The notes under the pieces were generated by a model that ran no database searches, was not told the origin of the DNA, and saw only the letters and a program-made list of their open reading frames with translations. The position numbers were made by a program, and so were the translations under genes. This document shows, piece by piece, positions 1 to 64,000 of a stretch of DNA of 64,000 bases (positions are counted from its first letter, which is position 1; each line of letters opens with the position of its first letter). The stretch comes from Neocallimastix lanati (nom. inval.) (lineage: Eukaryota; Neocallimastigomycota; Neocallimastigomycetes; Neocallimastigales; Neocallimastigaceae), in assembly GCA_016946835.1 (NCBI GenBank), contig JACVTC010000144.1:159001-223000 (forward strand), read 5' to 3'.

Positions 1-220
1 AGTTAATTAATATGATAAAAATAAAATAAAATAAAATAAAATAAAATAAAAATAAAATAAAATAAAAATAAAATATTACAAAACAAATATCCTAAAATAA
101 AAATTTTAAATAATTAAATAAAATAATTAATATTATTATTAGAATATATAATTTAATACAATTCCCCAGTGTAGCGCCCAAAACTATTGTAAATACGAAT
201 ATTTAAAATATATCGTATCA
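1..220 (+). repeat. A1 5' LTR (3' part only)
   Basis: Matches 9365-9584 without a difference that I could find and ends in the same GTATCA. The internal region starts at 221. It contains an A-rich run of AAAAT units and the block AGAATATATAATT...TTCCCC that recurs in related LTRs in the window (I1, I2, I3). Confidence 0.92.
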
Positions 221-226
221 TATTTT

Positions 227-245
227 TGGTGGAGAATCCGGGCGC
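227..245 (+). other. A1 primer-binding site (tRNA type)
   Basis: TGGTGGAGAATCCGGGCGC starts six bases after the LTR end. TGG complements the CCA end of a tRNA. C1 and C2 have a related site (TGGTGGAGATATCGGGG), so group 1 elements probably use the same or similar tRNA. I cannot name the tRNA. Confidence 0.7.
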
Positions 246-447
246 TGCACTATTAAATTATATGAAAATAATAATAATATTATAAAAAAAAAAAATTAAT
301 TTTTTTTTATTAAAATATATATATATATATAATAGTAAAAATAAATAAATAATATTAGAGATAAGTCGAATTAAATAAGAAAATAAATTACGTATTAAAT
401 ATAAGTTTTGTTTCATTTTTTTTTCCTTTTTTAGTAGTTAATTAATA

Positions 448-2045
448 ATGGTTGACGCTTCCAAAGTAAAACGTGATCTACCATATCTATGTGACTATGG
501 TAAAGACATAGACACATGGATAGAAGATTTTAAGGGTGTCATGGAAATGCATGACATCCAAGATTCATCTAGAATTTTTGTATGGCTAAAAATAGCCGTG
601 GAGGCTGACTTGAGGAACGTTTTGAAATCATTAGTAACCACTCGGAATAATATCACAAGGTATCCAAACTATAAAGAAGTGCAATCAGCTATTGAAAAGT
701 ATATGGATATAAAACCAGCTGATAAATGCTCAGTTTTAAAAAATCTGAAAATAAAACCAAATGAAAATATAAAGAATTTTAACTACCGTTATTTAACCTT
801 GTATCATCGATTAGATAGAGATTATCAGAAGATTATATCAGTCGATGATTATTTAAATTCAATAAAATCAAGAATATATGTTCATTCTCAAATTCTCTTA
901 GCCGAATGTGATACCTTGTCGGATGCTTTTGAAGTGGCTGTAAGAGCCGAGAAAGCCGAAAAAAGGACCATAGGAAATAATGAATTTCTCAACACTTCTA
1001 TGGTCTTCCAAAATAATTCTAATTGTCAAAATTCTTTATTAGAACATCCATTATATAGAGGATTGACCGAAGGAAATAGGGATTTAGATAATTCTATACA
1101 AAATGCGTATTATGTGGGCAACGCTGATCTGTTTTCTACTGGTCGATATCGTCAAGAAAGATTTAATTCAAGGAATAATAATAACAACAATAATAATAAT
1201 CAATTTAGAAATTTTACTTGCTACCTCTGTGGCGAACCAGGTCACAAAGCAAGAGAATGTAACAAAAGAAATTTAAGAAATAAAAATAAATCTCATAATT
1301 ATAGTCAGGATCAGAATCAATTAATGACCTTCGGAAAATTTAATTCTGGATTTTATAATGAAAATAATTATAATAATAATGGAAATAGAATGTTTAATAA
1401 CGGAAATAATGGAAATAATTATAATATTAATAATAATAATAATAATAATTATAATACTCTATATGGTAATAATAATTATAACAGTAATTATAATAACAAT
1501 AATAATAATTATAATAATTTCTATAACAGTAATATTAATAGTAGCAATAATAGTAATTATAATAATTTCAATAACAGTAACAATAATAATAATAATAATA
1601 ATTTCAATAACAGTAACAATAATAATAATAATAATTTTGGTAACTATAATAATAATTCCAATAATAATAATATTAACAATGGTAATTATAATTTTAGGAA
1701 CAACAACAATAGAGGAAAAAATAATTATAATAACAATGATAATTATAATAATAACAATTATAGCAATAATAATTATATTAATAGCAATTATAACAATAAA
1801 ATTATAATAACAATAATATGTATAATAACAATAATAATTATAATAGAAATAATAATTATAACAGTAATAGTAATTATGGAAATAATAATTATAATACTAA
1901 TAATACTAATTATGACAACTATAGCAATGATAACTACAATAATGCAAGAAATATTGAAGAAATAACAAATAAAAGCAATCCTAGGTACTTTGATAATCAA
2001 AGTCCTCATCAGCAAAATATTAGAAGCGATAGCAATTTAAAATAG
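448..2045 (+). CDS. gag: A1 Gag (nucleocapsid protein, frameshifted Asn-rich tail)
   Basis: Structural protein forming the virus-like particle and binding element RNA. The start ATG at 448 follows a T-rich leader. The N-terminal half (residues ~10-180) resembles a retrotransposon capsid domain; a CCHC zinc knuckle (CYLCGEPGHKAREC) is at residues 258-271. The remainder is mostly Asn and Tyr from AAT/AAC/TAT runs. As written, the frame switches near 1798-1801 to an Ile-rich shadow ending at 1965. One extra A there explains this: the next frame continues the Asn-rich tail and ends ARNIEEITNKSNPRYFDNQS...SNLK, stopping at 2045. That stop lies directly after slippery TTTAAAA, exactly where related elements have it. 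So 2045 is taken as the ancestral end; the indel is a mutation or a sequencing slip in a microsatellite. Confidence 0.85.
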
Positions 2046-2086
2046 ATTATGGGAGAAGGCCAACTTCCAGTAAACAAACCACCCTT
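2036..2086 (+). promoter_or_regulatory. A1 predicted -1 ribosomal frameshift signal between gag and pol
   Basis: Slippery heptamer T TTA AAA (2036-2042) in the gag frame, then gag stop TAG (2043-2045). After an 8-nt spacer comes a stem GGGAG (2051-2055) pairing with CTTCC (2064-2068, one G-U) around an 8-nt loop. Loop AAGG (2056-2059) could pair with CCTT (2083-2086). The pol frame is open from here on and is -1 relative to gag. Identical geometry occurs in C1, C2 and L1. Confidence 0.8.
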
Positions 2087-2578
2087 TTATGTATAAATAA
2101 CGACAATTATTGTAATGATAACTTCAATAATCATTATAATAATAATAATAATATTAATGAACCTAATAATTATAATGAAAATAATATATATTACAAGAAT
2201 ATTAAAAATAAAAATAATAATTTACTAATTAATAATAATGAAAGAAATGAAAATTATGGAAATAATGAAGAAATGGATATCAAGAATAAAGACAACAACT
2301 ATAAAAACAATGAGAATATTTATTTAGTTAATAGAAAAGATAATTTTAATACCAATTCCAATGATAATGATAATAATAATTATAATTATAATATTTATGA
2401 TAATTATAATAGTAATAATAATTATTGCAATAAACCAAATTGTAACAATAACAATAATACTAATAATAACAATAACTTTAATAATAACAATAACCATAAA
2501 AATAAAAAAAATAATAATTACACATATAATAATAATTACATTAATAATCGTTACAATAATGATAATAATAGTAATAGT

Positions 2579-2618
<40 letters not shown>

Positions 2619-3628
2619 GTAATGATAATCATAATAATAGTTATAATAATAATTATAATTTTGGTAATAATGGTAATAATTATAATAATGATGATCATAA
2701 TAATCGAGGTAATATTAATAACGATAATTATAATAATAGTAGTCATAGTTATATTAATAATAATAATAGTAATATTAATAATAATAGTGATATTAATAAT
2801 AATGTTAATATTAATAATAATAATAGTAATTATAACAATAAGAATCTTAATAATAATTATAGTAATAGTGATTATAATAATGATAATTATAATAATAACG
2901 ATACTAATAATTACAATCATAATAATAATTATAAAAATTACAATAACTATAATTATAATTATAATAATAGTATTATGAAATGTAATAGTGATAATGTTAA
3001 TATGAGAAATGATAATAATGATTATTATATCGATGATAATAATAATCATTATAATAATTGTAATAATCATTGTAATAATAATATTAAGGATAATGATAAT
3101 AAAAAAAATGATTATTATAATAACAATTATAATAAAAATAATAATAATAATGTTTATTTAAGAGATACCAATGAAGAATTCCAGGATGAAGTTGTTTTTG
3201 CTGCTCAGAGAAAAGGGAAACAAAATAAAGAAAAATATAAGGGGCCTTATAAAGAAACACAAAGGCTTCATCTCAAAGATAATCCAGTTCCTATTCACAC
3301 TCCAGCCATGAAACAAATAAATAATAATAATGATAATTATAATGATAGTAATAATAATGAGGAACTAAATAATAATAAAATAATTGAAGGTGAAAATCTT
3401 TCTTCTACAAAAAAGGTTAATTTTAGAGAAAATCCAGATATTATTGAAATTAATAATAATGGAAATATTCGAGATGAAGATAATATGAATTTAGAGGATG
3501 ATCCAAATAATTTAAATTATAATAATAATAATAACCATAATATTAATATTGATGATTATAATAATAATATTAACAATAATGACAATTCTAATAATATCAA
3601 TAATAATTATAATAATAATAATAATAAC

Positions 3629-3677
<49 letters not shown>

Positions 3678-6600
3678 TTAATGATAATATTAATACTAAT
3701 AATGATAGTAATAATAACACAGAAAAATTGGAACATTTGGATATATCATATATAAACCAACCAAATATTTCAAACGCAAAAAAAATTAACAAATTAAATA
3801 GAATTAAAGAGATAATATCCAATACTACAAACGAAAATGAAAATGGAGGTAATACTAAGACGTCAAAATTAGAGAAACATATTAAAATGATCAATTTGGT
3901 CGATAATTATGATATAAATGACCTGGTTAAAGATGTTGCCAATATAGAAGTCAAACTTAAATTGGCACACTTATTGGACTTATGTCCTAAATTTCGTACC
4001 GGGTTTAACAAAGAACAAAAATTAATTAAAAGTACCAGTAAAGAATTTTTAATAAATGCTTTATCATTGTTAAGCGACTATAAAGTTATAAAAGTAAATG
4101 GTACTATTGAAGGATCCTACGCAGAAATATTCTTAGATTCTTGTGCAAGTGTTAATTTAATTACTGCTGCTGCATTCGAGAAGTATAAAATAAATAAAAC
4201 GGCCGTTGGAACTATTTCGGAAAGAATATTCCAGGCTTATTCTAATAATTATATTTCTTCGGATGTATACGAATTAGAAATTGAAATAGGCGGCTACACT
4301 TTCAAAGACTATTTCAGAAAAATAGAAAAAGATGATATTTTCGACGTGTTAATTGGTATTGACACGCTTAAGAAAAATAGATTTGTGCTAGATTTAGTTG
4401 ATGATACATTATTACGTAAAAATGATAATGGTGATTTTATTGAACTTTCTAATTTAATGTATAATGTAAATTTTTCTAATGTTAATGATTTAAATATTAA
4501 TAAAAATGATTCTGAAAATTATGTTACGCGTTGTGATGGTATTATCAATTATTGTGCGTGTTCAAATTTTTTGTGTAATGATACTTCTAATATAAATATT
4601 AGTGATTTTGATAATTTAATATTATCTAATGATGAAGTTCTTAATAATAATGATTTATTTTCTATTGATAATACTGTGTTATTTCTTAATAATGATTCAA
4701 AAATTTGTCCCGCTATTCTTTTAATAACTTCTGATGATAATTCATCTTTTGTTGATTTAAAATCTCTGCAAAATGATAAGAAAATTTCGCTTGTACACGA
4801 CATATTATCTGAAGTACCTTCTTCTATTAGAGATTCAATTAAAATTTTATTTTTATCATACACGGATATTTTAGCTGTTAAAACAGATGATTTAGGTAAT
4901 TCTAAATTATTTCCTCATAGAATTAATTTAGTTCCTGGTACTCACCCTGTTAAACAGAGAGCATATAGACTCTCTAAAGTACAAGCAGATGCTCTAAAAA
5001 AAGAAATAATTAAACTCATTAACAATAAATTAATTGTTCCTTCAAATTCTCCTTGGTCTTCACCAGTTGTTCTTGTGTTAAAAAAAAATGGTCAAGTAAG
5101 AATGTGCGTTGATTATAGAGTAGTAAATAACTGTACGAAGAAAGATGCCTATGCCCTTCCTATTATCGATGATATTCTTTATTATGTAGGAAACACCGCA
5201 GTTCTTTCAACAATTGATTTATTTTCAGGATACCATCAAATTCCTATGCATCCTGATGATAGAGATATTACGTGTTTTACTACTATTTATGGTAATTTTA
5301 ATTTTCAAGTTATGCCTTTTGGGTTGTGTAATGCTCCCGCAACTTTTCAAAGGGAGATGAACCGAATATTCTTCGACTTGATTGGTGTTTGTGTCTTTGT
5401 CTATATCGATGATCTTGTTGTGTATTCTCCCTCAATGGATCAGCATATTAAAGATCTTGAAAAAGTTTTCAAAATTCTACATAATAATGGATTAAAAATT
5501 AATTTAGAGAAATGTCATTTTTTTAAAGAAGAAGTAGAATTATTAGGACACAAATTATCTACTAAAGGAATTAGTCCTATTGATTCAAAAGTGAATGTTA
5601 TTATGAATTGGTTACCTCCTAAAAATATTAAGCAACTACGTTCTTTTTTAGGTGCTATTGGCTATTATAGGAAATTCATTTATAATTTTGCTCAAATTGC
5701 TAAACCATTATATGAACTTACAAAAAAAAATGTTCCTTTTGTATGGACTGATACTACTAATAAGGCTTTTGTTGAATTAAAAAATAAAATAATTTCTGCA
5801 CCTATTTTATCACCTCCTGTTTTTGAAAAACCATTTATAATTCGTACGGACGCCTCTAAATATGGTATTGGTGGAGTTCTTATTCAGTTAGATGAGAATA
5901 ATGATGAAAAGCCTATTTATTTTGAAAGTCGTACCTTAGTAAATGCAGAATTAAACTATAGTATTACGGATTTGGAAGGATTAGCTGCTTACTATTGTGT
6001 TATGAAATTTAGACCATTTTTAACAGGTAATAATTTTGAAACTATTTTGTACACTGATCATAAACCCTTAGTTTATATTTTCAATAGTAAAGAACCTACT
6101 TCTAGCCGTCATATTAAATGGATTACGGAATTCAGTATTTTAAAAGTTAAAGTTTTATATGAAGAGGGGAGGAGAAATGTAATTGCAGATGCACTTTCAA
6201 GATTAAATTCTGGTGAAGATATACAAAATAAGAATGTAGAAGAAAATAAAAATATTATTTTGGAAAACAATTTTAATAAAGATAATAATTCAATTAAAAA
6301 TATTATTTTAAAAGAGAATATAAGAAATAATAATTCTAATGAAATTAATAAATCAAGAAATAAAATCAGTAGGGAAAATACTAATGACAATTTATTTATA
6401 AAAATAGACAATAAAAATACTATTAAAAATAGCAATTTATCTAAAAAAATAAAAATAAATAATATCACAAACAATCATAAATTATATGAGAATGAAAACA
6501 ATAATAATTATAATAAAAATAATATCTCTGATAAAAAAATAGAAATTAATGGGTTTAATAAAAATAATAACTTTAATACTAATAATAATTATATTAAAAA

Positions 6601-7344
6601 TAACAATTATAATAAAAACAATAATCATAATGAAAATAGCAATTGTAATAAAAATAGCAATTGTAATAAAAATAGCAATTATGATAAAGGCAATAATCCT
6701 AATGAAAATAATTTTGTTGGAAATAATAATAGGAATAAAAATAATAATCTCAATGAAAATAATAATTATAATAAAATTAATTACTTAGATGAAAAATTAA
6801 AAAATTGTAACATTATTCAAAATAACTATTCAAATGAAAACAAAGAAAATTATAATACAAAATATAATAATATACATGATGCATATAAAAATAATAATTA
6901 TTTAACAAAGGAAACAAGCTTTAAAACCGAAATATTAAATAATAATGTAATTCAAAATAATGTATTATTTAGAGATATAAAAAATGAGAGTACAACAAAT
7001 GAAAATGAAAAAGAAAATGAAAATGAAAAAAATAATATTGTAAATCAAAATAATATAAGCATTAATAATAAATTCAATAAAATTTTGAATATTGATAAAA
7101 ATATTAACAAAAAATCTCTTAATAAAAATGAACAAGAAGATCATAGAAGTATAACTATAGGAAAAAAGAAATATAATAATATTTTAAAAATTGATAAAAT
7201 TAATAATAATTTTACAAATAATAACATTCAAAAGGATGATAATAATGAAATGTTAAATAATGATATAAATAAAAATTACTCAAGAAATATTTTATCTAAC
7301 AATAATGTATATCTAGATACAAATTTCGTAATAAATGTTACACC

Positions 7345-7428
<84 letters not shown>

Positions 7429-8632
7429 AATAAATAATAATGAAAATAATAATAATGATGAAAAATTTTTAAATGATTTTATTGATAATTATATAAAACA
7501 AAAATTTGTAGAAATAGATGGGATTATTTATTATAAACAAAATAATAATTTAAGAAGAGTAATTTTTAATGAAAAAGAAAAATGGAAATTAATTAATTTA
7601 GCACATAACGTAGGACATGAAGGTTGTTATAAAACCTATCATAGATTAAAAAGAGATTACTTTTGGAAAGGAATGAATAAAGATATAAAAATATTTATAA
7701 AATGTTGTAAGAAATGTCAAATGTATAAGCCACAGCCTCAAAATAAATACCCTGAAGATATTCCAACACCACCAGGATTGCCTTTCACAAGAGTTGGTTT
7801 AGATTTAGTTGGTCCATTATATACAACTGCTAGAGGAAATAGATATATCATAGTATTAGTTGACTACCTTACCAAATGGGTGGAAGCTGAACCATTAGAA
7901 AAAACAGAATCTGAAGATGTAATAAGATTTTTAATTAATGTGTTTTCGAGGCATGGAATACCAGAGTTATTAATTACAGATAATGGCCCACAACTTATTT
8001 CAGATAAAACTAAAGCTTTTCTCGATTTGCATGATGTATATGTACATAATGTGGCTACGTATCATCCACCTTCTAATGGAGAAGTTGAGAATAGAAATAG
8101 AGAAATTGGAAAATATTTGCGACTTTTAGGAAAAAATAATAAAGATTGGGATGATATTCTACCTAGTGCTTTATGGGCGCTTAGAACAGCGAAGAATGAA
8201 GTAACAAAATATAGCAGTTTTGAATTACTTTATGGTAGAAGGGATTTGCAACCTTTCGAACTTACAATTAATGTTGATCAAAAACATGAAGATGAAACTG
8301 ATGAAGAATATTATTTAAGAAAATTTATTACACATAATAAATGGATTAATGAAGCTATTCGGAATATAGAAACTGCTAATGAACTATGGAAAGATAGAAG
8401 AAAACAAATTAAAAGATTAAGAAGTGAATTTAAACCTGGAGATTTAGTATTAATCAGGAATTTTAATAGAAGAAAATTGGACCCTTATTTTATTGGACCA
8501 TTAAAAATAGTTAAGCAACAATTTAATACTGTTACAGTTTGTGATCCAATTACTAATGAAGTTGCCGAAAGAAATATACATCTCAAAAATGTTATTCCTT
8601 ATATAAGTAGTTTTGTAGAAATCACTGATTAA
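2042..8632 (+). CDS. pol: A1 Pol polyprotein (protease, RT, RNase H, integrase) with long poly-Asn inserts
   Basis: Read by -1 frameshift from gag; open from 2042, first ATG at 2273. Counting from 2273: Asn-rich region to ~residue 540; aspartic protease FLDSCAS near 621 (Cys in place of the usual Gly of D-S/T-G); reverse transcriptase with VMPFGL and YIDD near 1043; RNase H IRTDASKYGIGG near 1191; a second Asn/Lys-rich block ~1320-1730 ending in an uninterrupted AAT run; integrase HHCC zinc finger (HNVGHEG...CCKKC) ~1775-1820; integrase D (GLDLVGPL ~1841), D (ITDNG ~1901), E (NRNREIG ~1939); GPY/F module (YFIGPLKIV ~2070). No chromodomain. At ~2200 aa it is far longer than usual gypsy Pol; the excess is low-complexity Asn. 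Catalytic residues other than the protease Cys look intact. Confidence 0.92.
7345..7426 (+). repeat. (AAT)n microsatellite in the A1 pol coding region
   Basis: About 27 uninterrupted AAT units encode a poly-Asn run between RNase H and integrase. Further AAT-rich runs lie at about 1170-1800, 2340-3160 and 3520-3720 in the same element. Confidence 0.95.
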
Positions 8633-8676
8633 TATTAATATTTAAAAAATAATAATAGTTTAAAATAAATCACTAC

Positions 8677-8740
<64 letters not shown>

Positions 8741-8906
8741 AGATATATATATATATAATAATCATATAATTATATTACAAAAAATTTTTTTTTTAAAAAA
8801 AAAAAAAAAAAAAAAAATAATGCCTTATAAATTTTAAAATTTATTATTTCATACAAATATTCTTTAGACTTCAAGGGACGAAGTCTGATCTAAAGCGTGG
8901 GCGTTC
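8633..8906 (+). other. A1 3' untranslated region with poly-A tract, hairpin and polypurine-like tract
   Basis: Holds an A run of about 60 bases (8679-8738), a second A run (~8797-8817), then a perfect 7-bp hairpin AGACTTC / GAAGTCT (8866-8872, 8880-8886) with loop AAGGGAC. The G-rich AAAGCGTGGGCG (8892-8903) just before the LTR is the likely plus-strand primer. No gene. Confidence 0.7.
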
Positions 8907-9584
8907 TGATACAAGATGAAAAGAAAAATAATGATACTTTAAAATTATTATTAAATTATATTAATTATATAAAGTTTGTAAAATATATATTATTATAAAA
9001 TTAAAATTAATTATATAAAAATGATGAATTATATTAATTATAAATCATATAAAATAATATTATTATAGTATAAAATTTAATTATTATAATATAAACTTTT
9101 ATATTAATGTTTATATAAAATATAACAATTATGATTTAATATAGAGATAATAATTATAAAAAAAAATATATAAAAAATATTATAAAAAAAAAAATGTTTT
9201 TTGTTAAAAAAAAAATTATTGATATATGTTAATTAGTAATAGTTGATTTAATATAAGAAAAATGTTTTAATTAGTTAAGATAGTAGTTTAGTTATTAGTT
9301 TTAATAAAATTAGTTGTTTAAGTAATTAATTGTAGAATATTATAATTAAATTATAATTATTAATAGTTAATTAATATGATAAAAATAAAATAAAATAAAA
9401 TAAAATAAAATAAAAATAAAATAAAATAAAAATAAAATATTACAAAACAAATATCCTAAAATAAAAATTTTAAATAATTAAATAAAATAATTAATATTAT
9501 TATTAGAATATATAATTTAATACAATTCCCCAGTGTAGCGCCCAAAACTATTGTAAATACGAATATTTAAAATATATCGTATCA
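8907..9584 (+). repeat. A1 3' LTR
   Basis: 678 bp, TGATAC...GTATCA. Its 3' 220 bases match the window-start LTR. The base run ACTT (9585-9588) lies between it and the next group 1 LTR (C1), which B1 has split. Confidence 0.93.
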
Positions 9585-9590
9585 ACTTTA

Positions 9591-10289
9591 TGTAATAACA
9601 CAAAATTAATACTTAACTTTTATTAAAATAACAATAATTGATAAAAAATATTTCGAGTTTATTAAGAAATTTTATTATATATTATTTTCTAAATAATAAC
9701 TCTTGATTTTTATTTTATAGAAAAAATCAAGGTTATTTATAATTTTTTTTGTTCATAATCTTAAAAGTTATTCTTTCAGGAAAAAGATTATGAGAAAAAA
9801 CCTGAAAGATAAAATAAATTAATTATTTATTATTTAATATAATTTAATATTATTTAATATTGGCAATTAACCAATATTTTATGAAATTATTTATTATGAT
9901 GTTTTAAGTTTATAATTATTAACTAATTTTATATTAATTTAATATTAATTATATTAATATTAAATGTTTTAATATAATTAATCACGTATTATTGTTAATG
10001 ATAAATCAAATGATTAATTATTTATATTAAATAGAAATTGGTTATTAATTAAAGATATTGTTTATATTTCATAATAATTAATTATTAATTAGTTAAAAAA
10101 TTAATTTTATCAATTAATAATTATTTTTATTTTATTATTTAATAACAATTATTAAAATTATAGTATATTAAATAATGTTAAGTGTTATTTTATTGAAAAA
10201 TTATTTAAATCTTAATTAATAATAAAAATAAATATAATATTCATATTATATTTGGTTAAGTGTGACTAATTAATTAGTCAACACTTACA
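9591..10289 (-). repeat. B1 3' LTR
   Basis: In sense orientation it starts TGTAAGTG at 10289. It supplies the TAA stop of the polyprotein. It holds the U3 pseudoknot (9753-9808). Confidence 0.95.
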
Positions 10290-13200
10290 TTGTCTCTCCT
10301 ACGTTTGATTCACTATTGTTTAGGTTTTTATTCCTTTCCGTATATGGTTCCAACTGAGAAATGTGAAATATTGGATGTAATTGTGAATTCTCGGGAAGCT
10401 TTAGCTTAAAATTATTTCTACCTTTATCTTCAATTATTTCAAAAGGTCCTAAGTATTGGACCGATAACTTCCTGGAAGGTTCGTTAGTGAAATAATATCT
10501 TCTAAGCCAGACTTTATCATTGATTGTTAATTTTGGACCTTGTTGTTTTTTGTTGTCTCCATATTTCTTGAAATCCTGTTTTGCCTTTATCAATTGTTTC
10601 TTTAAAGCATTGAAATGTTCGGTCCAATTTCTAACGAGCTCTGATGCATTATCTTTAAGAAGACTCGGAGGTGTATCAATTTGGAATGAGGGGTTGAAAC
10701 CGTAATTTGCAACAAAGGGTGTTTTACCTATTGATTTATGAATTGAATCGTTGTAAGTGATTTCACAAAAAGGAAGATAGAAAAACCAGTCATGCTGAGT
10801 TAAAGAACAATAGCAACGTAAATATTGCTCTATTACTGCGTTTGCTCTTTCCACCTGTCCGTTTGATTGTTGGTGATGTGCCGTTGCTAAATTTGGTTTT
10901 GCATTTATATAAGAACATAAGGCAGTCCAAAATTCAGCTGAAAATTGTGATCCGTGATCCGATACTATAACTTTAGGGAATCCGTGGTATTTGAATACGT
11001 TAAATAGTAGAAGTTTTGCCGTAAGTTCCGAAGAGGGTACATCAGAGGTAGCAACCAAATGAATCATTTTTGTGAGATGGTCTGAAACAACCATTATACA
11101 GGTACAATCTTGGGATCGTGGAAGTTGAACGATGAAATCTACACCTATTATTTCCCATGGTTTAGTTGGTACTGGAAGCGGAATAATTAAGCCATATGGT
11201 TTATGACGGCGTACTTTGCAAGATCCACATGTTTTACATGAAAGAACGTAATTGGAGATATCGTTCTTCATCAGCGGCCACCAATAATTCCTGCTAATTC
11301 TTTCAAGAGTTTTTTCAATTCCAAGGTGTCCTCCAAGTGGATCATCATGCATTTTTCGAAGTAAAGTAATTCTAAGATTAGAGGGAACAATAATTTTGTT
11401 ATTAAAGTGGAGAATGTTATTTTTTAATTGAAATAGTGAACTTTTAAAATTTTTTGTTTTATCTTTGAATTTGTTAAGTATATTGGAACAATAAGGGTCT
11501 TGAGATTGCATTTCTTGAAGTTTGACTAAGTTATCTTCCATAGAGAGGCAAAAATTATTTTCTTTTAATAAAATTTGAGATTCATTAATGTTTTTGGTGA
11601 GGTAATCTGGTCTTCGGGATAACGCATCTGGTTTCCCACCTTGAACCCCAGGCCTATAAGAAAGAACAAAATCAAATTTGGATAAGAAGAGACTCCATCG
11701 AATTTGTCGGGGGCTCAATTTTTGAGGTTTTTTGAAAAACAGAAGATTCCTATGGTCCGTAAAAACTTTAATAGGAAATTTTGCTCCTTCAAGGTGATGT
11801 CTCCATACATCAAAGGCAGTAATTATCGCCAATAATTCCTTGTCATAGATAGCGTAATTCGTTTCAGGACTTGTCAGTGAACGGGAATAAAAGGCAATAG
11901 GATGGATTAAGTTGTCGATCGATGAGTTTTGAGATAATACACATCCGAGGGCAAATTCGCTTGCGTCAGTTTCCAAAAAGAATTCTTTATCTTGGTCTGG
12001 AAAAATAAGGATATCAGTTGAATTAAATGATTTCTTTAAACTATCAAAAGCATTCTGAGCATCCTTATCCCATAGAAAAGTATTATTCTTAGATAAAAGT
12101 TTTCTTAAAGGATCCATAATTTTTGCGTAATCTTTGATAAAACGTCTATAAAAATTTGTAAACCCAAGGAAACTTTGCAGTTCAGTAAGGTTTTTTGGAA
12201 CTGGCCATTCCATAATGCATTTTATCTTGTCTTTATCCATTAGTAACCCATTAGCGGACACAACGAAGCCGAGAAAGGTGGTTTGTTTAACATGGAACTC
12301 ACATTTCTCAATCTTGCAGTATAATCCATTATTTAATAACTTACTCAATACTACTTTAACATGATTAATATGTTGATTTTCATCTGAAGAATAAATGATA
12401 ATGTCATCTAAATATATTTGAACGAATTTATTCAATTCTTCTGATAACGTGTCTTGAATGAACCTTTGGAAAACTGAAGGGGCGTTTCTTAATCCAAATG
12501 GCATTACTCTATATTGAAAATGTCCTAGTGGTGTCCTAAAAGCTGTTAAGTATTCACTATCTTTACTGACTCGCACGAGATTGTAAGCAGATTTGAGGTC
12601 TAATCTAGAAAATATTTGTGCCCCTTTAAAAACTTCGATAAGGTCATTAATTCTTGGAATTGGGAAACTGTTTCTTATTGTAATCGAATTGAGTCTACGG
12701 TAGTCAACACATAGACGCAACGATCCATCTTTTTTCTTCACAAACATTACCGGAGCACCTGCAGGAGAATTTGATTTAACAATGAACCCTTTGGTCAGAT
12801 TTTCATGAATATATTTTTCTAATTCTTCCTTTTCCTTTCTAGTAAGTGAATAGATAGGTCCGAAATACAATTGTCCCCCAGGGATGATATTTATTGTGAT
12901 ATCGTAGGGTCTATGTGGCGGAAGGGTATCCGCATTTTTAGTTTCAAATACGTCCAGTAAGTTGCTATAATATCTTAAGATAATCTCTTTGCTTTTACTG
13001 TTATTTAGTTTTGACTTCAACTCCTTAGACATCATAATATAACATATTTCATCTTCAAAAAGGTCTTTCAGATCAGGTTTGGCAGTGTCTTCTGACATTG
13101 GGTCTTCAGTTACAATTGCGGCTGTGACGTTCTTTGTGGATTGGATCTTGGTGCCTTTACAAGATGGGCAATGATCCAAACAATTTCCTTCTAAAAAGAA

Positions 13201-14298
13201 AATGTGGTTATTCGAAAAGTTAATATATGGCTTATGGATGGAAAGCCAATCACGTCCCAAAATAGCGGATATTCCAGTAAGTTGAAGGTTGGCAACACTA
13301 AATTGGAATCTTTCTTTGTGATCAAATATGAAGAGATCTAATTGGCCAGTTGTATGAGTTATTTTCATAGTTTTGTTGTTTGGCAATCTAATTTCAATAG
13401 GGGAAGGTAGTTCAAAAGTTCTCAACTTCTGGGAGGAAACAAATTGCTTGCACATTAAACTTCTACTTGAACCTGAGTCGATTAATAGTCTAAGAGGAAT
13501 TTTTTTATTTTTTCCTTGAATGTAAAAGGTAGAAACCATTTTTTGATCCGATTTACTGTTGGTGTAGCTAGTAGAAAGCGTAACTTCTTCTTTTCTTTTA
13601 TAGTTATTATTTCTATTTCTTTTAATATCTTGATGTTTTCCGACAATATTAATTCTTCTTTTATTAGTTTTTTCATTTATTCCGTTATTTAGAATATTAT
13701 TTCTGAAGTAGCAATATTTATCAATCTTTATAATAAGGTTTGTTGCCTCGAATAGCTTTGTAGGTAAATCCTTTTTGTCATATTCTTCCCTGACTTCCTC
13801 AATTAGTCCCCTTCTCAATAAGTCTATCAAGACAGAATCTGGCCATTTGATACGAGTTGCCAAATGTCGGAATTGTATTGTATATTCAGCTGCATTGCCT
13901 AATTTTCTTTGTTTTAAATTTAGCAGCCTTTCAATTAAAGAGTATCTTTGTTCTTTGGAATCTCCAAAATTTTCAATAAGAAGTCTCTTGAATTCTTCAT
14001 AAGACAAATCATCCAAAATATCATCAGATTTAAGGGATAGTCCCCATTTCTTGGCAAGCCCTTTAAGGTTAATTGTGACATAAGATATCTTTGAAATATC
14101 ATTGGTAAAGGAATTAGGATGATCTATTATAAATTTGTCACATTGACAGAGTAGTTCGTTAAGATTTAAAGATTCATTTCCCTTTGCATGGAGGTTCTCA
14201 GCAAGGATACCGTTAGGAGCAAAAAAAGTAGGGATAAATTCAGTAATTGTAGATATAAGTTTTGTTTCGTTGGCCGGAGTAGTGTTATTTTGGTCCAT
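10285..14298 (-). CDS. gag-pol: B1 Gag-Pol polyprotein, single ORF (1337 aa)
   Basis: One ORF carries capsid, protease, RT, RNase H and integrase. ATG at 14298 (MDQNNTTPANETK). Gag region ~1-230 ends basic (KRRINIVGK...KRNRNNNYKRK) with no CCHC knuckle, matching F1. Protease LLIDSGSSRSL near residue 272; RT VMPFGLRNAPSVF and YLDD near 629; RNase H ETDASEFALG near 779; integrase HHCC ~976-1028; D (GVDFIVQLP ~1054), D (SDHGSQF ~1112), E (GQVERANAVIEQ ~1150); GPF module (YLGPFEIIED) near the C terminus; ends IFHISQLEPYTERNKN..., no chromodomain. All catalytic residues are present. The stop TAA (10285-10287) lies in the first bases of the 3' LTR: GGAGAGACA-TG-TAA, so the LTR tip terminates translation. 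Closest relative in the window is F1. Confidence 0.95.
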   Translation of the reverse strand: MDQNNTTPANETKLISTITEFIPTFFAPNGILAENLHAKGNESLNLNELLCQCDKFIIDHPNSFTNDISKISYVTINLKGLAKKWGLSLKSDDILDDLSYEEFKRLLIENFGDSKEQRYSLIERLLNLKQRKLGNAAEYTIQFRHLATRIKWPDSVLIDLLRRGLIEEVREEYDKKDLPTKLFEATNLIIKIDKYCYFRNNILNNGINEKTNKRRINIVGKHQDIKRNRNNNYKRKEEVTLSTSYTNSKSDQKMVSTFYIQGKNKKIPLRLLIDSGSSRSLMCKQFVSSQKLRTFELPSPIEIRLPNNKTMKITHTTGQLDLFIFDHKERFQFSVANLQLTGISAILGRDWLSIHKPYINFSNNHIFFLEGNCLDHCPSCKGTKIQSTKNVTAAIVTEDPMSEDTAKPDLKDLFEDEICYIMMSKELKSKLNNSKSKEIILRYYSNLLDVFETKNADTLPPHRPYDITINIIPGGQLYFGPIYSLTRKEKEELEKYIHENLTKGFIVKSNSPAGAPVMFVKKKDGSLRLCVDYRRLNSITIRNSFPIPRINDLIEVFKGAQIFSRLDLKSAYNLVRVSKDSEYLTAFRTPLGHFQYRVMPFGLRNAPSVFQRFIQDTLSEELNKFVQIYLDDIIIYSSDENQHINHVKVVLSKLLNNGLYCKIEKCEFHVKQTTFLGFVVSANGLLMDKDKIKCIMEWPVPKNLTELQSFLGFTNFYRRFIKDYAKIMDPLRKLLSKNNTFLWDKDAQNAFDSLKKSFNSTDILIFPDQDKEFFLETDASEFALGCVLSQNSSIDNLIHPIAFYSRSLTSPETNYAIYDKELLAIITAFDVWRHHLEGAKFPIKVFTDHRNLLFFKKPQKLSPRQIRWSLFLSKFDFVLSYRPGVQGGKPDALSRRPDYLTKNINESQILLKENNFCLSMEDNLVKLQEMQSQDPYCSNILNKFKDKTKNFKSSLFQLKNNILHFNNKIIVPSNLRITLLRKMHDDPLGGHLGIEKTLERISRNYWWPLMKNDISNYVLSCKTCGSCKVRRHKPYGLIIPLPVPTKPWEIIGVDFIVQLPRSQDCTCIMVVSDHLTKMIHLVATSDVPSSELTAKLLLFNVFKYHGFPKVIVSDHGSQFSAEFWTALCSYINAKPNLATAHHQQSNGQVERANAVIEQYLRCYCSLTQHDWFFYLPFCEITYNDSIHKSIGKTPFVANYGFNPSFQIDTPPSLLKDNASELVRNWTEHFNALKKQLIKAKQDFKKYGDNKKQQGPKLTINDKVWLRRYYFTNEPSRKLSVQYLGPFEIIEDKGRNNFKLKLPENSQLHPIFHISQLEPYTERNKNLNNSESNVGETM

Positions 14299-14361
14299 TT
14301 GATAAAGTAATAATGATATAATAAAGATAATAGTTTATTAATAAAATATTATTATTTTTAA

Positions 14362-14399
<38 letters not shown>

Positions 14400-14436
14400 T
14401 ATATACCAAATATTAAAAAAAATCAAGAGTTATTAT
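14299..14436 (-). other. B1 leader with self-priming primer-binding site
   Basis: Only 138 bases separate LTR and ATG, including a T run on the plus strand (~14363-14396). The 19 bases next to the LTR (plus 14418-14436) are exactly complementary to 14539-14557 inside the LTR, 20-40 bases downstream (sense) of a TATAAATA box (14580-14587). This is the arrangement of Tf1-type self-priming, where the mRNA 5' end folds back as primer. No TGG-type tRNA site is present at the LTR end. Confidence 0.8.
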
Positions 14437-15135
14437 TGTAATAACACAAAATTAATACTTAACTTTTATTAAAATAACAATAATTGATAAAAAATATTTC
14501 GAGTTTATTAAGAAATTTTATTATATATTATTTTCTAAATAATAACTCTTGATTTTTATTTTATAGAAAAAATCAAGGTTATTTATAATTTTTTTTGTTC
14601 ATAATCTTAAAAGTTATTCTTTCAGGAAAAAGATTATGAGAAAAAACCTGAAAGATAAAATAAATTAATTATTTATTATTTAATATAATTTAATATTATT
14701 TAATATTGGCAATTAACCAATATTTTATGAAATTATTTATTATGATGTTTTAAGTTTATAATTATTAACTAATTTTATATTAATTTAATATTAATTATAT
14801 TAATATTAAATGTTTTAATATAATTAATCACGTATTATTGTTAATGATAAATCAAATGATTAATTATTTATATTAAATAGAAATTGGTTATTAATTAAAG
14901 ATATTGTTTATATTTCATAATAATTAATTATTAATTAGTTAAAAAATTAATTTTATCAATTAATAATTATTTTTATTTTATTATTTAATAACAATTATTA
15001 AAATTATAGTATATTAAATAATGTTAAGTGTTATTTTATTGAAAAATTATTTAAATCTTAATTAATAATAAAAATAAATATAATATTTATATTATATTTG
15101 GTTAAGTGTGACTAATTAATTAGTCAACACTTACA
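14437..15135 (-). repeat. B1 5' LTR (promoter LTR)
   Basis: 699 bp. Sense features: terminal hairpin at U3 start (plus 15103-15133), U3 pseudoknot as in 9753-9808, TATAAATA (plus 14580-14587), presumed transcript start near 14557. Confidence 0.93.
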
Positions 15136-15138
15136 CTT

Positions 15139-15927
15139 TAATACAGAATGAACAAATAATACTAATTGTGCTAGAATAATATAAATTATTCTAACCTTAT
15201 AGATTATTCTATTCTATATAATTGGAACTTTCCAATATTCTTCAAATATTACTAAATAGAAATCTTAAGTTAATAAATCACTAATTAACTTATAATTCCT
15301 TTTTGAATTATCGATCCGATTCCATTATAATGTATTAAAAATCTTTAGCCAAGAATATTGTCCTTGCCCACTTAATATATTAATATTATATTTCTTTTGT
15401 ATTATGTTATATTGAAAATAATCAAATCTATTTAATTAGTTATTAAAATTTTCGTTATCAATTTAAATTTATTTTTAATTACTAAATTTAACTAAACCAC
15501 AATAAAATATTCTGTATAATCTCTTTATTTTTATTTTATATATATTAGTATTAAACTATTATTAAATAATTAATAATTCAATAATATATAACTACTATTT
15601 ATAACAATAATATTATTAACTAAAATAATAATTCAATTTCAATTTAAATGTTTTATTTATAAAAATAATTAGTAATTAGTTTATTAAAAAAATAGTTAGG
15701 CTTTACAAATTTTAATTTGATAAAAAAATATAAATACATGTAATTTTAGTGAAATAAAATATAATCAATAACTTTCTTTTTATTAAATAAATAATTATAT
15801 TATTATTTTTTTCTTTTATAAATTTAAATAAATAAATATTGATTTTAAAACAAATTATTTTTTTTATTGTAATTTTATTATTTGTGTTAATTATTATTAT
15901 ATTCCTAAAATTATATGAACCATACCA
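15139..15927 (+). repeat. C1 5' LTR
   Basis: Its first two bases (TA) belong to the CTTTA duplicated by B1. Ends GAACCATACCA. Differs from the 3' LTR by about one substitution and one indel in a T run. Confidence 0.93.
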
Positions 15928-15935
15928 TGAAAAAT

Positions 15936-15952
15936 TGGTGGAGATATCGGGG
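15936..15952 (+). other. C1 primer-binding site (tRNA type)
   Basis: TGGTGGAGATATCGGGG begins eight bases after the LTR end and shares TGGTGGAGA and CGGG with the A1 site. Confidence 0.7.
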
Positions 15953-16124
15953 AATATAATAATAAATTAATACATTGGGGATAAAATTATAATATTAATA
16001 AATAATTTTTCTAATAAAACAAAAAATTTTTTTTTTAAAAAACAATTTTTATATTTTTAACTAATTATTATTAATTGTTAAAAATATTAATTATTATTAA
16101 ATTAAACTAATATTCGTGCATAGA

Positions 16125-16177
16125 TTTCCGGGTTAAGTTTATCCTACATAGTAATTGGGCTAGTAGGCTCTGGACTG
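16125..16177 (+). other. C1 conserved leader block
   Basis: TTTCCGGGTTAAGTTTATC (16125-16143) followed by GGCTCTGGACTG (16166-16177) is conserved in the leader of the otherwise different F1 (31873-31925). Its continuation after D1 (22987-23035) is also shared. Possibly an RNA packaging or translation element; function unknown. Confidence 0.6.
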
Positions 16178-16199
16178 CTATTTTTTATATTGAAAATAG

Positions 16200-16972
16200 T
16201 GTAAAGATATTATTAATATCTTTACAAATTTTAATTAAATTTAATCATAAATTTAAGTAAAATTGAAATAAATCTATTAAAAATCACGTGTATAAAATTA
16301 TTGCAAATAATTTTAAACAAAACTTCGACTTCTTCCCAATCATATTAATAAATTAAAAATTTCTCTTGTGAAACTAGTAATTGAAAATCATTTCTTTTTA
16401 TGTAATTTAATTTAAATAATAAGAGTTAAGGTTTTTTACAAGATAAATTAACAACATGAAACTATGCAATTAGTCATGTTGAAACTTGCGGCATTTTATG
16501 CTAAAATCATATTAAATAATTATGACAACTTTTATATTAATTTTAAATAGAAAATATAATAAGAATTTATTAATAATATTTAAATAATAAATAAATAATA
16601 AATGAGCTCGATTGAAATTGTTTATATTTATTTTAGTTATTAATTATAATTCTCTTTATTTAGTAATAGTTAATTATTTATTATTAGTTTAGGTTAGTAT
16701 TGTTTTTAAATAAATAGTTAGATAATATAATTCAATAGGAATTATATATTCTAAATGTAATAAGATAAAAATATAAATAGTTAACCAAATTTCATGTATT
16801 TTAATCGATGTAATTGTTATTAACGATTTATTGTTAATAACACTAATAAGTAATATAGATTATTTTAAAATCTAAATATAATAAAACTTATTTGTTTATA
16901 AAACATTTTTGTGTTATTTAGTGTTATTATAATTTTTGACTTATAATCTATTTTTTAAATCAAAACTTTATA
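16200..16972 (+). repeat. D1 5' LTR
   Basis: Opens with a perfect 27-nt palindrome (16200-16226). A further 8-bp hairpin CAACATGA/TCATGTTG lies at 16452-16481. TATAAATA at 16772-16779; the self-primer donor GTAATTGTTAT at 16810-16820. Confidence 0.94.
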
Positions 16973-16983
16973 ATAACAATTAC
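16973..16983 (+). other. D1 self-priming primer-binding site
   Basis: ATAACAATTAC sits directly after the 5' LTR and is the exact complement of GTAATTGTTAT (16810-16820), about 30 bases downstream of the TATA box. Eleven nt is also the length I recall for the Tf1 self-primer. The same 11-mer is conserved in diverged LTR D2 (62625-62635). Confidence 0.75.
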
Positions 16984-17404
16984 CTTTTTCTCTCAATAAA
17001 ATACGTTATAAGTCAAGATTATAACACGTGATACGTTAACAGTGGCTTGTGTGTGGCTTGATTCAAAATATTTTTTTACCAGTTTTAGATTATTGCTACC
17101 AGTTTCAGAATATTGCCACCAGCTCTATAATATTGCTACCGAAATTACAATTACACGTCTTAGAACAAGATTCGAAAAACCATAAACCTTTAATATTTTA
17201 ATTTATAACGTTACGTTTACTCGACAGCACCGCTTCAAAGGATAGAGCTAGATCGACTAGATGAAAAAACGTTATAGTTTGAAATATTTATTTGTTTGAT
17301 ATTTTTGTTAAAGAAATTGCAAAAATTTAAGTCAATTTAAAATAATCAAATTGGAGGGATTTAACAACCTAATAAGAAGATTCGAAGACCTTAACCTGCA
17401 AGAA
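16984..17404 (+). other. D1 leader with 20-nt tandem repeat
   Basis: Three tandem 20-nt units (17077-17096, 17097-17116, 17117-17136; consensus YACCAGYTYYAKAWTATTGC) and a partial fourth. Before them GTGGCTTGTGTGTGGCTTGA (17042-17061) resembles the GTGGCACACGCGTGGCATGA block of C1. No gene. Confidence 0.65.
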
Positions 17405-20400
17405 ATGAATCAAGAGAATCATCAAGTTCTGTCCCGTAACAATCAAAAGATTGTTAACGAACCACCGCTATTTTCTGGAATCAAGAAGGACTTTGATGGC
17501 TTCCTTACAAGAGCTGAAATAGCTATGGAAGCCAATCCACAAGGTTTCAATAACGACCATACAAAGGTCAGATTTATAATTTCTTATCTTGTCGGTGATC
17601 CCTTGATATGGGCCTCAAACTTGCGAAGAAATAATGATCCCCTGCTCAATGTTTATGAAGATTTTATTCAAGAATTAAGAAATCAATTTGGAGAGCAGGA
17701 CATGAGCACAGTTGTCGCAAACGGTAAATTATGCAGCATCCGACAACATAAATTTGGTCATGTTAGTGAGTATATAAATGAATTTAATAAAATCAGCAGA
17801 CATTCAGATTTTAACGATTCTGCTAAGATTTATATGTTTGTAAAAGGACTTCACTACAAGATGAGGGAGCACCTTGCAGTGGTAAATCCAAATCCCAACA
17901 ACTTAAGAAGACTTTTCACTGATGTCCTTAGTATCGAAAGCTTAACTAAGAGACATGAAATAAATGAATTTTTCTATCATAATTATTACCATCGTAAGGA
18001 AATAAATAATAATAATCATGCGTCTACTAGTGACCCAATGGAAATAGATTTATACAGAATTAAGAGAGGACAAACGAATACAAGTTACTTCCCTTCTAAC
18101 CAGAAATTATATCAAGAAAACTCGAATTCAAGAGATGAAGAAAGAAGGAAAGGATTGTGCTATTATTGTAAAAAACCAGGTCATCGCTATTTTAACTGTC
18201 CAAATAAGAAGAAACCTGCCGGAGTCAAGATTATCAGTAAACAAGAAAACACCGCTACCACACCCTCAAGTAGTTTAAGAAGAATTAGAAGAATCAACAG
18301 CCAAGAAGATATTGTCAAAGTTAGAAAAATCGTGGAAGAACAAAACTCACTTTTGACAAAGAAAAGTAATATCATTGATTTCTATATTAAAACAAACGAT
18401 ACAGAAGAAGTAAAAGCAAGAGTTCTGATCGATTCTGGTTCTGATCTTAATTTTATCCATCCTGAATTCGCTAAAGCCTTTGGAATTAAAACAAAAGAAA
18501 TCGAAGAACCTTTCCGTGTTACTGGTCTTGGATATGGTGTTTCATCAGTAAAAAAGGAAACTGAGAAATGCGTTCTTCGTTTAAGGAACCACTTGGAAAC
18601 GATTCAACTCTATGTTCTCAGGATTCCTGATGTTGATATTATCTTGGGTTTACCATGGATCAATAAGCACTCCCCCTACAACTACCATGACGCAAAGAAG
18701 ATTTCTTTCGGATCCGGTTTCTGTGCAAGACATTGTAACAATGGTAAAAGAAAAAGGAAAAACAAGAACAAGAAAAGGAACAAAGGAAAAGAACCTGCTA
18801 CCAACCTAGAAGAAAACAAAGTTATTATTGAAGAATCAAGAAAAAGAAAACCTCTCTTTGACTCTGATTCCGACTCTGACTCAGAAGAAGAAATTTCTAT
18901 TCGTGGCCGCCGAACTCGTATTAGAACTTGCTCTGAATTTAATAATTATGATAGTGATAGTGATATTAATGATACTTTTATGTTAGATAATTTTAGTGAT
19001 AGCATTAGTGATAGTGATAACTTTAGCGATAGTGATGATATTATTGTTATGAATTGTGATAGTAAAATTAGTACTAATAGTTTAAGGATTTTAAAGAAAA
19101 TTTGTGAATCTAGTAAATGTAAGAAATTAAATGTAATTGAAAAATGTAATGATGAAGATAATAATTTAAATAAAGATGGTGAAAAGGTCGAAGTACCTGA
19201 AATCTATTTGATGTTTAAAGAAGTGTTTAATGAAAATAATTGTAATGTGTTACCTCCGCATCGTAATTATGATTGTGAAATTAAATTAAAAGATAATTGT
19301 AGTCTATTTTATGGTCCGTTGTACCCTTTAACTGAAACGGAGAGAGAAGAATTAAAGAAATATTTAGAAGAGAATTTAAAAAAGGGTTTTATTAGGAAAT
19401 CTTCTTCTCCTGCTGGTGCACCTATTTTATTTGTTAGAAAAAAGGATGGTACTTATAGACTAGTTATTGATTATAGAAAATTGAACGAAATGACCATCCG
19501 TAACTCTTATCCACTTCCTTTAATTAGTGAATTGTTGGATAGAGTTAAAGGTGCTAAATATTTTACTAAGTTAGATTTAAAATCTGCTTATAACTTAGTA
19601 AGAATTAAAGAAGGTGACGAGTACAAAACTGCCTTTCGTACAAGATACGGGCACTTTGAATATCTCGTTATGCCTTTTGGGCTTAAGAATGCCCCTGCTA
19701 CATTCCAACATTTTATAAATGATGTTCTCAGTGATTACTTAGATGATTTTGTAATCTCTTACATTGATGACATTTTAATTTATTCTAATACTTTAGAAGA
19801 ACATCATGTACATGTTAAGAAAGTTTTAAGAAAATTGTTAGAGAATCATTTAGTTGTTAAATTAGAAAAGTGTGAATTTGATGTAACTGAAACTACCTTT
19901 CTTGGTTATGTTTTATCAAGAGATGGAATTAAAATGGATAAAGAAAAAGTTAAAGCAATTTTAGATTGGCCTGTTCCAACAAACGTTAAAGAAATTCAAT
20001 CGTTTATTGGACTTTGTAATTATTACAGAATTTTTATTAAAGACTTTGCGAAAATTGCAAATCCTCTCTACAAATTAACTAGAAAAAATGTTCCTTTTAA
20101 TTGGAGTTCTGAACAACAAAAAGCGTTTGATACTTTAAAAGAATTATTTACTACTGCTCCTATTTTGAAACATCCTGATAGCAACAAACAATTCATTGTT
20201 GAAACTGATGCTAGTAATTTTGCTGTTGGTGCAATTCTTTCTCAGGAATTTGATGGGCATTTGCATCCAATTGCTTTTATTTCTACTAGCTTAACTAAAT
20301 CCCAAAGAAATTACCCTATCTATGACAAAGAACTTCTTGCTATTAAAGTTGCATTGGAAGGATGGAGACATTACTTAGAAGGAGCTCGCCATCAGTTTAT

Positions 20401-22171
20401 TATTTATACTGATCATAAGAATTTAACTTTCCCTCGAAAACCTGAACTTCTTTCCCAACGCCAAATTCGTTGGTATGAATTCTTATCTAGATTTGATTTT
20501 AAACTAATTTACAGAGCTGGTAAAAAGTCAGGTAAACCAGATATTTTATCAAGACGTAGTGATCATTTATTTGCTAGTGTTCGTCCTATTTCATGCGTTA
20601 TTAATTCATGTAGTTTTAAGAATGATTCTTTAATCTCCTCTATTCATGATTCTCTAGCTAATGATGAATTCTATTGCAAAATAACTGAATTTCTTAAAAA
20701 TGATAAATCAAAAGATCCCCCTTTTAGTAAAATCGATAAATTTTCTCTTGACAAAAATGGTTATTTACTTTTTGAAAATTTAATTTATGTTCCCAATAAA
20801 ATTAGAATAAGAGTTTTAGAACTCCATCATGACTCTATTTCTGCTGGTCATTTTGGAATTAATAAAACTATTGAACTTATTTCTCGTAATTTCTGGTGGC
20901 CTAAATTACAAAAAGATGTTAAAATGTTTATTAAATCTTGTGAAATTTGTTCAAAATCCAAAATCCCAAGACATAAGCCATATGGTTTACTTTCTCCACT
21001 TTCTACACCAAATAGAGCCTGGTCTGCTATCTCTATGGATTTTATTGTTGAACTTCCGAAATCCAAAGATATGACCACTATAATGGTTGTTGTGGATCGC
21101 TTAACTAAAATGGCTCATTTTATACCTTTTAGATGTCTTCCTACTGCTTCTATTGCTGCTGATTCTTTCATTGCTAATATTTTTAAACTTCATGGTTTCC
21201 CCGATTCTATTATTTCTGATCGTGGTTCTCAGTTTACCTCTGATTTTTGGAATCGTCTTTGCTCTCTTTTAAATATTAAGCATTCTTTTTCTACTGCTTA
21301 TCACCCGCAGACCGATGGTCAAACGGAGAGGGTGAACTCGATATTGGAACAATATCTTCGTTGTTTCATCAATGAAAAGCAAAATAACTGGCTTGATTTA
21401 TTACCTTTTGCAGAATTTTCCTATAATAATACTTTACAACAGTCAATAAATCAATCACCATTTTTTGCAAATTATGGTTTTAATCCGAAATTTAATCCTG
21501 AAATTCCTTCAAATGAGAATCCGCATAGAGCTGAGAAAAGAATATTAAATATTAATGAAAACATTAAATTTTTAAAAGAAAACTTAGAGCAAGCAAAAAA
21601 GACTTATAAGAAATATGCAGATCTGAAAAGAATGGATTCTCCATATTTTAAAGTAGGAAATAAAGTTTATCTTTTAAAGGGTAATACAACAAAGAAAAAT
21701 AGAAAATTATCTGATCAACTAATAGGACCTTTTGAAATAATAAGAAAAGTTAGTGACTTAGCGTACGAACTTAAACTTCCTAATAATATGCGTTGTCACC
21801 CTGTATTTCATGTTTCACTTCTCGAACCTTATCATGAAAATGAATTTTCAAACAGAAGAAATACTCGTAGAAGAAATATTAATCTTAATACGGATACAAT
21901 TGATAGAACTCCTGAAAGAATAATTAAAATGAAAACCTTTAACAATAAGAATCGTTACTTGATTAAATGGAAAGGATGCGATTTTAGTGAAAATACTTGG
22001 ATTGATGAAGATCAAATTCTTGATAGACAATTAATACAAGAATATTACAGAAAAGAAAAGAAGAACAAATCTTCGAATGTTAACAACGAATTCTGTCAAC
22101 CACCTGATGATGCAAACGAGTACTATGTTAGACATAAATATCAACCTTTTGTAATTGATCTTCCTTCTTAA
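17405..22171 (+). CDS. gag-pol: D1 Gag-Pol polyprotein with chromodomain (1588 aa)
   Basis: Single ORF. The frame is open from 17312 but has no ATG before 17405 (MNQENHQVL), which I take as start. Capsid region first, then CCHC knuckle CYYCKKPGHRYFNC near residue 252; protease VLIDSGSDLNFI ~342; a basic then Ser/Asp-rich acidic stretch (~450-570); RT VMPFGLKNAPATF and YIDD ~785; RNase H ETDASNFAVG ~935; integrase HHCC ~1141-1185, D (SMDFIVELP ~1212), D (SDRGSQF ~1272), E (QTERVNSILEQ ~1307); GPF module; C-terminal chromodomain PERIIKMKTF...YLIKWKGC..SENTWIDEDQI (~1502-1542). Chromodomains bind histone tails and steer integration into chromatin. Everything looks functional. Stop TAA is 37 nt before the 3' LTR. 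Confidence 0.95.
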   Translation: MNQENHQVLSRNNQKIVNEPPLFSGIKKDFDGFLTRAEIAMEANPQGFNNDHTKVRFIISYLVGDPLIWASNLRRNNDPLLNVYEDFIQELRNQFGEQDMSTVVANGKLCSIRQHKFGHVSEYINEFNKISRHSDFNDSAKIYMFVKGLHYKMREHLAVVNPNPNNLRRLFTDVLSIESLTKRHEINEFFYHNYYHRKEINNNNHASTSDPMEIDLYRIKRGQTNTSYFPSNQKLYQENSNSRDEERRKGLCYYCKKPGHRYFNCPNKKKPAGVKIISKQENTATTPSSSLRRIRRINSQEDIVKVRKIVEEQNSLLTKKSNIIDFYIKTNDTEEVKARVLIDSGSDLNFIHPEFAKAFGIKTKEIEEPFRVTGLGYGVSSVKKETEKCVLRLRNHLETIQLYVLRIPDVDIILGLPWINKHSPYNYHDAKKISFGSGFCARHCNNGKRKRKNKNKKRNKGKEPATNLEENKVIIEESRKRKPLFDSDSDSDSEEEISIRGRRTRIRTCSEFNNYDSDSDINDTFMLDNFSDSISDSDNFSDSDDIIVMNCDSKISTNSLRILKKICESSKCKKLNVIEKCNDEDNNLNKDGEKVEVPEIYLMFKEVFNENNCNVLPPHRNYDCEIKLKDNCSLFYGPLYPLTETEREELKKYLEENLKKGFIRKSSSPAGAPILFVRKKDGTYRLVIDYRKLNEMTIRNSYPLPLISELLDRVKGAKYFTKLDLKSAYNLVRIKEGDEYKTAFRTRYGHFEYLVMPFGLKNAPATFQHFINDVLSDYLDDFVISYIDDILIYSNTLEEHHVHVKKVLRKLLENHLVVKLEKCEFDVTETTFLGYVLSRDGIKMDKEKVKAILDWPVPTNVKEIQSFIGLCNYYRIFIKDFAKIANPLYKLTRKNVPFNWSSEQQKAFDTLKELFTTAPILKHPDSNKQFIVETDASNFAVGAILSQEFDGHLHPIAFISTSLTKSQRNYPIYDKELLAIKVALEGWRHYLEGARHQFIIYTDHKNLTFPRKPELLSQRQIRWYEFLSRFDFKLIYRAGKKSGKPDILSRRSDHLFASVRPISCVINSCSFKNDSLISSIHDSLANDEFYCKITEFLKNDKSKDPPFSKIDKFSLDKNGYLLFENLIYVPNKIRIRVLELHHDSISAGHFGINKTIELISRNFWWPKLQKDVKMFIKSCEICSKSKIPRHKPYGLLSPLSTPNRAWSAISMDFIVELPKSKDMTTIMVVVDRLTKMAHFIPFRCLPTASIAADSFIANIFKLHGFPDSIISDRGSQFTSDFWNRLCSLLNIKHSFSTAYHPQTDGQTERVNSILEQYLRCFINEKQNNWLDLLPFAEFSYNNTLQQSINQSPFFANYGFNPKFNPEIPSNENPHRAEKRILNINENIKFLKENLEQAKKTYKKYADLKRMDSPYFKVGNKVYLLKGNTTKKNRKLSDQLIGPFEIIRKVSDLAYELKLPNNMRCHPVFHVSLLEPYHENEFSNRRNTRRRNINLNTDTIDRTPERIIKMKTFNNKNRYLIKWKGCDFSENTWIDEDQILDRQLIQEYYRKEKKNKSSNVNNEFCQPPDDANEYYVRHKYQPFVIDLPS

Positions 22172-22208
22172 AGTTAATCTCGCAGGAGCTCGACTTAAGG
22201 GGCGAGAT
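22172..22208 (+). other. D1 polypurine tract inside a hairpin
   Basis: AATCTCGC (22176-22183) pairs perfectly with GCGAGATT (22202-22209) and encloses the purine-rich AAGGGGCGAGA, the likely plus-strand primer. The last paired T is the first base of the LTR. Confidence 0.65.
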
Positions 22209-22981
22209 TGTAAAGATATTATTAATATCTTTATAAATTTTAATTAAATTTAATCATAAATTTAAGTAAAATTGAAATAAATCTATTAAAAATCACGTGT
22301 ATAAAATTATTGCAAATAATTTTAAACAAAACTTCGACTTCTTCCCAATCATATTAATAAATTAAAAATTTCTCTTGTGAAACTAGTAATTGAAAATCAT
22401 TTCTTTTTATGTAATTTAATTTAAATAATAAGAGTTAAGGTTTTTTACAAGATAAATTAACAACATGAAACTATGCAATTAGTCATGTTGAAACTTGCGG
22501 CATTTTATGCTAAAATCATATTAAATAATTATGACAACTTTTATATTAATTTTAAATAGAAAATATAATAAGAATTTATTAATAATATTTAAATAATAAA
22601 TAAATAATAAATGAGCTCGATTGAAATTGTTTATATTTATTTTAGTTATTAATTATAATTCTCTTTATTTAGTAATAGTTAATTATTTATTATTAGTTTA
22701 GGTTAGTATTGTTTTTAAATAAATAGTTAGATAATATAATTCAATAGGAATTATATATTCTAAATGTAATAAGATAAAAATATAAATAGTTAACCAAATT
22801 TCATGTATTTTAATCGATGTAATTGTTATTAACGATTTATTGTTAATAACACTAATAAGTAATATAGATTATTTTAAAATCTAAATATAATAAAACTTAT
22901 TTGTTTATAAAACATTTTTGTGTTATTTAGTGTTATTATAATTTTTGACTTATAATCTATTTTTTAAATCAAAACTTTATA
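22209..22981 (+). repeat. D1 3' LTR
   Basis: 773 bp, copy of 16200-16972. One C-to-T change breaks the end of the terminal palindrome. Followed by target duplication AATAG. Confidence 0.94.
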
Positions 22982-23222
22982 AATAGTAACCGTGGCACAC
23001 GCGTGGCATGACACCTTTCAAGAGGTAAGCTGCACGTCAGACAGTGTGTACTATCAGATTGCACGATTATTATAATTTAATAAATGATTAATAATAATAA
23101 ATAATTAATAATTTTATTAGTTAAAAGATTTATTTTTTTTAATTTTTTTTTTATTTTTACTTTTTATAACAATTTATACATTACGAGGTTTAGCATTCTA
23201 TAGATACAATAAATTTTATTTA

Positions 23223-24140
23223 ATGAGAACATCCAGTACTTCCAGTACTCCAACAGAGAGTACTCCAGAAAGTAAGCTTAGCTTCCGAGAATTAAAGAAA
23301 GAATTAAAAGATTTTGAAAAGCTTACTAAACAAAACCTTGACATCAACTCCTGGGCAAATGAGTTAAAGGCATGGATAAAATACCAACATATCAAGGATC
23401 CTGAAACTATTTTTACTGCTTGTATATTAACGGCTTCTGGAGAACCAAGAGAAATTATCCAAGAACTAGAAGATGGAAATGACCTTACTGAAGATGAAGA
23501 TTCTGATTTCGATAGCGATAGTGAAGGAGAAGATGATGAAGAAAGTGAATCTACTACCACCTACCCAAGCCTTGATGTAATCATAAATCATCTGAAGACT
23601 TTCTATGGACTTAAAGAAGATCAAACCAACTTGTTACGAGAATTGCGTTCCATGAAAATAAAGAAGAACGAGAAAGTTAAAGATTTTAATGTCCGTTATA
23701 GATCTTTGTACCATAAATTGGATAAAAAGAGAAGAAGAAAAATTAGTGTTTTAGATTATGCAGATTCCTTAACCAATAATCCTGACGCATGGAGAAGGGT
23801 TATGCTTAAAGACAATATTTCTATTACCAAAGCATTCGCTATAGCTGAAAAAGTTGATCGTTTATCTATTAAAAATAGTACTGAATATTATGATAAGATT
23901 CGTTACAATCTCCTTAACTCTAAAAGTAATTTTAATAAGAACATTTCAAATGATTTTAACAAACCAAAAAAATACAAAAATGTATCTATAGAAAATCTCA
24001 CTAACAAGATGAAAGAAATGAAAATTAGTACTTGCTGGTTTTGTAGCAATGAAGGACATACCAAACGAAACTGTCCTAAATTAAATTCTATATTGGAAAA
24101 TAACCGCAAGAAGTTTTATGAAAATTATTTAAACCACTAA
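23223..24140 (+). CDS. gag: C1 Gag (305 aa)
   Basis: Structural Gag of C1. ATG at 23223 (MRTSSTSSTPTES). Charged helical capsid-like region (FRELKKELKDFEKL...LRSMKIKKNEKVKDFNVRYRSLYHKLD) related to A1 Gag; acidic stretch DEDSDFDSDSEGEDDEES near 95-115; CCHC knuckle CWFCSNEGHTKRNC at 271-284. The ORF ends at TAA 24138-24140, four bases after slippery TTTAAAC. Near-identical but frameshifted copy in C2 (44665). Intact. Confidence 0.94.
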   Translation: MRTSSTSSTPTESTPESKLSFRELKKELKDFEKLTKQNLDINSWANELKAWIKYQHIKDPETIFTACILTASGEPREIIQELEDGNDLTEDEDSDFDSDSEGEDDEESESTTTYPSLDVIINHLKTFYGLKEDQTNLLRELRSMKIKKNEKVKDFNVRYRSLYHKLDKKRRRKISVLDYADSLTNNPDAWRRVMLKDNISITKAFAIAEKVDRLSIKNSTEYYDKIRYNLLNSKSNFNKNISNDFNKPKKYKNVSIENLTNKMKEMKISTCWFCSNEGHTKRNCPKLNSILENNRKKFYENYLNH

Positions 24141-24180
24141 AAGGGAGTAGAAGCACTCCCATCGTCAAAAAAATTGCTTC
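24128..24180 (+). promoter_or_regulatory. C1 predicted -1 frameshift signal with pseudoknot
   Basis: Slippery T TTA AAC (24128-24134) in the gag frame, 8-nt spacer containing the stop TAA, stem GGGAG/CTCCC (24143-24147, 24156-24160) with 8-nt loop. Loop GAAGCA (24150-24155) is exactly complementary to TGCTTC (24175-24180), making an H-type pseudoknot. TTTAAAC is a proven slippery site in other -1 frameshift systems. Pol has no in-frame ATG until about 24518, so frameshifting is the natural way to make it. Confidence 0.85.
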
Positions 24181-27100
24181 AGTCTGCCATCGTCCCAAAA
24201 CAGTTGACTTAAAAGAAGATGATGATTATGAAGAAATTGCTTATTTCCAAGAAGGTACTACTACGGATTATTACGAAGATTTTGATGATGAGTCGGATGG
24301 TTCCAAAGAATTGGATTACTTAGTAAACGTTATAAAGAGAAAGGCAAATCCTAAAGATGAAGAGACTAGTGACCAAAGAGGAAAGAGGGTTCACCGTAGT
24401 CTAAGAGATGATCCTAAGCCAATAGTTACTCCAGGTTTACGAAAACAAAAAGAAAATCAATTAAGGGGAACATCGCGACCAGTCAAAAAGCCAACAACTC
24501 AATTACATCCTTCGATTATGGCTCAACCCAGAATAGAGAAAGAAAAGAGGATTGAGAAAGAGCTAAGAGATAAGGAAAGAGCTAGTACTAGTACTTCTGT
24601 GGAAAATAATAAAAATAGTAATGTTAATATTATTAATGAAGAAACCTCTCAGGAAGGAAATAATTCTAAACAAACTTTAAATAAATTAATTCAAGAAAAA
24701 TCATCAGAAAAGTCAACTGAAATTATGCCAACTAGAATTCCAAGAAGAATACAAATGCAAACTGATTGTGATAGTTATGACGTGATCAAAGATTTAAACT
24801 CCAGTAATTGCAATATTACATTTGGACAATTATTGGACGTTGCTCCAAAGATACGGTCTCAAGTATCACAAGGACTTAAATTAGAAAAGAATAATACTAA
24901 AATTTCAGGTGCAGTGGATAATATGTGTGCTACTACAATAATAACGAACAATATAGATCATACATATAAAAGTAAACATCATGAACCACAAGAAGATGAT
25001 ATTGCTATGGTTGATGTAATAGTAGATGGAGTTCGTGGTAAGGCTTTAATAGATTCATGTAGCAACTTAAGTATTATCACAAAGCAATTTTTAGATAAAT
25101 TACCTTATCAGTATGAACCTATAGGAGTTAGTGCAGGACGAATACGTTTAGCAACGCTGAATGATGATTACTCAGAAGATGTGTTAATCAAAGTTCCCGT
25201 AAAAATTAATGAACTAGAACTACTTGTTACGTGTAGAATTATAGACAAGGAGGATCCATTCTATGATATATTAATCAACCTCAAAACTCAAATTGATAAC
25301 CAGTTATTTATACATCCAATTAGATATAGTCTTTGTCGATTTAATGATCAAGGTTTAATTGAAGAAATTGCACCTATTAATAATGAATATGATGACGAAG
25401 AAAAATTATTATGTGTAATCAAAGCATTGAATCACCAAGAAGCTAAGCAACAATTGAAAACGATTGAAGGATTACCACCCATAAAATATATATATGACAC
25501 AGTTTTTCAAAGTACAATTAATTCAAATTATAGAGAAGCTATTACTAAATTACTTGAAGAATATATTGATATAATTGCAACTTCTTCTGAAGAATTAACA
25601 CCTTCAGATTTATCACCACACAAAATTATTCTTAAGGAAGGTGTTAAACCTATTAAACAAAAATTTTATCGACTTAGTAAATTAAAAACAGATATCTTAA
25701 AAGAAGAATTAACCAAACTCATATATAAACGATTAATTGAACCTTCATGTTCAGAATGGTCATCACCAGTAGTACTTGTGCCTAAAAAGAACGGTAAATG
25801 GCGCCTGTGTATTGACTATAGGAAAGTAAATGAAGCAACTAAGAAGGATTCTTATTCTTTACCAAATATTGAGGAAATTTTTGATAGCTTAGATGGAGCA
25901 AAAATCTTCTCAACATTAGATCTTTATTCCGGTTATCATCAAATATTAATGGATGATGATAGTGTTGAAATCACTACCTTTACAACTAAGTTCGGAAACT
26001 ACCAATTCAAGGTAATGCCCTTCGGTTTAACAGGTGCTCCAGCTACATTCCAAAGAGAAATGAACCGTATACTATTTCCCTTAATAGGAAAATGCGTCTA
26101 TAACTTTATAGATGATATTTTAATCTACTCAAGAACTGAAGAAGAACACCTAGAACATCTTAAACAAGTCTTAGAAATATTCAAGGAACATAAGTTAAAA
26201 ATCAATATCGAAAAGTGTTCTTTCATGCAAACTGAAGTAGAAGTACTTGGACATAAAGTATCCTCAGAAGGTTTAAGTCCATTGGAAAACAAAGTTGAAG
26301 CTATTAAAGAATGGAAGGCTCCCTCTAACATTCATGAACTTCGATCATTTTTAGGAGCCATTGGATATTATAGAAATTTTATTAAGGACTTTGCAAAAGT
26401 TACTGCTCCTCTCTGCACTCTATTAAGAAAAGGTATTAAGTTTGAATGGAAAAAGGAACAAGAAGAAAGTTTTAAAATTCTTAAGGAAAGATTAATCAAT
26501 GCCCCAATATTAAGATTTCCTAGATTTGATAGAGAATTTATTATAAGAACAGATGCTTCCTATGATGGAATAGGCGGTGTGCTTTTACAAAAGGATGATG
26601 AAACTGGAAAGGAGCATCCGGTTCATTATATTAGTAGAAGTTTATCTAAATCGGAAAAGAATTATGGAATTACGGATCTAGAAGGTGCTGCTCTAATTTA
26701 CTGTATTAATAAATTAAAATCTTATATTATGGGAAATCCTAAGCAAACTATAGTATATACAGATCATAGACCATTAATCGGATTACTTAAAAGTAAGGAA
26801 CCACAAAATTCTCGTCATACTAGATGGTGTTTGACTGTCAGTATGTTAGGAATTGATTTACGATATGAAACTGGAAAGAATAATGTTGTCGCAGATGCTT
26901 TATCAAGAATGAAAAATGAAAAAGAAAAAGTTGTCTTAACAACACAAATTATCAAGGAACAAGATGAAAACCTGTTTTCAAGAACCATTAAGGAATTTAT
27001 TGAAGAAAAATTTACGACAATTGATGGTGTGGACTACTTTGTTGATGGCAATAATTATAGAAAATTAGTTACAGATACAAAAGAAAAACTTCAATTAATT

Positions 27101-28129
27101 TTTCAAGCACACAGTATAGGACACGAAGGCTATTACAAGACATACCAACGTTTGAAAAAGAGCTACTATTGGAACAATATGGTTAATGACATTAAGCGAA
27201 TTATAGGTAAATGTGAAAAATGTCAATTAAATAAATCTCAACCATACCCTGAACCAACGGAAGATAAACCAACTGAAGTGGAAGGACCATTTACACACTT
27301 AGGATTGGACATTATAGGACCTCTAAGTAAAACCAGAAATAATAATCAATATATAATCGTTGTGGTTGATTATTTTACTAAATGGGTTGAGGCAGAGCCC
27401 ACTGAAAATGTTACTTCTCAGGATGTGATAAAATTTTTAATTAATGTATTTGCTCGACACGGTGTACCTCAAATTATCACTATTGATAATGGAACACAAT
27501 TTACATCAGATATGACAAAAATCTTCCTTGATTTATATGATGTATATGTTAAATTTATCACTCCATATCATCCTGAAAGCAATGGTTTAGTTGAGAATCG
27601 TAATAAAGAAATTGGAAAATTATTACGATTACTAGGACAACAACACAAAGAATGGGATGAAATTTTACCATCTGCACTTTGGGCTTTAAGAACTACTAAA
27701 AACTCAATCACCAACCATTCAAGTTTTGAATTAGTTTATGGAAGGGAGGATCAACAACCTTTTGACATTGCTGCCAGACCAACTAAGGGTATAAATAAGT
27801 CTTCTGACGAAATTCTACTGGAAAAATTTGTATCACACTACCAATGGGTAATGGAGGCCGCATCTAATATCAAAAATGCTTCGAAGTATTGGGCTACTAG
27901 GAGAGAAGAAAAGACCAGTATGAATCAAGCTAAAAGAATAAAACCAGGTGATTTAGTACTAGTAAGAAACTTTAATCGAACTAAATTAGAACCTTACTTT
28001 GTTGGACCTATGAAAGTGGTAAAGAAACAATTCAATACAGTCACTTTAGCTGATCCTGCTACTAATATACAAATGAATCGTAATGTTCATTTGAAAAATA
28101 TTGTCAAGTTTAACTCAGCTTCTACCTAG
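24134..28129 (+). CDS. pol: C1 Pol polyprotein (protease, RT, RNase H, integrase)
   Basis: Open in the -1 frame from 24122; translated after frameshift at 24134 (PLKGSRSTPIVKKIA...). No ATG near its beginning; the codon at 24311 is TTG. Counting from 24134: protease ALIDSCSNLSII ~305 (Cys replaces Gly of the active-site triad, as in A1); RT VMPFGLTGAPATF and FIDD ~656; RNase H RTDASYDGIGG ~804; integrase HHCC (HSIGHEG...CEKCQ) ~992-1032; D (GLDIIGPL ~1058), D (IDNGTQF ~1116), E (VENRNKEIG ~1152); GPY/F (YFVGPMKVV ~1288). No chromodomain. About 1330 aa, normal length. Sister copies: C2 (decayed) and G1 (truncated). Confidence 0.94.
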   Translation, partial: PLKGSRSTPIVKKIASVCHRPKTVDLKEDDDYEEIAYFQEGTTTDYYEDFDDESDGSKELDYLVNVIKRKANPKDEETSDQRGKRVHRSLRDDPKPIVTPGLRKQKENQLRGTSRPVKKPTTQLHPSIMAQPRIEKEKRIEKELRDKERASTSTSVENNKNSNVNIINEETSQEGNNSKQTLNKLIQEKSSEKSTEIMPTRIPRRIQMQTDCDSYDVIKDLNSSNCNITFGQLLDVAPKIRSQVSQGLKLEKNNTKISGAVDNMCATTIITNNIDHTYKSKHHEPQEDDIAMVDVIVDGVRGKALIDSCSNLSIITKQFLDKLPYQYEPIGVSAGRIRLATLNDDYSEDVLIKVPVKINELELLVTCRIIDKEDPFYDILINLKTQIDNQLFIHPIRYSLCRFNDQGLIEEIAPINNEYDDEEKLLCVIKALNHQEAKQQLKTIEGLPPIKYIYDTVFQSTINSNYREAITKLLEEYIDIIATSSEELTPSDLSPHKIILKEGVKPIKQKFYRLSKLKTDILKEELTKLIYKRLIEPSCSEWSSPVVLVPKKNGKWRLCIDYRKVNEATKKDSYSLPNIEEIFDSLDGAKIFSTLDLYSGYHQILMDDDSVEITTFTTKFGNYQFKVMPFGLTGAPATFQREMNRILFPLIGKCVYNFIDDILIYSRTEEEHLEHLKQVLEIFKEHKLKINIEKCSFMQTEVEVLGHKVSSEGLSPLENKVEAIKEWKAPSNIHELRSFLGAIGYYRNFIKDFAKVTAPLCTLLRKGIKFEWKKEQEESFKILKERLINAPILRFPRFDREFIIRTDASYDGIGGVLLQKDDETGKEHPVHYISRSLSKSEKNYGITDLEGAALIYCINKLKSYIMGNPKQTIVYTDHRPLIGLLKSKEPQNSRHTRWCLTVSMLGIDLRYETGKNNVVADALSRMKNEKEKVVLTTQIIKEQDENLFSRTIKEFIEEKFTTIDGVDYFVDGNNYRKLVTDTKEKLQLIFQAHSIGHEGYYKTYQRLKKSYYWNNMVNDIKRIIGKCEKCQLNKSQPYPEPTEDKPTEVEGPFTHLGLDIIGPLSKTRNNNQYIIVVVDYFTKWVEAEPTENVTSQDVIKFLINVFARHGVPQIITIDNGTQFTSDMTKIFLDLYDVYVKFITPYHPESNGLVENRNKEIGKLLRLLGQQHKEWDEILPSALWALRTTKNSITNHSSFELVYGREDQQPFDIAARPTKGINKSSDEILLEKFVSHYQWVMEAASNIKNASKYWATRREEKTSMNQAKRIKPGDLVLVRNFNRTKLEPYFVGPMKVVKKQFNTVTLADPATNIQMNRNVHLKNIVKFNSAST

Positions 28130-28152
28130 CTTGAGTCTTAGCGGGGGCATCT
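28130..28152 (+). other. C1 polypurine tract
   Basis: GAGTCTTAGCGGGGGCATCT immediately precedes the 3' LTR. The same string precedes the 3' LTRs of C2 and (with G for the last T) G1. Confidence 0.65.
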
Positions 28153-28940
28153 TAATACAGAATGAACAAATAATACTAATTGTGCTAGAATAATATAAAT
28201 TATTCTAACCTTATAGATTATTCTATTCTATATAATTGGAACTTTCCAATATTCTTCAAATATTACTAAATAGAAATCTTAAGTTAATAAATCACTAATT
28301 AACTTATAATTCCTTTTTGAATTATCGATCCGATTCCATTATAATGTATTAAAAATCTTTAACCAAGAATATTGTCCTTGCCCACTTAATATATTAATAT
28401 TATATTTCTTTTGTATTATGTTATATTGAAAATAATCAAATCTATTTAATTAGTTATTAAAATTTTCGTTATCAATTTAAATTTATTTTTAATTACTAAA
28501 TTTAACTAAACCACAATAAAATATTCTGTATAATCTCTTTATTTTTATTTTATATATATTAGTATTAAACTATTATTAAATAATTAATAATTCAATAATA
28601 TATAACTACTATTTATAACAATAATATTATTAACTAAAATAATAATTCAATTTCAATTTAAATGTTTTATTTATAAAAATAATTAGTAATTAGTTTATTA
28701 AAAAAATAGTTAGGCTTTACAAATTTTAATTTGATAAAAAAATATAAATACATGTAATTTTAGTGAAATAAAATATAATCAATAACTTTCTTTTTATTAA
28801 ATAAATAATTATATTATTATTTTTTCTTTTATAAATTTAAATAAATAAATATTGATTTTAAAACAAATTATTTTTTTTATTGTAATTTTATTATTTGTGT
28901 TAATTATTATTATATTCCTAAAATTATATGAACCATACCA
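28153..28940 (+). repeat. C1 3' LTR
   Basis: 788 bp, TAATACAG...ATACCA, followed by ACTT and directly by solo LTR E1. Confidence 0.93.
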
Positions 28941-28944
28941 ACTT

Positions 28945-30002
28945 TGGTAAAGAATGAATTAATAACCTTTATTTTATTATTAATAATTCTTTACTAAATT
29001 GTACTTTCCTATATTCTTGATAACCTAAACTTAATAATAAAATTTAATTTATTTTGATATAAATTAATTTTAACTTGTAAATAATGTAAATAAATTTTAA
29101 TTAATTATTTTATTGTTATATTATTAAATATATGTATATTAAAATACAATTGTAAATATTAAAATTATACTTTTAAGATACTAAACTATTAAAACTATTA
29201 ATTAAATATTATTATAAAAATTATTATAAAATTATTAAAATTATTAATTAAATATTATTATAAAAATTATTATAAAATTATTAAAATTATTAATTAAATA
29301 TTATTCTAAAAATTATTATAAATTATTAATATTATAAAATTATTAAAATTATTAAATATTATTATAAAAATTTATATATTATTACTATTAAATATTATTA
29401 TAAAATTTTTAAGATTATTAATTAAATTTATTATTAAAAATTATTATTAAAAATTTTTACTTATTATAAAAATTATTATTTAAATATTATCAAATTTATT
29501 AATTAAATATTATAAAAATTTTATTTTATTTTGAAAATAATTACAAGTATTATTTAAAATAATTAAAGATTATTAAATTTATTATATTAATCTTTAAAAA
29601 CAATTTATTTAACTTAAAAATATCAAAGAAAATAGTAAAAACTATTTTCTATATATTTATTTTATAATTATTTTTAATTAAATTATATTTGAATATTATA
29701 TTATTATATTTATAAAAATTAAAACAAAAATGAATTATTGATATAAAATTAATTCAATAATTCTATAAAATTACTTAAATTATAAACAATTAATTATACT
29801 TTAAATTTATAAAAAAATATAAATATTGTAACAATTTCTTAAAAATTAAATATGTGTACTTTAAATACTAAAATTTTATATTAATAAAAAAATAAATAAC
29901 TTTTAATAAAGAATTATTTTTTTTATTTAAAATCAAAGCAGGGTAATACCCGTCCCCCCCTGCTTGATTTTAAATATCTATGTGTCAACCCCGAGTCTAC
30001 CA
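28945..30002 (+). mobile_element. E1: solo LTR (TGGTAA...CTACCA)
   Basis: 1058 bp, inverted ends TGGTA/TACCA, related to LTRs of C and G (AAGAATGAATTAATAA start). Left flank ACTT; right flank AATT, one mismatch. Near its 3' end a stem of 14 pairs with one bulge (29929-29943 with 29958-29971) encloses GGGTAATACCC-type sequence and a C7 run. A second copy is E2. No ORF of note. Confidence 0.85.
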
Positions 30003-30008
30003 AATTTG

Positions 30009-31006
30009 TGTAAGAATCTATAATTATTTTTAACAAAATAATTATATTTTCTTAGTTAGGTTATAATTAATATAACTTTTATTTAACTCATATTTCATTT
30101 ATACAATTAATTATAATTAATAATTTATTTAATTATATATTAAAATTTTATTTAGTTTAATATTAAAAATTTATTTAATTAAATAATTTTTATACATTTA
30201 AAATAATATTAAATTTATTTAATTATTCACTTAATTATTAAATTTATTAGTTTTAGTTTTCTCTCACTTATTAAATCATAAACTAAAACACTATTCTGTA
30301 TTTTATCATGTATTCTGTATTCTATCATGTATTCTGTATTGTATTAATCATGCATTTTATTATTAATGTATTGTTTTATATTTTTTATGTAAAGTTCTAT
30401 AAAATAGAACTAAATAGATTAAATTTTAAATTTTATGATCGAAATAATTTTCATTATTTTATTCTTTTATTTTCGATCATTATATTAGATTAAGTAATCG
30501 GTTAATTAAGATTTTTCCAATTACTTCTTAAAAGTAATCGGTTTTACTTAATTAATGCGATGATCGATATGGATAGAATATCGATCAAAAAACTTATCTA
30601 GGTTTTCTTCTAGTCTTTTCCTAGATAAGAGATTTGTTAAGATTAGAACCCCTTTTGATTTTAACCTTATTTTGACAAAAAAGTATAAATAAGGCTCTTG
30701 AGTTCTCTTTGAGAAATCAAGAGTTATTATTATAACAATTATAATTTAATAATAATAACAATAAGTTTTAACATTTAAAATTTTTAATAAAAAATAAAAC
30801 AAATTATTTTAATAAAACAAATTTCATAATTAAAACTTTTCCTTATCAATTTTAGTGTTTCGTCTATTATAATTCGTTATAATAAACTCGATAATTAGAA
30901 AGAACCATAGGTAAGTATGATTCTTTTCTAAACCTTTAATATTAGCAGTTAGAGCTAATATTAATGATTAATAATTTAATTATAATTTTTTAATTAAATT
31001 ATTACA
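30009..31006 (+). repeat. F1 5' LTR
   Basis: Start hairpin 30011-30054; U3 pseudoknot 30593-30648; TATAAATA 30684-30691; then hairpin CTCTTGA..TCAAGAG and self-primer donor AAGAGTTATTAT (30719-30730); U5 hairpin of 14 perfect pairs (30969-30982, 30991-31004). The small ORF at 30308 occurs in both LTRs and is not regarded as a gene. Confidence 0.92.
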
Positions 31007-31018
31007 ATAATAACTCTT
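31007..31018 (+). other. F1 self-priming primer-binding site
   Basis: ATAATAACTCTT lies directly after the LTR and complements AAGAGTTATTAT (30719-30730), 28 bases after the TATA box. The B1 site starts with the same 12 bases. Confidence 0.75.
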
Positions 31019-32179
31019 CTTAGTATAGTTTAATAGAATAGTTAATTAATTTAATAATATAATTAATTTCTAGAATCAAGTAGTACAAAATAATTTAGTG
31101 TAGTACAATAAAAATTTTTATGATTAATAATAAATAAAATAATATAAATTATATAGAATAATCTAGAAATTAAAAAAATAAATTAATATATAGTAAATAA
31201 ATTAAATATTAAAATATAAGTAGATAATATTAGTAAATCAGATCAAAAATCATTAATTAATAATTTAGTATAGAAATTATAAGAATAAATTAATATAAAC
31301 CATAAATTAAATATTAAAAAATAAGTAAATAGTAATAATTAGTTGGATAAATAATTAAAATCATAAAAAATTAAAAGAATAGATATATAGTAATAAATAA
31401 TAATAAATAATAATAAATAATAATAAATAATAATAAATAATAATAAATAATAATAAATAATAATAAATAATAATAAATAATAATAAAATAATAATAAATA
31501 ATAATAAAATAATAATAAATAATAATAAATAATAATAAAATAATAATAAATAATAAATAATAATAAATAATAATAAATAATAATAAATAATAATAAATAA
31601 TAATAAATAATAATAAATAATGATAGTAAATAATAAATGATAAATGATAAATGATAAATGATAAATGATAAATAATAAAAAAAATTAAACAACAATAAGT
31701 AGCAATAATAAAATAAATAATAACAATAATAAGAACACATAAATACACTAACATATGTTTACATGATTTTAGGGAAATAGAACTGGAAGAAGTAGGCCAA
31801 GGAAACAATATAGAAGAACCAAGACTTAGTACAGACCTTAGAAGCAGAAGTGTGTTAGCATCTAGGTAACAGTTTCCGGATTAAGTTTATCTGTCACAGG
31901 CAGCGATCTGGGCAGCTCTGGACTGGCCTATCCGATGTGTGGTAGGTTGCAATCGTGGTGTACGCGGGAACATGACACCAGTAATAGGCAAGCTGCTCCC
32001 GTCATTAAGTACATACTACTGTTTACTGCTAACGTGCTTCTGGAAAATCGTCTGGAAATGCTTGAGTATTTTCTTATTCAACTGTTTTCTTTCGCCAAAA
32101 CTTCCTAACTATGACCTTATAATCATAATAAACATATATATATATTTCATAGTTAATATAATTTATAATTTAGGTAAAA
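31019..32179 (+). other. F1 long leader: AT desert, decamer microsatellite and conserved leader block
   Basis: About 360 bases of featureless AT-rich DNA, then a TAATAATAAA decamer array (31391-31623), a TAAATGA heptamer array (~31633-31672), and a GC-richer block (31840-32110). Within it TTTCCGGATTAAGTTTATC (31873-31891), GCTCTGGACTG (31915-31925) and CGTGG..TACGCGGGAACATGACACC (31953-31979) match the C1/C2 leader. No convincing gene. Confidence 0.75.
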
Positions 32180-35100
32180 ATCGAATCCAATAGTAATAAC
32201 GCCCAAATTCCAAGTGAAGTTGAATCCTCAAAGCTTATAACAGCTTTAACAGAATTTATTCCTACCTTCTTTTCCGCCAACGGAGTGTTATCCAAGGACT
32301 TAGCTGATAACAACAAACTTAACGTTAATGAGCTCCTGGAACAGAGTGAATTGTTTTTTAAAAAACATCCCAACTCTTTTTCCACGGACGACTTAAAAAT
32401 TTCTTATGTTATCAGCATGTTACATGGACCTCCAAAGAAATGGGGACTTTCATTGAAGGCTGATGGGACTTTAAATTCGTTAAGCTATGACACCTTTAAA
32501 GATATTTTGATAAGCAATTTTGGGGATACTAAAGAACAGAAGGATGTTCTTATTGAACAACTTCTAAACTTAAAACAACTTCATTTAGGAAGAGCCGCAT
32601 TATATACTATTGAATTTCGAAGGTTAGCTGGACGTATTGGATGGCCGGACGATGTATTCATTGACCTAATCAAAAGAGATCTTCTTGAGGATGTTAAAAC
32701 AGAGTTCAATAAATTAGACAAACCTAAAAGTTTATTTGAGGCAACAAATTCTATTATCAATATTGATAGAAAATGTTTACTTAAGCAAAAAGTAAAGACC
32801 AATGACTACAAGCCAAAGAGTAGTAAATCTTTCAAACGAAAAAGAAACGAAACTAACATGACCGAAAACAAATTTAAACGCAATAAGCACCATAAGGGAC
32901 AAGACAATGGAAGTATTTTATCAGCAAATTACACCCCAAGTCATAATAATAAAATGACTACAACTTTCTTGTTAACCGTTAATAACAAAAAGATTAAAAC
33001 CAGAATCCTTATTGACTCGGGCTCTGCTAGAAGTTATCTCTGCAAAAGCTTCGTAACAGCAAACAAAATTCCTTATTCAAACCTCTCAAATACGATCAAT
33101 GTAAAACTTCCTAATGAAAAGAATATGGCTATAAAACAAGTTACAAAACGTCTTAAGCTTACTTTCATGGACCATACGGAAACATTTGAATTCTTTATAG
33201 CCAATTTACAACTTCAAGACGTATCTGCAATCCTTGGAAGAGATTGGTTAAGCCTTCATTCACCTTACATTGATTACAAAAATAATAAAATTTACTTCTT
33301 GGAAAGCTACTGTAAAAACCATTGCCCTTCTGCTAAGGGTAATAGGTTTGTTTTCCATTCATCAGATATTACTGCTTCTCTCTTACCCAATAATGAACAG
33401 AAGGAAGAAATTCCTCTTGACTCAATAATTCCAGATTCCATACCTGAAGACGAACTTAGCGATATGAACATTTGCGCTGCTTTAGTTCACAATAGTGAAA
33501 TTAAGAATACCAAAAGAAATAAAAAAATAATTAAAAAATATTATTATGACCTTTGTATTGTATTTGAAAAGAAAGAAGCTGATAAACTCCCTCCACACCG
33601 TGTTTATGATATATCCATTGATTTAGTTCCCGGTGCTCAACTTTATTTTGGACCAATTTATTCGTTGACTGTTGAAGAAAAGAAGGCACTTCGTGAATAC
33701 ATTAAGGAAAACCTTGCTAAAGGATTCATTAGAAAATCAAAATCTCCTGCTGGTGCCCCGGTGCTATTTGTTAGAAAACGTGACGGTTCTCTTAGACTTT
33801 GTGTTGACTATAGAAAGCTCAATTCTATCACCATTAGAAACAGTTATCCAATTCCTAGGATATCTGATTTGATAGAATCATTTAAAGGTGCTATTATTTT
33901 CTCTCGGCTTGACTTAAGATCTGCCTATAACTTAGTTCGTGTCAAGAAAGGCCATGAATACCTTACTGCTTTTCGTACTCCTTTTGGTCATTTTGAATAC
34001 CGTGTAATGCCTTTTGGTTTACGTAATGCACCTTCGGTTTTTCAACGCTTTATCCAAGACATTTTTTCTGATGATATTGGCTTGTTTCTCTTTGTCTACT
34101 TAGATGACATTATAATATATTCGAAAAACCTTACTGAACATATTAAACATGTTCATCATGTCCTTTCCTTGTTAGTCAAAAATGGTCTCTATGTAAAACT
34201 AGAAAAATGTGAATTTCACGTTCCTGAAACTACTTTTTTAGGGTTTGTTGTATCAATAAATGGCCTTTCTATGGATAAAAACAAAGTAAAATCAATTCTT
34301 GAATGGCCTACTCCAAAAAACATGAATGAACTTCAAAGTTTCCTCGGACTCTGTAACTACTATAGGAAATTCATAAAGAATTTCGCCATAATTATGGAAC
34401 CCTTAAGAATACTCCTCAAGAAGAATAACGAGTTCAAATGGAATGATGATGCTGAGAATGCCTTCAAAAAATTAAAACTTGCTTTTACCACAGACGAAAT
34501 CCTTATCTACCCCGATCCAGATAAGGAATTCACTGTTGAAACTGATGCCAGTGATTTTGCTGTGGGTTGCATTCTTTCTCAAATCAGTGACAAGGATAAC
34601 GAACTTCACCCTGTCGCTTTTCATTCTAGGTCTTTGTCATCTTCTGAATTAAATTATACAATATATGACAAGGAACTACTCGCTATTATCACCGCTTTTG
34701 AAACCTGGCGTCACCACCTTGAAGGGGCTAAGTTTCCTGTTCAAATCATTACCGATCACAGGAATTTATTATATTTTAAAAAGCCTCAACATTTAAACCA
34801 ACGCCAGATAAGATGGAGCCTCTTTCTTTCTAAGTTTGACTTTAGGATTTCGTTCAGACCTGGATCAAGGTGTGGTAAACCAGATTCGTTGTCGAGACGT
34901 CCGGATTATAAATCCGTGGTTTCCCTCCACAACAAAGACCGTCCTTTATTGGATGATAATGCCTTTTGTTGTGCAAACACTATTATCAGTAGCTTGATTG
35001 ATACCCAACCGACTGACAAATTTTGTGGATCAAGGAGTAGTGAACCAGATTCGTCGTCGAGACGTCCGGATTATAATTCCGTGGTTTCCCTCCACAACAA

Positions 35101-36379
35101 AGACCGTCCTTTATTGGATGATAATGCCTTATGTTGTGCAAACACTGATAATATTAGTAGTTTGATTGATGCCCAAACGGCTGACACATATTGCAAATCT
35201 ATTTTAGAAAAGATTAAAACTAAGTCAAACACAGTTAAAAGTTCTTTATTTTCTTTAAATGAAGGGGTCTTACATTTCCAAAACAGAATCATCGTCCCAT
35301 CCACTTTAAGAGCAAGAATTTTGAAATCTTTTCATGACTCACCCACCAACGGACACCAAGGTATTGACAAAACTCTTGATAAAATCAAGAGATACTACTG
35401 GTGGCCTAATATGAAGAAAGATATTCATAATTATGTACTTTCTTGTTCAACTTGTGCTAGGTGTAAAATTCGTAGACATAAACCCTACGGAAAAATTCAA
35501 CCGTTGCCTGTTCCCAATAAACCATGGGAAATTATTGGGGTTGATTTTATAGTTTCATTACCTAGTTCACAAGATTGCACATGTATTATGGTGGTTTCGG
35601 ATCACTTAACAAAGATGATCCATTTAGTTCCTTGCTCCGACGTCCCTTCCGCTGACCTGACGGCCAAGATGCTCCTTTACAACGTTTTTCGGTATCATGG
35701 ATTCCCTAAAATCATTGTCTCTGATCATGGCTCCCAGTTCTCTTCTGAATTTTGGACCTCACTCTGCTCAGCTCTAAATACTAAGCCAAGACTCGCTACT
35801 GCTCATCACCAACAAACAAATGGTCAAGTCGAAAGGGCTAATTCTGTAATCGAACAATATTTACGATGCTACTGTTCTACTGCCCAAAATGAATGGTGCT
35901 TTTATCTACCTCTTTGTGAAATGGCTTATAACAACACATTTCACAAATCTATAAACATGTCGCCTTTCTGTGCAAATTATGGTTTTAATCCAGTATGCAA
36001 TATTGACTCTCCTCCTGTTCTTTTAAAAGATAATGCCTCTGTATTTACTAGGGATTGGTCTGCCCATTTTGATGCCCTTAAAAAGCACCTTATCAAAGCT
36101 AAAGAAGATTTCAAAAAGTTTGGTGACTCTAGGAAAGCTTCTGGTCCTACTTTCCATGTTAACGACATGGTTTGGTTGAAAAGGTATTACTTCTCCAATG
36201 AACCTGCAAAAAAGCTTTCTAACCAGTATCTTGGACCCTTTAAGGTCATAGAAGTGAGGGAAAGAATGAACTACCGGCTTGAATTACCAGAAAATCTTCA
36301 TTTACACCAGGTATTTCATATCTCGCAGTTGGAGCCTTATACTGAAAGAGACATAGGATTAAAGGAACCATCACCATAA
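32180..36379 (+). CDS. gag-pol: F1 Gag-Pol polyprotein, single ORF, start codon lost
   Basis: Open from 32174; no ATG in the first ~75 codons. By alignment to B1 (LISTITEFIPTFFAPNG / LITALTEFIPTFFSANG) the start should be at 32180, where ATC stands (IESNSNNAQ). A spliced upstream exon is an alternative (TTTAG precedes the frame). Counting from 32180: capsid region without CCHC; protease ILIDSGSARSYL ~277; RT VMPFGLRNAPSVF and YLDD ~639; RNase H ETDASDFAVG ~786; in-frame 165-bp tandem duplication (34862-35026, 35027-35191); integrase HHCC ~1050-1095, D (GVDFIVSLP ~1120), D (SDHGSQF ~1180), E (GQVERANSVIEQ ~1215); GPF near the end; ends HISQLEPYTERDIG. No chromodomain. Otherwise uninterrupted. 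Confidence 0.88.
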   Translation: MESNSNNAQIPSEVESSKLITALTEFIPTFFSANGVLSKDLADNNKLNVNELLEQSELFFKKHPNSFSTDDLKISYVISMLHGPPKKWGLSLKADGTLNSLSYDTFKDILISNFGDTKEQKDVLIEQLLNLKQLHLGRAALYTIEFRRLAGRIGWPDDVFIDLIKRDLLEDVKTEFNKLDKPKSLFEATNSIINIDRKCLLKQKVKTNDYKPKSSKSFKRKRNETNMTENKFKRNKHHKGQDNGSILSANYTPSHNNKMTTTFLLTVNNKKIKTRILIDSGSARSYLCKSFVTANKIPYSNLSNTINVKLPNEKNMAIKQVTKRLKLTFMDHTETFEFFIANLQLQDVSAILGRDWLSLHSPYIDYKNNKIYFLESYCKNHCPSAKGNRFVFHSSDITASLLPNNEQKEEIPLDSIIPDSIPEDELSDMNICAALVHNSEIKNTKRNKKIIKKYYYDLCIVFEKKEADKLPPHRVYDISIDLVPGAQLYFGPIYSLTVEEKKALREYIKENLAKGFIRKSKSPAGAPVLFVRKRDGSLRLCVDYRKLNSITIRNSYPIPRISDLIESFKGAIIFSRLDLRSAYNLVRVKKGHEYLTAFRTPFGHFEYRVMPFGLRNAPSVFQRFIQDIFSDDIGLFLFVYLDDIIIYSKNLTEHIKHVHHVLSLLVKNGLYVKLEKCEFHVPETTFLGFVVSINGLSMDKNKVKSILEWPTPKNMNELQSFLGLCNYYRKFIKNFAIIMEPLRILLKKNNEFKWNDDAENAFKKLKLAFTTDEILIYPDPDKEFTVETDASDFAVGCILSQISDKDNELHPVAFHSRSLSSSELNYTIYDKELLAIITAFETWRHHLEGAKFPVQIITDHRNLLYFKKPQHLNQRQIRWSLFLSKFDFRISFRPGSRCGKPDSLSRRPDYKSVVSLHNKDRPLLDDNAFCCANTIISSLIDTQPTDKFCGSRSSEPDSSSRRPDYNSVVSLHNKDRPLLDDNALCCANTDNISSLIDAQTADTYCKSILEKIKTKSNTVKSSLFSLNEGVLHFQNRIIVPSTLRARILKSFHDSPTNGHQGIDKTLDKIKRYYWWPNMKKDIHNYVLSCSTCARCKIRRHKPYGKIQPLPVPNKPWEIIGVDFIVSLPSSQDCTCIMVVSDHLTKMIHLVPCSDVPSADLTAKMLLYNVFRYHGFPKIIVSDHGSQFSSEFWTSLCSALNTKPRLATAHHQQTNGQVERANSVIEQYLRCYCSTAQNEWCFYLPLCEMAYNNTFHKSINMSPFCANYGFNPVCNIDSPPVLLKDNASVFTRDWSAHFDALKKHLIKAKEDFKKFGDSRKASGPTFHVNDMVWLKRYYFSNEPAKKLSNQYLGPFKVIEVRERMNYRLELPENLHLHQVFHISQLEPYTERDIGLKEPSP
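34862..35191 (+). repeat. 165-bp in-frame tandem duplication in F1 pol
   Basis: Two adjacent copies of 55 codons (GKPDSLSRRPDY...SLHNKDRPLLDDNA.CCAN) between RNase H and integrase, diverged by several substitutions. B1 has a single copy of this junction. Confidence 0.9.
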
Positions 36380-36388
36380 AGGGTGCAA

Positions 36389-37387
36389 TGTAAGAATCTA
36401 TAATTATTTTTAACAAAATAATTATATTTTCTTTGTTAGGTTATAATTAATATAACTTTTATTTAACTCATATTTCATTTATACAATTAATTATAATTAA
36501 TAATTTATTTAATTATATATTAAAATTTTATTTAGTTTAATATTAAAAATTTATTTAATTAAACAATTTTTATACATTTAAAATAATATTAAATTTATTT
36601 AATTATTCACTTAATTATTAAATTTATTAGTTTTAGTTTTCTCTCACTTATTAAATCATAAACTAAAACACTATTCTGTATTTTATCATGTATTCTGTAT
36701 TCTATCATGTATTCTGTATTGTATTAATCATGTATTTTATTATTAATGTATTGTTTTATATTTTTTATGTAAAGTTCTATAAAATAGAACTAAATAGATT
36801 AAATTTTAAATTTTATGATCGAAATAATTTTCATTATTTTATTCTTTTATTTTCGATCATTATATTAGATTAAGTAATCGGTTAATTAAGATTTTTCCAA
36901 TTACTTCTTAAAAGTAATCGGTTTTACTTAATTAACACGATGATCGATATGGATAGAATATCGATCAAAAAACTTATCTAGGTTTTTCTTCTAGTCTTTT
37001 CCTAGATAAGAGATTTGTTAAGATTAGAACCCCTTTTGATTTTAACCTTATTTTGACAAAAAAGTATAAATAAGGCTCTTGAGTTCTCTTTGAGAAATCA
37101 AGAGTTATTATTATAACAATTATAATTTAATAATAATAACAATAAGTTTTAACATTTAAAATTTTTAATAAATAATAAAACAAATTATTTTAATAAAACA
37201 AATTTTATAATTAAAACTTTTCCTTATCAATTTTAGTGTTTCGTCTATTATAATTCGTTATAATAAACTCGATAATTAGAAAGAACCATAGGTAAGTATG
37301 ATTCTTTTCTAAACCTTTAATATTAGCAGTTAGAGCTAATATTAATGATTAATAATTTAATTATAATTTTTTAATTAAATTATTACA
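36389..37387 (+). repeat. F1 3' LTR
   Basis: 999 bp, TGTAAG...ATTACA. The candidate polypurine stretch AAAGGGTGCAA precedes it. Confidence 0.92.
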
Positions 37388-37404
37388 TTATGAGTTTCGT
37401 TACA

Positions 37405-39581
37405 GTATAACAACTTTCACCACTAAGTTTGGTAACTACTAATTTAAAGTTATGCCATTTGGTCTAACCAACGCTCCTGCAACCTTTCAAAGAGAAATGA
37501 ATAGAATCCTATTTCCTTTAATAGGAAAGTGTGTTTATAATTTTATCGATGATATACTTATATACTCTAAAACAGTTGAAGAACACCTCCAACATATTCA
37601 ACAAGTTTTATCCATACTCAAAGAAAATAGATTAAAACTTAATATTGAAAAGTGTCACTTCATGAAAACAGAAGTGAATGTTTTGGGGCATAGATTAACC
37701 ACTAAAGGCTTAAAACCTCTTGATAGTAAAATCGAGGTTATCAGAGATTGGAAACCCCCTCAGGACATCCATGAATTACGTTCATTTTTAGGAGCTGTTG
37801 GATACTATAGAAATTTCATCGATAAATATTCACAAATTACTGCGTGTTTGTGTAAATTATTAAGGAAAGGTGTGAAGTATGTTTGGACTAGTGAACACCA
37901 AAAATCGTTTGAAGTACTGAAAGAAAAACTAATAAATGCACCCATATTAAGTTTCCCTCAGTTTGATAAAGAGTTTATTATACGTACCGATGCTTCTTAT
38001 GATGGAATAGGAGGTGTGTTATTACTAAAAGATAATGAAACTGGAAAAGAACACCCTATTCACTTTATTAGTAGAAGTTTGACCAGAGCAGAAAAGCATT
38101 ATGGTATAACGGACCTAGAAGGTGCTGCCCTATATTATTGTATAACTAAATTAAAACCGTATATAGATGGAAATCCAATACCAACTATTGTATATACGGA
38201 CCATAAACCGTTACTAGGGTTGTTCAAAAATAAGGAACCACATAATGCAAGGCAAACTAGATGGTGTTTGACAGCTAGTATGCTTGGTGTAGACATTAGA
38301 TATGAAACCGGTAAAAAGAATGTGCTTGCTGATGCCCTATCCCGAATGAAAAATAATAAAGAAAATGTAGTTTTAGCTACGAAAATAATTAACCATGATA
38401 ATACGAATGATGAAAATGAAGCCTTATTATCCAAAGTAATACATGATTTTATCAATGAAAAATTCACCACTATTGATGGTATTGACTACTTTATTGATGG
38501 TAACAATTATAGAAAATTAGTAACCGATCTTAATGAAAGAATAAAATTAATATTAGAGGCTCATAATATTGGACACGATGGTTATTATAAGACTTATCAA
38601 CGTTTACGTAAGAGTTATTATTGGAACGACATGGTGAATGATGTTAAACGTGTTGTCAGTAAGTGTGAAAAATGTCAATTAAATCGACCACAACCTTATC
38701 CAGAGCCTACAGAAAATCTACCTACTAAAGTGGAAGGACCTTTTGTACATCTTGGTTTGGACATTATCGGTCCACTGGTTAAAACTAGAAGTAATAATCA
38801 ATATATAATAGTAGCTGTTGATTATTTCACTAAGTGGGTAGAAGCAGAACCCACTGAAAATATCACTTCTAAAGACGTAATTAAGTTCCTTATTAACGTA
38901 TTTTCTCGTCATGGAGTTCCCCAAGTAATTACCACCGATAATGGTGCCCAATTTACATCAGATATGACTAAAATATTTTTAGACCTATATGATGTATATA
39001 TAAAATTTGTTACAACATATCATCCCGAATCTAATGGACTTACGGAAAATCGTAATAAAGAAATTGGTAAACTCCTTAGATTGCTTGGGACAAAAAATAA
39101 AGATTGGGATGAGGTATTACCCTCTGCTCTCTGGGCTTTAAGAACTGTTAAAAATAGTACCACTAACCATTCTAGTTTTGAATTAGTTTATGGTCGTGAA
39201 GACCAACAACCTTTTGATATAGCTGCAAGACCGACTAAAGGTATAAATAAATCTTCTGATGAAATTCTATTGGAAAAGTTTATATCTCATTATAGATGGA
39301 CCATAGAAACATCAGAAAATGTGAAAAATGCAAATAAATATTGGGCTGTTAGACGAGAAGAAAAACAAAGTATGAATCAGGCTAAGGAAATCAAGGAGGG
39401 AGATTTAGTCCTAGTTAGAAACTTTAGTAGAACTAAACTAGAACCTTATTTTAATGGACCTTTAAAAGTAATCAAGAAAAAGTTTAATACAGTTACGTTA
39501 GCTGATCCAAATTCAGGAATATTATTAAATCGCAATGTACACCTCAAAAATATAGTAAAATATAACTCAGCTACAATATAG
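37405..39581 (+). pseudogene. pol: G1 Pol fragment (RT C-terminal half, RNase H, integrase)
   Basis: From ITTFTTKFGNY; a TAA at 37440-37442 replaces the CAA (Gln) seen in C1, and the frame is then open from ATG 37452 (MPFGLTNAPATF) for 709 aa. RT FIDD, RNase H RTDASYDGIGG, integrase HHCC (HNIGHDG...CEKCQ), D (GLDIIGPL), D (TDNGAQF), E (TENRNKEIG), GPY/F (YFNGPLKVI). About 80% like C1 Pol by eye. Without the 5' half it cannot act as a full element; expression of the C-terminal part is unlikely since no promoter is in place except the F1 3' LTR next to it. Confidence 0.88.
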
Positions 39582-39604
39582 CTTGAGTCTTAGCGGGGGC
39601 ATCG

Positions 39605-40633
39605 TGATAAAGAATGAAGTAATAAATTGATTCTTATTAAAAACCTTTTAATATAGTCAAGGTGATTTTTAAAATATTAATAAATTTATGTATTCTTTAC
39701 ATTAATAATTTTACTATATTATTTGATCTGAAAATTTAAGTTTATACATAAAATTTAATTTAAATTTATGTTCATTCCTTATAAAGGTAAATTAAATTTA
39801 TGAGAGTTTAGCAATAACATAGTACTAATTACTTTTAGTATTATTTTTCTAAATAAGGAATAATTCCTGTATATAAACAACTTAAATAACTTTATCAATA
39901 TTTCTGTCTTTCGAATTAATAAATAATTGAAATGAAAGAAATAAATAAAATAAAATTTTCTGTATTTAAAATTGTAAAAGATTTTTCATATATTAATAAA
40001 TGTATTTTATTTTCTATTATGTCATTCAAATTAATATATAAGATTACATATTAAATTAGTATCAAAATTAAGTTAAAGTATTCAATTTTATTGTAATACT
40101 GCTTCTCTTTTTTTTTTGTTTAATTCTTATCTATAATGCATCTTTTATATTATAGATTTATTTTGGATAATTTGAATATTAGGAAATAATAAAATTTCTA
40201 TTTATTACAATAAGGAAATAATCAATAAGATTTAAAAATCTATTGTTTTTCCATCTCTTCAACTACTTCCAGAGCTTTGCTACTTTTATATCTTCAAAAA
40301 GATATAAATTGACTACCTTGGAACCCCTTTTTAGGGGGGAGAAAAAAAAAAGAAAATAAAAATAGAAATAATAAAAATAAATAAATAAAAAAAAAATAAA
40401 TAAAAATAAATAAAAATAATAATAAAAATAAAATAAAAATAAAATAAATAAATAAAAATAATAATAAAAATAAAATTAAAATAAAATAAATTAATAAAAA
40501 TAATAATAAAAATAAAATAAAAATTAAAATAAAAATATAATAAATAAATAAAAAATATTGTGAAAGAATAAAATTTTTTTTTGTGTTTTAATATTATATA
40601 ATTTTTTTTTTTTGAATTCCTCGAACCATAACA
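39605..40633 (+). repeat. G1 3' LTR
   Basis: 1029 bp, TGATAAAG...CATAACA, preceded by GCGGGGGCATCG. Contains an A-rich AAATA microsatellite (~40345-40555). Confidence 0.85.
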
Positions 40634-40640
40634 AATTATG

Positions 40641-41496
40641 TGTAAGAAATATAGAAATATTTTCTATATTTCTTAGTCTAAATATAAATTTTATTAATTA
40701 CAAATTAATCTAAATATAAATTTTATTAATTAAAAAATTAAAATACGTAAGTATAATAATATTAAATATTAAAAAATAATAATAGAATTTTCACAAATAC
40801 AATTATGTTTAAAATTTAAAATTCTTCTAAATAATTTCCACAATAATATTAAATAATAAATAAATTAAAATTAATATTTAATATTCTAAAATTATTTTCA
40901 CAATAATATTAAATAATAATTAAATTAAATTAAATAATAAATTTCTTTGAAATAATTCGTTCTAATTTAATACAATTAAGAAAATCTTCAGGTTTTTCTG
41001 CTAGTCTTTTCCTGAAGATACAACAGCTGACTAGCAAACAATAGCTTAATTAAGAAATAATTAATATATTATATTAAATAATTATTAATTAAATAAACAC
41101 ATGAAAAAAAAATAATAATAATTAATTAATTAAACAGACACATGATAAAAAAATAATAATAATAAATAAATATAAAATAAGATTAATTAATAAATAAAAA
41201 AGTATAAAATAACGATTGATTTCTGTTTTTTCAGAAATCAAGAGTTATTATTATTAAAAATATTAATAAAGATAAATATTAAAAATAATAATAACCTAAA
41301 ATTTAAAGTTTAAAATTTTTTTTAATAAAATTTTGTGTTTTAAAAACTTATTTTTATATACGAGTCTTCTACTTTTTCTAATTTTCGTCTATTTAAATAT
41401 AAGTATTTTTCTTTATTTTTTTTTTTTAATAATAAACTCAATCAATATAAAAAATAAACTCTTATAAAAAATTTCTTTTTATTAGAGTTTCTTACA
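40641..41496 (+). mobile_element. F2: solo LTR of self-priming family
   Basis: 856 bp, TGTAAG...TTACA, perfect duplication TTATG (40636-40640, 41497-41501). The last two duplicated bases are the TG start of LTR H1. Terminal hairpin of 15 perfect pairs (40643-40657 with 40661-40675); pseudoknot stems 40984-40992/41011-41019 and 40999-41006/41029-41036. Confidence 0.9.
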
Positions 41497-41499
41497 TTA

Positions 41500-41980
41500 T
41501 GATAAGAATGTACTAAATAATGCATTCTTAATTAAATCTACGATTTATTTCTAATACATTATGTGTACATTATTATTTTTGTACTTTAATAAATTTTTAA
41601 ATCCAAAGATCAAAAATTAAATCAAAAATTATATTAAACTTTATATTTTTATATTAAATCTTATATTAATAGTAATATTTTTATATATTTAAAACTTATA
41701 TTAGCAATATTAATAATAAATCTTATTTTTTTTTATATTAATAATGAAAATTTGTATTAATAATATTTTTATATATTGATAATTAAAAATTTATATATTA
41801 TATTTTAACTTTTATTATAAAATTTTATATCGAAATGTTTTATTTTATATTGAAAAATATTTTATTTTATTAAAAACCTTTATATTAGAATAGTATTTTT
41901 ATTTTTATTTGAATATTTTAACAAATTGTAATAAAAATTATAGCCAGTTAAATAAATTCTTATTAGTAATATTTTAGATA

Positions 41981-42018
<38 letters not shown>

Positions 42019-42335
42019 TTTTATTAATATTATAAATGTATTTTATTTATATTGTTATAATTAAATTTTATATAATTGATTATAAAATTCAATTTAAATT
42101 TAATAGTTTTTATAAAAAAAAAAAAAATAAATAAATAAAATGTAATTTAGTGGCAAGAACAACTTTTATGCCTTGAAAAAAAGTATAAATAGTTGTAAAT
42201 TTTGCTACCAATTTTTAAAATTCATCAAGTAAAATAAAATAAATTTAATAAAATAAATAAATAAAATAATAAATAAAAAAAATAAAATTTGTGTTTCTTT
42301 ACTTTATTTTTATTTAATTCTCTAAAACCTTAACA
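41500..42335 (+). mobile_element. H1: solo LTR (TGATAAG...TTAACA)
   Basis: 836 bp, related to G LTRs at its start. Separated from G1 by AATTA (interrupted by F2) and from I1 by GTTA. A run of about 35 A lies at ~41980-42016. No gene. Confidence 0.7.
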
Positions 42336-42339
42336 GTTA

Positions 42340-42845
42340 TAATACGGTACCACCATAAATACCATAATTTAGTGAAACTTAGGTTAGGAATTATTTGATA
42401 AAATCTTATTGGTTAATAATAATTTAGTAATAATATATATAGTTAGTAAATAATAATAGTTTAAGGAATGATTCTTTTATTAATATTAATTTAGTTTATT
42501 AATAATTTAACCTATAAACATGTTTATTAGTATAGTTTAGTGTAGTTTTATATTTAGTTTACATTAATAATATGATAGATTTTAGTAATTAATTATATTT
42601 TATTGAATGATTTAATTATATTTTAACTAATTAACAACTATTTATATTGATGATGTATTTTTATTGATGAATGATAATAAATAAATAAAATAAATAAACT
42701 AAATATTAAAGTGTGAATATTATTATTGTGTGTATTATTCTATATAATATTAGAATATATTATTTTGTCAATTATTCCCTACTGTTATCGTCCAAATAAA
42801 ATAAAATAAATATTGATATTGATGTTTAATAAAAATATCGTATCA
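42340..42845 (+). mobile_element. I1: solo LTR (TAATACGG...GTATCA)
   Basis: 506 bp flanked by GTTA (42336-42339, 42846-42849). Almost identical in length and sequence to I3 (55551-56056), which starts TGATACGG. Confidence 0.88.
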
Positions 42846-42849
42846 GTTA

Positions 42850-43380
42850 GGCTACAGTATTTAAATAAAAATGAAAATTGTCAATAAAATTGTAATAAAA
42901 TATAATAAATAATTAATTATATCACAATAATAAATAATAATATAAAATTATTCAAATTTATTTAATTAATTAACAGCCAATAGGATTTAAATTATAGTAA
43001 ATTAAAAGTATAAAAAGAAAAATTATTATAAATTTTTTAAAGGGTGGTTTTTTTGGAGAAAATAGATATACATTAGTTAAGATAAATATATTCGGGGAAT
43101 ATATTTATTTATAAAATATAATATAGTAATAAGTTAGAAATAAATAGTTAATAAGATTTTTTATAATACTTTATTATAAAATTGTATTACGACATAATAA
43201 ATTAAATAAAATAAAATAAAACGACAAAAATAATTCTTAAAATTCTGTTTTAAAATAAAGTGTGTAGTAATTATATATTTCTATATTAGAATATACTATT
43301 TTATTTTATACTATCTTGCAAACTCACAAAAATATTGATACTAAAATATTAATAATAAAGATTAATAAAATAACGTATCA
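42850..43380 (+). mobile_element. J1: solo LTR ending GTATCA
   Basis: 531 bp between GTTA (42846-42849) and GTTA (43381-43384). The start GGCTAC is not a canonical TG; the end AACGTATCA and an internal TTAGAATATACT block tie it to the A/I families. Confidence 0.7.
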
Positions 43381-43384
43381 GTTA

Positions 43385-44169
43385 TAATACAGAATGAACA
43401 AATAATACTAATTGTGCTAGAATAATATAAATTATTCTAACCTTATAGATTATTCTATTCTATATAATTGGAATTTTCCAATATTCTTCAAATATTACTT
43501 AATAGAAATCTTAAGTTAATAAATCACTAATTAACTTATAATTCCTTTTTGAATTATCGATCCGATTCCATTATAATGTATTAAAAATCTTTAGCCAAGA
43601 ATATTGTCCTTGCCCACTTAATATATTAATATTATATTTCTTTTGTATTATGTTATATTGAAAATAATCAAATCTATTTAATTACTTATTAAAATTTTCG
43701 TTATCAATTTAAATTTATTTTTAATTACTAAATTTAACTAAACCACAATAAAATATTCTGTATAATCTCTTTATTTTTATTTTATATATATTAGTATTAA
43801 ACTATTATTAAATAATTAATAATTCAATAATATATAACTACTATTTATAACAATAATATTATTAATTAAAATAATAATTCAATTTCAATTTAAATGTTTT
43901 ATTTATAAAAATAATTAGTAATTAGTTTATTAAAAAAATAGTTAGGCTTTACAAATTTTAATTTGATAAAAAAATATAAATACATGTAATTTTTTGTGAA
44001 ATAAAATATAATCAATAACTTACTTTTATTAAATAAATAATTATATTATTATTTTTCTTTTATAAATTTAAATAAATAAACATTGATTTTAAAACAAAAT
44101 TATTTTTATTGTAATTTTATTATTTGTGTTAATTATTATTATATTCCTAAAACTATATGAACCATACCA
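43385..44169 (+). repeat. C2 5' LTR
   Basis: TAATACAG...ATACCA. Shares private variants with the C2 3' LTR that C1 lacks, so both belong to one element. Confidence 0.92.
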
Positions 44170-44664
44170 TGAAAAATTGGTGGAGATATCGGGGAATATA
44201 ATAATAAATTAATACATTAGGGATAAAATTATAATATTAATAAATAATTTTTCTAATAAAACAAAAAAAACAATTTTTATATTTTTAACTAATTATTATT
44301 AATTGTTAAAAATATTAATTAATATTAAATTAAACTAATATTCGTGCATAGATTTCCGGGTTAAGTTTATCCTATATAGTAATTGGGCTAGTAGGCTCTA
44401 GACTGCTATTTTTTATATTGAAAACAGTAACCGTGGCACACGCGTGGCATGACACCTTTCAAGAGGTAAGCTGCACGTCAGACAGTGTGTACTATCAGAT
44501 TGCACGATTATTATAATTTAATAAGTGATTAATAATAATAAATAATTAATAATTTTATTAGTTAAAAGATTTATTTTTTTTTTTTTAATTTTTTATTTTT
44601 ACTTTTTATAACAATCTATACATTTCGAGGTTTAGCATTCTATAAATACAATAAATTTTATTTT

Positions 44665-45573
44665 ATGAGAACATCCAGTACTTCCAGTACTCCAACAGAG
44701 AGTACTCCAGAAAGTAAGATTAGCTTCAGAGAATTAAAGAAAGAATTAAAAGATTTTGAAAAGCTTACTAAACAAAACCTTGAAATCAACTCCTGGGCAA
44801 ATGAGTTAAAGGCATGGATAAAATACCAACATATCAAGGATCCTGAAACTATTTTTACTGCTTGTATATTAACGGCTTCTGGAGAACCAAGAGAAATTAT
44901 CCAAGAACTAGAAGATGGAAATGACCTTACTGAAGATGAAGATTCTGATTTCGATAGCGATAGTGAAGGAGAAGATGATGAAGAAAGTGAATCTACTAAC
45001 ACCTACCCAAGCCTTGATGAAATAATAAATCATCTGAAGACTTTCTATGGACTTAAAGAAGATCAAACCAACTTGTTACGAGAATTGCGTTCCATGAAAA
45101 TAAAGAAGAACGAGAAAGTTAAAGATTTTAATGTCCGTTATAGATCTTTGTACCATAAATTGGATAAAAAGAGAAGAAGAAAAATTAGTGTTTTAGATTA
45201 TGCAGATTCCTTAACCAATAATCCTGACGCATGGAGAAAGGTTATGCTTAAAGACCATATTTCTATTACCAAAGCGTTCGCTATAGCTGAAAAAGTTGAT
45301 CGTTTATCTATTAAAAATAGTACTGAATATTATGATAAGACTCGTTACAATCTCCTTAACTCTAAAAGTAATTTTAATAAGAACATTTCAAATGATTTTA
45401 ACAAACCAAAAACCCACAAAAATGTATCTATAGAAAATCTCACTAACAAGATGAAAGAAATGAAAATTAGTACTTGCTGGTTTGTAGCAATGAAGGACAT
45501 ACCAAACGAAACTGTCCTAAATTATATTCTATATTGGAAAATAACCGCAAGAAGTTTTATGAAAATCATTTAA
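44665..45573 (+). pseudogene. gag: C2 Gag with frameshift in the zinc knuckle
   Basis: About 97% like C1 Gag up to residue 272. One T is missing near 45481, so CWFC becomes CWFVAMKD and the CCHC knuckle and the correct approach to the frameshift site are lost. The cassette itself (TTTAAAC at 45569-45575, hairpin 45584-45601) is still present. Confidence 0.9.
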
Positions 45574-45574
45574 A

Positions 45575-48500
45575 CCACTAAAAGGGAGTAGAAGCACTCC
45601 CATCGTCAAAAAAATTGCTTCAGTCTGCCATCGTCCCAAAACAGTTGACTTAAAAGAGGATGATGATTACGAAGAAATTGCTTATTTCCAAGAAGGCACT
45701 ACTACGGATTATTACGAAGATTTTGATGATGAGTCGGATGGTTCCAAAGAATTGGATTACTTAGTAAACGTTATAAAGAGAAAGGCAAATCCTAAAGATG
45801 AAGAGACTAGTGACCAAAGAGGAAAGAGGGTTCACCGTAGTCTAAGAGATGATCCTAAGCCAATAGTTACTCCAGGTTTACGAAAACAAAAAGAAAATCA
45901 ATTAAGGGGAACATCGCGACCAGTCAAAAAGCCAACAACTCAATTACATCCTTCGATTATGGCTTAACCCAGAATAGAGAAAGAAAAGAGGATTGAGAAA
46001 GAGCTAAGAGATAAGGAAAGAGCTAGTACTAGTACTTCTGTGGAAAATAATAAAAATAGTAATGTTAATATTATTAATGAAGAAACCTCTCAGGAAGGAA
46101 ATAATTCTAAACAAACTTTAAATAAATTAATTCAAGAAAAATCATCAGAAAAGTCAACTGAAATTATGCCAACTAGAATTCCAAAAAGAATACAAATGCA
46201 AACTGATTGTGATAGTTATGACGTGATCAAAGATTTAAACTCCAGTAATTGCAATATTACATTTGGACAATTATTGGACGTTGCTCCAAAGATACGGTCT
46301 CAAGTATCACAAGGACTTAAATTAGAAAAGAATAATACTAAAATTTCAGGTGCAGTGGATAATATGTGTGCTATTACAATAATAACGAACAATATAGATC
46401 ATACATATAAAAGTAAACATCATGAACCACAAGAAGATGATATTGCTATGGTTGATGTAATAGTAGATGGAGTTCGTGGTAAGGCTTTAATAGATTCATG
46501 TAGCAACTTAAGTATTATCACAAAGCAATTTTTAGATAAATTACCTTATCAGTATGAACCTATAGGAGTTAGTGCAGGACGAATACGTTTAGCAACGATG
46601 AATGATGATTACTCAGAAGATGTGTTAATCAAAGTTCCCGTAAAAATTAATTAACTAGAACTACTTGTTACGTGTAGAATTATAGACAAGGAAGATCCAT
46701 TCTATGATATATTAATCAAACTCAAAACTCAAATTGATAACCAATTATTTATACATCCAATTAGATATAGTCTTTGTCGATTTAATGATCAAGGTTTAAT
46801 TGAAGAAATTAAACCTATTAATAATGAATACGATGACGAAGAAAAATTATTGTGTGTAATCAAGGCATTGAATCACTAAGAAGCTAAGCAACAATTGAAA
46901 ACGATTGAAGGATTACCACCCATAAAATATATATATGACACAGTTTTTCAAAGTACAATTAATTCAAATTATAGAGAAGCTATTACTAAATTACTTGAAG
47001 AATATATTGATATAATTGCAACTTCTTCTGAAGAATTAACACCTTCAGATTTATCACCACACAAAATTATTCTTAAGGAAGGTGTTAAACCTATTAAACA
47101 AAAATTTTATCGACTTAGTAAATTAAAAACAGATATCTTAAAAGAAGAATTAACCAAACTCATATATAAACGATTAATTGAACCTTCATGTTCAGAATGG
47201 TCATCACCAGTAGTACTTGTACCTAAAAAGAACGGTAAATGGCGCCTGTATATTGACTATAGGAAAGTAAATGAAGCAACTAAGAAGGATTCTTATTCTT
47301 TACCAAATAGAGGAAATTTTTGATAGCTTAGATGGAGCAAAAATCTTCTCAACATTAGATCTTTATTCCGGTTATCATCAAATATTAATGGATGATGATA
47401 GTGTTGAAATCACTACCTTTACAACTAAGTTCGGAAACTACCAATTCAAGGTAATGCCCTTCGGTTTAACAGGTGCTCCAGCTACATTCCAAAGAGAAAT
47501 GAACCGTATACTATTTCCCTTAATAGGAAAATGCGTCTATAACTTTATCGATGATATTTTAATCTACTCAAGAACTGAAGAAGAACACCTAGAACATCTT
47601 AAACAAGTCTTAGAAATATTCAAGGAACATAAGTTAAAAATCAATAATGAAAAATGTTCTTTCATGCAAACTGAAGTAGAAGTACTGGGACATAAAGTAT
47701 CCTCAGAAGGTTTAAGTCCATTGGAAAACAAAGTTAAAGCTATTAAAGAATGGAAGGCTCCCTCTAACATTCATGAATTTTGATCATTTTTAGGAGCCAT
47801 TGGATATTATAGAAATTTCATTAAGGACTTTGCAAAAGTTACTGCACCTCTATGCACTCTATTAAGAAAAGGTGTTAAGTTTGAATGGAAAAAGGAACAA
47901 GAAGAAAGTTTTAAAATTCTTAAGGAAAGATTAATCAATGCCCCAATATTAAGATTTCCTAGATTCGATAGAGAATTTATTATAAGAACAGATGCTTCCT
48001 ATGATGGTATAGGCGGTGTGCTTTTACAAAAGGATGATGAAACTGGAAAGGAACATCCGGTTCATTATATTAGTAGAAGTTTATCTAAATCGGAAAAGAA
48101 TTATGGAATTACGGATCTAGAAGGTGCTGCTCTAATTTACTGTATTAATAAATTAAAATCTTATATTATGGGAAATCCTAAGCAAACTATAGTATATACA
48201 GATCATAGACCATTAATCGGATTACTTAAAAGGAAGGAACCACAAATTTCTCGTCATACTAGATGGTGTTTGACTGTCAGTATGTTAGGAATTGATTTAC
48301 GATATGAAACTGGAAAGAATAATGTTGTCGCAGATGCTTTATCAAGAATGAAAAATGAAAAAGAAAAAGTTGTCTTAACAACACAAATTATCAAGGAACA
48401 AGATGAAAACCTGCTTTCAAGGACCATTAAGGAATTTATTGAAGAAAAATTTACGACAATTGATGGTGTGGACTACTTTGTTGATGGCAATAATTATAGA

Positions 48501-49569
48501 AAATTAGTTACAGATACAAAAGAAAAGTTTCAATTAATTTTTCAAGCACACAGTATAGGACACGAAGGCTATTACAAGACATACCAACGTTTGAAAAAGA
48601 GCTACTATTGGAACAATATGGTTAATGACATTAAGCGAATTATAGGTAAATGTGAAAAATGTCAATTAAATAAATCTCAACCATACCCTGAACCAACGGA
48701 AGATAAACCAACTGAAGTGGAAGGACCATTTACACACTTAGGATTGGACATTATAGGACCTCTAAGTAAAACCAGAAATAATAATCAATATATAATCGTT
48801 GTGGTTGATTATTTTACTAAATGGGTTGAGGCAGAGCCCACTGAAAATGTTACTTCTCAGGATGTGATAAAATTTTTTAATTAATGTATTTGCTCGACAC
48901 GGTGTACCTCAAATTATCACTACTGATAATGGAACACAATTTACATCAGATATGACAAAAATCTTCCTTGATTTATATGATGTATATGTTAAATTTATCA
49001 CTTCATATCATCCTGAAAGCAATGGTTTAGTTGAGAATCGTAATAAAGAAATTGGAAAATTATTACGATTACTAGGACAACAACACAAAGAATGGGATGA
49101 AATTTTACCATCTGCACTTTGGGCTTTAAGAACTACTAAAAACTCAATCACCAACCATTCAAGTTTTGAATTAGTTTATGGAAGGGAGGACCAACAACCT
49201 TTTGACATTGCTGCCAGACCAACTAAGGGTATAAATAAGTCTTCTGACGAAATTCTACTGGAAAAATTTGTATCACACTACCAATGGGTAATGGAGGCCG
49301 CATCTAATATCAAAAATGCTTCGAAGTATTGGGCTACTAGGAGAGAAGAAAAGACCAGTATGAATCAAGCTAAAAGAATAAAACCAGGTGATTTAGTACT
49401 AGTAAGAAACTTTAATCGAACTAAATTAGAACCTTACTTTGTTGGACCTATGAAAGTGGTAAAGAAACAATTCAATACAGTCACTTTAGCTGATCCTGCT
49501 ACTAATATACAAATGAATCGTAATGTTCATTTGAAAAATATTGTCAAGTTTAACTCAGCTTCTACCTAG
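45575..49569 (+). pseudogene. pol: C2 Pol remnant
   Basis: Collinear with C1 Pol from KGSRSTPIVKKIA to the GPY module. Lesions: TAA at 45965-45967 (was CAA), TAA at 46652-46654 (was GAA), TAA at 46877-46879 (was CAA), 2-nt deletion near 47308 in RT, TGA at 47781-47783 (was CGA), 1-nt T insertion near 48873 in integrase. Several missense changes too (Cys to Tyr before IDYRK). Remaining ORF pieces are fragments, not separate genes. Confidence 0.92.
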
Positions 49570-49592
49570 CTTGAGTCTTAGCGGGGGCATCT

Positions 49593-50377
49593 TAATACAG
49601 AATGAACAAATAATACTAATTGTGCTAGAATAATATAAATTATTCTAACCTTATAGATTATTCTATTCTATATAATTGGAACTTTCCAATATTCTTCAAA
49701 TATTACTAAATAGAAATCTTAAGTTAATAAATCACTAATTAACCTATAATTCCTTTTTGAATTATCGATCCGATTCCATTATAATGTATTAAAAATCTTT
49801 AGCCAAGAATATTGTCCTTGCCCACTTAATATATTAATATTATATTTCTTTTGTATTATGTTATATTGAAAATAATCAAATCTATTTAATTACTTATTAA
49901 AATTTTCGTTATCAATTTAAATTTATTTTTAATTACTAAATTTAACTAAACCACAATAAAATATTCTGTATAATCTCTTTATTTTTATTTTATATATATT
50001 AGTATTAAACTATTATTAAATAATTAATAATTCAATAATATATAACTACTATTTATAACAATAATATTATTAATTAAAATAATAATTCAATTTCAATTTA
50101 AATGTTTTATTTATAAAAATAATTAGTAATTAGTTTATTAAAAAAATAGTTAGGCTTTACAAATTTTAATTTGATAAAAAAATATAAATACATGTAATTT
50201 TTTGTGAAATAAAATATAATCAATAACTTACTTTTATTAAATAAATAATTATATTATTATTTTTCTTTTATAAATTTAAATAAATAAACATTGATTTTAA
50301 AACAAAATTATTTTTATTGTAATTTTATTATTTGTGTTAATTATTATTATATTCCTAAAACTATATGAACCATACCA
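49593..50377 (+). repeat. C2 3' LTR
   Basis: 785 bp after the tract GCGGGGGCATCT; followed by GTTG and LTR E2. Confidence 0.92.
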
Positions 50378-50381
50378 GTTG

Positions 50382-51392
50382 TGGTAAAGAATGAATTAAT
50401 AACCATTATTTTATTATTAATAATTCTTTACTAAATTGTACTTTCCTATATTCTTGATAACCTAAATAATAAAATTTAATTTATTTTGATATAAATTAAT
50501 TTTAACTTGTAAATAATGTAAATAAATTTTAATTAATTACTTTATTGTTATATTATTAAATATATGTATATATTAAAATACAATTGTAAATATTAAAATT
50601 ATACTTTTAAGATACTAAATTATTAAAACTATTAATTAAATATTATTATAAAAATTATTATAAAATTATTAAAATTATTAATTAAATATTATTATAAAAA
50701 TTATTATAAACTATTAATATTATTAAATTATTAAAATTATTAAATATTATTATAAAAATTTATTTATTATAACTATTAAATATTATTATAAAATTATTAA
50801 GATTATTAATTAAATTTATTATTAAAAATTATTATTAAAAATTATTACTTATTATAAAAATTATTATTTAAATATTATCAAATTTATTAATTAAATATAT
50901 TATAAAAATTTTATTTTATTTTTGAAAATAATTACAAGTATTATTTAAAATAATTAAAGATTATTAAATTTATTATATTAATCTTTAAAAACAATTTATT
51001 TAACTTAAAAATATCAAAGAAAATAGTAAAAACTATTTTCTATATATTTATTTTATAATTATTTTTAATTAAATTATATTTGAATATTATATTATTATAT
51101 TTATAAAAATTAAAACAAAAATGAATTATTGATATAAATTTAATTCAATAATTCTATAAAATTACTTAAATTATAAACAAATAATTATACTTTAAATTCA
51201 TAAAAAAATATAAATATTGTAACTATTTCTTAAAAATTAAATATGTGTACCTCAAAAATAAAATTTTATATTAATAAATAATAAATACTTTTTAATAAAA
51301 AGAATTTTTTTTTTGTTAAAATCAAAGCAGGGTAATACCCGTCCCCCCCCTGCTTGATTTTAAATCCATAAGAATCAACCCCGAGTCTACCA
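50382..51392 (+). mobile_element. E2: solo LTR, second copy of E1
   Basis: 1011 bp, TGGTAAAG...CTACCA, perfect duplication GTTG (50378-50381, 51393-51396). The 3' hairpin with the AAAATCAAAGCAGGG arm is kept (C run 8 instead of 7). Confidence 0.9.
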
Positions 51393-51396
51393 GTTG

Positions 51397-51862
51397 TGAT
51401 ACGGGATGAATAAATAAATATAAAAATTAATAAATTTAGAAAAATAATAAAATAAAATTTAATTAAAGTTAAAATAAAAATTATATAGTTTAAAATAATA
51501 ATAAACAATAAAAAAAAAAATTAAAAATAAATAAATTAAAATAAGAATTATGAAGAAAAAAAATATTTTAGAGATAGAGAAAATAAATATAATTAAAAGG
51601 TCTTAGAGAGAGGCCTTAATTGAGATTTTTAGTTAGTAATAATTAGTAAAATAAAATAATAAAAGTAATGTTAAAAATGTAATTAATGTAAAATTTAAAT
51701 AATTATAAATAAAGTATTAAATAAATAATAATAAAATATAAGTTTTATTTAATATAATTATTGTGTTAAAATTATTAATTGTTTTATTAGAATATATTAA
51801 TTTTCCTTAAATAAAATATTGCAAGTCCCATAAAAGTATACGATTATAAAAATATCGTATCA
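51397..51862 (+). mobile_element. A2: solo LTR of A-like type (TGATACGGG...GTATCA)
   Basis: 466 bp, flanked by GTTG (51393-51396, 51863-51866). Contains TTAGAATATATTAATTTTCC and ATATCGTATCA as in A1. Confidence 0.85.
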
Positions 51863-51866
51863 GTTG

Positions 51867-52722
51867 TGTAAGAATCTATAATTATTTGCTAACAAATAAT
51901 TATATTTTCTTAGTTAAGTTATTATAACTATAACTTTATTTAATTACATATAATATTTATTAAATTTATTTAATTTAATTTTAAATATTCATTAATTTAA
52001 CAAAATTTATTTAATTAATTTTAAATAATATATTTACAATATGTTAAATTCTCTACTGTAACTAATGTATTTTGTATTGTATTTTATTCTGTATTTTATA
52101 ATGTATTCTGAATTTTATTAACAATTTAATTTTATATTTTTAATATAAGGATAAATTATATGATCGAAATATCTTTTATTATTTTATTCTTTTATTTTCG
52201 ATCATTAGATTGGAAAATCGGTTAATTAAGATTTTTTCCAATTACTTTTTAGAAGTAATCGGTTTTACTTAATTAATGCGATGATCGATATGGATAGAAT
52301 ATCGATTGAAAACTTATCTAGGTTTTTCTATCTAATCTTTTCCTAGATAAGAGATTTGTTAAGATTAGAAAACCCTTTCTTATTTAACCTTATTTTCATA
52401 AAAAAAATATAAATAAGGCTCTTGAGTTCTCTTTGAGAAATCAAGAGTTATTATAAAAAACATAGTTATAATAGTAGCAATTTTATATTTTCAACTTTAA
52501 TAAATTAATAAAAATATTTTATTCAAAAACATATTTTTAAAATCAATTTATACAAACAATTCTTCTCTTACTTTTTGTGTTATTATTATAATTAATTTTA
52601 TAATAAACTCTACTCTAAAGGTAAAAAAATTTATTTTATTTTATTTTCTCAACTTAATGAATTAGTCGTTAAGTTGTAGTTAATAATTCTATTTTGAGTT
52701 AGTTCTTAATAGAATTATTACA
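51867..52722 (+). mobile_element. F3: solo LTR, close relative of F1
   Basis: 856 bp, TGTAAG...TTACA, duplication AGTTG (51862-51866, 52723-52727) whose last TG is the start of I2. Start hairpin 51877-51888/51893-51904; pseudoknot 52313-52369; a TATA-like AAATATAAATAAGG downstream. Confidence 0.9.
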
Positions 52723-52725
52723 AGT

Positions 52726-53262
52726 TGATACGGTACCACACTAAAAACATTGTTAGGAATAGTTTTAGAAATTAGTTAAAGTAATAAATTAAAAATTAAT
52801 AATGATTGGTAGATAATTAAATAAGACTAAATAGTTAGATACATATTTTGATAATTCATTAATAATAAAACGAGGAGTTCTTTTTTATAATATAGGAAAT
52901 ATATAATAAAGATACTTCAAAATAACAGGTTTACTAGTAGAAAATATAATAGTTTATAGAGTAATAAATATTAATTATTAAGTGTATAATTAGATAGTTA
53001 GTGAGAAAGATAATAATAAATATATAACTTGTATTTTTATATTTTTGTAAACATTGAGAATAATGTAATAAAAATAAATAAAGAAATAAGAATAAATAAA
53101 TAAAGACAAATCTTTACATTTAAATTATATATTTATATTTATACATTATGTGTTATTATTATATTTATTAGAATATATTATTTTGTTAATAATTCCCTTC
53201 TGACAACGTCCAAACAAATAAAATTATTTAGATACATCTTTAAATATAAAAGATACGTATCA
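52726..53262 (+). mobile_element. I2: solo LTR (TGATACGG...GTATCA)
   Basis: 537 bp, diverged I-type LTR (AGAATATATTATTTTGTTAATAATTCCC block). Left flank CAGT (first bases shared with A2 end), right flank TAGT. Confidence 0.8.
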
Positions 53263-53270
53263 TAGTTTTG

Positions 53271-53949
53271 TGTAATAATCTATTTATAATATACTAACTA
53301 TAACTAGATTATTAATATTTTAAGATATAAAAATTTATACTTAACTTTATATAGAGTTTATTATAAACACTAAATATTGATATAAACAAAAAGACTTTAT
53401 TTCTTTTAATTTATTATATAGCATTATATAATAATAACTCTAATTTCTTTAATCAAAGAAATTTGAGTTCTTTTATACTTGTTTATTAATAATTATTTTA
53501 ATAGATGAAATTATTAAATAGATGTAATTATTAAATAAATAAAATAGATAAGATAAAGTTAACAAATCAAATAAAGGTATCTAATCTTAACAAATTGATA
53601 TTCAGGAAAAGATTAGTAGAAAAACCTGAATAACTTCGATTAATATTCTAATATATTAATCATCGTATTAATTAATAAAAACCCAATCATAATAATATTG
53701 GGGAAAAAATTAATTAACCGATTACTAAAATCTTATAAATTATCAACTAATTGAAATAATAAAATATAAATAATATTTTTAAGTAATTAATACATTACAA
53801 CAAATTTGTTTACATTATTTTTCAATATATTAATTTGGATAAATTAATATATTTTTTACATGTTAATAAATATTGAAATATAAATGAAATATAAATTAAT
53901 TAAATAAGAAGATAGATTATTTTATAAGAAATAAATCTATATTCTTACA
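53271..53949 (-). mobile_element. F4: solo LTR of self-priming family, minus strand
   Basis: 679 bp, TGTAA...TTACA, perfect duplication TTTTG (53266-53270, 53950-53954) whose TG is the start of G2. Pseudoknot stems on the plus strand: 53600-53606/53625-53631 and 53581-53588/53609-53616. Confidence 0.88.
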
Positions 53950-53952
53950 TTT

Positions 53953-54971
53953 TGATAAAGAATGCCCAAATAATGTTCTTTTGGTTATTCATCTTAAATG
54001 ATTTATTTAACCCTTAAACAAATTATTTGATTCTTTATTCTTTTGGAACTTTCTATATTCTAATAAATTAATCTATATTCCTAATTAGTACAAATTAAAT
54101 TATACTAATTAAAAAAGTATATTTAATATTAATTCCTTATCTATGCTACCTTTATTATTCTTATCTATATTTTATTATTATTAAAATCCTTATCAATATT
54201 ATATAGTTTATTTTATCAATTTTCTTTATAGTTTATCAAAATCTTATCAATATTTCTTTTATTAATATTAAACTTATCAATATTAAATATTTCTTTGGAA
54301 AATTCCAAATTAAAAATTGTATTAATGACTACTAATGAAAAATTAAACATAAAAGAAAATAGTTATATTATTATTATATGTTTTATTATAAATATTATAT
54401 TATAAATTTGATGAAATGATTATAAATTTTATATTAACAATTTAAATAATATTATTTTTCTAAACTTAGTAAAATTAAACTTTAGGATTAAATAAATATT
54501 ACTAAACCACAGAATTAACTTCTGTAAAATAAAAAAATTTGTCTTTTAAAATATATAATTAAGTAGATTAGTAATAAATAATTAGTAATAGATTAATATA
54601 TAAGTATTATTTATTATAAGTTAAATAATAATTATATTAATAATAAAAAAAATAATATAAAATATTTAATAATTAATTTTTATTATACAAAGAAATGGCT
54701 TTACCATTTCTATTATTTTAAAAAAAAAATATAAATAACAGTAAAAAAAAAATTGTATTTTTTTATATGTTGTAATTTTAACATTGTAATTTTTAAATAA
54801 AAAAAATTAATAAAAGGATTATAAAAAATAAAATTTTAAAAGGTTATCTTGTTTATTTATTTTTTTTTTTTTTTTTTTTGTTTATATTAATCTTTTATTT
54901 TTATTTTTATTATTGTTTTAATTTTATTTATAATTTTTGAATAATTTTTATAAAAACCCCGAACCAAACCA
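53953..54971 (+). mobile_element. G2: solo LTR (TGATAAAG...AAACCA)
   Basis: 1019 bp, duplication GTTT (53265-53268, 54972-54975). Related to G1 and C LTRs (GGAACTTTCTATATTC). No gene inside. Confidence 0.82.
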
Positions 54972-54974
54972 GTT

Positions 54975-55545
54975 TGATAAAGAATGAAAATTTAAAATTA
55001 AAAATAATTATAAAACGGAATTTAAAAATAATAAATTATTAAATTATAATAAAGTAATTAATTTTTAGATTATAAACATTTAAATTATAAAAATATTAAA
55101 TATTTAAATAATACACAATTAATAATAATTAGATTAAAATAATATAAAATAAACAATAATTGTTTATTTAATTGTTTATTATTAATAGTTAATTTATTAT
55201 TTATAAACAGAGTATAAATATAAAAATTAATATAAATAGAAATAAAAATTAATAGTTTTAAAAATTGTTCCTAATTAGCCATTATAAAAATTAGATAATA
55301 TTAATAATAATATTTTAAAATGATTATTTTTAATAAATTATAATTTTAATAAAACAAAATGTATTAATGAATCAATAACTAATTGATTTAATTATTTTAA
55401 GTTACTTAATAAAATATTAAAATAAAATTAAAATTACTTTTATCTTTTTTTTTTTATTAACTAGTATATCTAGTTATATTTGAACATGAGAATAAAGACT
55501 TTTAGTAAGAAATTACTAAATTAACTTTATTTTCAATCTGTTTCA
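54975..55545 (+). mobile_element. G3: solo LTR (TGATAAAG...GTTTCA)
   Basis: 571 bp, duplication AGTT (54971-54974, 55546-55549); the first base of G3 overlaps the last duplicated base of G2, so the two insertions are one base out of register. Confidence 0.75.
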
Positions 55546-55550
55546 AGTTG

Positions 55551-56056
55551 TGATACGGTACCACCATAAATACCATAATTTAGTGAAACTTAGGTTAGGA
55601 ATTATTTGATAAAATCTTATTGGTTAATAATAATTTAATAATAATATATATAGTTAGTAAATAATAATAGTTTAAAGAATGGTTCTTTTATTAATATTAA
55701 TTTAGTTTATTAATAATTTAACCTATAAACATGTTTATTAGTATAGTTTAGTGTAGTTTTACATTTAGTTTACATTAATAACATAAGAGATTTTAGTAAT
55801 TGATTATATTTTATTGAATGATTTAATTATATTTTAACTAGTTTACAAATATTTATATTGATGATGTATTTTTATTGATGAATGATAATAAATAAATAAA
55901 ATAAATAAACTAAATATTAAAGTGTGAATATTATTATTGTGTGTATTATTCTATATAATATTAGAATATATTATTTTGTCAATTATTCCCTACTGTTATC
56001 GTCCAAATAAAATAAAATAAATATTGATATTGATGTTTAATAAAAATATCGTATCA
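55551..56056 (+). mobile_element. I3: solo LTR, near-twin of I1
   Basis: 506 bp, TGATACGG...GTATCA, duplication GTTG (55547-55550, 56057-56060). Confidence 0.9.
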
Positions 56057-56060
56057 GTTG

Positions 56061-56452
56061 TGGTACAAGACCAATTGAAAAATGAAAATTAAATACGACT
56101 AAATTTACATAAAAAATAGAAAATCAAATTAATCCATAAAAGGATAAATTAAATTGAAATTTATATAATTTTTAATTTTATACTTTATATAAGTATAAAA
56201 TTAAAAATTATTAAGACTCTCTCTTTTCCACATATAACTTTATTAAATGTAAAAAATTAGATTGAATGACAATTGATCTAAATTGAGATTTCAATTGATC
56301 AAAAATAAAAATTTAATAAAAATTAAATAAACAATTTATAAAGTAGAATTTAAGTATTTAGTTATAATTTACAACTTTAGTGTGAATTACTTATTATTGT
56401 GAATATTAATATAATTAGATTTAAATTTTAAAAATTCATTTACATTGTACCA
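56061..56452 (+). mobile_element. K1: short solo LTR (TGGTAC...GTACCA)
   Basis: 392 bp with perfect 6-bp inverted ends; flanks AGTTG on both sides (56056-56060, 56453-56457), of which the first A is shared with the end of I3. Confidence 0.8.
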
Positions 56453-56459
56453 AGTTGTG

Positions 56460-58269
56460 TGTAATAATTTCTATAAATTATAGAAATTATTATTTATAAT
56501 TAATATTAATGTCACGAATACTAGAGGATTTGAAGTTAAAATTCACTATTAGATCAATTAAAATTTAAATTAGTTATTGACAAAAATTATTTTAATTCGA
56601 TTTTAATTATAAAAAATAAATATTAGAAACATTAAAGAATTAGAAACCAAAGGGTTTGGACTTATTTATTAAAGATAATTTAATTTAATTTAACCCTTAA
56701 GAATTTAATAAAAATAACATGAAGAAAAACAATGATAACTCAACAAATAATGGAAATATTATATCGTGATTTCCCGCTAAAAATATATTCATTAGAAAGC
56801 TACTGTCGAGAACTACAACATATATTAAAATCAACCTTATTGGACAACTAGATAACGAGATATTAGACTTTAAAGATATTTAAATATAAAAATATAAATT
56901 AATTATTTAATTAAGACCCTAAATTATTAATTAAGAAATTTATATTAGATAAATCTCTTAATTTGGAAATTATATTATTAATTTTTATTATTAATTAAAA
57001 ATACAGAATTAGTTATTAGTAATAGTTTTATAATATTTTAAATAAGTTTATAAGTTTTATATATTTATTATTATATATTTTTATTCAATTATTTTCTAAA
57101 AGATTCTAAGGAATTCTTTATTATTCTAAAGATTTCCGAAGGAGAATTTTTAATTAGTTTAATATTTTATTTTATTTTATTTTATATTTTATTATTAAAT
57201 TAGTTTTATTATTAAATTGTTTTATGAATAATTATATAGTTATTTTATTAAAAGATTCTTATCAATATTATTTTATTATTATATTTTATATAGTTTATAT
57301 ACATGTATGAATATATTAAGATTAAAATGTATTAATTAATTATATTGTTAATTATTATTTTAGTTTAGTATAAAAAGGATTTGAAATTCCATATTTTGAA
57401 TTCTTTGTAAGATTATTAACTTAGTAACCTTTAACTTTATAACTAATTATTAAATTCTAAAATATTAACATAAAGTTAATGAATTAATTATAACAATAAA
57501 TAATTTTTTATATTAATCTTAGTTAAAATTTATTATTAAAATATATATTAAATGAAAGTTCTAATAAAACATAAATCATAAATATTGAAATCTTAATTAT
57601 AAAACTCTGTGTGTGTTATTTATTATTTAAATTTAATTAAATTGTTATAATTAATAAAAACATCTTGACCTGACCAATTTAACCCAAACTAGGAAAGATA
57701 TAGCAAGAATCTTACCTAAACACTCAATTTTAATTTAACAATTAACTAAACTATTAATATTAAATAAAAATTAAAATAAAAATTAAAATAAAAATTAAAA
57801 TAAAAATAAGAATTTAATACTTATCTTTAAAATAGAGTTTATTATATGAAAATATAATAGACCTTGAATATGAAAAGAGAAAATAAAATATGTTTTTTAA
57901 AAGAACTTTATTAATCTATTTGATTATTAAATATTTTATTATTTTTTTTTTTTTGATAAATTTTAAAATAACTATTTTATATTAATTGAAATCTTACTGT
58001 CATTTATTGTTATTATATTTTTCTTAAAATAATAACTCTTGATTTTCTAAAGACGAAAATCAACAGCTATTTATATTTTTACAAAAATAAATGTATTTTT
58101 CTAATCTTAACAATGATTCTTTCCAGAAAAAGATTAGAAGAAAAAACTGGAAAGATTTTTGATTGTTTTTAAATGAAATAAATTTTTTTTAAAGAATAAT
58201 AATTATGAAATAATTATTAATTAATAAGAAATAGAAATAAATTATAAAAATTTATATCAATTTCTTACA
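56460..58269 (-). mobile_element. M1: solo LTR of B/F type, minus strand, enlarged by an inner insertion
   Basis: TGTAA...TTACA flanked by TTGTG (56455-56459, 58270-58274); the last TG is the start of L1. The right half is B-like on the minus strand: AATAACTCTTGATTTT near 58028, pseudoknot stems 58119-58126/58147-58154 and 58099-58108/58130-58139. At 1810 bp it is about 1.1-1.2 kb longer than its relatives. Confidence 0.82.
56510..57740. mobile_element. N1: candidate unit nested in M1
   Basis: 1231 bp beginning TGTCACGAAT and ending TTTAACA, with ATTAA on both sides (56505-56509, 57741-57745), placed where M1 departs from F4 and B1. Contains a TATA-like AGTATAAAAAGG near 57369. No ORF. The boundaries are weak because ATTAA is common in this DNA. 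Confidence 0.35.
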
Positions 58270-58272
58270 TTG

Positions 58273-58847
58273 TGATACAGATTGGAATTCTTAAGCATAA
58301 AATTATTAGAAAGCTTGAATAATATCTAACCTATTCAACAACAAATTAATAAATTAAAATTTGAAATTAAAATCATAATAAAAAAATTTATTTTAATTAA
58401 ATTCTAAAACTCGAAATTATACTTTAATTCTATTTTAATTTTTAGAATAATGAAATACTAATGTTAATTAATTTCTCTTTTTAATTAAAAGTAAATAGTT
58501 TGTAAACAATTATTAGGACGAGTGTTAGAATACTCGGTTATACGTTGTTTTTGAGCGTATTCAATAAGCTCATTTGCAACTCGTTTAGACGAATCTATTT
58601 AGTTAGAGACTGCGTAAAGGATTACTATAAAAGACGTAATCTAATCCCATATCTCTTCAACAGAGTGAGGTTGCAGTAAACGAGTTAACAACGGTTAATG
58701 CGCTTAGATCACCGAAGGTCTAAGATTAAATATATAGTTTTAAAATTTTCTTTTAAGGGTTTACTTGTTCCCTTTTTGTTATATTAACACCGCCGGTTTT
58801 TTAATGGTTGTGAGGCAAAGGTGTTAATTAAAATAAAATTGTATACA
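58273..58847 (+). repeat. L1 5' LTR (3' boundary uncertain)
   Basis: Starts TGATACAG. 58515-58730 is much richer in G and C than its surroundings and contains several short hairpins, e.g. CGAGT/ACTCG (58519-58523, 58532-58536) and CTTAGATC/GGTCTAAG (58703-58710, 58717-58724). TTCCC at ~58769 resembles the TTCCC block of A and I LTRs. The stretch to 59021 holds an A/T run and no gene. Confidence 0.5.
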
Positions 58848-59021
58848 AATACTACTACCTACAGTCGAAAGAATAATTAAAAAAAAAAAAAAAAATTTTT
58901 TTCTTTTTGCAAGAGTAAATAAAAAGAAATAAGTAAAATAATTCATAAATTCATAAATTAAGATAAGCGAAAATATAAATTGTAAGGTTTCTTTTTAAAA
59001 TTTATAAATAAAATAATAATA

Positions 59022-59990
59022 ATGGAAAATTCAACCAAGGCAATAACCTTTAATAGGTTACCTATATTAGGGAAGGATAAGGTTTCCTTCGAGGAATGGT
59101 ATTTTTCGTATGAACACTGGTGTAAAGCTAATAAAATAGAAGAAGAAGAAGATAAAATTGAATACTTAATCTCCTTAACTACAGATATAGCGAGAACCAT
59201 TGTATTCAATTCATTAAACAAAGAAGCACCAGATAGTTACAAAACTATAATAAATAAATTAAGAGGACATTTCAGAGTTTCTACCTCTAAAAATGCCAGA
59301 TTATTAGAATTATCTACAGTCACTATTAAAAAGGGGGAAAGAATCTCTGAATTTGATGTAAGATTCAATACCCTATGTAATCAAGTGAATTTAGAAATTA
59401 GTGACCAAGTTATCACTTCATATTATATTAATGCTTTTATGAATTGGGGTAAAATTTATGAAGCCTTATTAGAAGAGGAACCAACCTCACTTCAGGATGC
59501 AATGAAAATAACATCCAAGAAAGGAAAAATTATTGCTTTAATGGAAGAAAATAAAAATAAATATAAAAAATTACACGGAGTTAACAAGAAAGAAATAAAA
59601 GATTTCAATGAATCTAAAAATTATAATAATAATTATAACAATTATAATTATAGAAATGATTATTTTTCAACTTCAAATTCCAGATCGAATAATAAGCAAT
59701 ATAACAACAATAATAATAATTATAATCGTTACGATAATAAAAATAAAAATAATGATAACTATAATAACAATATAAGAAATAATAGGTATAAAATGCAATC
59801 AAGAGAAGAAATAAACAAAGGAATTGAACATAGAATGAACACTTTAAGGTACCCTCAATCAACAATAGAAGATTTAGATGACATTACAAAAAAATTAAAA
59901 CAATTAAAAATAAATTTTTGTGTACAATGTAAACGAATTGGTCACAAAATGAATGATTGCCCTGAAAACGAAGAAAGCCATTTAAATTAA
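59022..59990 (+). CDS. gag: L1 Gag (322 aa)
   Basis: ATG at 59022 (MENSTKAITFNRLPILGKDKVSFEEW). Capsid-like N-terminal region (TIKKGERISEFDVRFNTLCNQV resembles the MKIKKNEKVKDFNVRYRSLYHKL segment of C1); Asn/Tyr-rich linker ~205-255; CCHC knuckle CVQCKRIGHKMNDC at 300-313. Stop TAA 59988-59990 directly follows slippery TTTAAAT. Intact, although pol of this copy is broken. Packages element RNA in virus-like particles. Confidence 0.92.
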   Translation: MENSTKAITFNRLPILGKDKVSFEEWYFSYEHWCKANKIEEEEDKIEYLISLTTDIARTIVFNSLNKEAPDSYKTIINKLRGHFRVSTSKNARLLELSTVTIKKGERISEFDVRFNTLCNQVNLEISDQVITSYYINAFMNWGKIYEALLEEEPTSLQDAMKITSKKGKIIALMEENKNKYKKLHGVNKKEIKDFNESKNYNNNYNNYNYRNDYFSTSNSRSNNKQYNNNNNNYNRYDNKNKNNDNYNNNIRNNRYKMQSREEINKGIEHRMNTLRYPQSTIEDLDDITKKLKQLKINFCVQCKRIGHKMNDCPENEESHLN

Positions 59991-60030
59991 TAATCGGGAG
60001 TACGCAGTCTCCCAGGACAATTAAAATTGC
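59981..60030 (+). promoter_or_regulatory. L1 predicted -1 frameshift signal
   Basis: Slippery T TTA AAT (59981-59987), 8-nt spacer with the stop TAA, stem GGGAG/CTCCC (59996-60000, 60009-60013) and 8-nt loop. Weak loop pairing GCAG (60004-60007) with TTGC (60027-60030) is possible. The -1 frame gives IGSTQSPRTIKIA, homologous to GSRSTPIVKKIA of C1. Confidence 0.82.
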
Positions 60031-63000
60031 AAATGAAAATGAAAATAATTTCGAAAGAAGTGAAAATGACAAAGAAAATTTCACTAAAGAAGAAAGTAAT
60101 ATTGAAGGAAATTCTTCAAACTTTATCGGTACAGTACAAAAGAGAAAAACTTCGACAAGAAAATTAAATAACAAATCTATAGTAAAGCCTTCATTATTAA
60201 GTGAACCCAAAACAAAAATAGTAAAACAACAAAAGAAAGTAATTAAAGATGCTAGAAGAAGAAAGCTTAGCAATTCCGAAGAAAATGAACCAAATACTAG
60301 TGATGATATAGTGATGGAAGTTAATGAAGAAGAAAATAGCAATGAAAATGAGATTAGTGGAGCCTCATATATTGAAAGTAATAATGAAAAAGAATCAGAA
60401 AAACCAAAAACTATTAAGAGAAGAAAAATGACCAATATCCAAATGTTAAATGAAAATGAAAAGTTTAGTATAACTGAAGAAGCTAATAACCTTTTTCCAA
60501 AAATTAGTTTATCTCAATTATTATCTGCAAGTCCGTCCATTAGAAAAGAACTTGAACAAGGTTGTAAACCAAGAGTTGAGAAAATCCTTTGTTCCTTAAC
60601 TAATACAAGTCTTCCTATTATATGTGGTGAAATAGATAATAAAACATTTAAAATCTTATACGATACTGGTGCAAACGTTGATGTTATAACAAATAATTGT
60701 CTAGGCAAACTAAAACATAAAGTAATTAAACAATGTGACAATTTAGAAGATATTACCATTGTGGATGGTACTAAAGTAACTACAAATAGTTACATTGAAC
60801 TAAAAATAAACGTAAATAATAAATTAACTATCACAGAAAAATTCTATGTAATTAATTATACAAATCCATATTTTGAAATTATATTTGGTAGAGGAATTCA
60901 GAAAAAGTATCGTTTGTATATAGATCCAGATGATGATGCTGTCTACCAGAAAATTAAGAAAGGAATTAAACAAGTAACCTATATAATTAATAGTAAATCA
61001 GAAATACCTCTTGTTAATTCCATTATTATAGAAAAAGATGAACAACAAGAGTTCATCGATACATTAAATAAAATTATTGAATCTGTCCCGGAAAAATTTA
61101 AGACAGAATTTAAAAATTTAATTGAGAAGTATAAAAACTGTATGGCAACTTCAATGTCACAATTAAGTACAGCTAATTTAGAACCACATTCAATTGTGAC
61201 AATTAGTAATAAACCTATAAAATTAAAGCCATACAAATTATCAAAAGAGCATGCAGATATTCTTAAATCGGAAATAATTAAACTATTAGAAAAAGGACTT
61301 ATAGTTCCTTCACATTCTCCATGGTCTTTTCCTGTTCTATTAGTTCAAAAGAAAAATGGGAAATGGAGAATGTATATTGATTATCGCAAATTAAATGAAA
61401 TTACTATAAAAGATTCTTACGCACTACCATTTATAGATGAACTAATTTATTCAGTAAATTGTGCAACGTTATTCTCCGCATTAGACTTATATTCTGGATA
61501 TCATCAAATTCCAATGAATCCAGAAGATATAGAGAAAACAGCATTTACCACAAAATTCGGCAACTACAATTTTAAAGTAATGCCATTTGGCCTTACCAAT
61601 GCTACCGCTACCTTCCAACGGGAGATGAATAGAATATTACTTCCTTTAATCGGTAAATGTTTATTTGTTTACTTAGATGATATTGTAATTTATTCAAGAA
61701 CTCTTGATGAACATCTTAAACATTTAAAGTTAGCTTTTGAAATATTTTCTAAATACAATCTTTCTCTTAACTTACAAAAATGTAAATTCTTTCAAGAAAG
61801 TGTTGAAGTATTAGGTCATGTTCTAACATCAAAAGGATTAAAAACAATTCCATCCAAAGTACAAAGTATTGTTTTGTGGGACAATCCTAAAGATGTATGT
61901 GAACTTCGTTCTTTTTTAGGTTTAGCAAGTTATTATAGAAAATTTATTCAAAATTTCTCAATTATTGCTGACCCTCTTTTTAAGTTATTAAAAAAGAATT
62001 CAAAATATATATGGTCAAATGAATGCGAAGAAGCTTTCGAAAATATTAAAGAATGTTTACTTAATGATCCAATATTAAGTTACCCAGATATTAAAAAGGA
62101 ATTCATCATTCGTACTGATGCTTCTCTTAAAGGTATTGGTGGTGTTTTTTTACAGAAGGAAGGGGATAGTCTTGAACATCCTATCTGTTGCGTAAGTAGA
62201 ACACTCTCTACATCTGAAAAGAATTACTCCGTAACGGACTTAGAAGGATTAGCTGTCATATTTTGTTTAAAATATTTTAGTCAATATATATTAAACAATA
62301 AAAATTTAACAAAATTTATTACGGATCATAAACCATTACTTTGGTTTTTCAAAAAAAGCATTCCTACATCTAATCGTCATGCAAAATGGATAGAAAAATT
62401 TAACAAATATAAGATTGAACTTATTTATGAGAAAGGAAAGAAAAATGTATTCGCTGATGCGTTATCAAGATTACCTTCTAAAAATTCAAAAGGAATTATT
62501 CAATGCGCTTGTAAAAGAAACACTAAAATAGATTACAATAACAAAATACAATAAATTTTATTTTATTAAAAAATTTTTTCATTAAAATATATTTTATTAA
62601 TATTTAATAGTTATTTGTTAAAAAATAACAATTACATCGAGAAAAAAAGTGAAAAGTATCTTCTATTTATACTTTTCCTAAATACATTGATAATATATTA
62701 TTTTATTTAAATTACATATATTTTAATATAAAACTATCCTAATGAATTTTATTAAATAATAAATTTATAAATTATAACTAAATTTAGAAAAATATAATTA
62801 TTAATTAAACTAAATACTAAATAATTAAAATTAAGTACATTTATTATCTATTTATTATTTTAATATTATAAGTAAAGTCTTTATTTATTTTCGATTTAAA
62901 AACAATGTTAAAGGAGTCATGATTAAATTTTGAAACTTAATTTTCACAAAATAAATTATTAATTTATTTTGTTTTAAACTTTAATTAATTCATTTAAATT

Positions 63001-64000
63001 ATTTTACAGCAATAATTTTCTCAGAATTAAATTTTATAAAAATTATTACATTAAAAATTTATCTTGTGGCTTAAAGAATATAATTCAAAATTTTAGTTCA
63101 TATGATTTATTTACTTTGTTTATTATTTTATAAATCAAAGAATAATTTACATTTTTGAATTACACAAGAAAAATTTTTAATTTAAAATGTGATTGGGATA
63201 ATCACATCTTTACAGCGCTAATGCAATATTAGCCGACTTTAATCCAAGGGATTTGGATCTACCAGAAGGTATAATAAAATACTTCACTAAGAATTATCAA
63301 GTTGTTGATAATACTCTATATTATAAAAAAGATGATCTTTATTTAAAAGTCATTTATAAAGATGAAGACAAAAAGGATATTATTAATCGTGCCCATTTAG
63401 TAGGACATGAAGGAGCAGAGAAAACTACTAATAGAAATATGCAATCTTACTATTAGCCTGGCATTTGGAATGATGTAAGAATGTGGATAAAAAGTTGTCA
63501 CAAATGTCAAACATGCAGGCCTAAACCATTTCCAAAAAGTTCTGGAGATAATGCTACCCCTGTTGAACAACCATTTATCAGAGTAGGACTCGATATAATA
63601 GGACCGTTACCAACTACTAAAAGTGGTAACAATTATATAATAACTTTAGTTGATTATTTTACCAAGTGGGTTGAAGCTAAAGCAATCCCGAACATGAAAT
63701 CCGAAGAAGTAATAAAATTTCTTGTTGAAATATTTACAAGACATGGACCACCTGAAATAATAATTACCGACAATGGTAGTTCCTTTATCTCTGAAGTAAC
63801 AAAGATGATGATTGACCTTTATGGTTCATGGGTTCATTACGTTTCCCCGCATCATCCAGAATCGAATGGAATGATTGAGAATCGAAACAGAGAAATAGGG
63901 AAGTTATTAAGACTATTAGTAGAAAATGAGTCTGAATGAGATGAATATCTTCCATCGGCTTTATGGGCCTTAAGAACTACAAAAAATTCGAAAACAAAAT
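59987..64000 (+). pseudogene. pol: L1 Pol polyprotein, interrupted and running off the window
   Basis: -1 frame relative to gag; open from the slippery site with no ATG until 60314. Counting from 59987: protease ILYDTGANVDVI ~225 (canonical DTG, unlike A1 and C1); RT VMPFGLTNATATF and YLDD ~561; RNase H RTDASLKGIGG ~708. At 62505-62509 (GCGCT) the D2 LTR enters, adding an artificial tail and stop at 62554. Coding resumes at 63215 in the matching frame (ANAILADFNPRDLDLPEG): integrase HHCC, TAG at 63454-63456 where Trp is expected, D (GLDIIGPLP), D (TDNGSSF), E (IENRNREIG), TGA at 63937-63939 where relatives have Trp (EWDE), then LPSALWALRTTKNS to the window end. Confidence 0.9.
62510..63214 (-). 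mobile_element. D2: solo LTR of D type inside L1 pol, minus strand
   Basis: 705 bp, TGTAAAAG...CTTTACA, perfect duplication GCGCT (62505-62509, 63215-63219). Minus-strand TATAAATA (about 62668-62675) and the conserved 11-mer ATAACAATTAC (plus 62625-62635) fix family and orientation. A terminal hairpin ATGTGATT/AATCACAT (63188-63206 region) parallels the D1 palindrome. Confidence 0.9.

Follow-up and report, generated by a model that had tools for sequence, protein, structure and literature searches.

The bacterial insertion sequences IS30 and IS231A target the ends of resident elements. Among retrotransposons, Ty3/gypsy elements that insert upstream of tRNA genes are described from yeasts and from Dictyostelium (PMC5911963, PMC4600332). 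Ty3 from Saccharomyces cerevisiae, itself a Ty3/gypsy element, is reported to insert at tRNA genes, 1–4 nt from the Pol III start (PMC5911963, PMC8632968); its cuts fall at positions -6 and -2 relative to the start, which makes a 5-bp duplication, and it acts in a complex with TFIIIB (PMC8632968). In the same descriptions, DGLT-A from Dictyostelium inserts 13–33 bp from the tRNA coding sequence and Tj1 from Schizosaccharomyces japonicus inserts 1–10 bp from the start site (PMC5911963, PMC4600332). For dictyostelids, a table footnote mentions elements that arrived later at an already occupied tRNA gene and inserted either outside or inside those before them (PMC5006619).

Here we analyze a stretch of 64,000 nucleotides (C51:159001-223000; "the window") from a 199-Mb assembly in 762 contigs. 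The window is AT-rich (GC 0.107–0.371 per 2 kb), and most of it consists of Ty3/gypsy-type LTR retrotransposons. The original prediction, made from the letters of the window, was that the elements lie head to tail because new copies integrate exactly at the edge of an older LTR. It is true, here and genome-wide, that insertion is far from random and that new copies end exactly against older LTRs. The LTR edge itself is not supported as the target. Instead, it is very likely that the array is a stack of Ty3/gypsy-type elements that integrated one after another at a single fixed site upstream of a tRNA-Ser gene (C51:150812-150893).

A tRNA gene at the inner end of the array

ARAGORN places this tRNA-Ser gene side by side with a tRNA-Cys gene (C51:150725-150798). 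Both are on the minus strand, so their 5' sides face the array. The nearest LTR, which belongs to an element that we call A0, begins 15 nt from the 5' end of tRNA-Ser. Using six pol proteins of the window as queries, we found no pol-like bases in the 31,725 nt on the 3' side of the tRNA pair, versus 17,121 of 31,725 on the 5' side.

The tRNA gene, which lies 8.1 kb left of the window, forms the inner end of an array of about 87 kb. We followed the array by eye to its outer end at about C51:238,430 (window position 79,430), so the predicted extent (9579..58280) was too short on both sides. Outside the far end we noticed, by eye only, other coding fragments and an apparent host gene. Within the window, neither ARAGORN (bacterial code) nor Rfam at gathering scores gave a tRNA. 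Once introns were allowed, ARAGORN proposed one tRNA-Leu there, its intron spanning about 2 kb; we take this prediction to be spurious.

Two groups of elements

The LTRs fall into two groups. In group 1 (A, E, K, P0, and Q), LTRs start with TGATA, TGGTA, or TAATA and end with ATCA, ACCA, or AACA, and the target duplication is 4 nt. In group 2 (P1, P5, and several solo LTRs), LTRs start with TGTAA and end with TTACA, and the duplication is 5 nt. As is typical of Ty3/gypsy elements, the LTRs are direct repeats with TG...CA ends, and the target duplications are short; the exception is the family A LTR, which begins with TA. The starts and ends are near-inverted copies of each other (TGATACG...CGTATCA), and starts are similar in both groups.

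The pol order reverse transcriptase (RT), RNase H, integrase is present in A, P0, P1, P3, and P5 (RVT_1, RNase H, Integrase_H2C2, and rve, with the rve of P1 scoring under the curated cut-off); the ORF tested from Q spans RT and RNase H only. When the family A pol was used as a protein query, the matches included a 99% identical protein of ENA origin and, ranked lower, a relative in a record labelled Orpsp1_1, which we take to be an anaerobic gut fungus. In group 2, the match to Ty3 extends from RT to the end of the integrase region (residues 477-1334). In group 1, the best stretch against Ty3 is RT plus RNase H, and the integrase region (980-1234) matches foamy-virus integrase. Thus, two lineages with different cut spacing arrive at nearly the same bases.

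Elements in the window

We describe the elements from the inner end outward. All are on the plus strand except for P1, which is on the minus strand, and the group-2 solo LTRs and LTR-bounded insertion, to which we assign no strand. P0 (group 1, 1..9584) has an ORF at 2033-8632, its 3' LTR at 8907-9584, and ACTT on both sides; its 5' LTR starts outside the window, 457 nt to the left. P1 (group 2, 9591..15135) has LTRs at 9591-10289 and 14437-15135, a 1349-aa ORF with RT, RNase H, and integrase, and the duplication CTTTA, which overlaps the first 2 nt of the next element, A1. A1 (group 1, 15139..28940) has LTRs at 15139-15927 and 28153-28940 and carries a 1335-aa ORF. It is interrupted by P3 (16200..22982), a chromodomain Ty3/gypsy element that is nested in the A1 leader; P3 obeys neither group's edge rule, and an uninterrupted copy of its target site is present at 44400-44440.

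Further out are E1 (28945..30002), a group-1 solo LTR that is preceded by ACTT and is similar to 50382-51392, and P5 (group 2, 30009..37387). The flanks of P5 do not match (ATTTG versus TTATG), unlike those of the seven other group-2 insertions, and P5 may be a recombinant. Beside it lies a group-1 element that is truncated at the 5' end (37391..40633; pol end 37443-39581, LTR 39605-40633). Because of this truncated element and the nested P3, it does not hold that everything in the window is arranged edge to edge.

Most of the next stretch is solo LTRs, assigned from their sequences and junctions: a group-2 LTR (40641..41496) with the duplication TTATG; a group-1 LTR (41500..42335); K1 (42340..42845), from the short K family, with GTTA on both sides; and a group-1 LTR (42850..43380) that starts with GGCTACAG and not, as first read, with TG. 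A2 (group 1, 43385..50377; LTRs 43385-44169 and 49593-50377) has broken frames. It is followed by the solo LTR E2 (50382..51392), with GTTG on both sides, and by a group-1 solo LTR (51397..51862). After these, group-2 solo LTRs at 51867..52722 (duplication AGTTG) and 53271..53949 (TTTTG) alternate with group-1 solo LTRs at 52726..53262, which has the K-like start ATACGGTACC and was assigned from its sequence and flanking duplication, and at 53953..54971. Two more group-1 solo LTRs (54975..55545 and 56061..56452) lie on either side of the solo LTR K2 (55551..56056), which we recognized by similarity and its junctions. Last come a group-2 LTR-bounded insertion (56460..58269; duplication TTGTG) and, directly after that duplication, Q (58273..64000, continuing to about 65210), with ORFs at 58986-62554.

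Junction spacers

The original prediction listed 15 LTR junctions. All of them exist within a few bases of the given positions, and most of the spacers are as given. However, the contact is not always directly from one LTR to the next: at six of the 15 junctions (9585, 30003, 40634, 51863, 53263, and 56453), an element of another kind has come between. These elements have the ends TGTAA...TTACA, and their 5-nt duplications combine 3 nt of spacer with the initial 2 nt of the LTR that follows. The claim that spacers double as target duplications was borne out; for example, ACTT is found on both sides of A1, with P1 in the left junction.

Counting from the tRNA, the innermost five spacers are all ACTT: tRNA-A0, A0-X (where X is a solo LTR between A0 and P0), X-P0, P0-A1 (with P1 inserted), and A1-E1. 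Beyond these, the spacers are AATT, AATTA, GTTA, GTTA, GTTA, GTTG, GTTG, and GT(TG), followed by TAGTTT, GTT, AGTTG, GTTG, AGTTG, GTTG, and then GTTG (or GT before TG). The spacer adjoining the outermost A copy is GTAT. Neighboring spacers are alike: for 19 spacers, which we typed by hand with some judgement, the summed differences between neighbors are 13 versus a mean of 33.1 after shuffling (0 of 20,000 shuffles). The shift from ACTT/AATT to GTTA/GTTG is abrupt, with no intermediate spacers, so a different target could account for part of the array.

LTR edges and tRNA genes across the genome

An alternative explanation for the array is that the integrase recognizes LTR ends, or the palindrome LTR end-NNNN-LTR start, anywhere in the genome, and that the tRNA gene is incidental. 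The near-inverted LTR ends do make every LTR-LTR junction a palindrome, and the genome-wide check of junction spacing gave the excess at LTR edges that this explanation expects. The self-complementary pattern CGTATCA-N{0,10}-TGATACG occurs at 116 places in the genome, versus 2 for the pattern read backwards. Among the 50 of these palindromes that were listed, the spacing is 4 nt in 39, 3 nt in six, 6 nt in three, and 5 nt and 2 nt in one each. We give less weight to the TCTTACANNNTGATAC pattern (112 and 124 matches versus 3 and 1), because about half of the listed matches are one other repeat, TCTTACAACGTGATAC.

We also examined LTR edges family by family. For family A, 44 near full-length LTRs were listed, from 40 scored of 923 first-look candidates; together with other copies of the C51 region these gave 72 outer edges, or 60 after removing those with identical 40-nt flanks. 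With an LTR-start motif that we drew up after inspecting the flanks, 34 of the 60 distinct edges have a match at an offset of exactly 4, while any other offset from 0 to 40 has at most one. For the other families we used 10 loci each, from about 40 listed per family. Family K has the start motif at offset 4 in 10 of 20 edges, and the P1 and P5 families have 11 matches at offset 3 and 14 at offsets 4–6, on 40 edges.

LTRs are also found next to tRNA genes, which is not expected if LTR ends are the target. ARAGORN gave tRNA-LTR gaps of 17 nt (L056), 14 nt (L057/L058, which have identical flanks), and 62 nt (L062), besides the 15 nt in the array itself. By eye we found gaps of about 16 nt (L033), 15 nt (L074), 17 nt (L081), 18 nt (L087 and L090), and 14 nt (L123). 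Thus, the gap is 14–18 nt in nine of ten cases, with L062 as the exception, and the 5' side of the tRNA faces the LTR in all ten: the LTRs lie at a fixed short distance upstream of tRNA genes, on the 5' side only.

Sampling in the other direction, we took 40 upstream slices for 31 of the 63 listed tRNA genes (28 of the 29 outside C555, and 3 of the 34 within it). After removing ten slices that lay behind another tRNA and three duplicates, 27 distinct slices remained. Of these, 23 have an LTR-like end 11–22 nt upstream of the tRNA (mostly 13–18 nt), as compared to 17% of random windows. The four slices with no LTR terminus (L142, L143, L146, and L149) include two from the tRNA cluster in C555. 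Since nearly all of the slices come from one type of tRNA pair and the motif list was post hoc, we view this result as supportive rather than as an independent test.

In 14 sampled 10-kb stretches (L015-L028), standard ARAGORN found one tRNA, a tRNA-Pro in L021/L022, with a K-like LTR start 22 nt upstream. When L021/L022 were scanned with the window's LTRs, the matches were of low complexity, and no match to pol was found there. We also noticed a doubtful prediction of an intron-bearing tRNA in L011, with no adjoining LTR.

Group-2 insertions as a test of the tRNA versus the LTR edge

Targeting of LTR edges or palindromes was our initial reading, which we dropped after seeing tRNA genes in the flanks and after considering the polarity and spacing of the group-2 insertions. 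Seven of these insertions have matching 5-nt duplications: CTTTA, TTATG, AGTTG, TTTTG, TTGTG, TTGTG, and TATTA. In all seven, the last two letters of the duplication coincide with the start of the neighboring LTR that is farther from the tRNA. If elements targeted LTR or transposon ends, they should keep their distance from the older end on either side equally, and they do not.

The spacers that precede group-2 edges point the same way. If group-1 copies measured from any LTR edge, then 4-nt spacers would be expected before group-2 edges as well. If the distance to the tRNA is fixed, then a later copy returns to the former site and the two borrowed letters stay behind, which makes the spacer longer. 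We found spacers of 6, 6, 7, 4, 8, 7, and 6 nt before group-2 edges, which is longer than 4 nt in six of the seven measurable cases, while plain group-1 contacts have 4 nt in 10 of 12 cases and 3 and 5 nt in the others. (The group-2 insertion in L014, which has no recognizable inner LTR end, and an ambiguous contact after element R are not included in this comparison.) The spacer of 4 nt instead of 6 nt at 51863 counts against measurement from the tRNA.

LTR age along the stack

If the stack grew from the tRNA, then the LTR pairs should become older outward. We observed that the divergence between paired LTRs mostly rises outward from the tRNA, with two exceptions (P5 and Q). The differences are 0/787 for A0, 0/677 for P0, 1/699 for P1, 1/788 for A1, 7/998 for P5, and 3/785 for A2. 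P5 breaks the order, as it is more diverged than A2, which sits further out. Of the two outermost pairs, Q has no differences, in a short comparison of 238 aligned bases, and R has six mismatches and a gap in its best-aligned 530. When compared to the A0 LTR, family A LTRs have 1–2 (A1), 9–10 (A2), or 16 (A3) differences per ~785 positions. A0 and A1 retain an open pol frame, and A2 has a broken one; P5, which is further out than A1, also has an open frame.

Together, the one-sided duplications, the longer spacers before group-2 edges, the mostly outward rise in age, and the tRNA's pol-free 3' side indicate that recognition of LTR edges is probably not the cause of the array, and we consider targeting of LTR ends anywhere in the genome to be quite improbable.

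Discussion

The simplest account of the array is serial Ty3-like integration at a Pol III gene. Specifically, we propose that group-1 integrases cut 4 bp apart, about 11 to 15 nt upstream of the mature tRNA. Because this cut would be fixed relative to the tRNA, each new copy would integrate within the preceding 4-bp duplication, in its copy nearer the tRNA, duplicate that copy again, and displace the older elements outward. Group-2 integrases would cut 5 bp apart and about 2 nt further out, so that their duplication takes in the first 2 bp of the previous LTR. Judging from position alone, we infer that the Pol III initiation complex (TFIIIB/TFIIIC) serves as the anchor, as it does for yeast Ty3. 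The changes in the spacers along the stack suggest that the live target drifts between insertions.

Could the contacts be assembly artefacts, or could one ancestral block have been copied by recombination or segmental duplication? Some copies do share identical flanks (12 of the 72 family A edges were removed as duplicates). C354 and C38 each have three consecutive A LTRs, separated by 4 nt and all with the spacer TTTT, and look like one duplicated locus. Also, an A-E adjacency occurs twice in the window. However, those two A-E contacts have different spacers (ACTT versus GTTG), and the pattern is seen with distinct flanks, on many contigs, and with many different 4-mers, so copying or misassembly seems very improbable. 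That elements are merely drawn to heterochromatin or TE-rich DNA and nest there at random is hardly credible, even though the region is TE-dense and the nested P3 has a chromodomain, because the real spacing is base-exact and simulated random nesting (24 insertions, 5,000 runs) placed a mean of just 0.22 insertions, and at most 3, within 6 nt of an older edge.

Should many tRNA genes show this order, then the relative ages of LTR families could be read from their positions, without a molecular clock, and bursts of retrotransposon activity could be matched between loci. The array also provides a natural experiment on the precision with which two integrase lineages gauge their distance from a Pol III gene, and on how a tRNA gene can remain functional despite repeated replacement of its upstream DNA. 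We can speculate further, with considerable doubt, that tRNA genes log retrotransposon activity one-sidedly: as each landing would re-create the target, a stack would be an ordered record, readable and comparable between loci. LTR ends may then have stayed near-inverted because, whichever way they face, they rebuild upstream DNA that suits the Pol III complex; each insertion would thus leave the tRNA gene working and able to receive another.

Comparison with known systems

We found no description of such stacks in gut fungi in the open-licence literature, which is weak evidence that none has been described. Because tRNA-targeted Ty3/gypsy elements and repeated insertions at one gene have been reported, this kind of system is known. 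What is unusual here is the depth of the stack, its single-base register, its order, and its use by two lineages.

Like copies of IS30 and IS231A, the elements of the array lie head to tail and a few nucleotides apart; for those insertion sequences the resident end is the target, whereas our evidence points to the tRNA gene. Like DGLT-A and Tj1, the array elements insert a short way upstream of tRNA genes, but the accounts of DGLT-A and Tj1 that we drew on describe no long stack with a base-exact register, shared duplications, and an age order. The array most resembles Ty3 in having Ty3/gypsy pol proteins and a fixed position just upstream of tRNA genes, and group 2 shares with Ty3 both the 5-bp duplication and a match from RT to integrase. 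Unlike Ty3, the array involves many families from two lineages, one with 4-bp duplications, on almost the same bases; its copies pile up over tens of kilobases; and its dependence on TFIIIB is something we infer.

Coding content and structure of the array elements

Among the LTR retrotransposons stacked upstream of the tRNA-Ser gene, P3 (window 16200-22982) was the only one of six proteins tested to contain a Pfam chromodomain. P3 lies within another element, A1, and not at the tRNA position. P0 carries a single open frame (window 2033-8632) of 2199 amino acids with very long asparagine runs.

The K family is represented in the window by LTRs at 42340-42845 and 55551-56056. Outside the window, the partners of K LTR pairs are separated by only ~2.5–2.7 kb (contigs C762, C757, C610, C66, and C58), which suggests that the K elements are short and non-autonomous.

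Around P5 (window 30003-40633), the flanks of P5 do not match and the neighboring element lacks its 5' part; a recombination deletion between two copies with group 2 ends (5-nt target duplications) would explain both features. The two LTRs of Q (window 58273-58511 and 64457-64694) can be aligned over 238 bases only, and the 5' LTR seems to be cut or chimeric. To the right of the window, as read by eye, ~490 bases of other DNA (C51:237225-237718) split an LTR that belongs to the same family as window 53953-54971.

Distribution of tRNA genes and similarity of LTR starts

Positions 170732-399007 of contig C555 are a tRNA gene cluster, with 34 of the 63 tRNA genes among the matches listed. All 34 are on the + strand, and some are spaced ~540 bases apart. 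A clear LTR end was absent from the three upstream slices that we read in this cluster (3 of the 34 genes).

TCTTACAACGTGATAC was found unaltered on many contigs of the assembly and is some other, frequent repeat. Unrelated families, from both LTR-end groups, have similar LTR starts (TGATAAAGAA, TGGTAAAGAA, and TGTAAGAA), as if these starts were under common selection.
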